Positions 1 through 64,000 of a stretch of 64,000 nucleotides of DNA are shown piece by piece. The first letter of the stretch is position 1. Every line of letters starts with the position of its first letter. The position numbers and the translations under genes are program-made. The DNA lies in the NCBI GenBank assembly GCA_963924555.1, contig OZ004596.1:4288139-4352138 (forward strand), in the 5' to 3' direction. Source of the DNA: Crambe crambe (lineage: Eukaryota > Porifera > Demospongiae > Poecilosclerida > Crambeidae). The notes beneath the pieces are model-generated. The model ran no database searches, had not been told where the DNA came from, and worked only from the letters and a program-made list of their open reading frames with translations.

Positions 1-8
1 CCTTTCAG

Positions 9-3000
9 GTGCTGTAAGTGTGGATAGCACTCAATCTGGGAATGCAGCCACTCCCCCTTCTGCTCCTGCCGATGTCTCCACTTCCAAATTGGAGCTTATT
101 TCCCCTGTCTTGCCGATGAAGTGTTCTCAGTGTGCTTGTGCAGCCGCTGCAGCGAAGCCTTCCAAATCACCAGATTCAGATCGCGTTAAACGGTATCTTA
201 TTTACGTAGAATGCTGTAATCCAGGTATGAAATTACTGGGTTGGGAGAGACAGGTTTATTTTGACAGGACCTACCTATGTAATATGAACCAGCAAGTAGG
301 GTGCAAGGAACTTATAGTTAATCATATAGCAATATCTGATAATGACTATACATATTCATTTCAGTCTAGGGTACCCCAAGATCTTCTTTGCTACAAGAAC
401 TCATAAGCAGATTTCCCAGATATCACGCGAGTTGGGGAAAACAGCCTATAGTAGCACTCGGTACGTATTAATCATTCAGCAGTATGTATGCACACTTCAA
501 TAGCCTCTTTGTTGTTTGTTTGTTTGTTGTTGTTGTTGTTTATTACCAATCTTTCAGTATGTGCATTTTGGCCAGTCGGGAACACACATGTATACACCCT
601 GATGTCTCCAAGTCAAAGAACAAAAATGATGAATGTAAGAAGCTTTTGGAATACGATTCAGTAAGTCAAATAATGTAGTTCATTATATATAGAGGTTCAG
701 CCTTTACTTGTCATTGGTCCTGTGGTATATACGATGTGTATACCTATCCTGAAAATCTTATTGAGCCCTTTAACTCTACATTGGAATGGTTCCTAAACAG
801 TCTTCATGAATGCTCTTTCATAGGGTGTGTCATGTCCTTATTTTCATCGAGTTCATCAAAAACTTGGATCTCAGGCTCAGGTGGTCCAGCAGGGCTTAAC
901 CACTGCTTGGGACATTGAAGATTTGGTCCACGTTGGGAAGAGAGTGAAGGTGGAGTTGGCAATTTCCTTTTCCTAGTGAAGAGAAATGCATGTTGCATGC
1001 TATGTGTAATCACAGGCATGTCCATATTTTGCCACCCGAGGCCTCGTGGAGGAGGCAGATATCATCTTTTGTCCTTACAACTATCTTGTTGATCCAATGA
1101 TCAGGGAACAGGTGAGATGATAATATTGAGTCACACTTTCACCATCCACCAATAGGTCAAAGTCCTTGTGCTTAGTAAAATCCTCCAAAGTAGAAGGAAC
1201 TCACTCCAAAAAAATTACGGTCAAAGTCCTTGTGGTTACTTTGTAAAAATCTAAAGGTAGCCCTCACTCCAAGTTCAGGTCTTTGCCACTCCATAGAAGA
1301 TACATATTCTATTAGCAGGGATATAGATCAAAGCTATCCTTTTTATTTAGCATTAATTTTTTTCCCTTCATTATGTGATTCCCTGTCACGTCATAGATGT
1401 TGATTGATCTTCAGAACAAGGTGATTATCCTTGATGAGGCCCATAACATTGAGGATTGTGCTCGGGATGCTGCCAGTCTAACCATCAACTCTGAAGAGCT
1501 GGCAGAAGTCACCAAGGAAATCAATGATATAGGTACATGGTACATAAACCTGCTTTGCTACATCGCATCTCCAAGGAAGCATCCTTGTTCCAATAGTATT
1601 TAGTCTTTTCCTAGTATTTATAAAAAGTTGTAGTATCTATGTTGTTGTTTTTTTTGTTGTTTTTTTTTTGTTTTGTTTTTTTGTTGTTTTTTTTTCACAT
1701 ACACTTCTTTTTTCTTTTTTTTTCTTTTCTTTTTTTTTACACAGTGCCATACTGTACTACATATGTACAGGCATACCATCATTTGAATGCTTTGGTGAGT
1801 AGTACATACAAGACATGCAAGTGTACCATGGATCTTCCTTGCAGATAAAGGCCATTATTCGTTGGGTAGATATCACTGCAAAGACACTGCCTGCACGGGG
1901 TTATGAACAGGCTTATGGTGTGTGGAACGGGCAAGACTTCCTCCCTGTTCTCGATAAAGAGTTTGGCATTAACCCTCTTACTCTGACGACGTATAAGGTA
2001 TTAATATGTAGGGATGACCTATGACCCTCCATAGGTTTCTCAGGATCGAGTATTAAAATGTGGAACCCTCACACAAAATGAAAATCAATGAAACTGATAC
2101 TCTGCTTTCCAGAGGTTTAATATAATGAATTTTGTGTAGATAGTTGGTAGAGGGATAAGTACAAAATAGAGCTATTTCAGGGGTTATGGGCATTTTAATA
2201 TCGGAGAGTAGTTAGAAAGGTCATTAATTATTATCTGCTATAGGGCAACTTGACAATTGCTACTGAAGCAGCGTTAGACAAGAACAAGGAACATGAAGAA
2301 GAAGAAAAGTATAATTATTGTAATACTCTTGTTTATGGCATGAACCATGAGTATTCATTGAACTTTCATTAGTGGGAAGAAGAAACCACCAGAGCCAACT
2401 CTGAGCATTATGACACTCAATCGGATCAAAAGTGTGTTATTGGTATTGGATTTCATGTTCAAGGACAACAAGAAGCATCTCTTGGACTATCGTGTCTCCC
2501 TCATCAAGACTACTGCCTTGCGTCCAAAGACTGATGTATGTGTGCAGTACAGTAATTCAGTTGCTGCTTTGTTTGTTTGTTTATTTATTTATTTTTTAAT
2601 TTGGAATCTTCATCCTTGTATAGAATTGGATCAAGCGAGGTAGGAAAAAATCGTTTGAAAAAATCTGGGTCTACTCGCTAAACTTCTGGTGTTTAAACCC
2701 TGCAGTGGTAATTAGTTACAGGTGTTATATATGTATGTACATAGAATTAGGTAATGGTTGTCAATGTTGCATACTAACAAATTTGACAATAATGTGTAGA
2801 CACGTATGCATCATGTATAAAGACCAATAACTTGATTCCAACAATACTAATATAGCACTGATGAGCTGATCTATGTTGTAGGCCTTTCAAGATCTAACTC
2901 GGTGTCACTCCATCATCTTGACCTCTGGCACTCTCTCCCCATTAACAACCTTTGCATCGGAGCTGGGTACAGACTTCCCAATACAGCTGGAAGCTAATCA

Positions 3001-5407
3001 TGTCATCCATGAGTCACAAGTAGGTTCAGAAATAGATTAACTAATGCTGATTTATTCGTCCCTCTCCATTTGCTGTTGTTTATCAGACGTGGGTAAGGTC
3101 AGTATCACGAGGTCCTAATGGAATTCCACTGAGTGCTACTTACCAAAACTCAGAGGTATATAATTATAGGCATACATTATTAGACTTATAGTGGTATATA
3201 GACATACATTATTAGACTTATAGAGGTATATATACATAGGCATACATTATTAGACTTATAGAGGTATATATACATAGGCATACATTATTAGACTTATAGA
3301 GGCATACATTATTAGACTTACGTATAGAGGTATATATAAGCATTCATTATTAGACATGCATGCATTTTTATGATTTTACTTGCCGAACCGGTATACCTCT
3401 TTTATTTCATCCATAGACTTTTGAGTTCAAGGATGAGCTAGGACAACTGGTACTTGATGTCTGTGAGGTATGTATATGCAATATGTATATGCAAAATACA
3501 ACCCACTCTGTTATACTAATGTCGTATGTTCAATTTTACAGACAGTTCCATATGGAGTGCTATGTTTTACATCGTCTTATAGCATGCTGGATAAGCTTAC
3601 TGCACGATGGCAGGTTAATCAGCTCATTGGCTGAATATTAAGTTGTGATGTATTATAATGAATGATGCATGTGTGTGCCTCTGCAGGAAACAGATACGTG
3701 GCACAAGATTCTCGCTAACAAGCACATCATAGTTGAGCCCCGTAGTGGAGGCAGGGAAGGTATGTAAAATGGTTGATGGACAAATACATAGTACTGAAAT
3801 GCATGTCTTTGTTTATGTTCTTATAGAGTTTGAGAGAGCTATGACTACTTTCTATCAGGTGATCTCTGATGCTGAACAAACTCTGGGTGGGTTTATACTG
3901 TTGTTTTTTAACCCTCAATACGCATGCACGAGAGGGTTACAGTAGTTGTGTGTGTGTGTGTGTATCTGTTATATCCACCACGCTGGCAGTAGCGATTAGA
4001 ATGCTTCATTTTCAGCCTTAGCGATGTCTAAATGATACTCTGCAGTGTTTAAATTGAGCTGATTTTGGATAAAGGCTTTATTCTGGAAAGAAGGGCAAGC
4101 TTTCCAGTAATACTATATAGCCTATACTCCATATAATGCACACTCCAGACTGCCAACCATTACCTAGTCTAATGTTTTAGGTTGAGGCTGATCTGCATCT
4201 ATTTAGTGGTGTAGAGCAACAACAATAATTAGCTTGAGTGTCTCTAGTGACAAGTCTACAACGGTGTTGCTCATGACAAGCTTTATGTAGCCATTAGCTA
4301 CCTCAGAATTCTCCAAGCATGTGGACTCTGTAGTAGAAACATGCTAGCTAGCTCATAAATGATTGAAAATGATATTTTTAAATACCTCCTGCTTATCAGT
4401 TATCTGCTCAATATCAATAATTACTGTAACTAAGCATTTTCAGTGTGCGCTGAGGGTTAGCACTTAAGTGCTTTTCATTTGTTTGTTTTTTTTTGTTTTT
4501 GTTGTTATTTATTTTTTTGTCATTCCCCATACTCATTAGAATGGTGGTTACATTCATGAGTACTAATCACATCTAACCAAATTTCAATTATTCTCTTTGT
4601 GTGTAGATCAAAGTGGGAATGGTGCTCAATTGACTGGCGCCTTATTCTTGGCAGTTTGTCGAGGTAAAGTCAGTGAGGGACTGGACTTCACTGACAATAA
4701 TGCCCGTGCTGTTATCACAGTAAAAAAATTAAAGAATTTCAAGAAAGCAGTTATTACTGTATTACTATACGTACATTTCGTAGATTGGAATTCCATTTCC
4801 GAACATTAAAAATAAACAGGTATATATATTTATACTGGATACAATTTAGCCACCTATGTATGTATGTATGCAAATTTTACTGTATACAGATTGAATTGAA
4901 GAGAGAGTACAACAATGAGCATTATCGCAGTCGAAGACTATTGACTGGTAATCAGTGGTATGAAATTCAAGCATACAGAGCTCTCAACCAAGCCCTGGGC
5001 AGATGTCTCAGACATAAGTAAGCAGAAGAGAGTATGCATGACATTGTCAGATTTCAACCCCACCTTCCAAAATGTGTTGCAATTTTTACTTAGTGCCACC
5101 TGTTCAGTGTGGTGCATTCTTAATCCTTATAGGAAAGATTGGGGTGCTCTCATATTGGTAGACGCTCGATATAGCAAAGGAGCTCACTATATCAATGGTT
5201 AGTCAACTGACTATATATTGTAAGTCCCTATGCCATCTTGTTCTTTAGGTCTCTCAAAGTGGGTTAGACAAAGAATTAATCATGAGGCTGATTTCAAGCA
5301 ATGTATGGCTTCTCTGAAGGAATTTTCTGCTCAAATGATGAGGAAAGATGCAGAAATGAGTATGAATGATTCAAAATATACCAGGTATACATGCATATTT
5401 AGTATAC

Positions 5408-5466
<59 letters not shown>

Positions 5467-7535
5467 ACGCCTGCCTAAGACATGTAGCACAGACCAATAA
5501 TGATAACGACCAGGACTGTGCGTTCATATGCATACGTATATACAGTGAAACAAACAACAGGGTTGTACATATGTATACTAGAATAGATCATTACTTTTAT
5601 TAGTACGTATGGTATGCTCATAATTCAGCGTATCAGAGAAAAGTCCAAATTCGTCCGTTTGCACTGCTTCTTCCATGGCTTCTCCTCATAAGGCAGGTTC
5701 CCACTCTCTTTCCTTTTCCTCTGCTTCCGTGCCCACACAGTTTCTTCTTAACTCTCCTTCATCATGCATCCCGGAACAATTCCACATCAGTTCTCCTAAC
5801 CCTGATTCGATGTCAGAGAAATCCCACCTCAGTCCAGCCTCTCCTATCCCAACATCAGGGCCACTCCATATCAGCTCTCCTATCCCAGCATCAGAGAAAG
5901 TCCATGTCAGCTCTCCTCGCCCAGCATCTGGGCAATTCCATGTCAGCTCTCCTAATCTTACTTTAATGGATGTTCCTGTCACTAGCATGCCTATTGCCGC
6001 TAAACCCAGCATTCCCCTCCCTGTGCTCTTACCAGGACCTTTTCATCCAAATATGGGACTGTACAATGAAATCTTAAAAGTTGCATTACAAACTGCTTCT
6101 TCAGGATGTATAGTTCCAGGTACTGGCTTCTTGAGTCCAAGAATTCTTCCTACAGGCAATCGCAAATTGGAATCAGCTTCATCTGGTATGACTCTTCGTG
6201 AAGGAATTGTTACTAATCCAGTGACATCTCAAAATCCTTTGGGCAGTCCACGAGTGCATGGCATTGTAAAAAATCATTGTAGCATTGCCTCAGCAACATC
6301 AGCACCTGATGAGAATGCTTCCACTTCAGCACACGATGACACTCTGAATGAGACACTCAAAAATGAAAGCCATTTACAACAACCTGTTGTTATTTCTGCC
6401 AATGCCACATTGATACAACAACCTGCTGTTATTTCTACCGATTCCACATTGATACAACAACCTGCTATTATTTCTACCGATGCTACACTGATGGTCTCCA
6501 AATCATTGCCTGAAGCTCCTATTCCTTCTCCTATTCGTATACCTGACACACCCCCCTCATCACTGAGTCCTTCTGAATCTCCTTTGATGTTTGAGGGGGT
6601 GGATAAGGGGATTGTTAATAAGTGCGAAGAAACTCCCTGTCATGAAATAGTTCAAATTGACAATTCTAGTAGTGCCAAGGGAAGCAATGGGAAGTCAGAA
6701 CTTCCCCTGGAAGCGGTTGAAGATCAGAAAGACAAATGTGAGGAAGTAAGCAACACTATATCTTCATCTCTCTCTTCAAGCAATGGACCAAGGACAAGGA
6801 GAGCTAATATCAGAAGGGCCAACTGTGTAAGTATGTTCATCACAAATTTCATGTCCTAAATGATGCACACCCATTCATTATTGTGTTGCCTATGTTGGTA
6901 TCCACAAATAATATGGTAGGCCTAAATGTACATGAAACCTTGTGATTTCGTCTTCTAGATCAAAGATGATGCTATTCGGTGTGCTTGTGGTGAAATCTTG
7001 GTAGCTTCAGAAGCTTCAGGTAAAAAGATGAATGTGGCTGCATACATTTATTATATGAATACCCAATGTACCTTCTTTTTTTTAACAGCTGAAAGAATCG
7101 ATCTTAAGAAAGCACTCTCAAAAACATTTGGGAATATTCAATCCAGTAAATTATCAAGCTTCATACAAAGCAAAAAGAAGAGAGGGAAGATAGAAGCTCT
7201 ACTTATTCCAAAAGATAACATCAGATTTTCTCTGAAAGAAGGTGAGAGAATTTATTTATTTATTTATTTAAAATTTCCTCCTCTGATATAAATAGGAGAT
7301 GGAGAATATAACTCGATATGGGAAGAGAAATTGGGCCTATGTTATGGCTTGATTCACTGTAAGTCCAAGTGTAAGGATCAAATAGGAATTCTCATCCATG
7401 CTACCAAAGCCCCTACTTCTTCTGAATTGATAGGAAAAGTAAGCTGTATGTTGTAGCCAAATAACAATATCATTACTGACCTTTATGTTGCAGGTTATTC
7501 TCTCTGTACATGACAATCATACAACTATATACTGA
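9..7535 (+). CDS. BRIP1: FANCJ/BRIP1 DNA helicase, 3' portion (5' end outside window)
   Basis: This is a superfamily 2, XPD-type 5'-3' DNA helicase with an Fe-S cluster, acting in interstrand-crosslink repair and replication. Visible exons: 9-192, 365-460, 558-660, 824-949, 1016-1111, 1397-1532, 1745-1794, 1845-1997, 2244-2308, 2373-2535, 2624-2707, 2882-3019, 3087-3155, 3417-3467, 3542-3613, 3687-3759, 3827-3886, 4607-4719, 4784-4819, 4890-5017, 5133-5197, 5249-5358, 5637-6826, 6959-7019, 7089-7241, 7296-7438, 7494-7535 (TGA). The phases join. Seen: RTHKQI; four Fe-S cysteines (HTC, DEC, VSCPY, KACPY); the DEAH box in [43 protein letters not shown]. The Q motif and Walker A lie upstream of the window. 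FANCJ is preferred to RTEL1 or XPD because long stretches such as [10 protein letters not shown] and [13 protein letters not shown] match FANCJ. The C-terminal part (5637 onward) is not alignable to vertebrate FANCJ by eye. The gene converges on R1, 226 bp away. Confidence 0.93.
3168..3355. repeat. Minisatellite in a FANCJ intron
   Basis: About five to six tandem copies of a unit of about 23-38 bp with the core acattattagacttatag, separated by gaggtatatata-type spacers. It lies wholly inside the intron after the exon ending at 3155, so it should not affect the protein. Confidence 0.85.
5411..5464. repeat. (GT)n microsatellite in a FANCJ intron
   Basis: An uninterrupted run of about 26 GT dinucleotides in the intron 5359-5636, downstream of the last helicase-core exon. 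It generates apparent Cys-Val reading frames that are not genes. Confidence 0.97.
5637..6826 (+). other. Large FANCJ exon: Ser/Pro-rich linker with internal peptide repeats
   Basis: A single 1190-bp exon codes for a low-complexity region between the helicase core and the C-terminus. It contains about five degenerate copies of a 14-17 residue motif of the type HISSPxPxSxx (5770-5965) and three copies of a 14-residue motif resembling [14 protein letters not shown] (6375-6490). Many SP and TP dipeptides make phospho-regulation plausible, as in the BRCT-binding region of human FANCJ, but no exact S-P-x-F site was found. The frame is set by splicing 5358 to 5637; ending the previous exon at 5383 would give an early stop. 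Confidence 0.7.
6959..7535 (+). other. FANCJ C-terminal Cys-containing module (unrecognised)
   Basis: Four exons (6959-7019, 7089-7241, 7296-7438, 7494-7535) code for about 133 residues with an ordered appearance. They include RCACGEIL near the start and a second cysteine group, [13 protein letters not shown], later on; the latter is followed by an alternating hydrophobic stretch and the stop. The CxC...CxxxxxCxxxC spacing could bind zinc. I do not recognise it as a named domain. It is spliced in frame to the helicase, so it is annotated as the C-terminus rather than a separate gene. Confidence 0.6.
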
Positions 7536-7761
7536 ATCACATCATCAATCATACACAATTCATGACTTTGTACCAGTATTCAAACTTTGTGAATACATTT
7601 AATACATGCAGCCCCACTCGGGATCCTGTTTGGCACCAGTATGTCTGCATGCATAATCATAATGCAATATTATTTACATAACTAATTCTCTAAGTATGTG
7701 CATACAAATCTGCTAGTTGTATGGTGTGCAAGCTAATTAATCATCATTGTTTCTTTATGCA

Positions 7762-10350
7762 TCATTGGGGGTTGGGTTGATATTGTAGGATATCATCATA
7801 GTCTCCTTCACTGCTGGGTTTAACAAGGCTGCTTTCGTTTCCGGTCATATCAGTGTAGGTGGGGGTGTAGACTGTGTCATATTCTGCTGGTTTTTGTGAG
7901 CTCGCTTGATCGGTGTAGGTGGGGTTGTAGTAGGATGGGACTTCGTCATACTCAGCTGGTGTTTCTGAGCTCACTGTATTTTCCATTTTCACATCCCTTT
8001 CAACGAGCCTGGTTCGATCACCTTCACCATTCCTATAATATTGAGGGTACTGTATTATCAGTTGGATTTAGCTACGTTCCCTCCATTCAAAATCACCTGC
8101 AAGCTAAGTCATAGCTACCATGATTATTATAACGCACTTTTTAAAACTCATATTGGATCTAGGCCTGTTGAATGCATAGAGGACTGCCATTATTCCTGCC
8201 ACTAGCAACACTGTGCCCAAGAAGCCTCCCACCACACCTCCAACAATGGCAGGCACACTGGAATCCTTGGTGACAGCTGATTTGGTCGAGTCCACCTCTG
8301 TTGGAGTTGTTGGGTTCATGGCCTCGCATTCCATATGGCCTATGTCCTTCACATTGATTTGGCAGTAGGAGTCAACTTGCTGTGACACTCCCCCTACTGA
8401 TATCATTGGGTTGGTGTTCACCCATATCTGTACCATCTCTCTTAGTTCTGTGGCCTGTGCTCCATCAGTATTGAGGAGGTTGGACTGGTAGATGATTTCC
8501 CTGTCATTGCTACCACAGAGAAGGCGAGAATGAGTGACATAGTCCAGAGAATAAGGACATTGGCAATTTGACAAAATTTCTTGTACAATAGCAGATGAAA
8601 TATCAGTCGATTTTTGTGCAAGATTCTCAGTCTACATCATGTAACAATGAATTAAGTACATAACATACTACGAAGGGTAAAATTGATATTGACTTACAAT
8701 ATATGAGCTGCAACTTGTGTCTGATAATTTCAGGCGAATTTGGATATTTGTATTCGATGGCACTAATGGCAAGGTTTTAAGTTTTTAAATTAAAAGAAAT
8801 ATAATGCATAAACTTACAGTGTCCTCTCAATACATTGCTGAATCCACTCTCTCCTGCTCTGGTGCTAACTTGGATGGCCACACAGTATTCCTCAGTGGAC
8901 AGCAACCCATCAATCACAGCCTCCGATTGAGTGTGAAGACTCTCTGTTATGGTCATGAGTTGCATGTCTTCTTCATCTATGTCAGTGCATGTTCCATTTC
9001 GTGCTGGTTCGTAAGCTATCTGGAGAGAGGTGAGGACTCCTCTAGCCTCGTCCAGTGTCAAAGGGATCCAGAACACTCTAGCTGATCTGTTGCTAATTCG
9101 TACCACATTCAAGAGAGTGGGGACATCAGGAACTGCAAGAAAGCATACGTAATGAATGCCCTGGTTGATATATGTATAGATAGAACTGATACCTCCATGT
9201 TCAGTGAATATGACATCATTGACTGCTTCTCCTTCTCCTACTATTGTAGAGGCGGTAATGTTAACAGAGTAGGGTATGAATGGAGCTGCATAAAATAGTG
9301 GTTGTCATTATCATGACTAACAGATGAACTTCATGCATTATTACATAAATCATCGATAATGATTAATCGATTTTCGGTGGGAAGAATGCTGACATCAGTG
9401 GAGAAATTATTGAACACATTGTAGACTCTGATGGTGTAGTTTCTCAGTACTCCATTGGCCATTGCTGGTGGGTTCCATCGGATCGAGATGCTGCTATTAG
9501 AGAGCACATCCACAACAAGTCCAGTAGGCATGGATGGAGCTGTCAGTAAAGAGAATAATGTGGTCTGACAATATATTATGTCTCAAGTGACTACTGAGTG
9601 ACATTTTTGTGGGGTAAATATTTTGCAATTCTTATGTATTGAATTTTTAGTACCACAAAATTCACGAAATTTTATCCCGCAAATATTTCTGCTGTGCTAT
9701 AATTATACCTGCTTGAGCTGTTCTAATTTCATCCACATCGGACTTGGGTCCTTCTCCAGCACTCGTATTGGCAGACACTTCTATGGTAACCAGTTGGTAA
9801 GGCTGGAGATTTCTTAGTACAAATCTTCCAGTCAGGGTCCTATCAACTATGACTATTGATGTTCCATTATCAAATCTGACATAAAAGGTGTAGGCTGTGA
9901 GGACTCCATTTGGTACCAGTGGAGGTGCAAAGTCAAAGGTAAGACTATAAGGATCATCATTCTCAATGCTGATGTTCTGAGGAGGGTTATTTGGTGCTGT
10001 AAAGAATAATAATCCTTCATAATTAAAATGGTTACCTCTTACAATTTCACTATATACCTTCTTCCAGTGTCCTCTGAGCAGTGCATGAGTTAGGACTGGT
10101 TGCAGTGTCAGTTCGCACTGACACACAGCAGTTATAAACCATATAAGGTCTCAGTTCATGAAGCAGAACACGTCTCTCCTGACTGGCTTGTGTAGTCATA
10201 GTCAGACCAAAATCCCTGTCCGTTTCAGAACTGCAGTCTACAGTGTAGGAGAGTATGTTTCCATCACCACTATCATTGACAGGAGTCCCCCATAATACTG
10301 TCGCAGTAGTGGATTCAAGGTCATCAAAGGTTATGTCTTGAGGTGAACCT
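7762..10350 (-). other. R1 FN3 block, membrane-proximal module, TM and tail
   Basis: FN3-1 lies in one exon at about 10059-10350, FN3-2 at 9710-9999, FN3-3 is split over about 9350-9541 and 9194-9287, and FN3-4 is at 8816-9134. Typical FN3 Trp and PxxPNG turns are visible ([22 protein letters not shown]). A short exon (about 8698-8759) and the start of exon 8138-8631 form a module with CQCPY, LLCG and EMVQIWV, then a Gly-rich TM helix. Splicing 8138 to 8032 joins a tail (7762-8032) carrying YDEV, NPTY, YDTV, TPTY and YDDI. Those motifs fit PTB (NPxY) and SH2 (pYxxV/I) docking. The module occupies the place of a SEA domain, but I see no cleavage motif. Confidence 0.8.
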
Positions 10351-13300
10351 GAATGATCATATACATAATATGCATGTAGTTAGTATTCATACATGATTAT
10401 TACACTGTTTTGCACTGTGGGTCATGTGATCAGATTTGCATTATAGAGATTAATTTTTATATAGAGCTATGATCGATCATGATTATTTGAAGATGTAAAA
10501 ATAAGGTAGTGGGACGGGATGCATCTCATATATGGCCATAACACGTACTTTACTGCATGATCATCATAATCATAGGCACATGACTGCTGATGATGATATT
10601 CATGACCAATTGCAACTAATGAATAACAGAATAACAATTTATTCACCAAGACAGTTGTTGAGATTCGATGTTAAGGTGTAGCCAGGATTACAACCACACG
10701 TGTAAGAGCCAATGGTATTGTTACACAACTGTTCACAGGTGTGCGTTCCATCCTCACACTCATTAGCATCTAATAGTGATATTAATACTTACATAGGAGC
10801 ACTAAATGGCTAATTCAGATAAACCTCTGCATGTTATTCCATCAGCATTTAAGGTGTATCCAATATTGCAGGCACAATGGTAGGTGCCATACGTGTTCAC
10901 ACAAACCTCAGCACAATTATCCAAATCCATCCGACACTCGTCGATATCTATAAAAATAATCAAAATAATAGCTATTGGTGGTGATTGTGTTAGCTGCTTT
11001 GTACCATCACAGCGGAATCCATCAGGGTTGAGTGTGGTGCTGCTATTGCAGCTACAAGTGTAGGAGCCAATGGTGTTGCTGCATTGTTGGTCACACTGAT
11101 TCACCCCTTCAGTACACTCATCCTCATCTGAAGTGGCAGTGAAATTACTCAATGAACTATACAACAGTTAACCACGTTACCTCTGCATGATATTCCATCT
11201 GTGTTGAGAGTATATCCTGGATTGCAACCACAGTGCCATGACCCAGGAGTGTTCACACACACTTCCAAACATGTGGTGTTCCCTATGCGTCCGTTCAAGC
11301 ACTCATTCACATCTACAGTATACAATATATCCATGCAGTGAGATAAATAGATATAGGACTGTTAAATCTTCACTTACCATCACATCTGAATCCATCACTA
11401 TTGAGGGTGTATCCATCACCACAGCTGCATGTGTAGGAACCAACATTGTTATGACAGGTCTGATCACATTCATCAACTCCAGTAGCACACTCATCCAAAT
11501 CTTTCATTATTATGACATTGTATTAGTTTTAGAACTTGTTGGATGGTTAATAGCTACCTCCACATGTTCTGCCATCAGCATTGAGGGCATATCCAGCAAG
11601 ACAGGCACAGTGGAATGATCCTGCCGTGTTGTTACAAGCCATTTCACACATGTGATCACCTCCACACTCATCGATATCTATAAGAGTATGAAAGTTAAGT
11701 TGTATGCATGTACCGGTATATAGCCAGCTATACTGAAAGCTGTTAGCTAATTTTATTATCTCACCATCACACGAGTAGCCATTCTCATCAATAATGAACC
11801 CAATGCGACAACTGCAGGTGTAGGATCCAATCGTGTTGTTGCAGTCCTGAGCACACAATGCAGTGTCTTCTGCACACTCATCAATGTCTATACAATCAAT
11901 ATAATTATATCAAGCATTTACTGTTAGTTGGATTATTGATTATATTTTATACCTATACAAGTAAATCCATCAGTGTCCAGTCTGTATCCTATTCTGCATG
12001 TGCAGTTATAGCTTCCAGGTATGTTAACACAGTTGTGAGTGCACATGTCTGTACCAGCTGCACATTCATCGATATCTGCATACATGATTTAAAAAGAGAA
12101 ATCTGTTAATTGTAGCTAGCAACATGGTAATGTTTCTTTTTACCAATGCAGTCTCTGCCATTCTGTGTGAATCCAGCTATGCAGCTGCAAGTATATGAAC
12201 CTATAGTGTTGGTGCAGATCTGAGCACAGGCGTGAGTCCCAGCTGTACACTCATCGATATCTGGATGATCATGCGCACGGTTTTGAAATTCAGCTCATAC
12301 AGTGCTAGCTATAAGTTTATACCTGAACAGGTTGCTTGATCTGCATTGAGACCATAGCCTGGTCTGCAGCTACAGGTGAAGGACCCTGGAGTATTGTTGC
12401 ATATCTCTTGACAGTTATTAGTTCCAGAACTGGCGCATTCGTTGTTGTCTGTTGAAATATTGACAATTTAAATTAGCTAGTTATATTATGTAGCTATTAT
12501 ATATAAACAATTTTACTCTGGCTTGACTAAACTTTACCATTGCAGGTGTATCCATTAGAGTTAAGGGTATAGCCTGTGTTGCAACTGCATGTGAAGGATC
12601 CCACAGTGTTGCGGCAGTTTTGTGCACAGTTATCAGTCCCAGCCACACATTCATTAATGTCTATAATAATAATTAAAGAGTGAAATAATTAGCCTTTAAT
12701 CTTTAATTCCCTGATTCTCTCCATGCAGCTGCTCACCTGAGCACCTCCTCCGATCAGAGTCAAGACTGTAACCAGCATTGCAGCTGCATGAATAAGATCC
12801 TACCCGATTATTGCATCTCTGCTCACAACCTCCATTATTGGTGTTACACTCATTGATATCTGTCAACCATATGCATGAGTTACTATTATTGCATAACTAG
12901 CTAGGTATGACTGATAATATAACAATTTACCAGTGCAAGTGCGACCATTACTGTCAAGGGTGTAGCCTGAGTTGCAACTACATGTGTATGATCCAACTGT
13001 GTTTCGACAATTCTGTTGGCAGTCATTGGTGCTAGATGATGCACATTCATTGATATCTGCATTATTAATGTGTGTAGTATGTAGCTTATATGAAGAGGTG
13101 ACACTGTAGCTAATAACCATTGCAAGTAAATCCATTTGAGTTCAGGGAGTATCCTGCTCGACAGCTACACCTGAAAGAGCCTGGAGTGTCATGGCAGGTC
13201 TGTGTACATCGATCAGTACCCAACATACATTCATCATTATCTATATATAATATTATTCAGTCATATGAAAAGGGAGTATATATCCCAGATTTTTCAATAT

Positions 13301-14364
13301 TCATTATTTCCTTGTAGTAACTGGATAAACAATGACTGCTTACTGAGGCAACTCCGTCCATTTGTAGATAATGTGTAGCCACTATTGCACGAACATGTGT
13401 AAGAACCTGGTGTGTTTGCACAGTTTTGATCACACAGGTCCGTCCCTTCATTGCACTCGTGTATCTCTTCAGAGAAATGGTGAAATAAAACTCTACAGTA
13501 TGAAAAAGTGGCTATAATGTTACCAGCACATGTTCTTCTGTCAGAATTGAGCCTGTAGCCACTTCTGCATGAGCAGGTGTATGATCCACGAGTGTTGGAG
13601 CACAACTGCTGACAGTTGTTTGAAGAAGAACTTGCACACTCATCAAAGTCTGTAGTGATTTGATTATGACTCTCCTTTGGCTATAGCCTATAAAGCTAGC
13701 ATACATACCTGTTCCACATGTACTTCCAGTCCATCCTATTCGGCAATCGCATCTGTTAGGAGAAGTGCATCTACCTCCATTTTCACAACCAGGACTACAC
13801 ACAGCTATAAATGTTTATTTCATATTAGCTATATATATATATATAATATATATATAGGTAGCTATATAGCTGACATACGAGTGCATTGATTTCCTCCAGA
13901 TGCTGTGTAGCCTGCACAACATCCAAATTGACTAGAATAGGCTGCACTGTATGTAGTCCTTGAATTGCTGCGATACAATGTTCTGTAGGGATAGTACACA
14001 TGTGTAACAATATAGCTATATAATATCAAAAGACTCTTTAAAGATTTCTAACGCATGGATCCTTCCATGAAAGCCATGCAGATATATATATATATATATA
14101 CCTACTACATCTTGCCCAATTGAAAAGACCACACCCATATTGCTGAGTGTATGATCCTCTTGTGTAGCCTACAGAAGATACCTGTCTGGAAACCACACGG
14201 TTGCAAACTCTGAGGAATGGATACACACACACCAACTGATATACATAGCTATAGTTAGCTATAGCTACTTATAACTATACTTACCCTGTCTGAGCATTGC
14301 AATAGTACAGACAAATTGAGGCTATCACAATCAGAATAAGGGTGGCTGGCTGCACTCCATACAT
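7762..14364 (-). CDS. R1: EMI-EGF-cbEGF(16)-FN3(4) type I membrane receptor
   Basis: Complete gene read right to left. Exon 1 (14285-14364) encodes a hydrophobic signal peptide ending NAQTG; the ATG at 14362-14364 is used in the same place in the paralogs. Exons 14102-14209 and 13879-13982 give an EMI domain ([17 protein letters not shown], then FGCCAGY). Exon 13712-13803 gives one EGF of the form [11 protein letters not shown]. Next come 16 cbEGF exons, four FN3 domains, a membrane-proximal module with TM, and a tail ending at 7762. The EMI plus this EGF type are seen in Draper/CED-1/MEGF10 engulfment receptors; the cbEGF+FN3 body is not. Cell-surface adhesion or recognition is inferred. No stop or frameshift was noticed in any exon. 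Nearly every exon starts and ends in phase 1 until the TM exon. Confidence 0.85.
10647..13650 (-). repeat. R1 cbEGF array, 16 exons
   Basis: Each exon of about 120-135 bp encodes one calcium-binding EGF: D-[IVNLE]-[DN]-E-C ... C-x-N-x-x-G-S-[YF]-x-C-x-C. This includes the Ca2+-ligand acidic start and the Asn/aromatic consensus for hydroxylation. Exon low ends (minus strand, C-terminal to N-terminal): 10647, 10825, 11005, 11181, 11378, 11558, 11765, 11953, 12144, 12323, 12538, 12737, 12931, 13118, 13344, 13524. One repeat (low end 11181) has a longer first loop, [12 protein letters not shown]; another (11005) has SSTTLNPDG instead of GYTLNSDG; the one at 12144 has a short last loop. These peculiarities recur at the same positions in the paralogs, so repeats can be matched one to one. 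Confidence 0.9.
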
Positions 14365-14682
14365 GATTGCATTCACTGACTATGTGGAAGCTCATCTATA
14401 GCTAGTGAAGCACTATTTATAATGTAGTCATGGTGCATGAATGAATATCATTAATGCTCAGGTGACTTAGCTAATTGATATTCATGTATGCCTACTTGGG
14501 TGTATCAGAACTATTATGGGTGATTATCACGTGTCCCCCCACCCCCCCCCCCCCCCCAATAACTCTTCCATTAGTTAGATTTCATTCTGAAATAAATTAT
14601 CAGACAGAATCAGAAGTGTTTATAGCTAGTAACGATTCAGTATACATGTACTGTATAAACAAAATCAGTCAGAATTAGTGAC
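14365..14682. promoter_or_regulatory. R1 upstream region with element conserved in R3 and R4
   Basis: Upstream of the R1 ATG there is a TATAAAT-like string on the minus strand near 14410-14417. A 30-bp block at 14456-14485 (gctcaggtgacttagctaat then tgatattcat) recurs almost unchanged at 30221-30250 (R3) and 38434-38463 (R4). The block holds the E-box-like CAGGTG/CACCTG. A C-rich run, (C)6A(C)16, sits at 14535-14557. No gene is seen in this stretch. The promoter role is inferred from position and conservation. Confidence 0.4.
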
Positions 14683-14913
14683 TTACAACTTACATGTGTC
14701 TGTTTCAGGACTGGTATATAAGCAGGTTAAACTGGATCTAATTTCTTCGTAAATGGGGTCTTCATGGATGACATCTTCATAGATAGGATTTTCAAAATCC
14801 ACGCTATACTCGTTTATATATACTTCAATGTTCACATACCCAGTCTGAGCACTGCAGTAATACACTGCCACTGTCAGAAGAAGGACAATGGTTATCTGAA
14901 CTACTCCATCCAT
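14683..14913 (-). pseudogene. Receptor relic: signal-peptide exon abutting a tail exon
   Basis: A single open frame of 76 codons. The first 25 residues are a receptor signal peptide ending SAQTG, nearly identical to that of R2, followed by the same GTATGTGAAC donor sequence as R2 exon 1. Instead of an intron and ectodomain, the sequence runs after about 25 bp into a tail exon of the R4-R7 class with [18 protein letters not shown], then a stop. All EMI, EGF, FN3 and TM exons are missing. The most economical reading is a deletion from intron 1 to the last intron of an eighth copy. If transcribed, the unspliced frame would encode a small secreted or signal-anchored peptide with two tyrosine motifs. 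Confidence 0.75.
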
Positions 14914-15492
14914 TTCTGCACTGCCTTTAGAAACTAGCTAGTTCTATGCTTCTGTACCCACAAGCTGTAGTATCATCATTGTCATGGTATATGAATACCT
15001 TCATTGTGTAATCATCCTACATTACGTATGAATAAGCTAGAGGTTCTATATGTGACTTGAGTGGTGTTATATTCGTAAGACTTGGATGTACTTTAAACTA
15101 TCATATCACACATCTTGTTATTAAAAAGCTATTTGGTTGGAATCATATTGTGTACAACGATGTAGCTACATAGAGCAGTAGATATCTACATGAATTATGC
15201 ATGAAATACCATGACTGCATGTATAAAATTGGATACTCCTGCTGAAGTAAATAATCAGTCTGAAAATTCTCTAATGAAGTAACGGGCTCCATACATCAGT
15301 GCCTCCCCCCCCCCCCCCTTTAATACATAGCTAGCTATTCATTTATGTACTAATAAGCAATCTCTATATCTCTTACTACATATAATAGATAATATGTATA
15401 TGCATGGATAAATATAAAACTTGTATTGTGGTTATATGATAATACTTAAAGTTGTGTGCATGGTAGTCAGTCACTATATCATTATTGTTCGT
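14914..15492. other. Intergenic: relic upstream region and C tract
   Basis: No gene seen. The part from 14914 to about 15110 resembles the region upstream of R2 (22527-22710), sharing atgaatacctt and cttgagtg-tgttat strings. The relic therefore kept the promoter region of its parent. A run of about 15 C occurs at 15304-15318. Confidence 0.5.
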
Positions 15493-18265
15493 TCATGCAT
15501 CATTGGGGGGTGAGTTATATGGTAGAATATCCTCGTATTCGCCTTCACTGCTGGGTTTAACAAGGCTGCTGTCTTTCCCAGACATATCGGTGTAGGTGGG
15601 GTTTTGATATGAAGGGACTTCGTCATACTCGGCTGGTGTTTCTGAGCTCACTGTGTTTTCCATTTTCACATTCCTTTCAACCAACCTGGTTAGGTCATCT
15701 TCACCATTCCTGTCATAAATATCATAAGTATGGGTACTGTAAGATTGTTCACTCCCCCACCCTCAGCTATAGAGTGGAATGTAAGCTATTATCTACAGGT
15801 ACAAAATATAGCGATTTTATGATTTCAAGGTATTAATTCAAAGAAAATTTTCCAATACACTATTGATACTAGACCAATACCTTCACCATTCAAGCAGGAA
15901 CTATACCAGTTTGAACTTTGAATTAGCAAAAATTAGGTAAAGTTAAAACTTAAGGTATCTTCCATTCAAATCACCCTGCTCTACCTTGTATCTATTCACA
16001 AGTTGAGTCATACCATGCCATGGTCATAATCACTCACTTTGAATGACTTTTAAAACTCAAGGTGGGGTTAGGCCTGTTGAATGCATAGAGGACTGCCATT
16101 ATTCCTGCCACTAGCAACACTGTGCCCAAGAAGCCTCCCACCACACCTCCAACAATGGCAGGCACATTGAGATCCTTTGTGACTGCTGATTCAGTTGAGT
16201 CCACCTCTGTTGGGTTCATGGCCTCACATTCCATGTGGCCTATATCCTTAACATTGATTTGGCAGTAGGAGTCAACTTGCTGTGACACTCCCCCTACTGA
16301 TATCATTGGGTTGGTGTTCACCCATGTCTGTACCATCTCTCTTAGCTCTGTGGCCTGTGCTCCATCAGTGTGGAGGAGGTTGGACTGGTAGATGATTTCC
16401 CTGTCATTGCTGCCACAGAGAAGGCGAGAATGAGTGACATAGTCCAGAGAATAAGGACATTGGCAATTTGACAAAATTTCTTGTACAATAGCAGATGAAA
16501 TATCAGTCGATTTTTGTGCGAGATTCTCAGTCTACACATGCAACAATGAATTAAGTACATAACATACTACGAAGGGTAAATTGATATTAACTTACAATAT
16601 ATGAGCTGCAACTTGTGTCTGATAATTTCAAGCGAATTTGGATATTTGTATTCGATGGCACTATGAAATGGAAAGGTTTTAAGTTTTAAATAAAATCGGA
16701 ACATAAGTACCATAAACTTACAGTGTCCTCTCAATACATTGCTGAATCCACTCTCTCCTGCTCTGGTGCTGACTTGGATGGCCACACAGTATTCCTCAGT
16801 GGACAGCAACCCATCAATCACAGCCTCTGATTGAGTGTGAAGACTCTCTGTTATGGTCATGAGTTGCATGTCTTCTTCATCTATGTTGGTGCATGTTCCA
16901 TTTCGTGCTGGTTCATAGGCTATCTGAAGGGATGTGAGGACTCCTCTAGCCTCATCCAGTGTCAAAGGGATCCAGAACACTCTAGCTGATCTGTTGCTAT
17001 TTCGTACCACATTCAAGAGAGTGGGGACATCAGGAACTGCAAGAATCAAGGCATACGTAATGAATGCCCTGGTTGATATATAGATAGAACTGATACCTCC
17101 ATGTTCAGTGAATATGACATCATTGATTGCTTCTCCTTCTCCTACTATGGTAGAGGCGGTAATGTTAACAGAGTAGGGTATGAATGGAGCTGTATAAAAT
17201 AGTGGTTGTCATTATCATGACTAACAGATGAACTTCATGCATTATTACATAAATCATCTATAATGATTAATCGATTTTCGGTGGGAAGAATGCTGACATC
17301 AGTGGAGAAATTATTGAACACATTGTAGACTCTGATGGTGTAGTTTCTCAGCACTCCATTGGCCATTGCTGGTGGGTTCCATCGGATCGAAATGCTGCTA
17401 TTAGAGAGCACATCCACAACAAGTCCAGTAGGCATGGATGGAGCTGTCAGTAAAGAGATTCATAAGAGTAATGTGGTCTATATATAATGTGCCTGATACT
17501 GTCGACTATTAAGTGACTCCATAATAATCGTATAGTGCAAAGTTTTTATGATTTTTTTGTTTTGTTTTATAAAAGTGTGAAATTAATTCTTTAATTCTTG
17601 AAAATTTTCTGCTATAGCTATATAATACCTGTTTGAGCAGTTCTGATTTCATCCACATCAGACTTGGGTCCTTCTCCAGCACTCGTATTGGCAGACACCT
17701 CTATGGTAACCAGTTGGTAGGGCTGGAGATTTCCCAATACAAAGTTTCCAGTCAGGGTCCTATCAACTATGACTAATGATGTTCCATTATCAAATCTGAC
17801 ATAAAAGGTGTAGGCTATGAGGACTCCATTTGGTACCAATGGAGGTGCAAAGTCAAAGGTAAGACTATAAGGATCATCATTCTCAATGCTGACATTCTGA
17901 GGAGGATTATTTGGTGCTGTAAAGAATAATAATTCTATAAATGGTTGCCTCTTATAATTTCACTATATACCTTCTTCTAGTGTCCTCTGAGCAGTGCATG
18001 AGTTAGGACTGGTTGCAGTGTCAGTTCGCACTGACACACAGCAGTTGTAAACCATATAAGGTCTCAGATCACGAAGCAGAACACGTCTCTCCTGACTGGC
18101 TTGTATTGTCATAGTCAGACCAAAATCCCTATCTGTTTCAGAGCTGCAGTCTACAGCGTAGGAGAGTATGTTTCCATCACCGCTATCATTGACAGGGGTC
18201 CCCCACAATACTGTTGCAGTAGTGGATTCAATGTCACCAAAGGTTATGTCTTGAGGTGAACCTGA
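15493..18265 (-). other. R2 FN3 block, membrane-proximal module, TM and tail
   Basis: FN3-1 at about 17975-18262, FN3-2 at 17630-17920, FN3-3 split over 17263-17446 and 17097-17190, FN3-4 at 16722-17038. The linker exon is near 16597-16661 and the module/TM exon is 16038-16531, with a strong GTGAGT donor. Compared with R1, three residues are missing before the TM (NPTEVDST versus [11 protein letters not shown]). The tail exon 15493-15709 has YDEV, NPTY and YEDI, lacking the YDTV/TPTY segment of R1, so a short in-frame repeat was gained in R1 or lost here. Confidence 0.8.
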
Positions 18266-21200
18266 ATTAATGGAAATCATACAGCTAATTATGAGCTATT
18301 TTGCTGTATTATTCATAGGCAATGACAATGGGATTTCTAAGCACATGACTGCTGACTATGACCAGTTTTGAATAACAAATGAATATTCTCACCAAGACAG
18401 TTGTTGAGATTCGATGTTAAGGTGTAGCCAGGATTGCAACCACAAGTATAGGAGCCAATGGTGTTGTTACACAACTGTTCACAGGTGTGCGTTCCATCCT
18501 CACACTCGTTAGCATCTAATAGAATTGGTAATACTTTGGAGCACTAAATGGTTAATTCAGATGAACCTCTGCATGTTATTTCATCAGCATTTAAGGTGTA
18601 TCCGATGTTGCAGGCACAATGGTAGGTGCCATAGGTGTTCACACAAACCTCAGCACAATTATCCAAATCCATCTGACACTCGTCAATATCTATCAAAAAG
18701 TAAATGTAATAGAACGCTCAGTGGTAATTGGTTTACTTTGTACCATCACAGCGGAATCCATCAGGGTTGAGTGTGGTGCTGCTGTTGCAGCTACAAGTAT
18801 AGGAGCCAATGGTGTTGCTGCATTGTTGGTCACACTGATTCACCCCTTCAGTACACTCATCCTCATCTGAAGTGGCAATATAAAGTACATGAAGCATGAA
18901 GCAATTTGAAGGCTCAGGCATGCACAAAAACATGGTTTGAGAATGACTCATGATAAATTAACCACATACATGTACTTCAATTGGCTCCATGTTACCTCTG
19001 CATGATATTCCATCTGTGTTGAGAGTGTATCCTGGATTGCAACCACAACGCCATGAGCCAGGAGTGTTCACACATACTTCCAAACATGTGGTGTTCCCTA
19101 TGCTTCCGCTCAAACACTCATTCACATCTACAGTGTACAGTATACCCATAGATATTAGAGTATTAAATCTTCACTTACCATCACATCTGAATCCATCACT
19201 ATTGAGGGTGAAGCCAGCACCACAGCTGCATGTGTAGGAACCAACATTGTTGTGACAGGTCTGATCACACTCATCAAGCCCAGTAGTGCACTCATCCAAA
19301 TCTTTAATTATATAATGATATGAACAAAAGGGTTATGTAGAACTTGTCAGATAGTATACCTCTGCATGTTCTGCCATCAGCATTGAGGATATATCCAACA
19401 AGACAGGCACAGTGGAATGATCCTGCCGTGTTGTTACAAGCCATTTCACACATGTGATCACCTCCACACTCATCGATATCTAAGAATATTGTAATAGTGA
19501 AGTTGTATACTGAAAGCTGTTAATTTGTTATCTCACCATCACATGAGTAGCCATTCTCATCAATAATGAATCCAGTACGACAACTGCAGATGTAGGATCC
19601 AATTGTGTTGTTGCAGTCCTGAGCACACAATGCAGTGTCTTCTGCACACTCATCAATGTCTATATATACAATTAAAATATATCAAGCATTTACTGTTAGT
19701 TGGATTATTGATTATATTTTATACCTATACAAGTAAATCCATCAGTGTCCAGTCTGTATCCTATTCTGCATGTGCAGTTATGGCTTCCAGGTATGTTAAC
19801 ACAGTTCTGAGTGCACATGTCTGTACCAGCTGCACATTCATCGATATCTGCATACATGATTTATAAAGAGAAATCTGTTAATTATAGCTAGCAACATGGT
19901 AATGTTTCTTTTTACCAATGCAGTCTCTGCCATTCTGTGTGAATCCAGCTATGCAGCTGCAAGTATATGAACCTATAGTGTTAGTGCAGATCTGAGCACA
20001 GGCGTGAGTCCCAGCTGTACACTCGTCGATATCTGGATGATCACAGTTTCGAAATTCAGCTCATACAGTGCTTAACTATAATTATTTAGTACCTGAACAG
20101 GTTGCTTGATCTGCATTGAGAGCATAGCCTGGTCTGCAGCTACAGGTGAAGGACCCCGGAGTATTGTTGCATATATGTTGGCAGTTATTACTTCCAGCAT
20201 TAGCGCATTCATTATTGTCTATTGAAGTATTGACAATTCCACATTATGTAGCTGGTATATTTATATTGTACTACCTAATATATGTACATGTATGATGTAT
20301 CTATATAGTCATTTTATACAAACATATTTTACTCTGGCTTGACTGTACTGGACTTTTACCATTGCAGGTGTATCCATTAGAGTCAAGGGTATAGCCTGTG
20401 TTGCAACTGCATGTGAAGGATCCCACAGTGTTGTGGCAGTTCTGTGCACAGTTATCAGTCCCAGCCACACATTCATTAATGTCTATAATAATAATTAAAG
20501 AGTGAAATAATTAGCCTTCAATTCCCTGATTCTCTCCATGCAACTGCTCACCTGAGCACCCCCTCCGATCGGAGTCAAGACTGTAACCAGCATTGCAGCT
20601 GCATGAATAAGATCCCGCCCGATTGATGCATCTCTGCTCACAACCTCCATTGTTAGTGCTACACTCATTGATATCTATAGTGACCATAAGCATGAGTTAC
20701 TATCGTTGCACATGATTGTATAGCTATCTCTGATTGATTTACCTGTGCAAGTGCGACCATTACTGTCAAGGGTGTAGCCTGAGTTACAATTACATGTGTA
20801 CGATCCAACTGTATTTCGACAATTATGTTGGCAATCATTGGTGCTAGATGCTGCACATTCATTGATATCTGCATTATGAGAAAATAAAATATTATAGCAA
20901 ATGGGTGGCATTATTTGAGGTGATCACCATTGCAAGTAAATCCATCTGAGTTCAGGGAGTATCCTGCTCGACAGCTGCACGTGTAGGAGCCTGGAGTGTC
21001 ATGGCAGGTCTGTGTACATCGATCAGTACCCAACATACATTCATTGTCATCTGCAGCAATAAATAGAACAGTCATAATCTGCCAATATTGATAATCATAC
21101 TGGGAAAGGATGATATTCATAAGTGTAATTGCATTCCACAGACTGCATGGACTATCCCATTCTATTCTGCAGCTGGATTACATATGCATGTATACTGCAT

Positions 21201-22526
21201 GCAGCCTCATAATTATCCAACCAAGCCCTAACATCCACTGCCTATGATGCCCTAATATATAGCCATCACTGTAAAAAAACGAAAGTGTGTACTGCACACT
21301 AAATTGTCCCAATACACACACCAAAAACAAAAACAGTGTGTGTATTGGGACTAGCTAAATGGTGTGCATTAAACACTTTAGTTTTTACAGTGTTATATAG
21401 TACACATAAACCTATGGCCACTTACTAATGCAACTGAACCCATCAGAGGATAATGTGTAACCACTGTTACAAGTACAGCGATGGGAACCAGCAGTATTCA
21501 CACAGTTGTGTGCACACCGATCAGTACCTTCACTACACTCATTTATCTCTGTGGGAAAATCATTAATTCACTGATTTTCAATTATATCAAGTGATGAATG
21601 ACTTTTTTACCACTGCATGTTCTTCTATTAGAATTGAGCCTATAACCACTTCTGCAAGAGCAGGTGTATGATCCACGAGTGTTGGAGCACAACTGCTGAC
21701 AGTTATTTGAAGAAGAACTTGCACACTCATTGATATCTGTAATTATACAGGCACAGAGAATTATAATTATATTGACAATATGAATATGACCACACCCTCA
21801 ATGCAAGAGGCAGCTGGTGGCTGTGTACAGATAGCTACGTACATACATACCTGTTCCACATGTACTTCCAGTCCATCCTATTCGGCAATCGCATCTGTTA
21901 GGAGCAATGCATCTGCCTCCATTTTGACAAGTAGGGCTACACACAGCTATCATTACATAGCAACACCAAATAAACTGAATTGTATTCACTTGGTTCATAT
22001 GCATTTAGCAGACATTATCACTTGAACTTTCTCAATTAAAATTCTATGTGCTGGTGCATGGTTTTAGTTATATAAGGCTCCAGTCAAAGTTATACATTAA
22101 TAGCTATGATAACATACGAAGACATGTAGTGCCAGATTGTCTGTAGCCAGTACAGCAAGCAAATTGTCTGGAATAGGTTGTACTATAGGTTATCCGTGAA
22201 ACCCTACGATATAGTGTCCTGCAGTGCAAATTTAATTTCAGGCTTAGCTAACATTCAATGGTATGCTTTGCATGCACATGTCTTACCTACGGCACCTTCT
22301 CCAATTGAATCTACCACACCTATATTGATCATTGTATCCTTGTCGTGCATAGGTTGTTGAAGATACTCTACTTGAACTTGATCTGTAGCAGACTCTGCAT
22401 GCATAAAGAAAATATAAAAGTTAACTAATTAATGATCATGCTGTTCACATACCCAGTCTGAGCACTGCAGTAATATACTGCCACTGCCAGAAGAAGGACA
22501 ATGGTTATCTGAACTACTCCACCCAT
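15493..22526 (-). CDS. R2: EMI-EGF-cbEGF(16)-FN3(4) type I membrane receptor
   Basis: Second complete copy. The signal-peptide exon 22453-22526 (ATG at 22524-22526) starts MGGVVQ and ends SAQTG, unlike the MYGVQP type of R1, R3 and R4. EMI exons are about 22288-22393 ([15 protein letters not shown]) and 22117-22215 (FACCTGY). The EGF exon 21852-21947 reads [11 protein letters not shown]. It has the R1-type 16-repeat array, FN3 block and tail, so R2 combines an R5/R6-like amino terminus with an R1-like remainder. No in-frame stop was noticed in the predicted exons. The intron between the second and third cbEGF from the N-terminus is enlarged by a MITE-like insertion at 21267-21392. It lies 580 bp from the relic and 512 bp from R3. 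Confidence 0.85.
18393..21740 (-). repeat. R2 cbEGF array, 16 exons
   Basis: Sixteen cbEGF exons with low ends near 18393, 18567, 18742, 18997, 19180, 19361, 19536, 19725, 19916, 20093, 20360, 20552, 20742, 20929, 21425 and 21612. Each aligns with the same-numbered R1 repeat, including the long-loop repeat ([12 protein letters not shown]) and the SSTTLNPDG repeat. The repeat at 18567 has ADEITC where the others have ADGITC, a Gly-to-Glu change near the last cysteine. The repeat at 21425 ([16 protein letters not shown]) differs clearly from its R1, R3 and R4 counterparts ([16 protein letters not shown]). Confidence 0.88.
21267..21392. mobile_element. MITE-like element in an R2 intron
   Basis: A 126-bp palindromic insertion with imperfect terminal inverted repeats, cactgtaaaaaaacgaaagt at one end and the complement of actttagtttttacagtg at the other. 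Inner inverted strings (gtgtgtattggga / tcccaatacacac) strengthen the fold. There is no coding capacity. It shares the cactgtaaaaa-type terminus with the element at 60122-60328. Confidence 0.65.
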
Positions 22527-23038
22527 TTCTGCACTGCCTTGTTCTAACTAGCTAGCTCTAATGTGTGCACTAGCTCCAATATGATTGTTTTATATCATTG
22601 TCAAATAATGAATACCTTAATTGTAATTATCATTATTATATCCGCATTATGAATAATAACTTCTATATATAACTTGAGTGATGTTATGTTTATAACACTT
22701 GCATGCATTTAGTTTCACTATAGGTATATCACTAATGTAGGTATCACTATTGGTATTATCAAGATCTACCATCTTTTCACTAAAAGATATACTGTTTGGT
22801 TGTGTATAACCATATACATAGACCAGTAGGTAAATCCCTATCATGTTACAGAATGGGGACTCCTAGCTGGATGGTAGTGAATATTAATAGCTATATTAAT
22901 CAAAATTTTGGCACATGAATAATAATGATGAAATAGCTACACACATGTACAGATATTATGCAGGATTATAAAGTTTAAATAGAAATAAAAAATAATCTGT
23001 AGCTTTAGCTTGAAACTTTCATTTTCTAATAACTGTCA
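22527..23038. other. Intergenic R2-R3, R2 upstream region
   Basis: No gene seen. AT-rich, with TAGCTAGCT strings directly upstream of R2. The block 22600-22720 is shared with the upstream region of the relic at 14913, consistent with a common promoter. I cannot identify a TATA box with confidence. Confidence 0.4.
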
Positions 23039-25455
23039 TCAAACTTGTCTATTCCTCCCCAAGTCAATTTTTTCCTCTGTGGACTGGTCATCAAACTTTA
23101 CTTCGTTATAGAGAGGGTTTTCAAACTGAAGATCGTTTACTTCATCATAATCGGCAGGAGTGTATGATGTTACACCCCCTGATATGACGCGAGGCATTGT
23201 GCCTATGTCCTTTGACCCGACAAGCCTGGTATTATGACTTTCATTATCCCTATCATGGCAGAATTAAAAATAAAAAGATTGAGATCGGCTCTTATACATG
23301 TAGTACTAATTTCTTACAGAGGACGACTGCCTTCCTTTTTGGAGATAAGACTGCTTCTAGATCCAGTGCAGCAGTACAAAATGATGACCAATAGCACCAG
23401 AATCACGATGGTCCCCACTCCTCCTAACACGCCCCCCACAATGGCTGGTATGTTGTGATCTTGAGTGTTGGGCTGCTTGTCAGTTGACTTTACAACAGTA
23501 GAGGTAGTTGGATTGATGGCTGTACAATTCGTGCTACCTATCTCTGATACTTCTACTTGGCAGTAGGAGTCAACTTGCTGTGACATTCCTCTTACTGATA
23601 TCATTGGGTTGGTGTTCACCCATGTCTGTACCATCTCCCTCAGCTCTGTGGCCTGTGCTCCGTCAGTATTGAGGAGGTTGGACTGGTAGATGACTTCCCT
23701 GTCATTATTGCCACAGAGAAGGCGAGAATTAGTGACATAGTCCAGAGAATAAGGACATTGGCAATTGGACAAAATCTCCTCTACGACAACCAGTGAAATA
23801 GCAGTCGACTTTTGATTGATATCATCTATCTGTAATTTTAATATTATTGTGTGATATATTATCATAGGAATACCATCAACTTACAATATATGAGCTGCAG
23901 CTCACATCCACTAATGTCAGGCGAATTTGGATATTTATGTCTGATGGTACTGCATGTGTGGTAAGTCATATATGAATATCTGTTGAGTCTGTACAAGTTC
24001 TAAGTATTACTTCACAACTTACAGTGTCCTCTCAATACATTGCTGAATCCACTCTCTCCTGCTCTGGTGCTGACTTGGATGGCCACACAGTATTCCTCAG
24101 TGGATAGCAACCCATCAATCACAGCCTCCGATTGAGTGTGAAGACTCTCTGTTATGGTCATGAGTTGCATGTCTTCTTCATCTATGGTGGTGCATGTTCC
24201 ATTTCGTGCTGGTTCGTAGGCTATCTGAAGGGATGTGAGGACTCCTCTAGCCTCGTCCAGTGTCAAAGGGATCCAGAACACTCTAGCTGATCTGTTGCTA
24301 ATTCGTACCACATTCAAGAGAGTGGGGACATCAGGAACTGCAAGAATCAAGACATACATGAATTCCATGTATGAAACTGATCAATATTTACCTCCATGTT
24401 CAGTGAATGTGATATTTCTTATTGGTTCTCCTTCTCCTGCTATTGTAGAAGCTCTTACATTGACAGTGTAGGGAATGAAAGGAGCTGTAGATAATTTTAA
24501 TATTTGGTATCAAGCATCATAAATAATTGATTTAATTAACCCACCTAAATCACCAACACTAACAGATCGAACGTCAGTGGACAATATGTTCATTACTTTC
24601 GTAAAATTATTGAACACATTGTAGACTCTGATGGTGTAGTTTCTCAGTACTCCATTAGCCATTGCTGGTGGGTCCCATCGGATCAAGATGCTGCTATTAG
24701 AGAGCACATCCACCACAAGTCCAGTAGGCATGGATGGAGCTGTCAGTACAAATATTCATAGATTTGGTTGCAGTCATAACAAATAGATAATTAATTTGAG
24801 ACATGCATGCATGACAAACCTGCTTGAGCAGTTCTGATTTCATCCACGTCGGACTTAGGTCCTTCTCCAGCACTCGTATTGGCAGACACCTCTATGGTAA
24901 CCAGTTGGTAAGGCTGGAGATTTCTTAGTACAAATCTTCCAGTCAAGGTCCTATCAACTATGACTATTGATGTTCCATTATCAAATCTGACATAAAAGGT
25001 GTAGGCTGTGATGACTCCATTTGGTACCAGTGGAGGTGCAAAGTCAAAGGTAAGACTATAAGGATCATCATTTTCAATGCTGATGTTTCGAGGAGGATTA
25101 TTTGGTGCTGTAAAGAATAATAATCCTTCATAATTAGAAATGACTTTCTCTTACAATTTCACTACCTTCTTCCAGTGTCCTCTGGGCAGTGCATGAGTTA
25201 GGACTGGTTGCAGTGTCAGTTCGCACTGACACACAACAGTTGTAAACCATATAAGGTCTCAGATTGTGAAGCAGAACACGTCTCTCCTGACTGGCTTGTG
25301 TTGTCATAGTCAGACCAAAATCCCTGTCTGTTTCAGAGCTGCAGTCTACAGTGTAGGAGAGTATGTTTCCATCACCACTATCATTGACAGGGGTCCCCCA
25401 TAATACTGTCGCAGTAGTGGATTGAAGGTCACCAAAGGTTACATCTTGAGGTGAG
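23039..25455 (-). other. R3 FN3 block, membrane-proximal module, TM and tail
   Basis: FN3-1 at about 25165-25455, FN3-2 at 24822-25110, FN3-3 split over 24545-24740 and 24391-24484, FN3-4 at 24023-24340. Linker exon about 23884-23950. Module/TM exon 23318-23829, in frame to tail exon 23039-23249, whose stop is at 23039-23041. The TM ([19 protein letters not shown]) is followed by YCC. The tail carries ADYDEV and NPLYNEV, combining YDEV of the R1/R2 class with an NPxY-xx-V motif placed like that of R4-R7. It has no ATG-initiated frame long enough to be called on its own; the call rests on the splice acceptor and the shared TRLV string. Confidence 0.78.
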
Positions 25456-28400
25456 CCTGCATGGAGAATTCATCATGAATGTTATTATCCTATGAATGGC
25501 TTTATAGATTGCACAATGACAATGTAATTAAGTGAGCTCTGCATACCAAGACAGTTGATAAGATTCGATGTTAAGATGTAGCCAGGATTGCATCCACAAG
25601 TATAGGAGCCAATAGCGTTGTTACACAACTGTTCACAGGTGTGCGTTCCATCCTCACACTCATTAGCATCTAATGAAGGGTAATTACATATGAGATACTG
25701 GTTTAATTCTCATGAGGGTAAAATATTTGTATTTACATTTAGCTACAGTTAATATCTATAGAGAAGATTCCCCATGAAGAGATTTCCTGCTGCTATGTGT
25801 AATATTGTATATGTACCTCTGCATGTTATTCCATCAGCGTTTAAGGTGTATCCAATATTGCAGGCACAATGGTAGGTGCCATACGTGTTCACACAAACCT
25901 CAGCACAATTATCCAAATCCATCTGACACTCGTCAATATCTATACCAAAGAAAAGCCTATATATATATATACTGAGAAGACTCCCTATTCCTCCAGATAA
26001 ATAGGCCACATAGCTAAAGACATTATAGCTAAATTGCTGAGGAAGCTAGCTATATACATGTACTTTGTACCATCACAGCGGAATCCATCAGGGTTGAGTG
26101 TGGTGCTGCTGTTGCAGCTACAAGTATAGGAGCCAATGGTGTTGCTGCATTGTTGGTCACACTCATTCACCCCTTCAGTACACTCATCTTCATCTGAAGT
26201 GGCTATGAAATTATTCAACATACTATGAACAGTTAACCATATTACCTCTGCATGACATTCCATCTGTGTTGAGAGTGTATCCTGGATTGCAACCACAGCG
26301 CCATGACCCAGGAGTGTTCACACACACTTCCAAACATGTGGTGTTCCCTATGCGTCCACTCAAACACTCATTCACATCTACAGTGTACAGTATACCCATA
26401 GATATTAGAGTATTAAATCTTCACTTACCATCACATCTGAATCCATCACTATTGAGGGTGAAGCCAGCACCACAGCTGCATGTGTAGGAACCAACATTGT
26501 TGTGACAGGTCTGATCACATTCATCAACTTCAGCTTCGCATTCATCCAAATCTTTCATTATTTCATTATAATGACTATATGAACAAAAGTAGAACTTGTT
26601 GGATGGTTAATACCTCCACATGTTCTGCCATCAGCATTAATTGTATATCCAGCAAGACAGGCACAGTGGAATGATCCTGCCGTGTTGTTACAAGCCACTT
26701 CACACATGTGATCACCTCCACACTCATCAATATCTAAAGAGTATCATAATAGCTAGTGAAGTTATTATTATACTAAAACCGTATCTCACCATCACACGAG
26801 TAGCCATTCTCATCAATAATGAACCCTGTGCGACAACTGCAGGTGTAGGATCCAATCGTGTTGTTGCAGTCCTGAGCACACAATGCAGAGTCTTCTGCAC
26901 ACTCATCAATGTCTATACAATTATTATAATATCAAACATTTACTGTTAGGTGAATTATTGATTATATTTTATACCTATACAAGTAAATCCATCAGTGTCC
27001 AGTCTGTATCCTATTCTGCATGTGCAGTTATAGCTTCCAGGTATGTTGACACAGTTGTAAGAACACTGATCAGTCCCAGCTGCACACTCGTTGATATCTG
27101 CATGTGCATTAAGAATTCTACCCTAATGTGTGTTCATTAGCTTGTGGCAATGGAGGTTCATACCGTCACAACTTCTGCCATCAGGATTCATCGTGTATCC
27201 ATCATTGCAACTACAAGTATAGGAACCAACTGTGTTGATGCAGTTCTGAGCGCAGGCATGAGTTCCTGCCACACACTCATTGATATCTGAATATATATAT
27301 GTTGGGAAAAAGGACAAGCTTGAAGCACAATATTGGAATGGAATTAAAATCCGTTAGGTATAAATCACTTGTAATTATTTGAAATTGTAAGTGCTATCAC
27401 ATGGTAACCTACTTTATTTGCTTTACCTGAGCAGGTTGTTTGATCTGTGTTTAGAGCATAGCCTGATCTACAGGTACAGACAAAAGACCCTGGAAGATTT
27501 CTACACATGTATTGGCAGTTGTTTATCGCAGGATCAGCACATTCATTGTTATCTGTTGATTAGAGTTTATAGCAACAGTTAGTATCCAATTAGCTACTAA
27601 AGTGAAACTTCCAATGAAAAGGGACCAACCATACTAGAGAGGTTGTCCTTTCTTGGATGTAATTGTCCCGTAGTTCATTGAGGTTCCACTGTATAACTTA
27701 CCATTGCAAGTGAATCCATCAGCGGCTAGAGTATAGCCTGCATTACAGCTGCATGTGAAGGACCCCACAGTGTTCTGGCAGTTCTGTGCACAATTATCAC
27801 TACCCACAGCACATTCATCGACATCTACAATGGGACCACATGTAGAGTTGTTATTAATTATTATTAGCTATAATATGTCTCACCTGAGCACCCCCTCATG
27901 TCAGAGTCAAGAGCATATCCAGCATTGCATCTGCAGGAATGAGTTCCACGTGTGTTGACACAGATTTCTGCACAGCCCCCATTGTTAATATTGCATTCAT
28001 TAAAATCTGTGACATGGAAGGGAAAAAATATGAGCATACCAGCTACTTTATAGAGCTAGTACTGTAATTAGCAATTGGGTAATTTTACGTGTCAAGTTGA
28101 ATCTCACCATCGCAAGTGCGAGAATCGCTGTTAAGGGTATAACCAATATTGCAGCTGCAATCATAGGATCCAACCGAATTGTGACAGTTTTGTTCGCAAG
28201 TGTCAGTACCTGCTGCACATTCATCAATATCTGCAGGGAACCATTATGGAATCAACCATAGTTATAGAGTAGACAGACAAAGATATTACAAAACATTAGC
28301 ACATTATAGAACTATAGAAATCCACTTTCCCACTTAAATGTGGATTTCAAGAAACTGCTCTATAATACACATCTCCCCAATAGCTATAATTATACTTTAT

Positions 28401-30123
28401 AGGTATCATGGCCAGTAGCTATACCATTGCAAGTAAATCCATCCGAGTCCAGGGAGTATCCTGCTCGACAGCTACACATGTAAGAGCCTGGAGTGTCATG
28501 GCAGGTCTGTGTACATCGATCAGTACCCAACATACATTCATCATTATCTATATATATAACATTATTTTTGTAAAGTCCTATGTTGCTAGGTATAGTCTAT
28601 ACTCATTTCAATTGTCACTAGCTTTTAATTCAGAGCAATATATAGTGTAGCTCTTCTGATTTAGGTTGCCTAGATCGTGTTTATTTTCAGCTCTCCTTAG
28701 GAACAATAATTAGGTTGCTTGGTTAACTATTATGTTATAGGCAGTGTACACAGCAAAAATCTACAACTTGTGTATGTAGCAGAACAAAAATCAGGAAACC
28801 TTATAGGCACCGAAGTACCAATTTTTGATCTGTAGGCAGTCTGTGGGGCAGCAGGTCTGATACAGTCCAAAAATACAGACCTGTTACAGACCTGTGGATT
28901 TTACTAACCCATGTACAGGTCATAACTGGTATGTGGGGTGAGTTTCACTGGGTAATAGTAGCTACATTTATGAATTAGTTAATTGCATAAAGCTAGTGAC
29001 AGTTGAATAAAAGTAGCATTATTCATTAAAAAGTCATGTGAAGAAGGGAGTATCCTAGATTTTTCAATATTCATTATTTCCTTATGGTAACTGGATAAAC
29101 AATGACTGCTTACTGAGGCAACTCCGTCCATTTGTAGATAATGTGTAGCCACTATTGCACGAACATGTGTAAGAACCTTGTGTGTTTGCACAGTTTTGAT
29201 CACACAAGTCTGTCCCTTCATTGCACTCGTGTATCTCTTCAGAGAAATGGTGAAATAAACTCTACAGTTATAAAAAGGTGGCTATAATGTTACCAGCACA
29301 TGTTCTTCTATCAGAATTGAGCCTGTAGCCACTTCTGCATGAGCAGGTGTATGATCCAGGAGTGTTGGAGCACAACTGCTGACAGTTGTTTGAAGAAGAA
29401 CTTGCACACTCATTAATGTCTGTAGTGTTTTGATTATGACTCTTTTGGCTAGCCTATAAAGCTAGCATACATACCCGTTCCACATGTACTTCCAGTCCAC
29501 CCTGGTGAACAGGAGCATCTGTTAGGAGCAGTGCAAGTACCTCCATTTGCACAAGCAGGACTACACACAGCTAAATATGTTCATTTCAACAATAATAGTG
29601 ATACTATATAGGTAGCTATATAGCTGACATACGAGTGCATCGATTTCCTCCAGATACTATGTAGCCTGCACAACATCCAAATTGACTAGAATAGGCTGCA
29701 CTGTATGTTGTCCTTGAATTGCTGCGATACAATGTTCTGCAGGGATAGTATACATGTGTAACAATATAGCTATAGACTCTTTCAACGTTTTAAAGATTTC
29801 TATTGCATGGATCCTTCCATGGAAGTCATATATACCTTCTACATCTTCTCCAATTGAAAAGACCACACCCATATCCCTGAGTGTACGATCCTCTTGTGTA
29901 GCCTACAGAAGATGTCTGTCTGGAAACTGGACGGTAGCAAACTCTGAGGAATAGATACACACACACCAACTGATATACATGTAGCTATAGGCTTCTCTAG
30001 CCACCATTAGTTCTGTACCTTTAGTAACTAACTAGCTACTTACCCTGTCTGAGCATTGCAATAGTACAGACAAAATGAGGCTATCACAATCAGAATAAGG
30101 GGGGCTGGCTGCACTCCATACAT
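23039..30123 (-). CDS. R3: EMI-EGF-cbEGF(16)-FN3(4) type I membrane receptor
   Basis: Third complete copy. Exon 1 (30044-30123, ATG at 30121-30123) is of the MYGVQP signal-peptide type, ending NAQTG. EMI exons are about 29836-29945 and 29630-29740, and the EGF exon is 29477-29571 ([11 protein letters not shown]). The array has 16 cbEGFs. The tail exon (23039-23249) is short and belongs to neither of the two main tail classes. The second to third cbEGF intron (28551-29114) contains a MITE-like insertion also present in R4. No frame damage was found. Confidence 0.85.
25548..29420 (-). repeat. R3 cbEGF array, 16 exons
   Basis: Low ends near 25548, 25817, 26066, 26247, 26430, 26612, 26790, 26974, 27164, 27427, 27703, 27883, 28108, 28426, 29116 and 29294. 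Repeats 4 to 8 from the N-terminus (28108, 27883, 27703, 27427, 27164) differ from those of R1 and R2: [69 protein letters not shown]. They match R4. The central array therefore falls into an R1/R2 type and an R3/R4 type. Confidence 0.88.
28740..28956. mobile_element. MITE-like insertion in an R3 intron
   Basis: A block of about 215 bp with related ends, tacacagcaaaaatc on the left and the complement of an attacccagtgaaac-like string on the right. Internal strings such as acagacctgttacagacctg repeat. The copy in R4 (37027-37233) is at the same place, with right end tttgctgggtaat, giving a better inverted match. Absent from R1. No coding capacity. Confidence 0.5.
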
Positions 30124-30352
30124 GATTGCATTCACTGACTATGTGGTAGCTAGCTGATCTATAAAATTATATGATAAAGCACTATTGATCATGGTGTATG
30201 AATGAATACCATTAGATAAAGCTCAGGTGACTTAGCTAATTGATATTCATAGTTACACTTACTCGGGTAGTAGTTAGTTTCACAGAATAATCAATAGTAG
30301 TAAAACTAGGGTAATTACCACATAGTGTTATCATGTCTTCTTTCCTCCCTCC

Positions 30353-31033
30353 TATACCGTATAGCGCTTTATTTTTAAGGCACTTTATTTTTGAGGTTTT
30401 CGCGGATTTTGCTCAAAACACGAAATTTGTGCCCTCGAATATTTTTAACCTGCCACGTGTTATGTACGCGTGTGCGCAATGCGTACAGTGTAGTATCTAT
30501 GGTCAAATCATGTCTCTCTATCGTTATTTTAGCTCTAAACCAAAGCAACCTACTAATCCACTACCAGATCCCTGTCACCAACAGTTCCCTCCTCTTCTAT
30601 AGAATTCGAAAGTTTCTACCGCGCTAAAGCAGGGATCTACCACCGGCACCAGAGGGCCATACTCTAGGTTTTCTTCAGAAAAAAGGGCTGAAATTGTAAG
30701 AAGAGCAGCAGAACATGGCCCATGATGCTACCTGTAGCATCAATAACAGCCACAGCAAACGGGTCATGACTATTCCTGGTGGTTCTTTTCTGCACACAGT
30801 TCTTCCCCAACACTGGGAGTCCAAATACTTTTGATAAACATGATAGCCACGAACCATTGACTCTTCACGTATTAAAGCAACCGTTGTGTTATAGCGCTGG
30901 CAGCTGCAAAAGCATGCTTCTATGTGTGCGCGCTATATTCATTTTATGATCCTCGAAAATTATTCCGTGAAATGATTCGAAATAGCTATCCTCGAAATAT
31001 TAGTGCCTCGAAAATAGAGTGCTATACAGTATA
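30353..31033. mobile_element. Non-autonomous TIR DNA transposon with empty-site paralog
   Basis: The ends form an imperfect inverted repeat of about 31 bp: tataccgtatagcgctttat... on the left, and the complement of the right end reads tatactgtatagcactctat..., both continuing to AGGCAC. The homologous intergenic DNA between R4 and R5 (near 38575-38590) lacks the element and reads cctcctattatatccctcc, so the insertion boundary is visible, apparently at a TA-containing site. The interior is more GC-rich than the surroundings and carries a decayed coding fragment (30675-30857). Confidence 0.75.
30675..30857 (-). pseudogene. Decayed coding fragment inside the TIR element
   Basis: The minus strand reads VRGYHVYQKYLD ... 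CRKEPPG and, after a frame change near 30757, NSHDPFAVAVIDATGSIMGH. This order (RGYHVY, then a reduced C-RE motif, then HDPFAVAV, then GHV) resembles a HIRAN-like sequence found in captured fragments of metazoan transposons. Recognition is by motif memory only. The frameshift and the stop that follows show it is not functional. Confidence 0.35.
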
Positions 31034-31255
31034 TCCCTCCCCCTCCCTATAGGTCTTCCATCAAATTAAATGCAATTTTGAAAATTTTTTTATAATTTCC
31101 ACAGAATCTGGTGTGTTAATAGCTGATTGTGATTTAATATGATGTATACACAAAAATAGTTACTTACAACTACATGCATGTAGCTAATTTCAAGTACATA
31201 ACTGGTTAAACATGTTCACTGTGCATGTGATTCTTTATCATCTGAGCTCCTTTTC

Positions 31256-33790
31256 TCACCAAGTATCATCTGAGTTCCCTTTTGCACCAGGAAGCTCGTT
31301 ATAGACATGTGCATCATCTAAACAACTCTCCAAGTTTATCTCCTTTTCCAAGTCTTCTGTGGGTTTCACTTCTTCATAAATAGGGTCTTCATGGTTGGGA
31401 TCATCATAGACAGGACTTTCAATGTTATTGAAGTCTGTAGGAGTATAATATGGGTTTGCAGCTTGGAGACTGGATATCGTTATCATTTCATTCTGGTCGC
31501 TTTTATTTCTAATAAAATAAATTAGAGCTCGAGTAAGCTTATTTGCGTATACATGTTGCTAGTTCTTGCAAGAGCATACAGTAGGGTAGGAGTAAGTTCA
31601 TGCATGTATCATACACACACAAGAAAGATTATCTTACAAGTGGTGGCTGTCTTCCATTTTCAAAATCTTTCTCTTCTTGGATCTGGTACAACAGCAGCAC
31701 AGGATTCCAATACACAGGATCATGAGTAGGAGCACTCCAGCTCCTCCTGCCGCAGCTCCAGCAATCACTGCTATGGAAGCTTCCACTGCTTGTTTAGTTG
31801 CCATCACAACAGTAGGGGTGGTTGGATTGATGGGCATACACTCCATGCTGCCTATCTCTGATACTTCTACTTGGCAGTAGGAGCTAACTTGCTGCGACAC
31901 TCCCCCAACTGATATCGTAGGATTGGTGTTCACCCATGTCTGTACCATTTCCCTCAGCTCTGTAGCCTGTGCTCCATCAGTATGGAGGAGGTTGGACTGA
32001 TAGATGACTTCCCTGTCATTACTGCCACAGAGAAGGTGAGAATTAGCAACATAGTCCAGAGAATAGGGACATTGACAATTGGACAAAATCTCCTCTACGA
32101 CAGCCAATGAAATAGCAGTTGACTTTTGATTGATATCATCTATCTGTAATTTTAATAATGTTATTGTGTTGTGTAATATATTATCATAGAAATACCATCG
32201 ACTTACAATATATGAGCTGCAGCTCACATCCACTAATGTCAGGCGAATTTGGATATTTATGTCTGATGGTACTGCATGCGTGATAAATCATATGAACATC
32301 TGTTGAGTCTGTACAAGTTCTAAGTATTACTTCACAACTTACAGTGTCCTCTCAATACATTGCTGAATCCACTCTCTCCTGCTCTGGTGCTGACTTGGAT
32401 AGCCACACAGTATTCCTCAGTGGCCAGCAACCCATCAATCACAGCCTCTGATTGAGTGTAAAGACTCTCTGTTATGGTCATGAGTTGCATGTCTTCTTCA
32501 TCTATGTTGGTGCAAGTTCCATTTCGTGCTGGTTTGTATGCTATCTGGAGAGAGGTGAGGACTCCTCTAGCCTCGTCCAGTGTCAAAGGGATCCAGAACA
32601 CTCTAGCTGATCTGTTGCTAATTCGTACCACATTCAAGAGAGTGGGGACATCAGGAACTGCAAGAATCAAAACATACGTGAATTCCATGTATGAAACTGA
32701 TCAATATTTACCTCCATGTTCAGTGAATGTGATATTTCTTATCGGTTCTCCTTCTCCTGCTGCTGTAGAAGCTCTTACATTGACAGTGTAGGGAATGAAA
32801 GGAGCTGTAGATAAATATTTTAATGATTGACAAAATGATTATCAAGCATCATAAATTGGTTTAATTAACCCACCTAAGTCACCAACATTAACAGATCGAA
32901 CGTCAGTGGACAATATGTTCATTACTCTCGTAAAATTACTGAACACATTGTAGACTCTGATGGTGTAGTTTCTCAGTACTCCATTAGCCATTGCTGGTGG
33001 GTCCCATCGGATCAAGATGCTGCTATTAGAGAGCACATCCACCACAAGTCCAGTAGGCATGGATGGAGCTGTCAGTACAGATTTGGTTGCAGTCATAACA
33101 AATTGAATTATTTGAGAATCAATTTGAAACATGCATGCACGACAAACCTGCTTGAGCAGTTCTGATTTCATCCACGTCAGACTTGGGTCCTTCTCCAGCA
33201 CTCGTATTGGCAGACACCTCTATGGTAACCAGTTGGTAAGGCTGGAGGTTTCTCAGTACAAATCTTCCAGTCAGGGTCCTTTCAACTATGACTATAGATG
33301 TGCCATTATCAAATCTGGCATAAAAGGTGTAGGCTGTGATGACTCCATTTGGTACCAGTGGAGGTGCAAAGTCAAAGGTAAGACTATAAGGATCATCATT
33401 CTCAATGCTGATGTTCTGAGGAGGGTTATTTGGTGCTGTAAAGAATAATAATCCTTCATAATTAAAATGGTTACCTCTTACAATTTCACTATATACCTTC
33501 TTCCAGTGTCCTCTGAGCAGTGCATGAGTTAGGACTGGTTGCAGTGTCGGTTTGCACTGATACACAACAGTTGTAAACCATATAAGGTCTCAGATTGCGA
33601 AGCAGAACACGTCTCTCTTGACTGGCTTGTACTGTCATAGTCAGACCAAAATCCCTGTCTGTTTCAGAGCTACAGTCTACAGTGTAGGAGAGTATATTTC
33701 CATCACCGCTATCATCGACAGGGGTCCCCCATATTACTGTCGCAGTAGTGGAACCAAGGTCACCAAAGGTTACATCTTGAGGTGAGCCTG
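31256..33790 (-). other. R4 FN3 block, membrane-proximal module, TM and truncated tail
   Basis: FN3-1 about 33500-33788, FN3-2 33151-33440, FN3-3 split over 32874-33072 and 32711-32803, FN3-4 32343-32660; linker about 32207-32270; module/TM exon 31638-32143; tail exon 31256-31508. After the TM comes [11 protein letters not shown], a basic stop-transfer segment with four cysteines that could be palmitoylated. Tail motifs are SPVYDDP, DPIYEEV and VYNEL. The last about 13 residues present in R5-R7 (GEKRSSDD...) are lost through a frameshifting deletion, so the frame stops at SDDTW. Confidence 0.8.
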
Positions 33791-36700
33791 CATGGAGAAT
33801 TCATCATGAATGTATGAATGGTTTTATAAAACGCACAATGACAATATAATTAAGTGAGCTCTGCATACCAAGACAGTTGACAAGATTCGATGTTAAGGTG
33901 TAGCCAGGATTGCAACCACACATGTAGGAGCCAATAGTGTTGTTACACAACTGTTCACAGGTGTGCATTCCATCCTCACACTCGTTAGCATCTAATGAAG
34001 ACATATTCACGAGATACTGGTTTACTTTTCACGAGGGAAAATTTTTGTGGTTATTTTTTTAAAAAATGAATATATTTAGCTACTGTAAAGAAGCTTCCTC
34101 ATGAAGAGATTTCCTGCTGCTATGTGTAATTATTGCATACCTCTGCATGTTATTCCATCAGCATTTAAAATGTATCCAATGTTGCAGGCACAATGGTAGG
34201 TGCCATAGGTGTTCACACAAACCTCAGCACAATTATCCAAATCCATCTGACACTCGTCGATATCTATACCAAAAAAAGTTTAGCTATAATATTTATATAT
34301 ATATTGTACTGAGAAGACTCTCTATCCCTCCAGACGAATAGGCCACATAGCTACAGACATTATAGCTAAATCGCTGAGGATAAGCTAGCTATATACATGT
34401 ACTTTGTACCATCACAGCGGAATCCATCAGGGTTGAGTGTGGTGCTGCTGTTGCAGCTACAAGTGTAGGAGCCAATGGTGTTGCTGCATTGTTGGTCACA
34501 CTGATTCACCCCTTCAGTACACTCATCCTCATCTGAAGTGGCTATGAAATTATTCAACATACTATGAACAGTTAACCATGTTACCTCTGCATGATATTTC
34601 ATCTGTGTTGAGAGTGTATCCTGGATTGCAACTACAGCGCCATGACCCAGGAGTGTTCACACACACTTCCAAACATGTGGTGTTCCCTATGCGTCCACTC
34701 AAACACTCGTTCACATCTGCAGTGTATACAGTATACCCATAGATATTAGAGTATTAAATCTTCACTTACCATCACATCTGAATCCATCACTATTGAGGGT
34801 GTAATGGTCACCACAGCTGCATGTGTAGGAACCAACATTGTTGTGACAGGTCTGATCACACTCATCAACTTCAGCTTCACATTCATCCAAATCTTTCATT
34901 ATTTGATTATATGCACAAAAGAGGAAATTATAATTATTTTAGAACTTGTTGGATTGTTAATACCTCCACATGTTCTGCCATCAGCATTAATTGTATACCC
35001 AGCAAGACAGGCACAGTGGAATGATCCTGCCGTGTTGTTACAAGCCACTTCACACATGTGATCACCTCCACACTCATCGATATCTAAAGAGTATTATGTG
35101 AAGTTATTATTATACTAAAAACCGTATCTCACCATCACACGAGTAGCCATTCTCATCAATAATGAACCCTGTGCGACAACTGCAGGTGTAGGATCCAATC
35201 GTGTTGTGGCAGTCCTGAGCACACAATGCAGTACCTTCTGCACACTCATCAATGTCTATACAATAAATATTATAGCAATTGAAGTTAGCTGTAGGTGGGA
35301 GTATAGCTTATACCTATGCAAGAAAATCCATCAGTGTCCACCTTGTATCCTGGTCTACATGTACAGTTATAGCTTCCAGGTATGTTGACACAGTTGTAAG
35401 AACACTGATCAGTCCCAGCTGCACACTCGTTGACATCTGTATGCAATACAAGAATTCTCCCCTAATGTGTGTTCATTAGCTTGTGGCAACGGAGGTTCAT
35501 ACCGTCACAACTTCTGCCATCAGGATTCATCGTGTATCCATCATTGCAACTACAAGTATAGGAACCAACTGTGTTGATGCAGTTCTGAGCACAGGCATGA
35601 GTTCCTGCCACACACTCATTGATATCTATATGATAGTTGGGAAAAGGGACAATCGAACAAAAGCTTGAAGCACAGTATTGGAATGGAATTAAAATCCGTT
35701 AGGTATGTAATTTGAAATTGTAAGTACTATCACATGGTAACCATTTGCTTTACCTGAACAGGTTGTTCGATCTGTGTTTAGAGAATAGCCTGATCTACAG
35801 GTACAGATGAAAGATCCTGGAAGATTTCTACACATGTATTGGCAGTTGTTTATTGCAGGATCAGCACATTCGTTGTTGTCTGTTGATTAGAGTTTATAAC
35901 AACAGTTAGTGTCCGATTAGCTACTAAAGTGAAACCTTCAATGAAAAGGGACCAACCATACTAGAGAGGTTGTCCTTTCTTGGATGTAAATATTAAATTG
36001 TCCCGCAGTGCACTGTATAACTTACCATTGCAAGTGAATCCATCAGCAGCTAGAGTATAGCCTGCATTACAGCTGCATGTGAAGGACCCCACAGTGTTCT
36101 GGCAGTTCTGTGCACAATTATCACTACCCACAGCACATTCATCAACATCTACAATGGAATCACATGTAGAGTTGTTATTAATTATTATTAGCTATAATTA
36201 TGTCTCACCTGAGCACCCCCTCATGTCAGAGTCAAGAGCATATCCAGCATTGCATCTGCAGGAATGAGTTCCACGTGTGTTGACACAGATTTCTGCACAG
36301 CCCCCATTGTTAATATTGCATTCATTAAAATCTGTGACATGGAAGGAAAAAAAATATGAGCATACATACCAGCTACTTTATAGAGTTACTGTACTGTAAT
36401 TAGTGATTGGGTAATTTTATATGTCAAGTTGTATCTCACCATCGCAAGTACGAGAATCACTGTTAAGGGTATAACCAATATTGCAGCTGCAATCATAAGA
36501 TCCAACCGAATTGTGACAGTTTTGTTCGCAAGTGTCAGTACCTGCTGCACATTCATCAATATCTGCAGGGAACCATTATGGATGGTTATAGAAGTAGACA
36601 GAGATATTACAAAACATTGGAGCGTTATGGAACTACTTATTTCAAGGAACTGCTCTATAATACACATCTCCCCAATAGCTATAATTATAGGCATCATGGC

Positions 36701-38366
36701 CAGTAGCTATACCATTGCAAGTAAATCCATCCAAGTCCAGGGTGTATCCTGCTCGACAGCTGCATGTGTAAGAGCCTGGAGTGTCATGGCAGGTCTGTGT
36801 ACATCGATCAGTACCCAACATACATTCATCATTATCTATATGTAACATTATTTTTGTAAAGTGCTGTCAGTGTGTTGTTAGGTATACTCTTTATTCAATT
36901 GTCACTAGCTTTTAATTCAGAACAATATATAGTGTAGCTCTTCTGGTTTAGGTTGCCTAGGTTGTGTTTATTTTCAGCTCCCCTTAGCAACAATAATAAG
37001 GTTGCTTGGTTAATTATTATGTTATAGGCAGTGTACACAGCAAAAATCTACAACTTGTGTATGAAGCAGAACGAAAATCAATAAACCTTATAGGCACCGA
37101 AGTACTAATTTTTGATCTGTAGGCAGTCTGTGGGGCAGCAGGTCCAAAAATACAGACCTGTTACAGACCCGTGGATTTTACTGACCCGTGTACAGATCAT
37201 AACTGGTATGTGGGGCAAGTTTTGCTGGGTAATAGTAGCTAATTAGTTGCATAAAGCTAGTGACAGTTGAATAAAAGTTACAATATTTAAAAAGTCATGT
37301 GAAGAGGGAAGTATCCTAGATTTTTCAATATTCATTATTTCCTTGTAGTAACTGAATAAACAATGACTGCTTACTGAGGCAACTCTGTCCATTTGTAGAT
37401 AATGTGTAGCCACTATTGCACGAACATGTGTAAGAACCTTGTGTGTTTTCACAGTTTTGATCACACAGGTCTGTCCCTTCATTGCACTCATGTATCTCTT
37501 CAGAGAAATGGTGAAATAAACACTACAGTTATAAAAAGGTGGCTATAATGTTACCAGCACATGTTCTTCTGTCAGAATTGAGCCTGTAGCCACTTCTGCA
37601 TGAGCAGGTGTATGATCCAGGAGTGTTGGTGCACACATGCTGGCAGTTATTTGAAGAAGAACTTGCACACTCATTAATGTCTGTAGTGATTTGATTATGA
37701 CTCTCTCTTGGCTAGCCTATAAAGCTAAGCATACGTACCTGTTCCACATGTACTTCCAGTCCACCCTGGTGAACAGGAGCATCTGTTAGGAGCAGTGCAA
37801 GTACCTCCATTTGCACAAGCAGGACTACACACAGCTAAAAATGTTTATTTCAACAATAATAGTTATATTATATATAGGTAGCTGACATACGAGTGCATCG
37901 ATTTCCTCCAGATACTGTGTAGCCTGCACAACATCCAAATTGACTAGAATAGGCTGCACTGTATGTTGTCCTTGAATTGCTGCGATACAATGTTCTGTAT
38001 GGATAGTACATGTGTAGTTAAGGCATCATAGACTATAGTGGATGGACTAGCTAGCTACATATTGGAAGTGACCTATACCTTCTACATCTTCTCCAATTGA
38101 AAAGACCACACCGATATCCCTGAGTGTACGATCCTCTTGTGTAGCCTACAGAAGATGTCTGTCTGGAAACTGGACGGTAGCAAACTCTGAGGAATAGATA
38201 CACACACACCAACTGATATACATGTAGCTATAGGCTTCTCTAGCCACCATTAGTTCTGTACCTTTAGTAACTAACTAACTACTTACCCTGTCTGAGCATT
38301 GCAATAGTACAGACAAATTGAGGCTATCACGATCAGAATAAGGGGGGCTGGCTGCACTCCATACAT
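31256..38366 (-). CDS. R4: EMI-EGF-cbEGF(16)-FN3(4) type I membrane receptor
   Basis: Fourth complete copy. Exon 1 is 38287-38366 (ATG 38364-38366, MYGVQP type). EMI exons are about 38080-38190 and 37890-37996; the EGF exon is about 37740-37833. The ectodomain is closest to R3, including the shared MITE in the second to third cbEGF intron, so R3 and R4 derive from a recent duplication. The tail, however, is of the R5-R7 class, so the recombination point lies between the FN3 block and the tail. The tail ends early because of an 8-bp deletion (see findings). Confidence 0.85.
33870..37680 (-). repeat. R4 cbEGF array, 16 exons
   Basis: Low ends near 33870, 34141, 34409, 34585, 34770, 34963, 35132, 35313, 35502, 35753, 36027, 36209, 36440, 36713, 37376 and 37553. 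Nearly repeat-for-repeat the R3 array. The repeat at 34770 has CGDHYTL where the family has CG-[DA]-G-[YF]-TL, losing the conserved Gly. The repeat at 34585 has ADEISC-type Gly-to-Glu near the last cysteine (TDEISC). Confidence 0.88.
37027..37233. mobile_element. MITE-like insertion in an R4 intron (ortholog of the R3 copy)
   Basis: Same location and sequence as 28740-28956, with small indels. The ends read tacacagcaaaaatc and the complement of ttacccagcaaaacttg. Shared position indicates insertion before the R3/R4 duplication. Confidence 0.5.
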
Positions 38367-38776
38367 GATTGCATTCACTGACTATAATTATGGTAGCTGA
38401 ATTAGATGATGAAGCACTATATGAATGGATAAAGCTCAGGTGACTTAGCTAATTGATATTCATAGTTATGCTTACTCGGGTAGTAATTTCATTATAGTAG
38501 TATAGAAGTAGGGTAATTTTTTTCCTTACCACGTAGTATTATCATGTCTCCCCAGGGGATACTTCTTTCCTTCCTCCTATTATATCCCTCCCCCTCCCTA
38601 TAGCTCTTCCATCGAATTAAATGCAATTTTGAAAAAAAAAAATTATAATTTCCACAGAATCTGGTGTGTTAATAGCTGAAAAGTATATGATATGCTATAT
38701 ACACAAAAATAGTTACTTACAACTACATGTGTGTGGCTAATCTGTTTCAAGTACATAACAGCTAGGTTAAACATGT
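38367..38776. other. Intergenic R4-R5 with R4 upstream element
   Basis: No gene seen. Contains the conserved block 38434-38463 upstream of R4 and the uninterrupted (empty) version of the site occupied by the TIR element between R3 and R4. A CCCTCCCCCTCCC tract is near 38585. Confidence 0.55.
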
Positions 38777-41345
38777 TCACTGTGCATGTGATTCTTTATC
38801 ATCTGAGCTCCTTTTCTCACCAGGAAGCTCAGTATCAACCGAGTTCCTTTTTGCACCAGGAAGCTCGTTATGGACGTATGTATCATCTGAACAACTCTCC
38901 AAGTTTATCTCCTTTTCCAAGTCTTCTTTGGTATTCACTTCTTTGTAAACAGGGTCTTGATGGAAGGAATCTTCATAAACAGGATTATCAAATGAGTTTG
39001 CAACTTGGTCACTGGATCTCATCATCATTTCATTTTGGTCACTTTTATTTCTAGTAAAATAAAATAATTACAGCAGGTTAAGAAAAAATGGAGCTCCAGA
39101 GTAAGCTCATTTGTATTAGGAATGATTTCAATGAGAATTATATTATGTCTTGCAAGAACATAACATAATTGGTAAGTTCATGCATGTATCATACACACAC
39201 ACGAGCATTTTCTTACAAGGGGTGGCTGTCTTCCATTTTCAAATACTTTCTCTTCTTGGATCTGGTACAACAGCAGCAGCACAAGATTCCAATACACAGG
39301 ATCATGAGTAGGAGCACTCCAGCTCCTCCTGCTGCAGCTCCAGCAATCACTGATATGGAAGCTTCCACTGCTTGTTTAGTTGCCATCACAACAGTAGGGG
39401 TGGTTGGATTGATGGCCATACACTCCATGCTGCCTATCTCTGATACTTCTACTTGACAGTAGGAGCTAACTTGGTGCGACACTCCCCCTACTGATATCGT
39501 AGGGTTGGTGTTCACCCATGTCTGTACCATCTCCATCAGCTCTGTGGCCTGTGCTCCATCAGTATTGAGGAGGTTGGACTGGTAGATGACTTCTCTGTCA
39601 TTACTGCCACAGAGAAGACGAGTATGAGTGACATAGTCCAGAGAATAAGGACACTGGCAATCGGATAAGAGTCTTCGTACAATGGCAGAGGAAATATCTA
39701 CAGACTTTTGCATACTGTTTCCAGCCTATTATTGAGAATAGATATAGCATGCAGACACATGCATACGTGGCCTTTACTTACTATATATTCAAAGCACGAG
39801 CCTTGCAGCTGGAGACGAATCTGGATGAAAATGCTTGATGGTACTGCGAAGGTATCCATCATTACATGAACTATATGCACTTGAGATATGACTCACAATG
39901 TAATGTCAGGATATCACTGTATCCACTCTCTCCTGCTCTGGTGCTGACTTGGATGGCCACACAGTATTCCTCAGTGGCCAGCAACCCATCAATCACAGCC
40001 TCCGATTGAGTGTGGACACTCTCTGTTATGGTCATGAGTTGCATGTCTTCTTCATCTATGGTGGTGCATGTTCTATTTCGTGCTGGTTCATAGGCTATCT
40101 GAAGAGAGGTGAGGACTCCTCTGGCTTCCTCCAGCAACAAAGGAATCCAGAACACTCTAGCTGAGGTGTCATTGGTGCGAATCACATTTGATAGAGTGGG
40201 AATATTAGGGACTGTGAGGATAAATCATCATAATCAGATGAATGCACTGTATGCCTATACATACGTACCTCCCTCTTCAGTGTAGAAAGTGTAACTGGCA
40301 GGCTCTCCTTCTCCTGCCATAGTTGAAGCAGTTATGATAATCATATAGGGTACATGTGGAGCTTCAAAAAAAAGTACATGTTGTAATTATAATTGCTATA
40401 CACACTCATCATGCATTTCTTACACAAGTTGTCAGCACTGACTGATCGAGTGTCAGTTGGAAGTGTATTAAATTCAGTGGTGGATTCATCGACTCTATCA
40501 TAGAGTGTAATGGTGTAGTTTGTCAGCACTCCATTGGCCTTCGTCGGTGGGTCCCATCGGATTACTATGCTGCTATTGGAGATCACATCCACCACAAGTC
40601 CAGTAGGCATGGATGGAGCTAATACATATAATGATGGCTATTATTTCTATTTTCGTGATATCTATCTAGTAGCTAGCTAGCTAGCTATATAGCTATGAGT
40701 TAAGTACCTGTTTCAGCAGTTCTGATTTCATCCACGTCAGACTTGGGTCCTTCTCCTACACTTGTATTGGCGGACACCTCTATGGTAACCAGCTGGTAGG
40801 GGAAGAGGTTTTCCAGAACAACTCTTCCTGTGAGGGATCTATCAACCACAATTATTGATGTTCCATTGTCAAATGTGAAGTAGAAAGTGTAGGCCGTAAT
40901 GACTCCATTTGGTACCAGTGGAGGTGCCAAGTCAAAGGTAAGACTATAAGGATTGTCATTCTCAATGCTGATGTTTCGAGGAGGACTGTTTGGTTCTATA
41001 TCCAGTGATGCATCATAAAGTTAAGTAGCTATTTGTAGAATTGTGTTATACCTTCTTCCAGTGTCCTCTGAGCAGCACATGAGTTAGGACTGGTTGCAGT
41101 GTCAGTTTGCACTGACACACAGCAGTCGTAAACCATGTAAGGTCTCAGATTGCGAAGTAGAACACGTCTCTCCTGACTGGCTTGTATTATCATAGTCAGA
41201 CCAAAATCCCTGTCTGTTTCAGAGCTGCAGTCTACAGTGTAGGAGAGTATGTTTCCATCACTGCTATCATTGACAGGGGTCCCCCATATTACTGTCGCAG
41301 CAGTGGAGCCAAGTTCACTAAAAGTTACGTTTTGAGGTGAACCTA
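38777..41345 (-). other. R5 FN3 block, membrane-proximal module, TM and tail
   Basis: FN3-1 about 41054-41344, FN3-2 40710-40998, FN3-3 split over 40429-40618 and 40270-40362, FN3-4 39899-40214, linker about 39783-39842, module/TM 39217-39727, tail 38777-39050. The linker is of the [16 protein letters not shown] type specific to R5-R7, replacing the NIQIRL...CSSYI type of R1-R4. Five cysteines follow the TM. Tail motifs are NPVYEDS and DPVYKEV. The third tyrosine of the class is His here (VHNEL). The tail runs a few residues past the R6/R7 stop (KESHAQ). Confidence 0.8.
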
Positions 41346-44300
41346 AAATGATCATGGTTTGTATTACAAGACGTATAAAATATATTAATTACAGAGTTGC
41401 TACCAAGACAGTTCATCAAATTTGATGTTAGTACGTAGCCAAGATCACAACTGCAAATGTAGGAGCCATTAGTGTTCTCACAGAAATGTTCACAGATATT
41501 CTCATTGCACTCGTTAACATCTGAACGGAAAATAAAGTCTTACTGTATGTAGCTACTGTAATTGGGTTAACTGATGTACTACCTGCACAAGTTTCTTCAT
41601 CATCATTTAAGACATATCCAGTGCTGCAGGCACATTCATAGGTCCCATATGTGTTCACACAAATGTCATCACAGGTATCCAAATCCATCTGACATTCATC
41701 AATGTCTAGAAGGAGTATATTTTACGGCCTGTGAGACATATCATTGCAACATGGTTATGCATACCATCGCAACGGTATCCATCAGGATTGAGCACCACTG
41801 AAATGTTTGGGTTGCAGCTGCAAGTGTAGGAGCCAACAGTGTTATTGCACAGATGGTCACACTGGTTCATCCCTTCGCATTCATTAACATCTGAAAGTAT
41901 ACATGTGCCATTGTCATGGTTACTGCATTCCTGTAATACTTATGGCTACATAATATATACCTCTGCAGGATGCTCCATCTGCATTGAGAGTGTATCCTGG
42001 ATTGCAGTCACATCGCCATGACCCTGGAGTGTTCACACACACTTCCAAGCATGTGGTGTTCCCTATGTGTCCACTCAAACACTCATTCACATCTATAAAT
42101 TGAACATTATGTTTAGCCAAACCAAAATACATCACCAGTATACAAGTTCTGCAAGTACCAAGGAATGATTGTGGAGAAGGGATTTATTTGACTGAATCAA
42201 TGATTTCACACTCTTGATTTACATTATGTTCATACCATCACATCTGAATCCATCACTATTGAGGGTATAACCATCACCACAGCTGCATGTGTAGGAACCA
42301 ACATTGTTGTGACAGGTCTGATCGCACTCATCAACTCCAGTAGCACACTCATCAACATCTGCATTAAGGTCCTCCGTGAACAGCATTAATTAATCACTAT
42401 GGCGTGGTCTAAATTCACCTCTACATGTTCTTTGATCACCATTGAGGGTATATCCAGTGCGACAAGCACAGTGGAAGGATCCAACAGTGTTGTTACAAAC
42501 CATTTCACACCCATGTTGAACACCTCCACACTCATTCACATCTGCATATCAATTGAATCCATGTATACAAAACTACCAAGTTATCTCATACCATCACACA
42601 TGTAGCCATTTTCATCAATGATGAATCCAGGACGACAACTGCAAGTGTAATTTCCTTCCGTGTTGTGGCAATTGTGAGTACACAGAGCAGTGCCTTCTGC
42701 ACACTCATTGATATCTGTATGTATAATAGATTGCCTTGTTCATAGTAATATCTGTAGCAACTTGGTAGTATATCACCCGTGCACGTGAAGGTATCACTGT
42801 TCAATCTGAATCCTGGTCTACATGAGCAGCGATATCCGCCAGGTAAGTTCATACACATGTGGGAACATCGAGCAGTCCCAGTGGTGCATTCATCTTCATC
42901 TATATGTAATGGCAAGAAATTACAGTCTAGAATAAAAAGGATACTCTGAAATTAACCATCTCTCATGCATATACCCTTGGGACTAGCTATTTATCCAAAG
43001 AATTACACTGGCACACATGTAACTTACCATCACAGCCTCTTCCATCATGATTCAACACATACCCATTATTGCAGCTGCAAGTGTAAGAACCAACTGTGTT
43101 GTGGCATATTTGAGCACAGCCATGTATTCTGCCCGCACATTCATTGTAATCTGAATATTTTATCATAGGCATTTTATGTCCATAGTTATTATTATTCACA
43201 TTGGATTGTATACCTGAGCAAGTGGCTCCATCTGTATTGAGAACATAGCCTGATCTACAGTTACAGACGAAGGATCCTGGAGTGTTTGTACAAACTTGCT
43301 GGCAATTATTAGTTGAAGAACTGACACATTCATCATTATCTATTTCAGTTATTATTATAGACAGTCTTTTTATCTACATAGCAAATTTCTATTGGCATAC
43401 CATTACAAGTGCGCCCATTACGATCAAGAGTATATCCCGTGCGGCAACTACATTCAAAGGAGCCATCAGTGTTTCGGCAATTGTGGTCACAAGAGCTGGC
43501 ATTCAAACACTCATTAATATCTATATGGTAAAAAATGTTGATGCTCCAACATGTAGCTATTCCCTGATTCTCTCCATGCAGCTGCTCACCTGAGCAACCT
43601 CTCTGATCGGAGTCAAGACTATAACTAGCATTGCAGCCACATGAGTAAGATCCTGCCTGATTGATGCATCTCTGCTCACAACCTCCATTATTGGTGTTAC
43701 ACTCATTGATATCTATCAACCATAAGTATCTCATTAGTTAATGATTGTATAGCTAGGTATGATTGATTTACCAGTGCAAGTGCGACCATTACTGTCAAGG
43801 GTGTAGCCTGAGTTACAACTACATGTGTACGATCCAACTGTGTTATGACAATTCTGTTGGCAGTCATTGGTGCTAGATGCTGCGCATTCATTGATATCTA
43901 CATAATAAGAAAATAAAATATTATAGCAAAGAGGTGGCACTATTTGAGGTGATCACCATTGCAAGTAAATCCATCCGAGTCCAAGGAGTATCCTGCTCGA
44001 CAGCTGCACGTGTAAGAGCCTGGAGTGTCATGGCAGGTCTGTGTACATCGATCAGTACCCAACATACATTCATCATTATCTACATATGCACAATAATAGA
44101 TATTGAGTACAAATGTACAAAAATCATTCTTACGCACTGATGCAACTCCTTCCATTAGTGGATAAAGTATAACCAGTGCCACAAGAACATCTATACGATC
44201 CAGGAGTATTGATGCATAACTGTTGGCAATTGTTTAAAGGATTCTGGCATTCATTGATATCTATACAGAATAGAGATTAAATTAACACTCCAGACTGTTA

Positions 44301-46283
44301 TACCTATTACACATACTATGCCCTTGGGAGTTGAGATCATTCATTACACATGCTACTCTTTTCTCCATTTTTTTCCTCCTTTTTTGCATGCAGTATAACT
44401 AATTTTTACCTGTTGCACAATTACGTCCAGTCCATCCTGTTCGGCAAGAGCATCTGTTAGGAGCAGTGCAAGTACCTCCATTTACACAACCAGGACTACA
44501 CACAGCTGAAGTGTGTATGTAATAATATTGTTCAATAGAATTAGTTCTCATAAAATTAGCTTATATATGAAACAAACCACCAACGTTTCGACCAGAATAC
44601 TCTAGCCTTCATCAGGGTGATACAAAAAATGCACACAGAAACGTCCTTATATAGCTACGCTCGTTATCTAGATAACGCACATGCAAACGCCTATGGATAT
44701 TATATTATAGCATGCCAATACCTGAAGTCATAAACACTATTTCCCTAAGGCTTTAAGCGTAGAAACCCAGCAACCTTGAAGTTCTAGACCTACATCCCTA
44801 TTAAAACGCTGCTCTTCTGAAGTTAAACCAATATGAAGCGCTTCTTTTAGAAGCAACTCCTTCCTAGTCCTAGCTTGATCTACAACTGAAGCTTCCTTCC
44901 ATAATATAGGATGATGATTACTCCAGGCATGATCAGCAACAGCAGATTTTTCTTGTTCTCCTCGTAGGCAAGCTTCCTTATGCTCCTTCAGCCTAGTTTC
45001 CAGCCTTCTCACCGTTCCACCAATGTAAAATAGGCTAAATAGTGCCACCTCTTTGCTATAATATTTTATTTTCTTATTATGTAGATATCAATGAATGCGC
45101 AGCATCTAGCACCAATGACTGCCAACAGAATTGTCATAACACAGTTGGATCGTACACATGTAGTTGTAACTCAGGCTACACTCTTGACAGTAATGATCGC
45201 ACTTGTACAGGTATGTATATTATCAGTCATACCTAGCTATACAAGCATAAGGAAGCTTGCCTACGAGGAGAACAAGAAAAATCTGCTGTTGCTGATCATG
45301 CCTGGAGTAATCATTATCCTATATTATGGAAGGAAGCTTCAGTTGTAGATCAAGCTAGGACTAGGAAGGAGTTGCTTCTAAAAGAAGCGCTTCATATTGG
45401 TTTAACTTCAGAAGAGCAGCGTTTTAATAGGGATGTAGGTCTAGAATTTCAAGGTTGCTGGGTTTCTACGCTTAAAGCCTTAGGGAAATAGTGTTTATGA
45501 CTTCAGGTATTGGCATGCTATAATATCCATAGGCGTTTGCATGTGCGTTGTCTAGATAACGAGCGTAGCTATATAAGGACGTTTCTGTGTGCATTTTTTG
45601 TATCACCCTGATGAAGGCTAGAGTATTCTGGTCGAAACGTTGGTGGTTTGTTTCATAAGCTAATTTTATGAGAACTAATTCTATTGAATTTTTATCATGT
45701 TAGCTGAGAATAATAAGCAGAGTTCGAATAATATTGTTTATATAAATTGTGTGCTGCAGGTGGTTTTAGCTATAAGGCTATATTTCATATCAATCAAAGT
45801 ACAGCCATCTACTTCTATGTGCATGCCAAATGGAATGCAAATAGCTATATAATTATGATAACATACGAAGGCATGTAGTGCCAGATTGTCTGTAGCCAGT
45901 ACAGCAAGCAAATTGGCTGGAATAGGCTGCACTATAGCTTGTCCGTGAAATTCTACGATATAGTGTCCTGCAGTGCAAAATTAATTTCATAGCTGTAAAC
46001 TATAAAGACAGTGTTGGTATGCTTTGCATGCTCATGTGTCTTACCTGCGGCACCTTCTCCAACCGGCAAAGCCACACCTATATCGATCATTGTAACCTTC
46101 TCGTGAGTAGGCTGCTCCAGATACTTGTCTTGAATTTGCTCTGTAGCAAACTCTGCATGCATGAGGGAGATAAAAGCTAATTACTCCAATGATCATGTTG
46201 TTCACTTACCCAGTCTGAGCACTGCAGTGACACACTGCCACAATTAAAATAACAGCAACAATTAATTGAACTACTCCACACAT
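38777..46283 (-). CDS. R5: EMI-EGF-cbEGF(15)-FN3(4) type I membrane receptor
   Basis: Fifth copy. Exon 1 is 46210-46283 (ATG 46281-46283, MCGVVQ type). EMI exons are about 46047-46153 ([14 protein letters not shown]) and 45868-45970 (FACCTGY); the EGF exon is 44412-44507 ([11 protein letters not shown]). The intron between EMI exon 2 and the EGF exon is expanded to about 1.36 kb by a Penelope-derived inverted structure (44521-45738). Only 15 cbEGFs are present: the first is a hybrid of repeats 1 and 2 of R1-R4. R5, R6 and R7 form a second subfamily with distinct cbEGFs and FN3s. The exons look intact. Whether splicing survives the insertion is unknown. Confidence 0.82.
41404..44265 (-). repeat. 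R5 cbEGF array, 15 exons
   Basis: Low ends near 41404, 41582, 41765, 41961, 42235, 42419, 42591, 42778, 43029, 43214, 43402, 43590, 43771, 43959 and 44134. Differences from R1-R4: the membrane-proximal repeat is shorter ([20 protein letters not shown]); the 41765 repeat has an enlarged loop, [13 protein letters not shown]; the 42778 repeat is [16 protein letters not shown]. The exons at 43771 and 43959 are close to R1/R2 versions, whereas most others are specific to R5-R7. Confidence 0.88.
44586..44615 (-). ncRNA. Hammerhead-like core (left Penelope arm)
   Basis: Inverted counterpart of 45608-45637, with the same CTGATGA and GAAA boxes and the same 7-bp stem on the minus strand. Caveats as for the right copy. 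Confidence 0.38.
44740..45048 (-). CDS. Penelope-like GIY-YIG endonuclease fragment (left arm)
   Basis: An open frame of about 100 codons with [46 protein letters not shown] and CW near the end, then a stop. This is the C-terminal GIY-YIG nuclease domain typical of Penelope-like retroelements; the Arg in TRLKEHK and the Glu in KEALHI are at the expected catalytic positions. The first half of GIY and the whole reverse transcriptase are absent, so it is a dead 5'-truncated copy. The first codons of the frame run into copied receptor intron sequence. Confidence 0.75.
45038..45242 (+). pseudogene. Inverted, intron-flanked copy of a receptor cbEGF exon
   Basis: The plus strand carries a receptor cbEGF ([17 protein letters not shown]...) with its intron acceptor side (ttattttcttattatgtag) and part of the donor-side intron. 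It matches the R5 exon at 43771-43935 in reverse orientation; the left junction has microhomology (aaatagtgcc). It differs from R5 in the exon (TLDSNDRTC instead of TLDSNGRTC) and in the 3' intron, which instead resembles R1 (attatcagtcatacctagct). Being antisense to R5, it cannot be part of the R5 mRNA. Confidence 0.8.
45246..45491 (+). pseudogene. Penelope-like GIY-YIG fragment (right arm)
   Basis: The plus strand reads [20 protein letters not shown] onward to the same C-terminus and stop (45489-45491). It has two amino-acid differences from the left arm (SNHHP to SNHYP, GLEL to GLEF). It starts about 20 residues later than the left arm, directly at the junction with the copied receptor exon. 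Confidence 0.75.
45608..45637 (+). ncRNA. Hammerhead-like core (right Penelope arm)
   Basis: The string CTGATGA at 45608-45614 and GAAA at 45634-45637 bracket a hairpin that can pair over 7 bp (GGCTAGA with TCTGGTC, GTAT loop, including G-U pairs). Penelope-like elements are known to carry hammerhead ribozymes with these two boxes. One extra A after CTGATGA and an unclear stem I make activity uncertain. The mirror copy is at 44586-44615 on the minus strand. Confidence 0.4.
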
Positions 46284-47875
46284 CTTTAGAATGATGGCTA
46301 TGCAGTCCAGTGCAGCCAACTAGTAATGCAGAATCATTAGGCCACTATTAATAGAATAATTGTTTCCTGTCCACCGCCCGCGTATTGAAAATGTCACCGC
46401 ATACTGCCATAGATTGTATAGACTACGTAACCGGGATTGGAAACACAATATAAACGGCCCGGCCACTCCTTATTGCGCATGCCCGCATTAAATTAATACA
46501 ACATGAAAAAGACAATAATAATCAAATTTGGGTATTAAGTGTGCAGCCATTGATCCTGTGGTGATTTCTTTCAGGTTCTTCTTCACCTCTGCACCTTTTT
46601 GTTCTCTGCCCGAACTATGAGTAAAGATATTCAAGCCTCCCTCTCAGTTGATCATCCCTGAGGAAAATAATATAAAAAATTAATGTACTCTAATCATTGA
46701 GCTTTTCCTCGGCAAGGGAATGCATACATTTGGAAAGCATAGGTGGAGGGCATGAAAGAATAACTACTTGTTATGAATATAAATTGGGATCACTAGAAAC
46801 AACTTCGCTTTTTCAAAAAAGGTACACAAAGACACACCCAGCAAATGTGAACTATTGGCTGAAACTCTTGAATACATGTAAAGTTCACTACATTTTAGGT
46901 ATGAGGGCATGAAGTAGAGTGTATACTAAACTCTGAAACTGTAAGTTGCAAATTTATTCTTTCATGTAAGGAGATACAAACAACGAAACAGTAATAGAAT
47001 AATTATAATAACCACCCGCCCACAGCACTTGTGGATGTCTTCTTGGACAGGAAACTAGGATTCTATAGTGGCCATATATATGCATGGACTGGGGTATATT
47101 TAACAAATGTGTTCCAATTCACTAGTTCACATATTCATGAAATTAAACTTCCACTTATTATTCACTAGTGTATAGCTACCAGCAATAATAGTAGTTCATT
47201 AGGCATTCCTTTAAATAATGATGCATGATCACTTAAGTTGCATTGTTAATTCTTATAGTTAGCCTTGGTATGTCAATAATGTAACCAATGCTGGGTGACA
47301 ATAGTTAGCTATGGTATGTCAATAGCAGAGGTGTAGCAGTGTTTTGTGCAATGATCAGTCAAATAGTCTAGTTAGTCAGGCTCTCCCTCATAATACTGAG
47401 TGGTATGAAGAATCTGGGAGGTGTCAGTGTTGGTAAACAAATCATAGGACTGCAGTCATGCAAACCGCATTAATGGACCATACAGTTGTAGCTACCAGAC
47501 TCTCCCTGAAGTGAGACTATCGGGATTGTCGGCAGCTTGTATTAATCAGAAATGCCTGACCTGCCTGACTCAGAGCTACGGTTCATTAGCTAATCTCAAG
47601 AGAATAACAAAAATGTGGCTACTTCTGGTATTTTATTTTTGAAACTCCACAACATTAACCCAGTTTGCTATCCCCCCAGGGGGTGTTTCTCTCCTTTCTC
47701 CTGCCCCTCTCTCTTGTAGCTCTTTAAATTTCGATTTTATTATTGCCACAGAATCTGATGTGTTAATAGTTAGAAAGTATACAGCTATATGATTTAGTAT
47801 ATATGCTGTACGTACAACTATATTATGTGTGTAGCTAATCTGTTTCAGGTACAAACATGTTCACTGTGTATGTGA
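46284..47875. other. Intergenic R5-R6
   Basis: Contains a 733-bp TIR element (46341-47073). From about 47074 to 47300 the DNA is duplicated upstream of R6 (53310-53530), showing that the tandem unit includes intergenic sequence. The part 47580-47640 (attagctaatctcaagagaa) recurs at 53780 and 61030. No gene seen after the TIR element. Confidence 0.6.
46341..47073. mobile_element. TIR element upstream of R5
   Basis: The ends are an imperfect inverted repeat of about 30 bp: ggccactattaatagaataa then ttgtttcctgtcc on the left; on the right ggacaggaaac then taggattctatagtggcc. The homologous DNA upstream of R6 (near 53305) lacks it. It includes a GC-rich part (46375-46495) with cggcccggccactccttatt, unlike its surroundings, which may be captured sequence. 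A 71-codon plus-strand frame at 46697 is unrecognised and probably spurious. Confidence 0.6.
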
Positions 47876-50472
47876 TTATTTATCATCTGAGCTCCTTTTC
47901 TCACCAGGAATCTCAGTATCATCCGAGTTCCTCTTTGCACCAGGAAGCTCGTTGAAAACATATGTATCATCATCATCTGAACAATTCTCCTTTAAGTTTA
48001 TCTCCTTTTCCAAGTCTTCTATGGATTTCATTTCTTCATAAATAGGGTCTTCATGGATGGGTTCTTCATAGACAGGACTTTCAAAGTCTATGTTATTGAA
48101 GTCAGAAGGAATATATGAGTTTGCAGCTTGGTCACTGGATATCGTTATCATTTCATTCCGGTCACATTTATTTCTAGTAAAATAAATTAGCAATAACTAT
48201 ATACAGCAGATTAAGAAAAGATGGTCCAGAGTATGCTCATTTGTATTAGGAAAGAATTATATTGTGTATAGAATAGATGTAGCTATTGCAAGATAATTGG
48301 TAAGTTCATGCATGTATCATGCACACACAAGCAAGATTTTCTTACAAGGGGTGGCTGTCTTCCATTTTCGAAATTTTTCTATTCTTGGATCTGGTACAAC
48401 AGCAACATAGGATTCCTATACACAGGATCACGAGTAGGAGCACTCCAGCTCCTCCTGCTGCAGCTCCAGCAATCACTGCAATGGAAGCTTCCACTGCTTG
48501 TTTAGTTGCCATCACAACATTAGGGGTGGTTGGATCGATGGGCATACACTCCATGCTGCCTATCTCTGATATTTCTACTTGGCAGTAGGAGCTAACTTGC
48601 TGTGACACTCCCCCCACTGATATCATCGGGTTGGTGTTCACCCATGTCTGTACCATCTCCCTCAGCTCTGTGGCCTCTGCTCCATCAGTATTGAGGAGAT
48701 TGGACTGGTAGATGACTTCTCTGTCATTACTGCCACAGAGAAGGTGAGTATGAGTGACATAGTCCAGAGAATAAGGACATTGGCAATCAGATAAGAGTCT
48801 TCGTACAATGGCAGAGGAAATATCTACAGACTTTTGCATACTGTTTCCAGCCTATTATTGAGAATAGATATAGCATGCAGACACATGCATACGTGGCCTT
48901 TACTTACTATATATTCAAAGCACGAGCCTTGCAGCTGGAGATGAATCTGGATGAAAATGCTTGATGGTACTGCATGGATGATGAAGGTATCCATCATTAC
49001 ATGCACTATATGCACTTGAGATATGACTCACAATGTAATGTCAGGATATCACTGTATCCACTCTCTCCTGCTCTGGTGCTGACTTGGATGGCCACACAGT
49101 ATTCCTCAGTGGCCAGCAACCCATCAATCACAGCCTCTGATTGAGTGTGGACACTCTCTGTTATGGTCATGAGTTGCATGTCTTCTTCATCTATGGTGGT
49201 GCATGTTCTATTTTGTGCTGGTTCGTAGGCTATCTGAAGAGAAGTGAGGATTCCTCTGGCTTCCTCCAGTGACAAAGGAATCCAGAACACTCTAGCTGAG
49301 GTGTCATTGGTGCGAATCACGTTGGATAGAGTAGGAATATCAGGGACTGTGAGGGTAAACCATCATAATCAGATGAATGCACTGTATGTCTGTACATACC
49401 TCCCTCCTCAGTGTAGAAAGTGTAACTAGCAGGCTCTCCTTCTCCTACCATCGTTGAAGCAGTTATGATAATCATATAGGGTACATGTGGAGCTGCAAAA
49501 AAAGTACATGTTATAGTTATAATTGCTATGCATGCTAAATACACACTCATCATGCATTTCTTACACAAGTTATCAGCAGTGACTGATCGAGTGTCAGTTG
49601 GAAGAGTGTTGAATTCAGTGATGGAATCATTGACTATATCATGAATTGTAATGGTGTAGTTTGTCAGCACTCCATTGGCCCTTGTTGGTGGATCCCATCG
49701 GATTACTATGCTCCTATTGGAGATCACATCCACCACAAGTCCAGTAGGCATGGATGGAGCTGTCAATAATCTATTTTCGCGTTATCTGTCATATATAATA
49801 TAGCTAGCTAGCTATATAGCTGAGAGTTAAATACCTGTTTCAGCAGTTCTGATTTCATCCACAGTGGACTTGGGTCCTTCTCCTACGCTTGTATTGGCGG
49901 ACACCTCTATGGTAACCAGCTGGTAGGGGAAGAGGTTTTCCAGGACAAATCTTCCTGTGAGGGATCTATCAACCACAATTATGGACGTTCCATTGTCAAA
50001 TGTAAAGTAGAAAGTGTAGACTGTAATGACTCCATTTGGTACCAGTGGAGGTGCAAAGTCAAAGGTAAGACTATAAGGATCATCATTCTCAATACTGATG
50101 TTTCGAGGAGGACTGCTTGGTTCTATATCCAGTGATGTAATAATCATAGAGTTAAGTTTTCATAGAATTGTGTTATACCTTCTTCCAGTGTCCTCTGAGC
50201 AGTGCATGAGTTAGGACTGGTTGCAGTGTCAGTTTGCACTGATACACAGCAGTTGTAAACCATATAAGGTCTCAGATTACGAAGCAGAACACGTCTCTCC
50301 TGGCTGGCTTGAACTGTCATAGTCAGACCAAAATCCCTGTCTGTTTCAGACCTGCAGTCTACAGTGTAGGAGAGTATGTTTCCATCACTGCTATCATTGA
50401 CAGGGGTCCCCCATAATACTATCGCAGTAGTGGATTCAAGGTCACTAAAAGTTACGTTTCGAGGTGAACCTA
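47876..50472 (-). other. R6 FN3 block, membrane-proximal module, TM and tail
   Basis: FN3-1 about 50180-50472, FN3-2 49834-50127, FN3-3 split over 49568-49760 and 49400-49492, FN3-4 49034-49348, linker about 48907-48973, module/TM 48346-48853, tail 47876-48173. The TM is of the [15 protein letters not shown] type with CCCC after it. Tail motifs are SPVYEEP and DPIYEEM; the latter is a YxxM motif of the kind bound by PI3K p85 SH2 domains. The third tyrosine of the class is Phe here (VFNEL). The tail has an acidic run, DDDD. Confidence 0.8.
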
Positions 50473-53261
50473 AAATGATCATGGTTTGTATTACAAGACA
50501 TACAAAATATATTAATTACAGCGAAGTTGCTACCAAGACAGTTCATCAAATTTGATGTTAGTGTGTAGCCAAGATCACAACTGCAAATGAAGGAGCCATT
50601 AGTGTTCTCACAGAAATGTTCACAGATATTCTCATCACACTCGTTAACATCTGAATGGAAAAAAAATCTTATCATAGTATGTAGCTACTGCAATTTGGTT
50701 AACTACCTGCACAAGTTTCTTCGTCATCATTTAAGACATATCCAGTGCTACAGGCACATTCGTAGGTCCCATATGTGTTCACACAAATGTCATCACAGGT
50801 ATCCAAATCCATCTGACACTCATCAATGTCTAGAAGGAGTATATTTTATGGCCTGTGAGACACATTATTGCAACATGGTTATGCATACCATCGCAACGGT
50901 ATCCATCAGGATTGAGCACCACTGAAATGTTTGGATTGCAGCTGCAAGTGTAGGAGCCAACAGTGTTATTGCACAAATGGTCACACTGGTTCATCCCTTC
51001 ACATTCATTAACATCTGAAAGTATACATAGTCATTGTGCCATTATCATGGTTACTGCATTCCTGTAATACTTATGGCTACATGTACCTCTGCAGGATGCT
51101 CCATCTGCATTGAGAGTGTATCCTGGATTGCAGTCACAGCGCCATGACCCAGGAGTGTTCACACACACTTCCAAGCATGTGGTGTTCCCTATGCGTCCAC
51201 TCGAACACTCATTCACATCTATAAGAATTAATCATTGAGCATTATGTCTAGCCAAACCAAAAGCATCACCAGTATACGATTTATTATATTTTGCATGCAC
51301 CGATTTGACTGAATCAATGATTTCACACTCTTGATTTACATACCATCACATCTGAATCCATCACTATTGAGGGTGTAACCATCACCACAGCTGCATGTGT
51401 AGGAACCAACATTGTTATGACAAGTCTGATCACACTCATCAACTCCAGTAGCACACTCATCAACATCTATGTATTAAGGTCAGCATTAATCACTATAACG
51501 ATAACTACATTGCACATAATTGTTACCTGTTGCACAAGTACTCCCAGTCCATCCTGCTTGGCAAGAGCATCTATTAGGAGAAATGCAACTACCTCCATTT
51601 GCGCAAGCAGGACTACACACAGCTGAAGTGTGTAGATAAATATAACATCTAGGTGCTCTAAGGATCAGTGCATAAGCTTTTACCTGTTGCACAAGTACCT
51701 CCAGTCCATCCTGCTCGGCAAGAGCATCTGTTAGGAGAAATGCAAGTACCTCCATTTGCACAACCAGGACTACACAGAGCTGAAGAGCATATATAAGGGT
51801 CAGTATATACAGTGCAATATATGGGCAAGAGCATCTGTTAGGAGCTGTGCAAACACCTCCATTTGCGCAAGCAGGACTACACACAGCTATGTGTACCAAC
51901 AAATAAATAATGTGATCATCTAGCCCTAGCCCTAGCCCTAGCCCTTGCCCTATAGCCCTGTGATCATAGTTGATTTATATTCACTTGATTATTATAAGGT
52001 TACAAATTCCTGACAAAATTGTGTGCTGCAGGTGGTTTTAGCTATAAGGCTCTATTTCATATCAGTCAAAACAAAATTTTCTACTTCTATGAATGGCACT
52101 TAAAGGAGTGCACACCCCAGATGGCTCAGGGGAGATATGGTTGGACAATATGCACTGCATTGGAAATGAAACTAAGCTCATGATGTGTGCTGCCCAACTA
52201 AAAGGAATACACAAGTGTGATCATGGCGAGGATGCCGGAATCCTAGATTTGGGCTATATCTTCTAATTAGCTATGTATGATTAATAGCATGCTCTCATGG
52301 CGATATTATTGTTCAAGAAGAAAACAGTATCCTTGGTCAAGTTGTAATCTGCTTCAATAGTGTATGGAGAACAGTATGTGCTAATAATAGTTGGGATGAT
52401 GCTGATGCTGCAGTTGCTTGCAGACAACTAGGACATTCTGCAGCAGAAGCTAAAGCAGTTGCAATGGCATCAACCATGATTTCTGGCTGAATGTTCAGTG
52501 CCATGGAGGTGAAGCAAGATTAATCAACTGTATCTCAATTGAAACTGTGTCCCAGAGGTTTAAGTGTCAAGATGTATGTTGGAATTAGCTGTATCCCCAG
52601 ATCCAGTAAGTAAATTTAACTGAAGCAGCTTGGACTATAACAGGTATAGCTAGCTAGCTAGCTAAATTAAATGCAGCTCAATCTTCAGTTTCACTTCATA
52701 TCAACAGTATACATGCAAATGGAATGCAAATAGCTATTATGATAACATACGAAGACATCTTGAGCCAGATTGTCTGTAGCCAGTGCAGCAAGCAAATTGT
52801 CTGGAATAGGCTGCACTATAGGTTCTCCGTGAAATACTACGATATAGTGTCCTGCAGTACAAAATTAATTTCATAGCTGTAAACTATATAGTTTTTAGAG
52901 TGACTTTTAATGATAGCTATATATATGCTTTGCATGCACGTGTTTTACCTTCTGCACCGACGCCAACCAAATACACCACAGTTATATTGGTCAGTGTATC
53001 CTTGTCGTGAGTAGGCTGCTAAAGGTACTTGTCTTGAACTTGATCTGTAGCAAACTCTGCATGCGTGAGGGAGACAAGAAATATAATCAATTCTGTGGGG
53101 CTTGCCTATAGAATTAGCCCTGTGCTGCCAGTCTCCTGCAGTTCTTGCAAAATTATTATAGAAAAAAAGATCATGTTGTTCACTTACCCAGTCTGAGCAT
53201 AGCAGTGATACACTGCCACAGTTAAAATAATAGCAACGATTAATTGAACTACTCCACACAT
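47876..53261 (-). CDS. R6: shortened receptor, EMI-EGF(2-3)-cbEGF(5)-FN3(4)-TM
   Basis: Sixth copy, internally deleted. Exon 1 is 53188-53261 (ATG 53259-53261, MCGVVQ type, ending YAQTG). EMI exons are about 52950-53057 and 52750-52853. Instead of one EGF exon there are two full copies (51682-51780 and 51527-51625, both CSPxCANGG type) and a truncated third (51825-51888). Only the five membrane-proximal cbEGFs remain. FN3 block, module, TM and tail are complete. No stop is seen in retained exons and phases stay 1-1, so a shorter receptor could be made. An antisense SRCR fragment sits in the long intron 51890-52750. Confidence 0.78.
50534..51471 (-). repeat. R6 cbEGF array, 5 exons
   Basis: Low ends near 50534, 50707, 50890, 51087 and 51344, corresponding to the five most membrane-proximal repeats of R5 and R7 (NENICEHFC-type [46 protein letters not shown]). 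The ten preceding repeats are missing. The intron after 51471 begins like the R7 intron after its matching repeat (57718) and ends like the R7 intron before the EGF exon (tacattgcac near 51507 and 59975), placing the deletion joint near 51495-51505. Confidence 0.85.
51527..51888 (-). repeat. Tandem EGF exons in R6, last copy truncated
   Basis: Three copies of the CSPxCxNGG EGF exon, where all other receptors have one. Copies at 51527-51625 ([11 protein letters not shown]) and 51682-51780 ([11 protein letters not shown]) are full, with acceptor and donor. The copy at 51825-51888 has the acceptor and [11 protein letters not shown] but breaks off after NRCSC into non-homologous sequence, without GWTG and without a phase-1 donor, so it is probably a dead exon. 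Confidence 0.8.
51922..51958. repeat. (CCCTAG)n short tandem repeat
   Basis: About four to six copies of CCCTAG, decaying to CCCTTG and CCCTATAG, in the R6 intron next to the truncated EGF exon. Not the canonical telomeric hexamer. Confidence 0.85.
52103..52620 (+). pseudogene. Antisense SRCR-domain gene fragment in an R6 intron
   Basis: The plus strand has the second half of one SRCR domain (52121-52245: [25 protein letters not shown]) and then most of another (52296-52590: [26 protein letters not shown]). In the second, the frame changes near 52487 and continues in another frame as [15 protein letters not shown]. Stops and the frameshift show it is non-functional. The R5 intron lacks this sequence between ctacttctatg and aaatggaatgcaaatagct, so it is an insertion of about 600 bp into R6. 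SRCR proteins are usually secreted or membrane scavenger-type receptors. Confidence 0.75.
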
Positions 53262-54116
53262 CTTTAGAATGATGTTAGGCTATGCAGTTCAGTGCAACCA
53301 ATAGACCGTTATATATGCATGGTCTGGGGTATATTTAGCAAATGTGTTCCAATTCACTAGTTCATGTATTCATGAAATTAAACCTCCCACTTATTATTCA
53401 CTGGTGTATAGTTACCAGCAATAATAGTAGTTCATTAGGCATTCCTTTAAATAATGATGCATGCTCACTTAAGTAGCATTGTTGATTCTTGTGCAACAAT
53501 ATAGTTAGCCATGGTATGTCAATAATAATATAGCTAGCTACCCCATGCTGGTGTGAGACAATAGTTGGCCATAGTATGTCAATAGTGCCCAGCCATGTTG
53601 GGGTGTGTGGTCTGGATTTGAAATCAATGCATCTCATTATGAGAGAAACAATGACACAGACACTTAAAAAAGGAGTGCTGTCGCTATTGCCAGGTGTTGT
53701 TGAGATAGGGTTGCCAATCACAGCAGCTGCAGCAAACTGCAGAGCATAGGGAGTGAAATAGTTGACTCACAGTTCACTAGCTAATCTCAAGAGAATAACA
53801 AAATTGGAACAGTATCAATGGTTATAGTCTAAACAATTTCTGGTAGCTTGAAACTCCACAACATTAACCTAAATACGTAATACAGTTAGCTAATGTTATC
53901 ATGTTCCCCCCCCCCCCCCCCCCCCCCCCCCCCAGGGGATGTTTTCTTCCTTTCTCCTGCCCCTCCCCCTCCCCTATACTGTAAAAATTAAAATTAATTG
54001 CCACAGAATCTGATGTGTTAATAGCTATAGAACTATACAACTTAATATGCTGTACGTACAACTATAGGTGTGTAGCTAATCTGTTTCAGGTACAAACATG
54101 TCCACTGTGCATGTGA
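53262..54116. other. Intergenic R6-R7 with long C tract
   Basis: No gene seen. 53310-53530 duplicates the sequence upstream of R5. A run of 28 C occurs at 53906-53933, where the homologous position between R5 and R6 (47675) has only six. It lies just downstream of the R7 stop. Confidence 0.6.
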
Positions 54117-56720
54117 TTATTTATCATCTGAGCTCCTTTTCTCACCAGGAAGCTCAGTATCATCCGAGTTCCTTTTTGCACCAGGAAGCTCGTTATAGAC
54201 ATATGTATCATCATCTGAAAAGTTTATCTCCTTCTCCTTTTCCAATTTTATCTCCTTTTCCAAGTCTTCTTTGGATTTCATTTCTTCATAAATAGGGTCT
54301 TCATGGATGAGATCATCATAGACAGGATTATCAAAGTCCATGTTACTGAAGTTGGTAGGAATATACGAGTTTGCAGCTTGGTGACTGGATATTGTTATCA
54401 TTTCATTCTGGTCACATTTATTTCTAGTAAAATAAATTAGCAATAACTACAGCAGATTAAGAAAAGATGGAGCTCCAGAGTAAGCTTATTCGTATTAGGA
54501 ATGATTTTGATGAGAATTATATTTGTGTATACATGTAACTAGTTCTTGCAAGAACATACAGCAGGGTAAGGGTAAGTTCATGCATGTATCATGCACACAC
54601 AAGCAAGATTTTCTTACAAGGGGTGGCTGTCTTCCATTTTCAAAATCTTTCTCTTCTTGGATTTGGTACAACAGCAGCACAGGATTCCAATACACAGGAT
54701 CATGAGTAGGAGCACTCCAGCTCCTCCTGCTGCAGCTCCAGCAATCACTGCTATGGAAACTTCCACTGCTTGTTTAGTTGCCATCACAACAGTAGGGGTG
54801 GTTGGATTGATGGCCATACACTCCATGCTGCCTATCTCTGATACTTCTACTTGACAGTAGGAGCTAACTTGCTGTGACACTCCCCCTACTGATATCGTAG
54901 GGTTGGTGTTCACCCATGTCTGTACCATTTCCCTCAGCTCTGTGGCCTCTGCTCCATCAGTATTGAGGAGGTTGGACTGGTAGATGACTTCTCTGTCATT
55001 ACTGCCACAGAGAAGGCGAGAATGAGTGACATAGTCCAGAGAATAAGGACATTGGCAATCGGATAAGAGTCTTCGTACAATGGCAGAGGAAATATCTACA
55101 GACTTTTGCATACTGTTTCCAGCCTATTATTGAGAATACATTTAGCAGCAGACACATGCATACGTGGCCTTTACTTACTATATATTCAAAGCACGAGCCT
55201 TGCAGCTGGAGACGAATCTGGACGAAAATGCTTGACGGTACTGCATGGAGGATGAAGGTATCCATACTATACTATGCACTTGAGATACTCACAATGTAAT
55301 GTCAGGAGATCACTGTATCCACTCTCTCCTGCTCTGGTGCTGACTTGGATGGCCACACAGTATTCCTCAGTGGCCAGCAACCCATCAATCACAGCCTCCG
55401 ATTGAGTGTGGACACTCTCTGTTATTGTCATGAGTTGCATGTCTTCTTCATCTATGTCGGTGCATGTTCCATTTCGTGCTAGTTCGTAGGCTATCTGGAG
55501 AGAGGTGAGGACTCCTCTGGCATCCTCCAGTGACAAAGGAATCCAGAACACTCTAGCTGAGGTGTCATTGGTGCGAATCACATTTGATAGAGTGGGAATA
55601 TTAGGGACTGTGAGGATAAATCATCATAATCAGATGAATGCACTGTATGCCTATACATACGTACCTCCCTCTTCAGTGTAGAAAGTGTAACTGGCAGGCT
55701 CTCCTTCTCCTGGCATAGTTGAAGCAGTTATGATAATCATATAGGGTACATGTGGAGCTGCAAAAAAAGTACATGTTATAGTTATAATTGCTATGCATGA
55801 TAGATACACACTCGTCATGCATTTCTTACACAAGTTGTCAGCAGTGACTGATCGAGCGTCAGTTGGAAGAGTGTTGAATTCAGTGATGGAATCATTGACT
55901 ATATCATGAATTATAATGGTGTAGTTTGTCAGCACTCCATTGGCCCTTGTCGGTGGGTCCCATCGGATTACTATGCTGCTATTGGAGATCACATCAACCA
56001 CAAGTCCAGTAGGCATGGATGGAGCTGTCAGTAATACATATATTGATTTCAATGAACATATTATATAGCTATGAGTTAAGTACCTGTTTCAGCAGTTCTG
56101 ATTTCATCCACATCAGACTTGGGACCTTCTCCTACACTTGTATTGGCGGACACCTCTATGGTAACCAGCTGGTAGGGGAAGAGGTTTTCCAGGACAAATC
56201 TTCCTGTGAGGGATCTATCAACCACAATTATTGATGTTCCATTGTCAAATGTGAAGTAGAAAGTGTAGGCTGTAATGACTCCATTTGGTACCAGTGGAGG
56301 TGCCAAGTCAATGGTAAGACTATAAGGATCGTCATTCTCAATGCTGACGTTACGAGGAGGACTATTTGGTTCTACATCCAGTGATACATCATAAAGTTAA
56401 GTAGATTTTGTAGAATTGTGTTATACCTTCTTCCAGTGTCCTCTGAGCAGCACATGAGTTAGGGCTGATTGCAGTGTCAGTTCGCACTGACACACAGCAG
56501 TTGTAAACCATGTAAGGTCTCAGATTGCGAAGCAGAACACGTCTCTCCTGGCTAGCTTGTACTGTCATTGTCAGACCAAAATCCCTGTCTGTTTCAGAGC
56601 TGCAGTCTACAGTGTAGGAGAGTATGTTTCCATCACTGCTATCATTGACAGGGGTCCCCCATAATACTATCACAGTAGTGGATTCAAGGTCACCAAAGGT
56701 TATGTCTTGAGGTGAACCTA
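54117..56720 (-). other. R7 FN3 block, membrane-proximal module, TM and tail
   Basis: FN3-1 about 56427-56718, FN3-2 56085-56373, FN3-3 split over 55830-56026 and 55667-55759, FN3-4 55292-55605, linker about 55184-55245, module/TM 54618-55125, tail 54117-54423. Tail motifs are NPVYDDL, DPIYEEM and VYNEL. YDDL and YEEM are separated by six residues, the spacing of an ITAM, with Met at the last position. A Lys/Glu-rich insertion (KLEKEKEI) lengthens this tail relative to R6. Confidence 0.8.
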
Positions 56721-59700
56721 AAATGATCATGGTTTGTATTATAAGACATATACGATATATTAATTACAGAGTTGCTACCAAGACAGTTCATCAAATTTGA
56801 TGTTAGTACGTAGCCAAGATCACAACTGCAAATGTAGGAGCCATTAGTGTTCTCACAGAAATGTTCACAGATATTCTCGTCACACTCGTTAACATCTGAA
56901 CGGAAAACAAAGTCTTACCATAATATGTAGCTACTGGAATAGGGTTAGCTAACTGATGTATTACCTGCACAAGTTTCTTCGTCATCATTTAAATCATATC
57001 CAGTGCTGCAGGCACATTCATAGGTACCATATGTGTTCACACAAATGTCATCACAGGTATCCAAATCAATCTGACACTCATCAATGTCTAGAAGGAGTAT
57101 AGTATATTTTATTGCCCGATAGACACATTTTGTGACATGGCTATGCATACCATCACAACGGTATCCATCAGGATTGAGCACCACTGAAATATTTGGGTTG
57201 CAGCTGCAAGTGTAGGAGCCGACAGTGTTATTGCACAGATGGTCGCACTGGTTCATCCCTTCGCATTCATTAACATCTGAAAGAGTAACATATGTATACA
57301 TAGTCATTGTGCCATCGTCATGGTTACTGCATTCCTGTAATACTTATGGCTACATTATAATATATACCCCTGCAGGATGCTCCATCTGCATTGAGAGTGT
57401 ATCCTGGATTGCAGTCACATTGCCATGACCCTGGAGTGTTCACACACACTTCCAAGCATGTGGTGTTCCCTATGCGTCCACTCAAACACTCATTCACATC
57501 TATAAGAACCAAAATACAACATCATAAGTATACAAGATTTTATATTTTGCATGTCTGAATCAATTATTTCACACTCATGCATGATTTTATACCATCACAT
57601 CTGAATCCATCACTATTGAGGGTGTAACCATCACCACAGCTGCATGTGTAGGAACCAACATTGTTATGACAGGTCTGATCACACTCATCAACTCCAGTAG
57701 CACACTCATCAACATCTATGCATTAAGGTCCTCCGTGTACAGCATTAATTAATCACTTGGCCTGGTCTAAAATTCACCTCTACATGTTCTTTGATCACCA
57801 TTGAGGGTATATCCAGTGCGACAAGCACAGTGGAATGATCCAACAGTGTTGTTACAAACCATTTCACACCCATGTTGAGCACCTCCACACTCATTCACAT
57901 CTGCATATCAATCATTGAATTCATGTATACAAAACTACCAAGTTATCTCATACCATCACACGTGTAGCCATTTTCATCAATGATGAATCCAGGACGACAA
58001 CTACAAGTGTAATTTCCTTCCGTGTTGTGGCAATTGTGAGTACACAGAGCAGTGCCTTCTGCACACTCATTGATATCTGTATGTGTAATAGATTGCCTTG
58101 TTCATAGTAATATCTGTAGCAACTTGGTAGTATATCACCCGTGCATGTGAAGGTATCACTGTTCAATCTGAATCCTGGTCTACATGAGCAACGATATCCA
58201 CCAGGTAAGTTCATGCACATGTGGGAACATCGAGCAGTCCCAGTGGTGCATTCATCTTCATCTATATATGATGGCAAGAAATTACAGTTGGTCTAGCCCC
58301 AATAAACAAGATAGCTACTCTGAGAATTCAAAATTAAGCTTCAGGGAATTGATATTCATCTCAAAGTGATTTCTTTTGCCTCTGATAAGAGGGCAACCTC
58401 TTCATGATGTATAAATATTTATATTATTATAGTTTCACTGCATTCTACACTTTGCAAACAAAACTATCACGTACACATGCAACTTACCATCACAGCCTCT
58501 TCCATCACGATTCAACACATACCCATTATTGCAGCTGCAAGTGTAGGAACCAACTGTGTTGTGGCATATTTGAGCACAACCATGTGTTCTGGCCGCACAT
58601 TCATTGTGATCTGAGTATTAATTTTATCATAGGCATTAGCTATATTATTATTCATATTGGATTGTATACCCGAGCAAGTGGCTCCATCTGTATTGAGGAC
58701 ATAGCCTGATCTACAGCTACAGACGAAGGATCCTGGAGTGTTTGTACAAACTTGCTGGCAATTATTAGTTGAAGAACTGACACATTCATCGTTATCTGTT
58801 TCAGTTATTATTAGCTATAGACAGTCTTTTATCTACATAGCAAATTTCTATTGGCATACCATTACAAGTGCGCCCATTACGATCAAGAGTATATCCTGTG
58901 CGGCAACTACATTCAAAGGAGCCATCAGTGTTTTGGCAATTGTGGTCACACGAGCTGGCATTCAAACACTCATTAACATCTATATATAATAGTAAAAAAT
59001 GCTGATGATGAATAAGCAATCTCCTCTTTAATACAGCTACATCCTCTCCATGCTGCTGCTCACCTGAGCAACCTCTCTGATCAGAGTCAAGACTATAACC
59101 AGCATTGCAGCCACATGAGTAAGATCCTGCCCGATTGATGCATCTCTGCTCACAACCGCCATTGTTGGTGCTACACTCATTGATATCTATCAACCATAAG
59201 CATCTAATTAGTTATATTGCTGTAAATGATTGCATAGCTATAGGTATGACTGATTTACCTGTGCAAGTGCGACCATTACTGTCAAGGGTGTAGCCTGAGT
59301 TGCAACTACATGTATATGATCCAACTGTATTGTGACAATTCTGTTGGCAGTCATTGGTGCTAGATGCTGCACATTCATCGATATCTGCATTATTAATGCG
59401 TAAGCTATACTTGTGTTACAAAGAGGTGACACTGTAGCTAATAACCATTGCAAGTAAATCCATCTGAGTTCAGGGAGTATCCTGCTCGACAGCTGCATGT
59501 GTAAGAGCCTGGAGTGTCATGGCAGGTCTGTGTACATCGATCAGTACCCAACATACATTCATCATTATCTATATATGCACGATAATAAATATTGGGTAAA
59601 AATGTACAAAAAATATCATTCTTACGTACTGATGCAACTCCTTCCATTAGTAGATAAAGTATAACCAGTGCCACAAGAACATCTATACAATCCAGGAGTA

Positions 59701-60817
59701 TTGATGCATAACTGCTGGCAATTGTTTAAAGAAGGATTCTGACATTCATTGATATCTATTTTGAAATTATAATGCATAGCGATTAAATTGACACTCCAGA
59801 TCTTAACATTATACCTATTACACATACTATGCCCTTGGGAGTTGGGATCATTCATTATATACATGCCCCCCCCCTTAAAAATTCCCCCTTCTCCTACAGC
59901 AATAGAACATAAAATGAGTAGCTAATTAGGTAGCTATTTTCTTCCCTTTTTTGCATGCAGTGCATGTAGCTAACTACATTGCACGTAATTTTTACCTGTT
60001 CCACAAGTACTTCCAGTCCATCCTGTTTGGCAAGAGCATCTGTTAGGAGCAGTGCAAGTACCTCCATTTACACAAGCAGGACTACACACAGCTGAAAAAT
60101 TGTGTAATTATATATATTATACACTATAAAAATGGGGGTGTCATGGCAAAATGTGCGAAAAATTAATGGCACTAAAGATTTGTGTTGACCATAACACCTT
60201 GCTATAACACATTGGTGTTGTCATAACACCATCAGTGTAGCAACAACTTTCAGTATCACTGTGGCACCCTGGTGTCATTTTCGCACAAAAAAATACACCC
60301 AAATTTGGACATCCCCATTTTTACAGTGCTATAGCTATAATTATTATTAGTAGCTAACATACGAATGCATCGATTTCCTCCAGAATCTCTGTAGCCTGCA
60401 CAACATCCAAATTGACTAGAATAGACTCGATTGTATACTGTCCTTGAAACACGGCGATACTGCGTTCTGGAAAAAAATTATTTGCATGCCTTAATGACTT
60501 ATCTACCTAGCTAGATATGTGTAGCTACTATGGGATGTGCATGCATGCATGCACTTTGGTTACCTTGTACATCTTGCCCAATTGAAAAGACCACAGCCAT
60601 ATTGCTGAACATATGGTTCTGTTGACATGCTTACAGCAGCTGTTCGACTTGAGACTGGACGGTAGCAAACTCTGAGGAGAATAATGTTTAATAGCTATAA
60701 TAATATTATAGCTACATGTAAATAATTATCTTTATACTGCACACACCCTGTCTGGGCACTGCAGTGACACACTGCCACAGTTAGAATGACAGCAACTAAC
60801 TGAACTACTCCACGCAT
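54117..60817 (-). CDS. R7: EMI-EGF-cbEGF(15)-FN3(4) type I membrane receptor
   Basis: Seventh and rightmost copy. Exon 1 is 60747-60817 (ATG 60815-60817, MRGVVQ start, SAQTG end, GTGTGT donor). EMI exons are about 60566-60672 ([17 protein letters not shown]) and 60360-60465 (FGCCAGY). The EGF exon is 59999-60093 ([11 protein letters not shown]). The EMI resembles R1/R3/R4 while the signal peptide resembles R5/R6, another sign of exchange. It has fifteen cbEGFs as in R5, with the same hybrid first repeat. A MITE-like element (60122-60328) lies in the EGF-EMI intron. All exons appear intact. Confidence 0.85.
56778..59756 (-). repeat. R7 cbEGF array, 15 exons
   Basis: Low ends near 56778, 56964, 57151, 57368, 57593, 57776, 57952, 58138, 58489, 58671, 58858, 59063, 59258, 59446 and 59628. 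It matches R5 repeat by repeat. The N-terminal one starts like repeat 1 of R1-R4 (NNCQQLC) and ends like repeat 2 (TLSTNGRSC). Confidence 0.88.
60122..60328. mobile_element. MITE-like element in an R7 intron
   Basis: A 207-bp insertion with terminal inverted repeats cactataaaaatgggggtgt on the left and atccccatttttacagtg on the right. Internal strings such as ttggtgttgtcataacacca also pair. No coding capacity. Terminus related to that of 21267-21392. Confidence 0.65.
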
Positions 60818-62348
60818 CTTTAGCTGCACTGCAATGGAACTAACTAGCAATATCTATAGCTGACTAGTTTTAGCTATGCACTGAATGCAAACTGTATGCA
60901 AGCTGTACATGGGGTTGATGGTGTTGACATTCCTTTTTATATGTTGCATGGCCATGAGTAGCTATGCAATATTCTCAGTATACTGCAGTATTCTCATTCA
61001 AGTATGACTATAGCTGACTTGCAGTTCATTAGCTAATCTCAAGAGAATAACAAAATTGGAACAGAATCAATGGCTATAGACGAAACAAGTATTTTATTTT
61101 TGGGCATTCTGGTAGAATAATGACAGCTAAAACTACATGACATACCAGGAACTATCTAGGGAGTATCTTGGTTCACTCAATCATTACACCTCCAGATATA
61201 GAATTTCAGCATTTAAGCACAGGGAATCTGAGGTGCCTTCCTGCATGCATGGGCTGTGTGGTGTTCTAAGTACTATACTATGACAATATCAGGTTTAGAA
61301 GCTTTAGCTAAAAGGTTTGACTTGGGGGAGCAAAAAATAACCAATAACCACAATATTGGCTTGATGATGGCTGGCAGACATAATAATGAGGTTAAGATTT
61401 TGGTGGAAGTCTCTCCCTCCCTCCCACCCACTCCTTCACTCACTCTCACTCCGGCAAAGGGCCGGGGAGACTTAGTTTACTAAAACCATTAATCTCCACC
61501 TCAATGCCATGCGCAGGAGGGGGTTATCTTGCTACATCTGCAGCTTTTCTAATTACATAGGCCTAGGATGAACAAAAAGTGGAGAGTATAGCTAAAGTGC
61601 TAACTAACTTTACAGCCAGTTGAGAGTATGCTGCAAGTAGCTATAAATTCAGGAGCATCCATCAGGGATAATCGTCAACAGGGGTCTTAAAATTCTGTGA
61701 ATTTCTTTTTCTAATAATGAATTTCAGGCATCTGTGATTGATATCCAAATGATGCTATAATGCTCTCAGTGATGTAATACATTCACCTTCTCGAGCATTA
61801 TAGCATCATTCTTGTGCAGGTGCATTAAAACCTAGATAAGAGTGAACTATATTATTTTCTGCACTTAATGCAGTAGGGGGTTCCTCCCTTCACTGTAGCT
61901 ACCTTGCATGCATGCATTCTACACCGTGTAGAAGTGAAGAAAGAAGAAGTGCCAGTTATTGTAACCACTTATTTAGAACAAAAATGTGTGATGAATGTAT
62001 GGATGAAGTATACATCTTAGCTATGTTCTTTATTCTCCAAGTGTTTTAGCAACCTCCAGACAACTCTACTGCCACAAACTGTCATTGTTTTCACTAATCA
62101 ATTCATCCATTAAAGTTATTTACAGTTTGGAATGTAGAGAAGCCAGTGGTATTTCCTCGAAAGCGTGGCAATCATCAATACCTTAGGAATTAAGAGTTTT
62201 TATAACTCCTGATACATTAACTCCACAAATTACTCACTAATCAATAATCACTAGCTACTCCCTCCCTGTTTTGTCTATGGTCCACTTATTGCTGTTCTTT
62301 CTCACTGAAGAAAACTGAGCAAGAACTGTCCAGGGTAAATCATTGCAG
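60818..62348. other. Intergenic right of R7
   Basis: No gene seen over about 1.5 kb. 61020-61080 repeats the attagctaatctcaagagaa block found between the receptors. An 18-bp perfect inverted repeat lies at 61748-61810. The 75-codon plus-strand frame at 61256 is low-complexity and unrecognised. Confidence 0.5.
61748..61810. repeat. Perfect 18-bp inverted repeat (hairpin)
   Basis: aatgatgctataatgctc at 61748-61765 and its exact reverse complement at 61793-61810, with a 27-base loop. It could be a transposon remnant or form an RNA hairpin. No surrounding gene. Confidence 0.7.
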
Positions 62349-62522
62349 CTGCACTGAAATGGAAGCATCAGAGGAAAGCCATCGAGTGATGTCTTCAATC
62401 AAGTCAGGGACAGTAGCTTCAAGAGTGCCATGGAGTTCTGCTCTGTACATCACAGTGACAGCATCAGGAGAAGAAGGGAAACATTGGAAGCCTTCATTTC
62501 TGATATGATCCATTGAGAAGCC
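62349..62522 (-). pseudogene. Orphan membrane-proximal exon fragment, paralog of 63239-63708
   Basis: The minus strand is open and closely matches the first half of the module exon of the gene at 62905-64000 (shared FQCFPSSP, YRAELHGTLEATVPDL, WLSSDASISVQ). It has one added codon (AVTVMYRAEL versus AVTYRAEL) and a Trp-to-Gly type change at the start. The TM half is missing and no splice sites are evident. It is probably a remnant of a deleted paralog between R7 and that gene. Confidence 0.7.
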
Positions 62523-62904
62523 ACACCCACAACATAGCTACACTTAATTGAAGAAGAATTATCACATTTCTAATACATATCATTTTGTTATTTTTAGGAA
62601 GGAAAATATGACCGCCTTGAAGGATGACTTTCTGCAGTGCAATACAGTACTAAGGAGTGACTACATAGATCCTCAAAGCTTTAAAGTACATCATCTGATC
62701 ACTATAATTATAATCATAATCATATAAGAATAACTACTAACTATAAGAGTATAAGGTTGACATTTGAAGCTATAATAATATATGTTAACTGTTAAAATTG
62801 AGGGAATACAAATATTTATATATAACACAAATTATTGTACTATAATAATTTTATAGCTGTACAATTAAAGTATTGTCATAGCATGTTCCACCACTTCTTC
62901 ATAC

Positions 62905-64000
62905 TTACATGTGTGTTTGTGTCTCTTCTGCTTCTGGATTATCATACACAATTTGCACAAAGGGCACTGAACTTTGACCCTTGTCAGTAACAGGAACAGA
63001 GGTGGGGGAGGTGGTGGATTCATGATCACCACCAGAGGCATCTGGAAAGGAGGACTGTGTTGCTGGTCCTGGTGGGGTCTTTTGTAGGATTTCATGGATT
63101 TCATTGTATCTTCCAAGATCCTCATCTTCATGTGAGTTCACAAAACTCAGCTGAAATTCACCCCTATGAAAATAATATGCACATATGCACACATATTAAT
63201 ATCATCACACATAATAAACTGTATAGAATACAACTTACTCGGCATTTGACATCTTGAGAGAATGATTCTTATAACGCAAGATTAATATGATGATAACAAT
63301 GGCAATTGCTATGGCAACAGCTATGGCAACAATGACTCCAATGGCAATCCCAGCAGTTGTACCAGTCACTTGTCCACTCCTTACTATCTCGGTATCCTTG
63401 CACTCTTTTGCACTGAGGGATCTTGCGACAACTGAACAAGAAGTGTCTATGGTTAATGTTTGCTGCTGCACTGAAATGGAAGCATCAGAGGACAGCCATT
63501 GAGTGATGTCTTCAACCAAGTCTGGGACGGTCGCTTCTAGAGTGCCATGCAATTCTGCTCTGTACGTGACAGCACCAGGAGAAGAAGGGAAACATTGGAA
63601 GCCTCCATTTCTGATACGATCCATCAAGAAGTCACACTCACAGAGCTGCATGACATTCCTTGTTATAGCATCAACTATGTCTTGATTCTTACTTTCAGGA
63701 TTTTCTACCTATTAAATATACAGCATGATATCATAGCCACTGCTTATAAAATAACTTAAATTTACCTTCCAGCTTTTACAATCCGTTATTCCAACCAACC
63801 TCAATTGAATTAGTGAAGCTATAATTTTGTATAATATTCCATGCAATAATTTGCTAAACTTGTTGTATTATAACTAAGAGTCCTTACTTTCCACTGAGAC
63901 TGTGTGTGAAGCCATGACTGTCACTGGAGGAATGCTAGAAATGCCAATGGGATTGACAGTTACTGAGCATGTGTAGTTCCCATCATCTCTGTCTCCATCC
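62905..64000 (-). CDS. Ig-domain type I membrane receptor, 3' part (continues beyond window)
   Basis: Exons read right to left: 63888-64000+ encodes the end of an Ig-like domain (DDGNYTCSV, the Y-x-C of strand F); 63766-63818 a linker (LIQLRLVG-type); 63239-63708 a membrane-proximal module with a long Ile/Ala/Val TM; 63163 to 62905 a tail with RYNEI and IVYDNP. Phases join (63239 to 63163 gives EGEFQLSF). The module aligns with that of R1-R7: CxC, LxG...L, then DITQWLSSDASISV versus [16 protein letters not shown] strong donor (ACAT|GTAAGT) just before the TAA at 62905 means a further exon downstream is possible. It lies on the same strand as R1-R7. Upstream domains are outside the window. Confidence 0.75.

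Follow-up and report, generated by a model that had tools for sequence, protein, structure and literature searches.

We have identified seven complete gene models, R1 to R7, that occupy positions 60817 to 7762 of the 64,000-nucleotide stretch of Crambe crambe DNA analysed here (the window), all on the minus strand and none with an internal stop. We regard them, at a probability of roughly 0.5, as a family of tandem genes for type I surface receptors, of the engulfment or adhesion type. Silicatein-type exons point to a siliceous demosponge as the source.

To our knowledge, the receptors behind sponge tissue recognition have not been established, and this locus supplies candidates that are intact and mappable on a single contig, and whose exchanged tips and tails could be typed from one individual to the next. 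Additionally, a cysteine module near the membrane allows a wider superfamily to be counted in any sponge genome. In the available part of an Amphimedon graft transcriptome study, aggregation-factor adhesion genes were not enriched (PMC5450542).

Seven intact genes in tandem

The initial annotation had proposed seven same-strand copies of a type I receptor gene, and the open gene models, named from right to left in the window, bear this out:

54117–60817, minus: R1, intact; 27 exons, 1430 aa, 15 cbEGF
47876–53261, minus: R2, intact; 18 exons, 1047 aa, 2 EGF, just 5 cbEGF
38777–46283, minus: R3, intact; 27 exons, 1419 aa, 15 cbEGF
31256–38366, minus: R4, intact; 27 exons, 1416 aa, 15 cbEGF
23039–30123, minus: R5, intact; 27 exons, 1404 aa, 15 cbEGF; tail type all its own
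15493–22526, minus: R6, intact; 26 exons, 1355 aa, 14 cbEGF
7762–14364, minus: R7, intact; 28 exons, 1458 aa, 16 cbEGF

Exons were seeded by homology and their ends set at AG/GT sites in the expected phase, with some boundaries placed manually. Because exon ends were chosen at such sites, AG/GT at the 173 introns is partly a product of construction; the informative part is that every exon offered a usable site and that the exons of each gene, once joined, read through to a single stop at the end, giving proteins of 1047–1458 aa from 18–28 exons. Introns have a median length of 64 bp, gaps of 410–1592 bp separate the genes, and the units are about 80–92% alike in pairwise comparison across 1–5 kb. 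The copies follow one another along a single 6.5 Mb contig and their cbEGF dS ranges from 0.12 to 0.97; they are therefore not haplotigs, and such an artefact was ruled out. The suggested change in copy number and repeat number is supported by cbEGF counts of 15, 5, 15, 15, 15, 14 and 16 in R1 to R7.

An eighth, diverged and possibly not intact gene (R0) enters the window at its right edge, its first exon lying some 16 kb beyond the window; one of its EGF exons reads a stop. A ninth gene probably lies upstream, with an EMI at C19:4398961, such places in the sponge's own genome having been located by protein query, and a module at C19:4387188. At least one relic had been claimed, and three were located; they are listed here after the 3' end of R0:

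62905–63708, minus: 3' end of R0; module and transmembrane segment (TM) from 63708 to about 63239, tail stop near 62905
14683–14913, minus: relic in the R6–R7 gap, joining a signal-peptide exon of R6 type to an R1-type tail piece, without gene body
51825–51886, minus: truncated EGF exon within an R2 intron
62349–62531, minus: broken module-exon relic; genome match with two internal stops

Domain architecture

R1–R7 share one order: signal peptide, EMI-like domain, one or two EGF, 5–16 calcium-binding EGF (cbEGF), four FN3, an undescribed cysteine module, one TM and a tail. All seven proteins have two hydrophobic segments by Kyte-Doolittle (mean >=1.6 over 19 residues): the first lies at the N terminus, the second ahead of the tail. 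The main parts are placed in R1 as follows:

60363–60671, minus: EMI-like domain; exons 60671–60564 and 60466–60363; PF07546, E 0.00025, 22.2 bits, cut-off 25
55293–56717, minus: four FN3 domains; exons F1, F2, F3a+F3b and F4; Pfam fn3 in four stretches
54618–55240, minus: juxtamembrane cysteine module; exons Sa (55240–55179) and Sb (55123–54618), Sb also encoding the TM
54117–54423, minus: tail exon, carrying NPVYDDL...PIYEEM

For whole R1, Pfam gives EGF_CA in 15 stretches (E 7e-108) and fn3 in four (2e-38), nothing besides EGF-type models, fn3 and one spurious model, and no Ig at E 0.1. EMI (PF07546) is the top Pfam match in all six spliced N-terminal pieces (R1, R2, R3, R4, R7 and R0), each time below threshold (E 0.00025–0.032; 15.4–22.2 bits against a cut-off of 25), and is unlisted at E 0.1 for whole R1 and for longer pieces of R7 and R2. 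We therefore term the domain EMI-like. Among solved structures in the PDB, SCARF1 (8hn0) matches the end of the EMI-like part plus the EGF (E 0.0007), and the better matches, to fibrillin-1 (2e-14) and WIF1 (8e-14), cover the EGF only. The domain order first described holds for up to 16 cbEGF, four FN3, the cysteine module, TM and tail, and needs qualifying at its sub-threshold EMI part; in keeping with the initial annotation, which did not recognise this exact order as a described family, the order does not appear in the titles and abstract openings searched.

Tyrosine-rich tails

The tails of R1–R7 stop after 70–102 aa, each encoded by a tail exon, and include no catalytic kinase or phosphatase domain after the TM; a receptor tyrosine kinase or phosphatase identity was rejected. 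Six motif patterns were tried against 5000 shuffles of the seven tails, which share descent. NPxY occurs six times, in six of the seven tails, against a shuffle mean of 0.19; YxxPhi (Phi being I, L, V or M) occurs 16 times, in all seven, against 5.5; and Y[DE][DE] occurs 12 times against 1.8, with 0 of 5000 shuffles as high in each case. Yxx[ILV] was found 12 times against 4.8 (1 of 5000 as high) and the ITAM-like pattern three times against 0.25 (19 of 5000), its spacing being present in just three of seven tails; PxxY was not enriched in the tails (5 against 2.4; 394 of 5000). When one tail per type was kept (three tails, chosen in four ways), the observed NPxY, YxxPhi or Y[DE][DE] was reached by no more than 26 of 3000 shuffles. 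The dissimilarity of the tails and their tyrosine motifs support the earlier description of them as diverging and tyrosine-rich. NPxY and YxxPhi double as endocytic signals, and the excess of Y[DE][DE] is a better fit to SH2 sites than to sorting signals.

Variability and selection along the protein

No ectodomain segment varies more than the EMI-like tip, which has 51–97% identity among copies and a pooled dN of 0.25, against 0.05–0.19 for EGF, cbEGF, FN3 and module. The ectodomains had been called highly similar, a description that masks this variable tip. Within classes, w (dN/dS) is 0.89 for EMI (95% 0.57–1.49), a value that rests on 70 codons, and 0.15 (0.11–0.20) for cbEGF, 0.26 (0.18–0.37) for FN3, 0.20 (0.10–0.35) for the module and 0.58 (0.37–0.94) for the tail, tip and body coming from different, post hoc pairs. 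As the EMIs of R5 and R4 share 97% identity, R5 was omitted from this EMI comparison. Over all pairs the EMI w is 0.50, near FN3-3 (0.42) and the tail (0.47), and between EMI classes it is 0.36.

The EMI end is near-neutral within classes, and cbEGF, FN3 and module are under purifying selection (w 0.15–0.26). Estimating dN/dS per domain, a check named at the outset, returned purifying selection along most of the ectodomain, and the test for positive selection at EMI gave a w not significantly above 1. An EMI w near 1 may reflect relaxed constraint; a fast-evolving tip could also reflect ligand binding.

Exchange between copies

Trees of EMI, body and tail conflict, with 10 of 11 AU tests rejecting (p <=0.015), the groups having been picked after distances had been computed and two of the ten being the same split from the other side. 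For EMI, {R1,R2,R3} (3e-10) and {R6,R7} (7e-129) were rejected; {R2,R3,R6} and {R1–R4} were rejected for both cbEGF (7e-7 and 6e-6) and FN3-3 (0.002 and 0.003), {R1–R4} for the module (0.015) and {R4,R5} for TM plus tail (0.002). The sole test that did not reject placed {R1,R2,R3} together for TM plus tail (p 0.17). R4 has an R5-like ectodomain but a TM and tail like those of R1–R3, with the switch near 32.0 kb within exon Sb, and R6 has a 5' end (signal peptide, EMI) like R2/R3 and a body like R7. Together, the tree conflict and these two mosaics support the exchange between copies that had been suspected. R1–R7 appear to be mosaics, in which outer tips and inner tails seem to have been swapped between copies, a pattern to be expected if the family recognised cells or microbes.

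A juxtamembrane module across the genome

Five cysteines and one tryptophan are invariant in all 15 aligned copies of the module, which matches 101 places in the sponge's own genome, of which 78 fall into nine groups; elsewhere, among the loci read, it adjoins Ig, FN3 or EGF domains. SEA family membership was rejected, as none of the 15 copies matches Pfam SEA at E up to 1; Pfam returned four weak families across the 15 members, SEA not among them, and the module profile had no PDB match at E up to 10. The 58 module loci searched, each about 3.3 kb long and together covering 44 distinct places (seven being R1–R7), contain no kinase-type motif. With one and two peptide patterns, GTDB contigs gave seven pattern matches and IMG/VR 25, none confirmed; as these collections hold no animal genomes, they are uninformative on other sponges.

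We tentatively suggest, as an unlikely but not remote idea, that mix-and-match recognition receptors form a superfamily in sponges and that the module is its hallmark. One membrane-proximal cassette would be combined with ectodomains of the Ig, FN3 or EMI/EGF kind and with tyrosine tails that can be exchanged, and the clusters would swap tips and tails by conversion. If so, the receptors still missing from accounts of sponge self/non-self and microbe recognition would have a strong candidate in this superfamily.

Proposed function and alternatives

We infer ligand, kinases, adaptors, cell type and role of R1–R7. The EMI-like tip and adjoining EGF would bind a ligand on a cell surface, in the matrix or on a microbe, and the cbEGF repeats and four FN3 would form a stalk carrying the tip at its end, anchored at the membrane by the cysteine module. 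Receptor clustering would lead Src-type kinases to phosphorylate tail tyrosines; NPxY could then recruit PTB adaptors, and SH2 proteins could be drawn to YxxPhi or acidic-context tyrosines, with adhesion or uptake as the outcome. Unequal crossing-over could make copies more or fewer and stalks longer or shorter, and a tip or tail could reach a different body through gene conversion or exchange.

We favour an engulfment- or adhesion-type receptor because the models are intact, NPxY, YxxPhi and Y[DE][DE] are in excess, and EMI/EGF combined with NPxY and ITAM/YxxL is the plan of MEGF10/Draper/CED-1; the within-class w, the AU conflicts and the SCARF1 match give further backing. Counted on the other side were the sub-threshold EMI, the better EGF-only PDB matches, ITAM-like spacing in three of seven tails, and cbEGF and FN3 foreign to the MEGF10 plan, as well as the all-pairs EMI w, the post hoc pairs, the shared descent of the tails and the late choice of AU groups.

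The tandem cluster, relics, copy exchange, variable tip and dissimilar tyrosine tails would also suit allorecognition, in which each individual would have its own versions of the copies and sponge tissues that touch would distinguish self from non-self, as with Hydractinia Alr. Sponge graft specificity indicates a polymorphic genetic system, according to the available part of the Amphimedon study, although the word 'receptor' is absent from its main text as available (PMC5450542). We consider this role unlikely, given that one haplotype lies behind the data, that the ectodomain is EMI/EGF/FN3 and not Ig, and that cbEGF, FN3 and module are under purifying selection.

A purely structural protein would not be expected to have a variable tip or to have its TM and tail replaced between copies, and the Y[DE][DE] excess suits SH2 sites better than sorting signals. 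It is thus rather improbable that R1–R7 are structural or adhesive proteins of the EMILIN/fibrillin sort, TM-anchored and duplicated for dosage, with NPxY/YxxPhi endocytosis signals serving trafficking only, even though the cbEGF arrays resemble fibrillin, both motifs are also endocytic signals and most of the ectodomain is under purifying selection. Receptors of a developmental or growth-factor type, which drift had expanded and which played no part in recognition, would explain mosaicism as ordinary gene conversion in a tandem array. Conversion homogenises such arrays, the pooled dS of FN3-1 is 0.16 against 0.33, 0.46 and 0.23 for FN3-2 to FN3-4, and EMI w does not significantly exceed 1; however, the many grouped module matches, with varied ectodomains among the loci read, form a pattern better known from recognition families, and we hold this explanation to be distinctly improbable.

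Comparison with known systems

The MEGF10/Draper/CED-1 class joins EMI and EGF repeats to an NPxY and YxxL/ITAM tail, in the part of the source available (PMC8092387). R1–R7 resemble it, and SCARF1 and PEAR1, in having an N-terminal EMI-like domain, EGF, a single TM and a tail with MEGF10-type NPxY in six of seven copies, YxxPhi in all seven and ITAM-like spacing in three. They differ in that their repeats are mostly cbEGF, followed by four FN3 and the cysteine module, that they form a tandem cluster of seven intact copies with two further genes, and that EMI is sub-threshold. Membership in the class is excluded by the cbEGFs, four FN3s and cysteine module.

Hydractinia Alr proteins signal through tails and are likewise a clustered family of recognition receptors. 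The tandem cluster with exchange between copies, a feature of receptors of the Alr/fuhc kind, is found in R1–R7; Alr proteins have Ig domains, whereas R1–R7, known here from the genes of one haplotype, have EMI/EGF/FN3, and the Pfam search of R1 at E 0.1 found no Ig-fold ectodomain. Sponge aggregation factors are also candidates for sponge cell recognition, and their core protein is secreted, with Calx-beta repeats. In contrast, R1–R7 have a tail and, in all seven, a TM-like segment, and no Calx-beta Pfam match was found in R1, so an aggregation factor identity was rejected. The Alr family has 41 members and sponge aggregation factors are extracellular proteoglycan complexes, according to the part of a single source available (PMC11999971).

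By sequence, the closest solved relatives of the R1 FN3 tandem are LAR-type receptor phosphatases, neogenin/DCC, Dscam and contactins (best E 5e-24); R1–R7 have no catalytic domain past the TM. Elsewhere in this genome, receptors carry a homologous juxtamembrane module, in most cases with a TM behind it. Their ectodomains are Ig, FN3 or cbEGF where read, compared with EMI-EGF-cbEGF-FN3 in R1–R7; several of these loci have tyrosine-bearing tails.

Gene models and domain content

Six-frame reading, self-comparison and exon-by-exon homology with splice-phase checks gave seven receptor gene models on the minus strand (R1-R7, right to left), as the initial annotation had proposed. Exons were bounded at phase-compatible AG/GT sites, manually in a few cases, so consensus sites arise partly by construction; the joined frames, each open to a single final stop, do not result from boundary choice. 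Proteins of 1430, 1047, 1419, 1416, 1404, 1355 and 1458 aa (R1-R7) are encoded in the order signal peptide, EMIa, EMIb, EGF, calcium-binding EGF (cbEGF) exons, FN3-1, FN3-2, FN3-3 (two exons), FN3-4, cysteine-module exons Sa and Sb (Sb also with the transmembrane segment, TM), and tail. Up to 16 cbEGFs per copy, also claimed previously, held: cbEGF exons number 14-16 in six genes and five in R2, which has two EGFs where the others have one. The 173 introns have a median length of 64 bp, and intergenic gaps span 410-1592 bp.

Pfam matched R1 to EGF_CA in 15 stretches and to fn3 in four; among proteins of solved structure, the FN3 tandem comes closest to LAR-type phosphatases, neogenin, Dscam and contactin. 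Two strongly hydrophobic segments in all seven proteins are read as signal peptide and TM. The proposed EMI domain stood in part: PF07546 was the top match in all six short spliced N-terminal pieces (R1, R2, R3, R4, R7, R0), but always below cut-off, and was unlisted at E 0.1 for whole R1 and for longer R7 and R2 pieces. By these matches, the N-terminus is EMI-like. The reovirus model Orthoreo_P10 scored 22.8 bits (cut-off 21.4) against the R1 module/TM exon and 20, under cut-off, against whole R1; we attribute this to chance similarity with a cysteine-rich TM.

The window (G000:C19:4288139-4352138; 143 Mb assembly, 119 contigs) also holds the end, near 62905, of a diverged eighth gene, R0, which starts ~16 kb outside. 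Models derived from R1-R7 match two EMI exons, 15 EGF, 17 cbEGF, three FN3 and the module in R0, as exon matches without a full gene model. Because one EGF exon (76448-76353, window numbering) reads a stop, R0 may be damaged. Further upstream, EMI exons at C19:4398961, matches to 21 EGF, two cbEGF and two FN3, and a module match at C19:4387188 assigned with them probably form one ninth gene. Its EGF array (L064, C19:4389500-4399300) contains a six-exon unit in three nearly exact copies, which reads as a recent internal expansion. Where at least one relic had been noted, there are three:

14913-14683, R6-type first exon joined to an R1-type tail piece, frame still open
51886-51825, truncated EGF exon
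62531-62349, broken module exon

An R3 intron carries a 97% inverted repeat (44531-44984 / 45244-45688) with an ORF (44737-45087, minus) that lacks a Pfam match at E 0.01 and presumably resembles the GIY-YIG endonuclease of a Penelope-like element. Left of the cluster, a Ser/Pro-rich 411-aa open frame (5624-6859, plus) likewise has no Pfam match at E 0.01.

Divergence and exchange between copies

Nei-Gojobori dN/dS pooled over all R1-R7 pairs was 0.50 for EMI, 0.64 for EGF, 0.25 for cbEGF, 0.31, 0.20, 0.42 and 0.27 for FN3-1 to FN3-4, 0.27 for the module, 0.42 for stalk+TM and 0.47 for the tail. Within classes (codon bootstrap; pairs differ for tip and body and were picked after the all-pairs distances were seen), values were 0.89 (0.57-1.49) for EMI, 0.58 (0.37-0.94) for the tail, 0.56 (0.23-1.49) for stalk+TM, 0.26 (0.18-0.37) for FN3, 0.20 (0.10-0.35) for the module and 0.15 (0.11-0.20) for cbEGF; EMI between classes gave 0.36 (0.16-0.70). 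The per-domain comparison suggested earlier identifies the EMI-like tip as the fastest-changing part in recent pairs, but a ratio above 1 is not shown for it. FN3-1 looks homogenised among copies, with a lower pooled dS (0.16) than FN3-2 to FN3-4 (0.33, 0.46, 0.23).

Exchange between copies is borne out by conflicting domain trees. The EMI tree sets R1, R4, R5 and R7 against R2, R3 and R6; the cbEGF, FN3-3 and module trees set R1, R2 and R3 against R4 with R5 and against R6 with R7; and the TM+tail tree places R1-R4 together. Ten of 11 AU tests (nine distinct splits, groups named after distances were seen) reject at p 0.015 or less, the exception being TM+tail with {R1,R2,R3} (p 0.17). Sliding identity places switch points near 32.0 kb within exon Sb in R4, and between the EMI and EGF exons in R6.

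Tails and candidate function

The expected divergence of tyrosine-bearing tails is evident in three dissimilar types (R1-R4; R5; R6-R7), with tail exons of 70-102 aa. NPxY occurs in six of seven and YxxPhi in all, with 12 acidic-context tyrosines and ITAM-like spacing in three; PxxY is not enriched in R1-R7 tails. The tyrosine-motif excess persists with one tail per type.

MEGF10, Draper and CED-1 combine EMI and EGF outside with NPxY and YxxL/ITAM inside; PMC8092387 describes PTB adaptors acting with them, along with Src-type and SH2 kinases. R1-R7 resemble this plan in an EMI-like/EGF exterior, in YxxPhi and, for six of the seven tails, in NPxY; the rest of the ectodomain differs, and we therefore reject membership of the MEGF10 family. 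We favour adhesion- or engulfment-type recognition receptors, at a probability of roughly 0.5. Allorecognition agrees with the behaviour of the locus, and we consider it an unlikely role. These results cover one genome from one individual, by sequence, and the receptor architecture was not found in open-licence literature at title and abstract level.

The module and related loci across the genome

Six columns of the Sb part (five Cys, one Trp) are invariant in 15 of 15 aligned module copies. Searches of the same genome with R1 and R0 copies (E up to 0.1) returned 78 and 92 matches, combining to 101 distinct places that include relics and weak matches (C12, 40; C19, 24; C11, 16; elsewhere, 21). 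Nine groups (at least three members, steps <80 kb) hold 78 of these places, and six of the nine groups lie wholly on one strand. We cut out 58 loci, 14 repeating a place, leaving 44 distinct including R1-R7; kinase-type motifs occur in none of the 58. Outside R1-R7, exons upstream of the module match FN3 models in seven places and cbEGF models in three. Among ten loci read by eye, several have tyrosine-bearing tails; in Pfam searches of excerpts from two of the ten, L014 and L032, Ig (3/3) and FN3 (1/1) were above a cut-off. By eye, one C9 and one C11 locus appear FN3- and Ig-type.

Same-strand groups at C12:458181-586473 and C12:902751-1024281 have 13 and 10 module matches, with Ig, FN3 or cbEGF exons adjoining the module in loci read there. 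A second same-strand C19 group (C19:4634177-4836002, 13 matches) lies ~235 kb from the ninth gene, with FN3-model matches in two members and a tyrosine-rich tail read in one.

EMI-like genes also occur at C5:2080600-2084600 (L077; TM-like frame, no EGF-model match in 4 kb), C10:2645000-2648600 (L078; seven good cbEGF matches) and C1:4852500-4856200 (L079; two cbEGF). Among 12 short regions around papain-type protease matches, seven have the active-site motif, five with Cys and two with Ser (CGSSYAF, CGASYAFSAMAALEG). Serine at this site is the silicatein signature and points to a siliceous demosponge; such silicatein-type exons lie in L065 and L069 (C15:865480-877990), within the C15 group of these matches.
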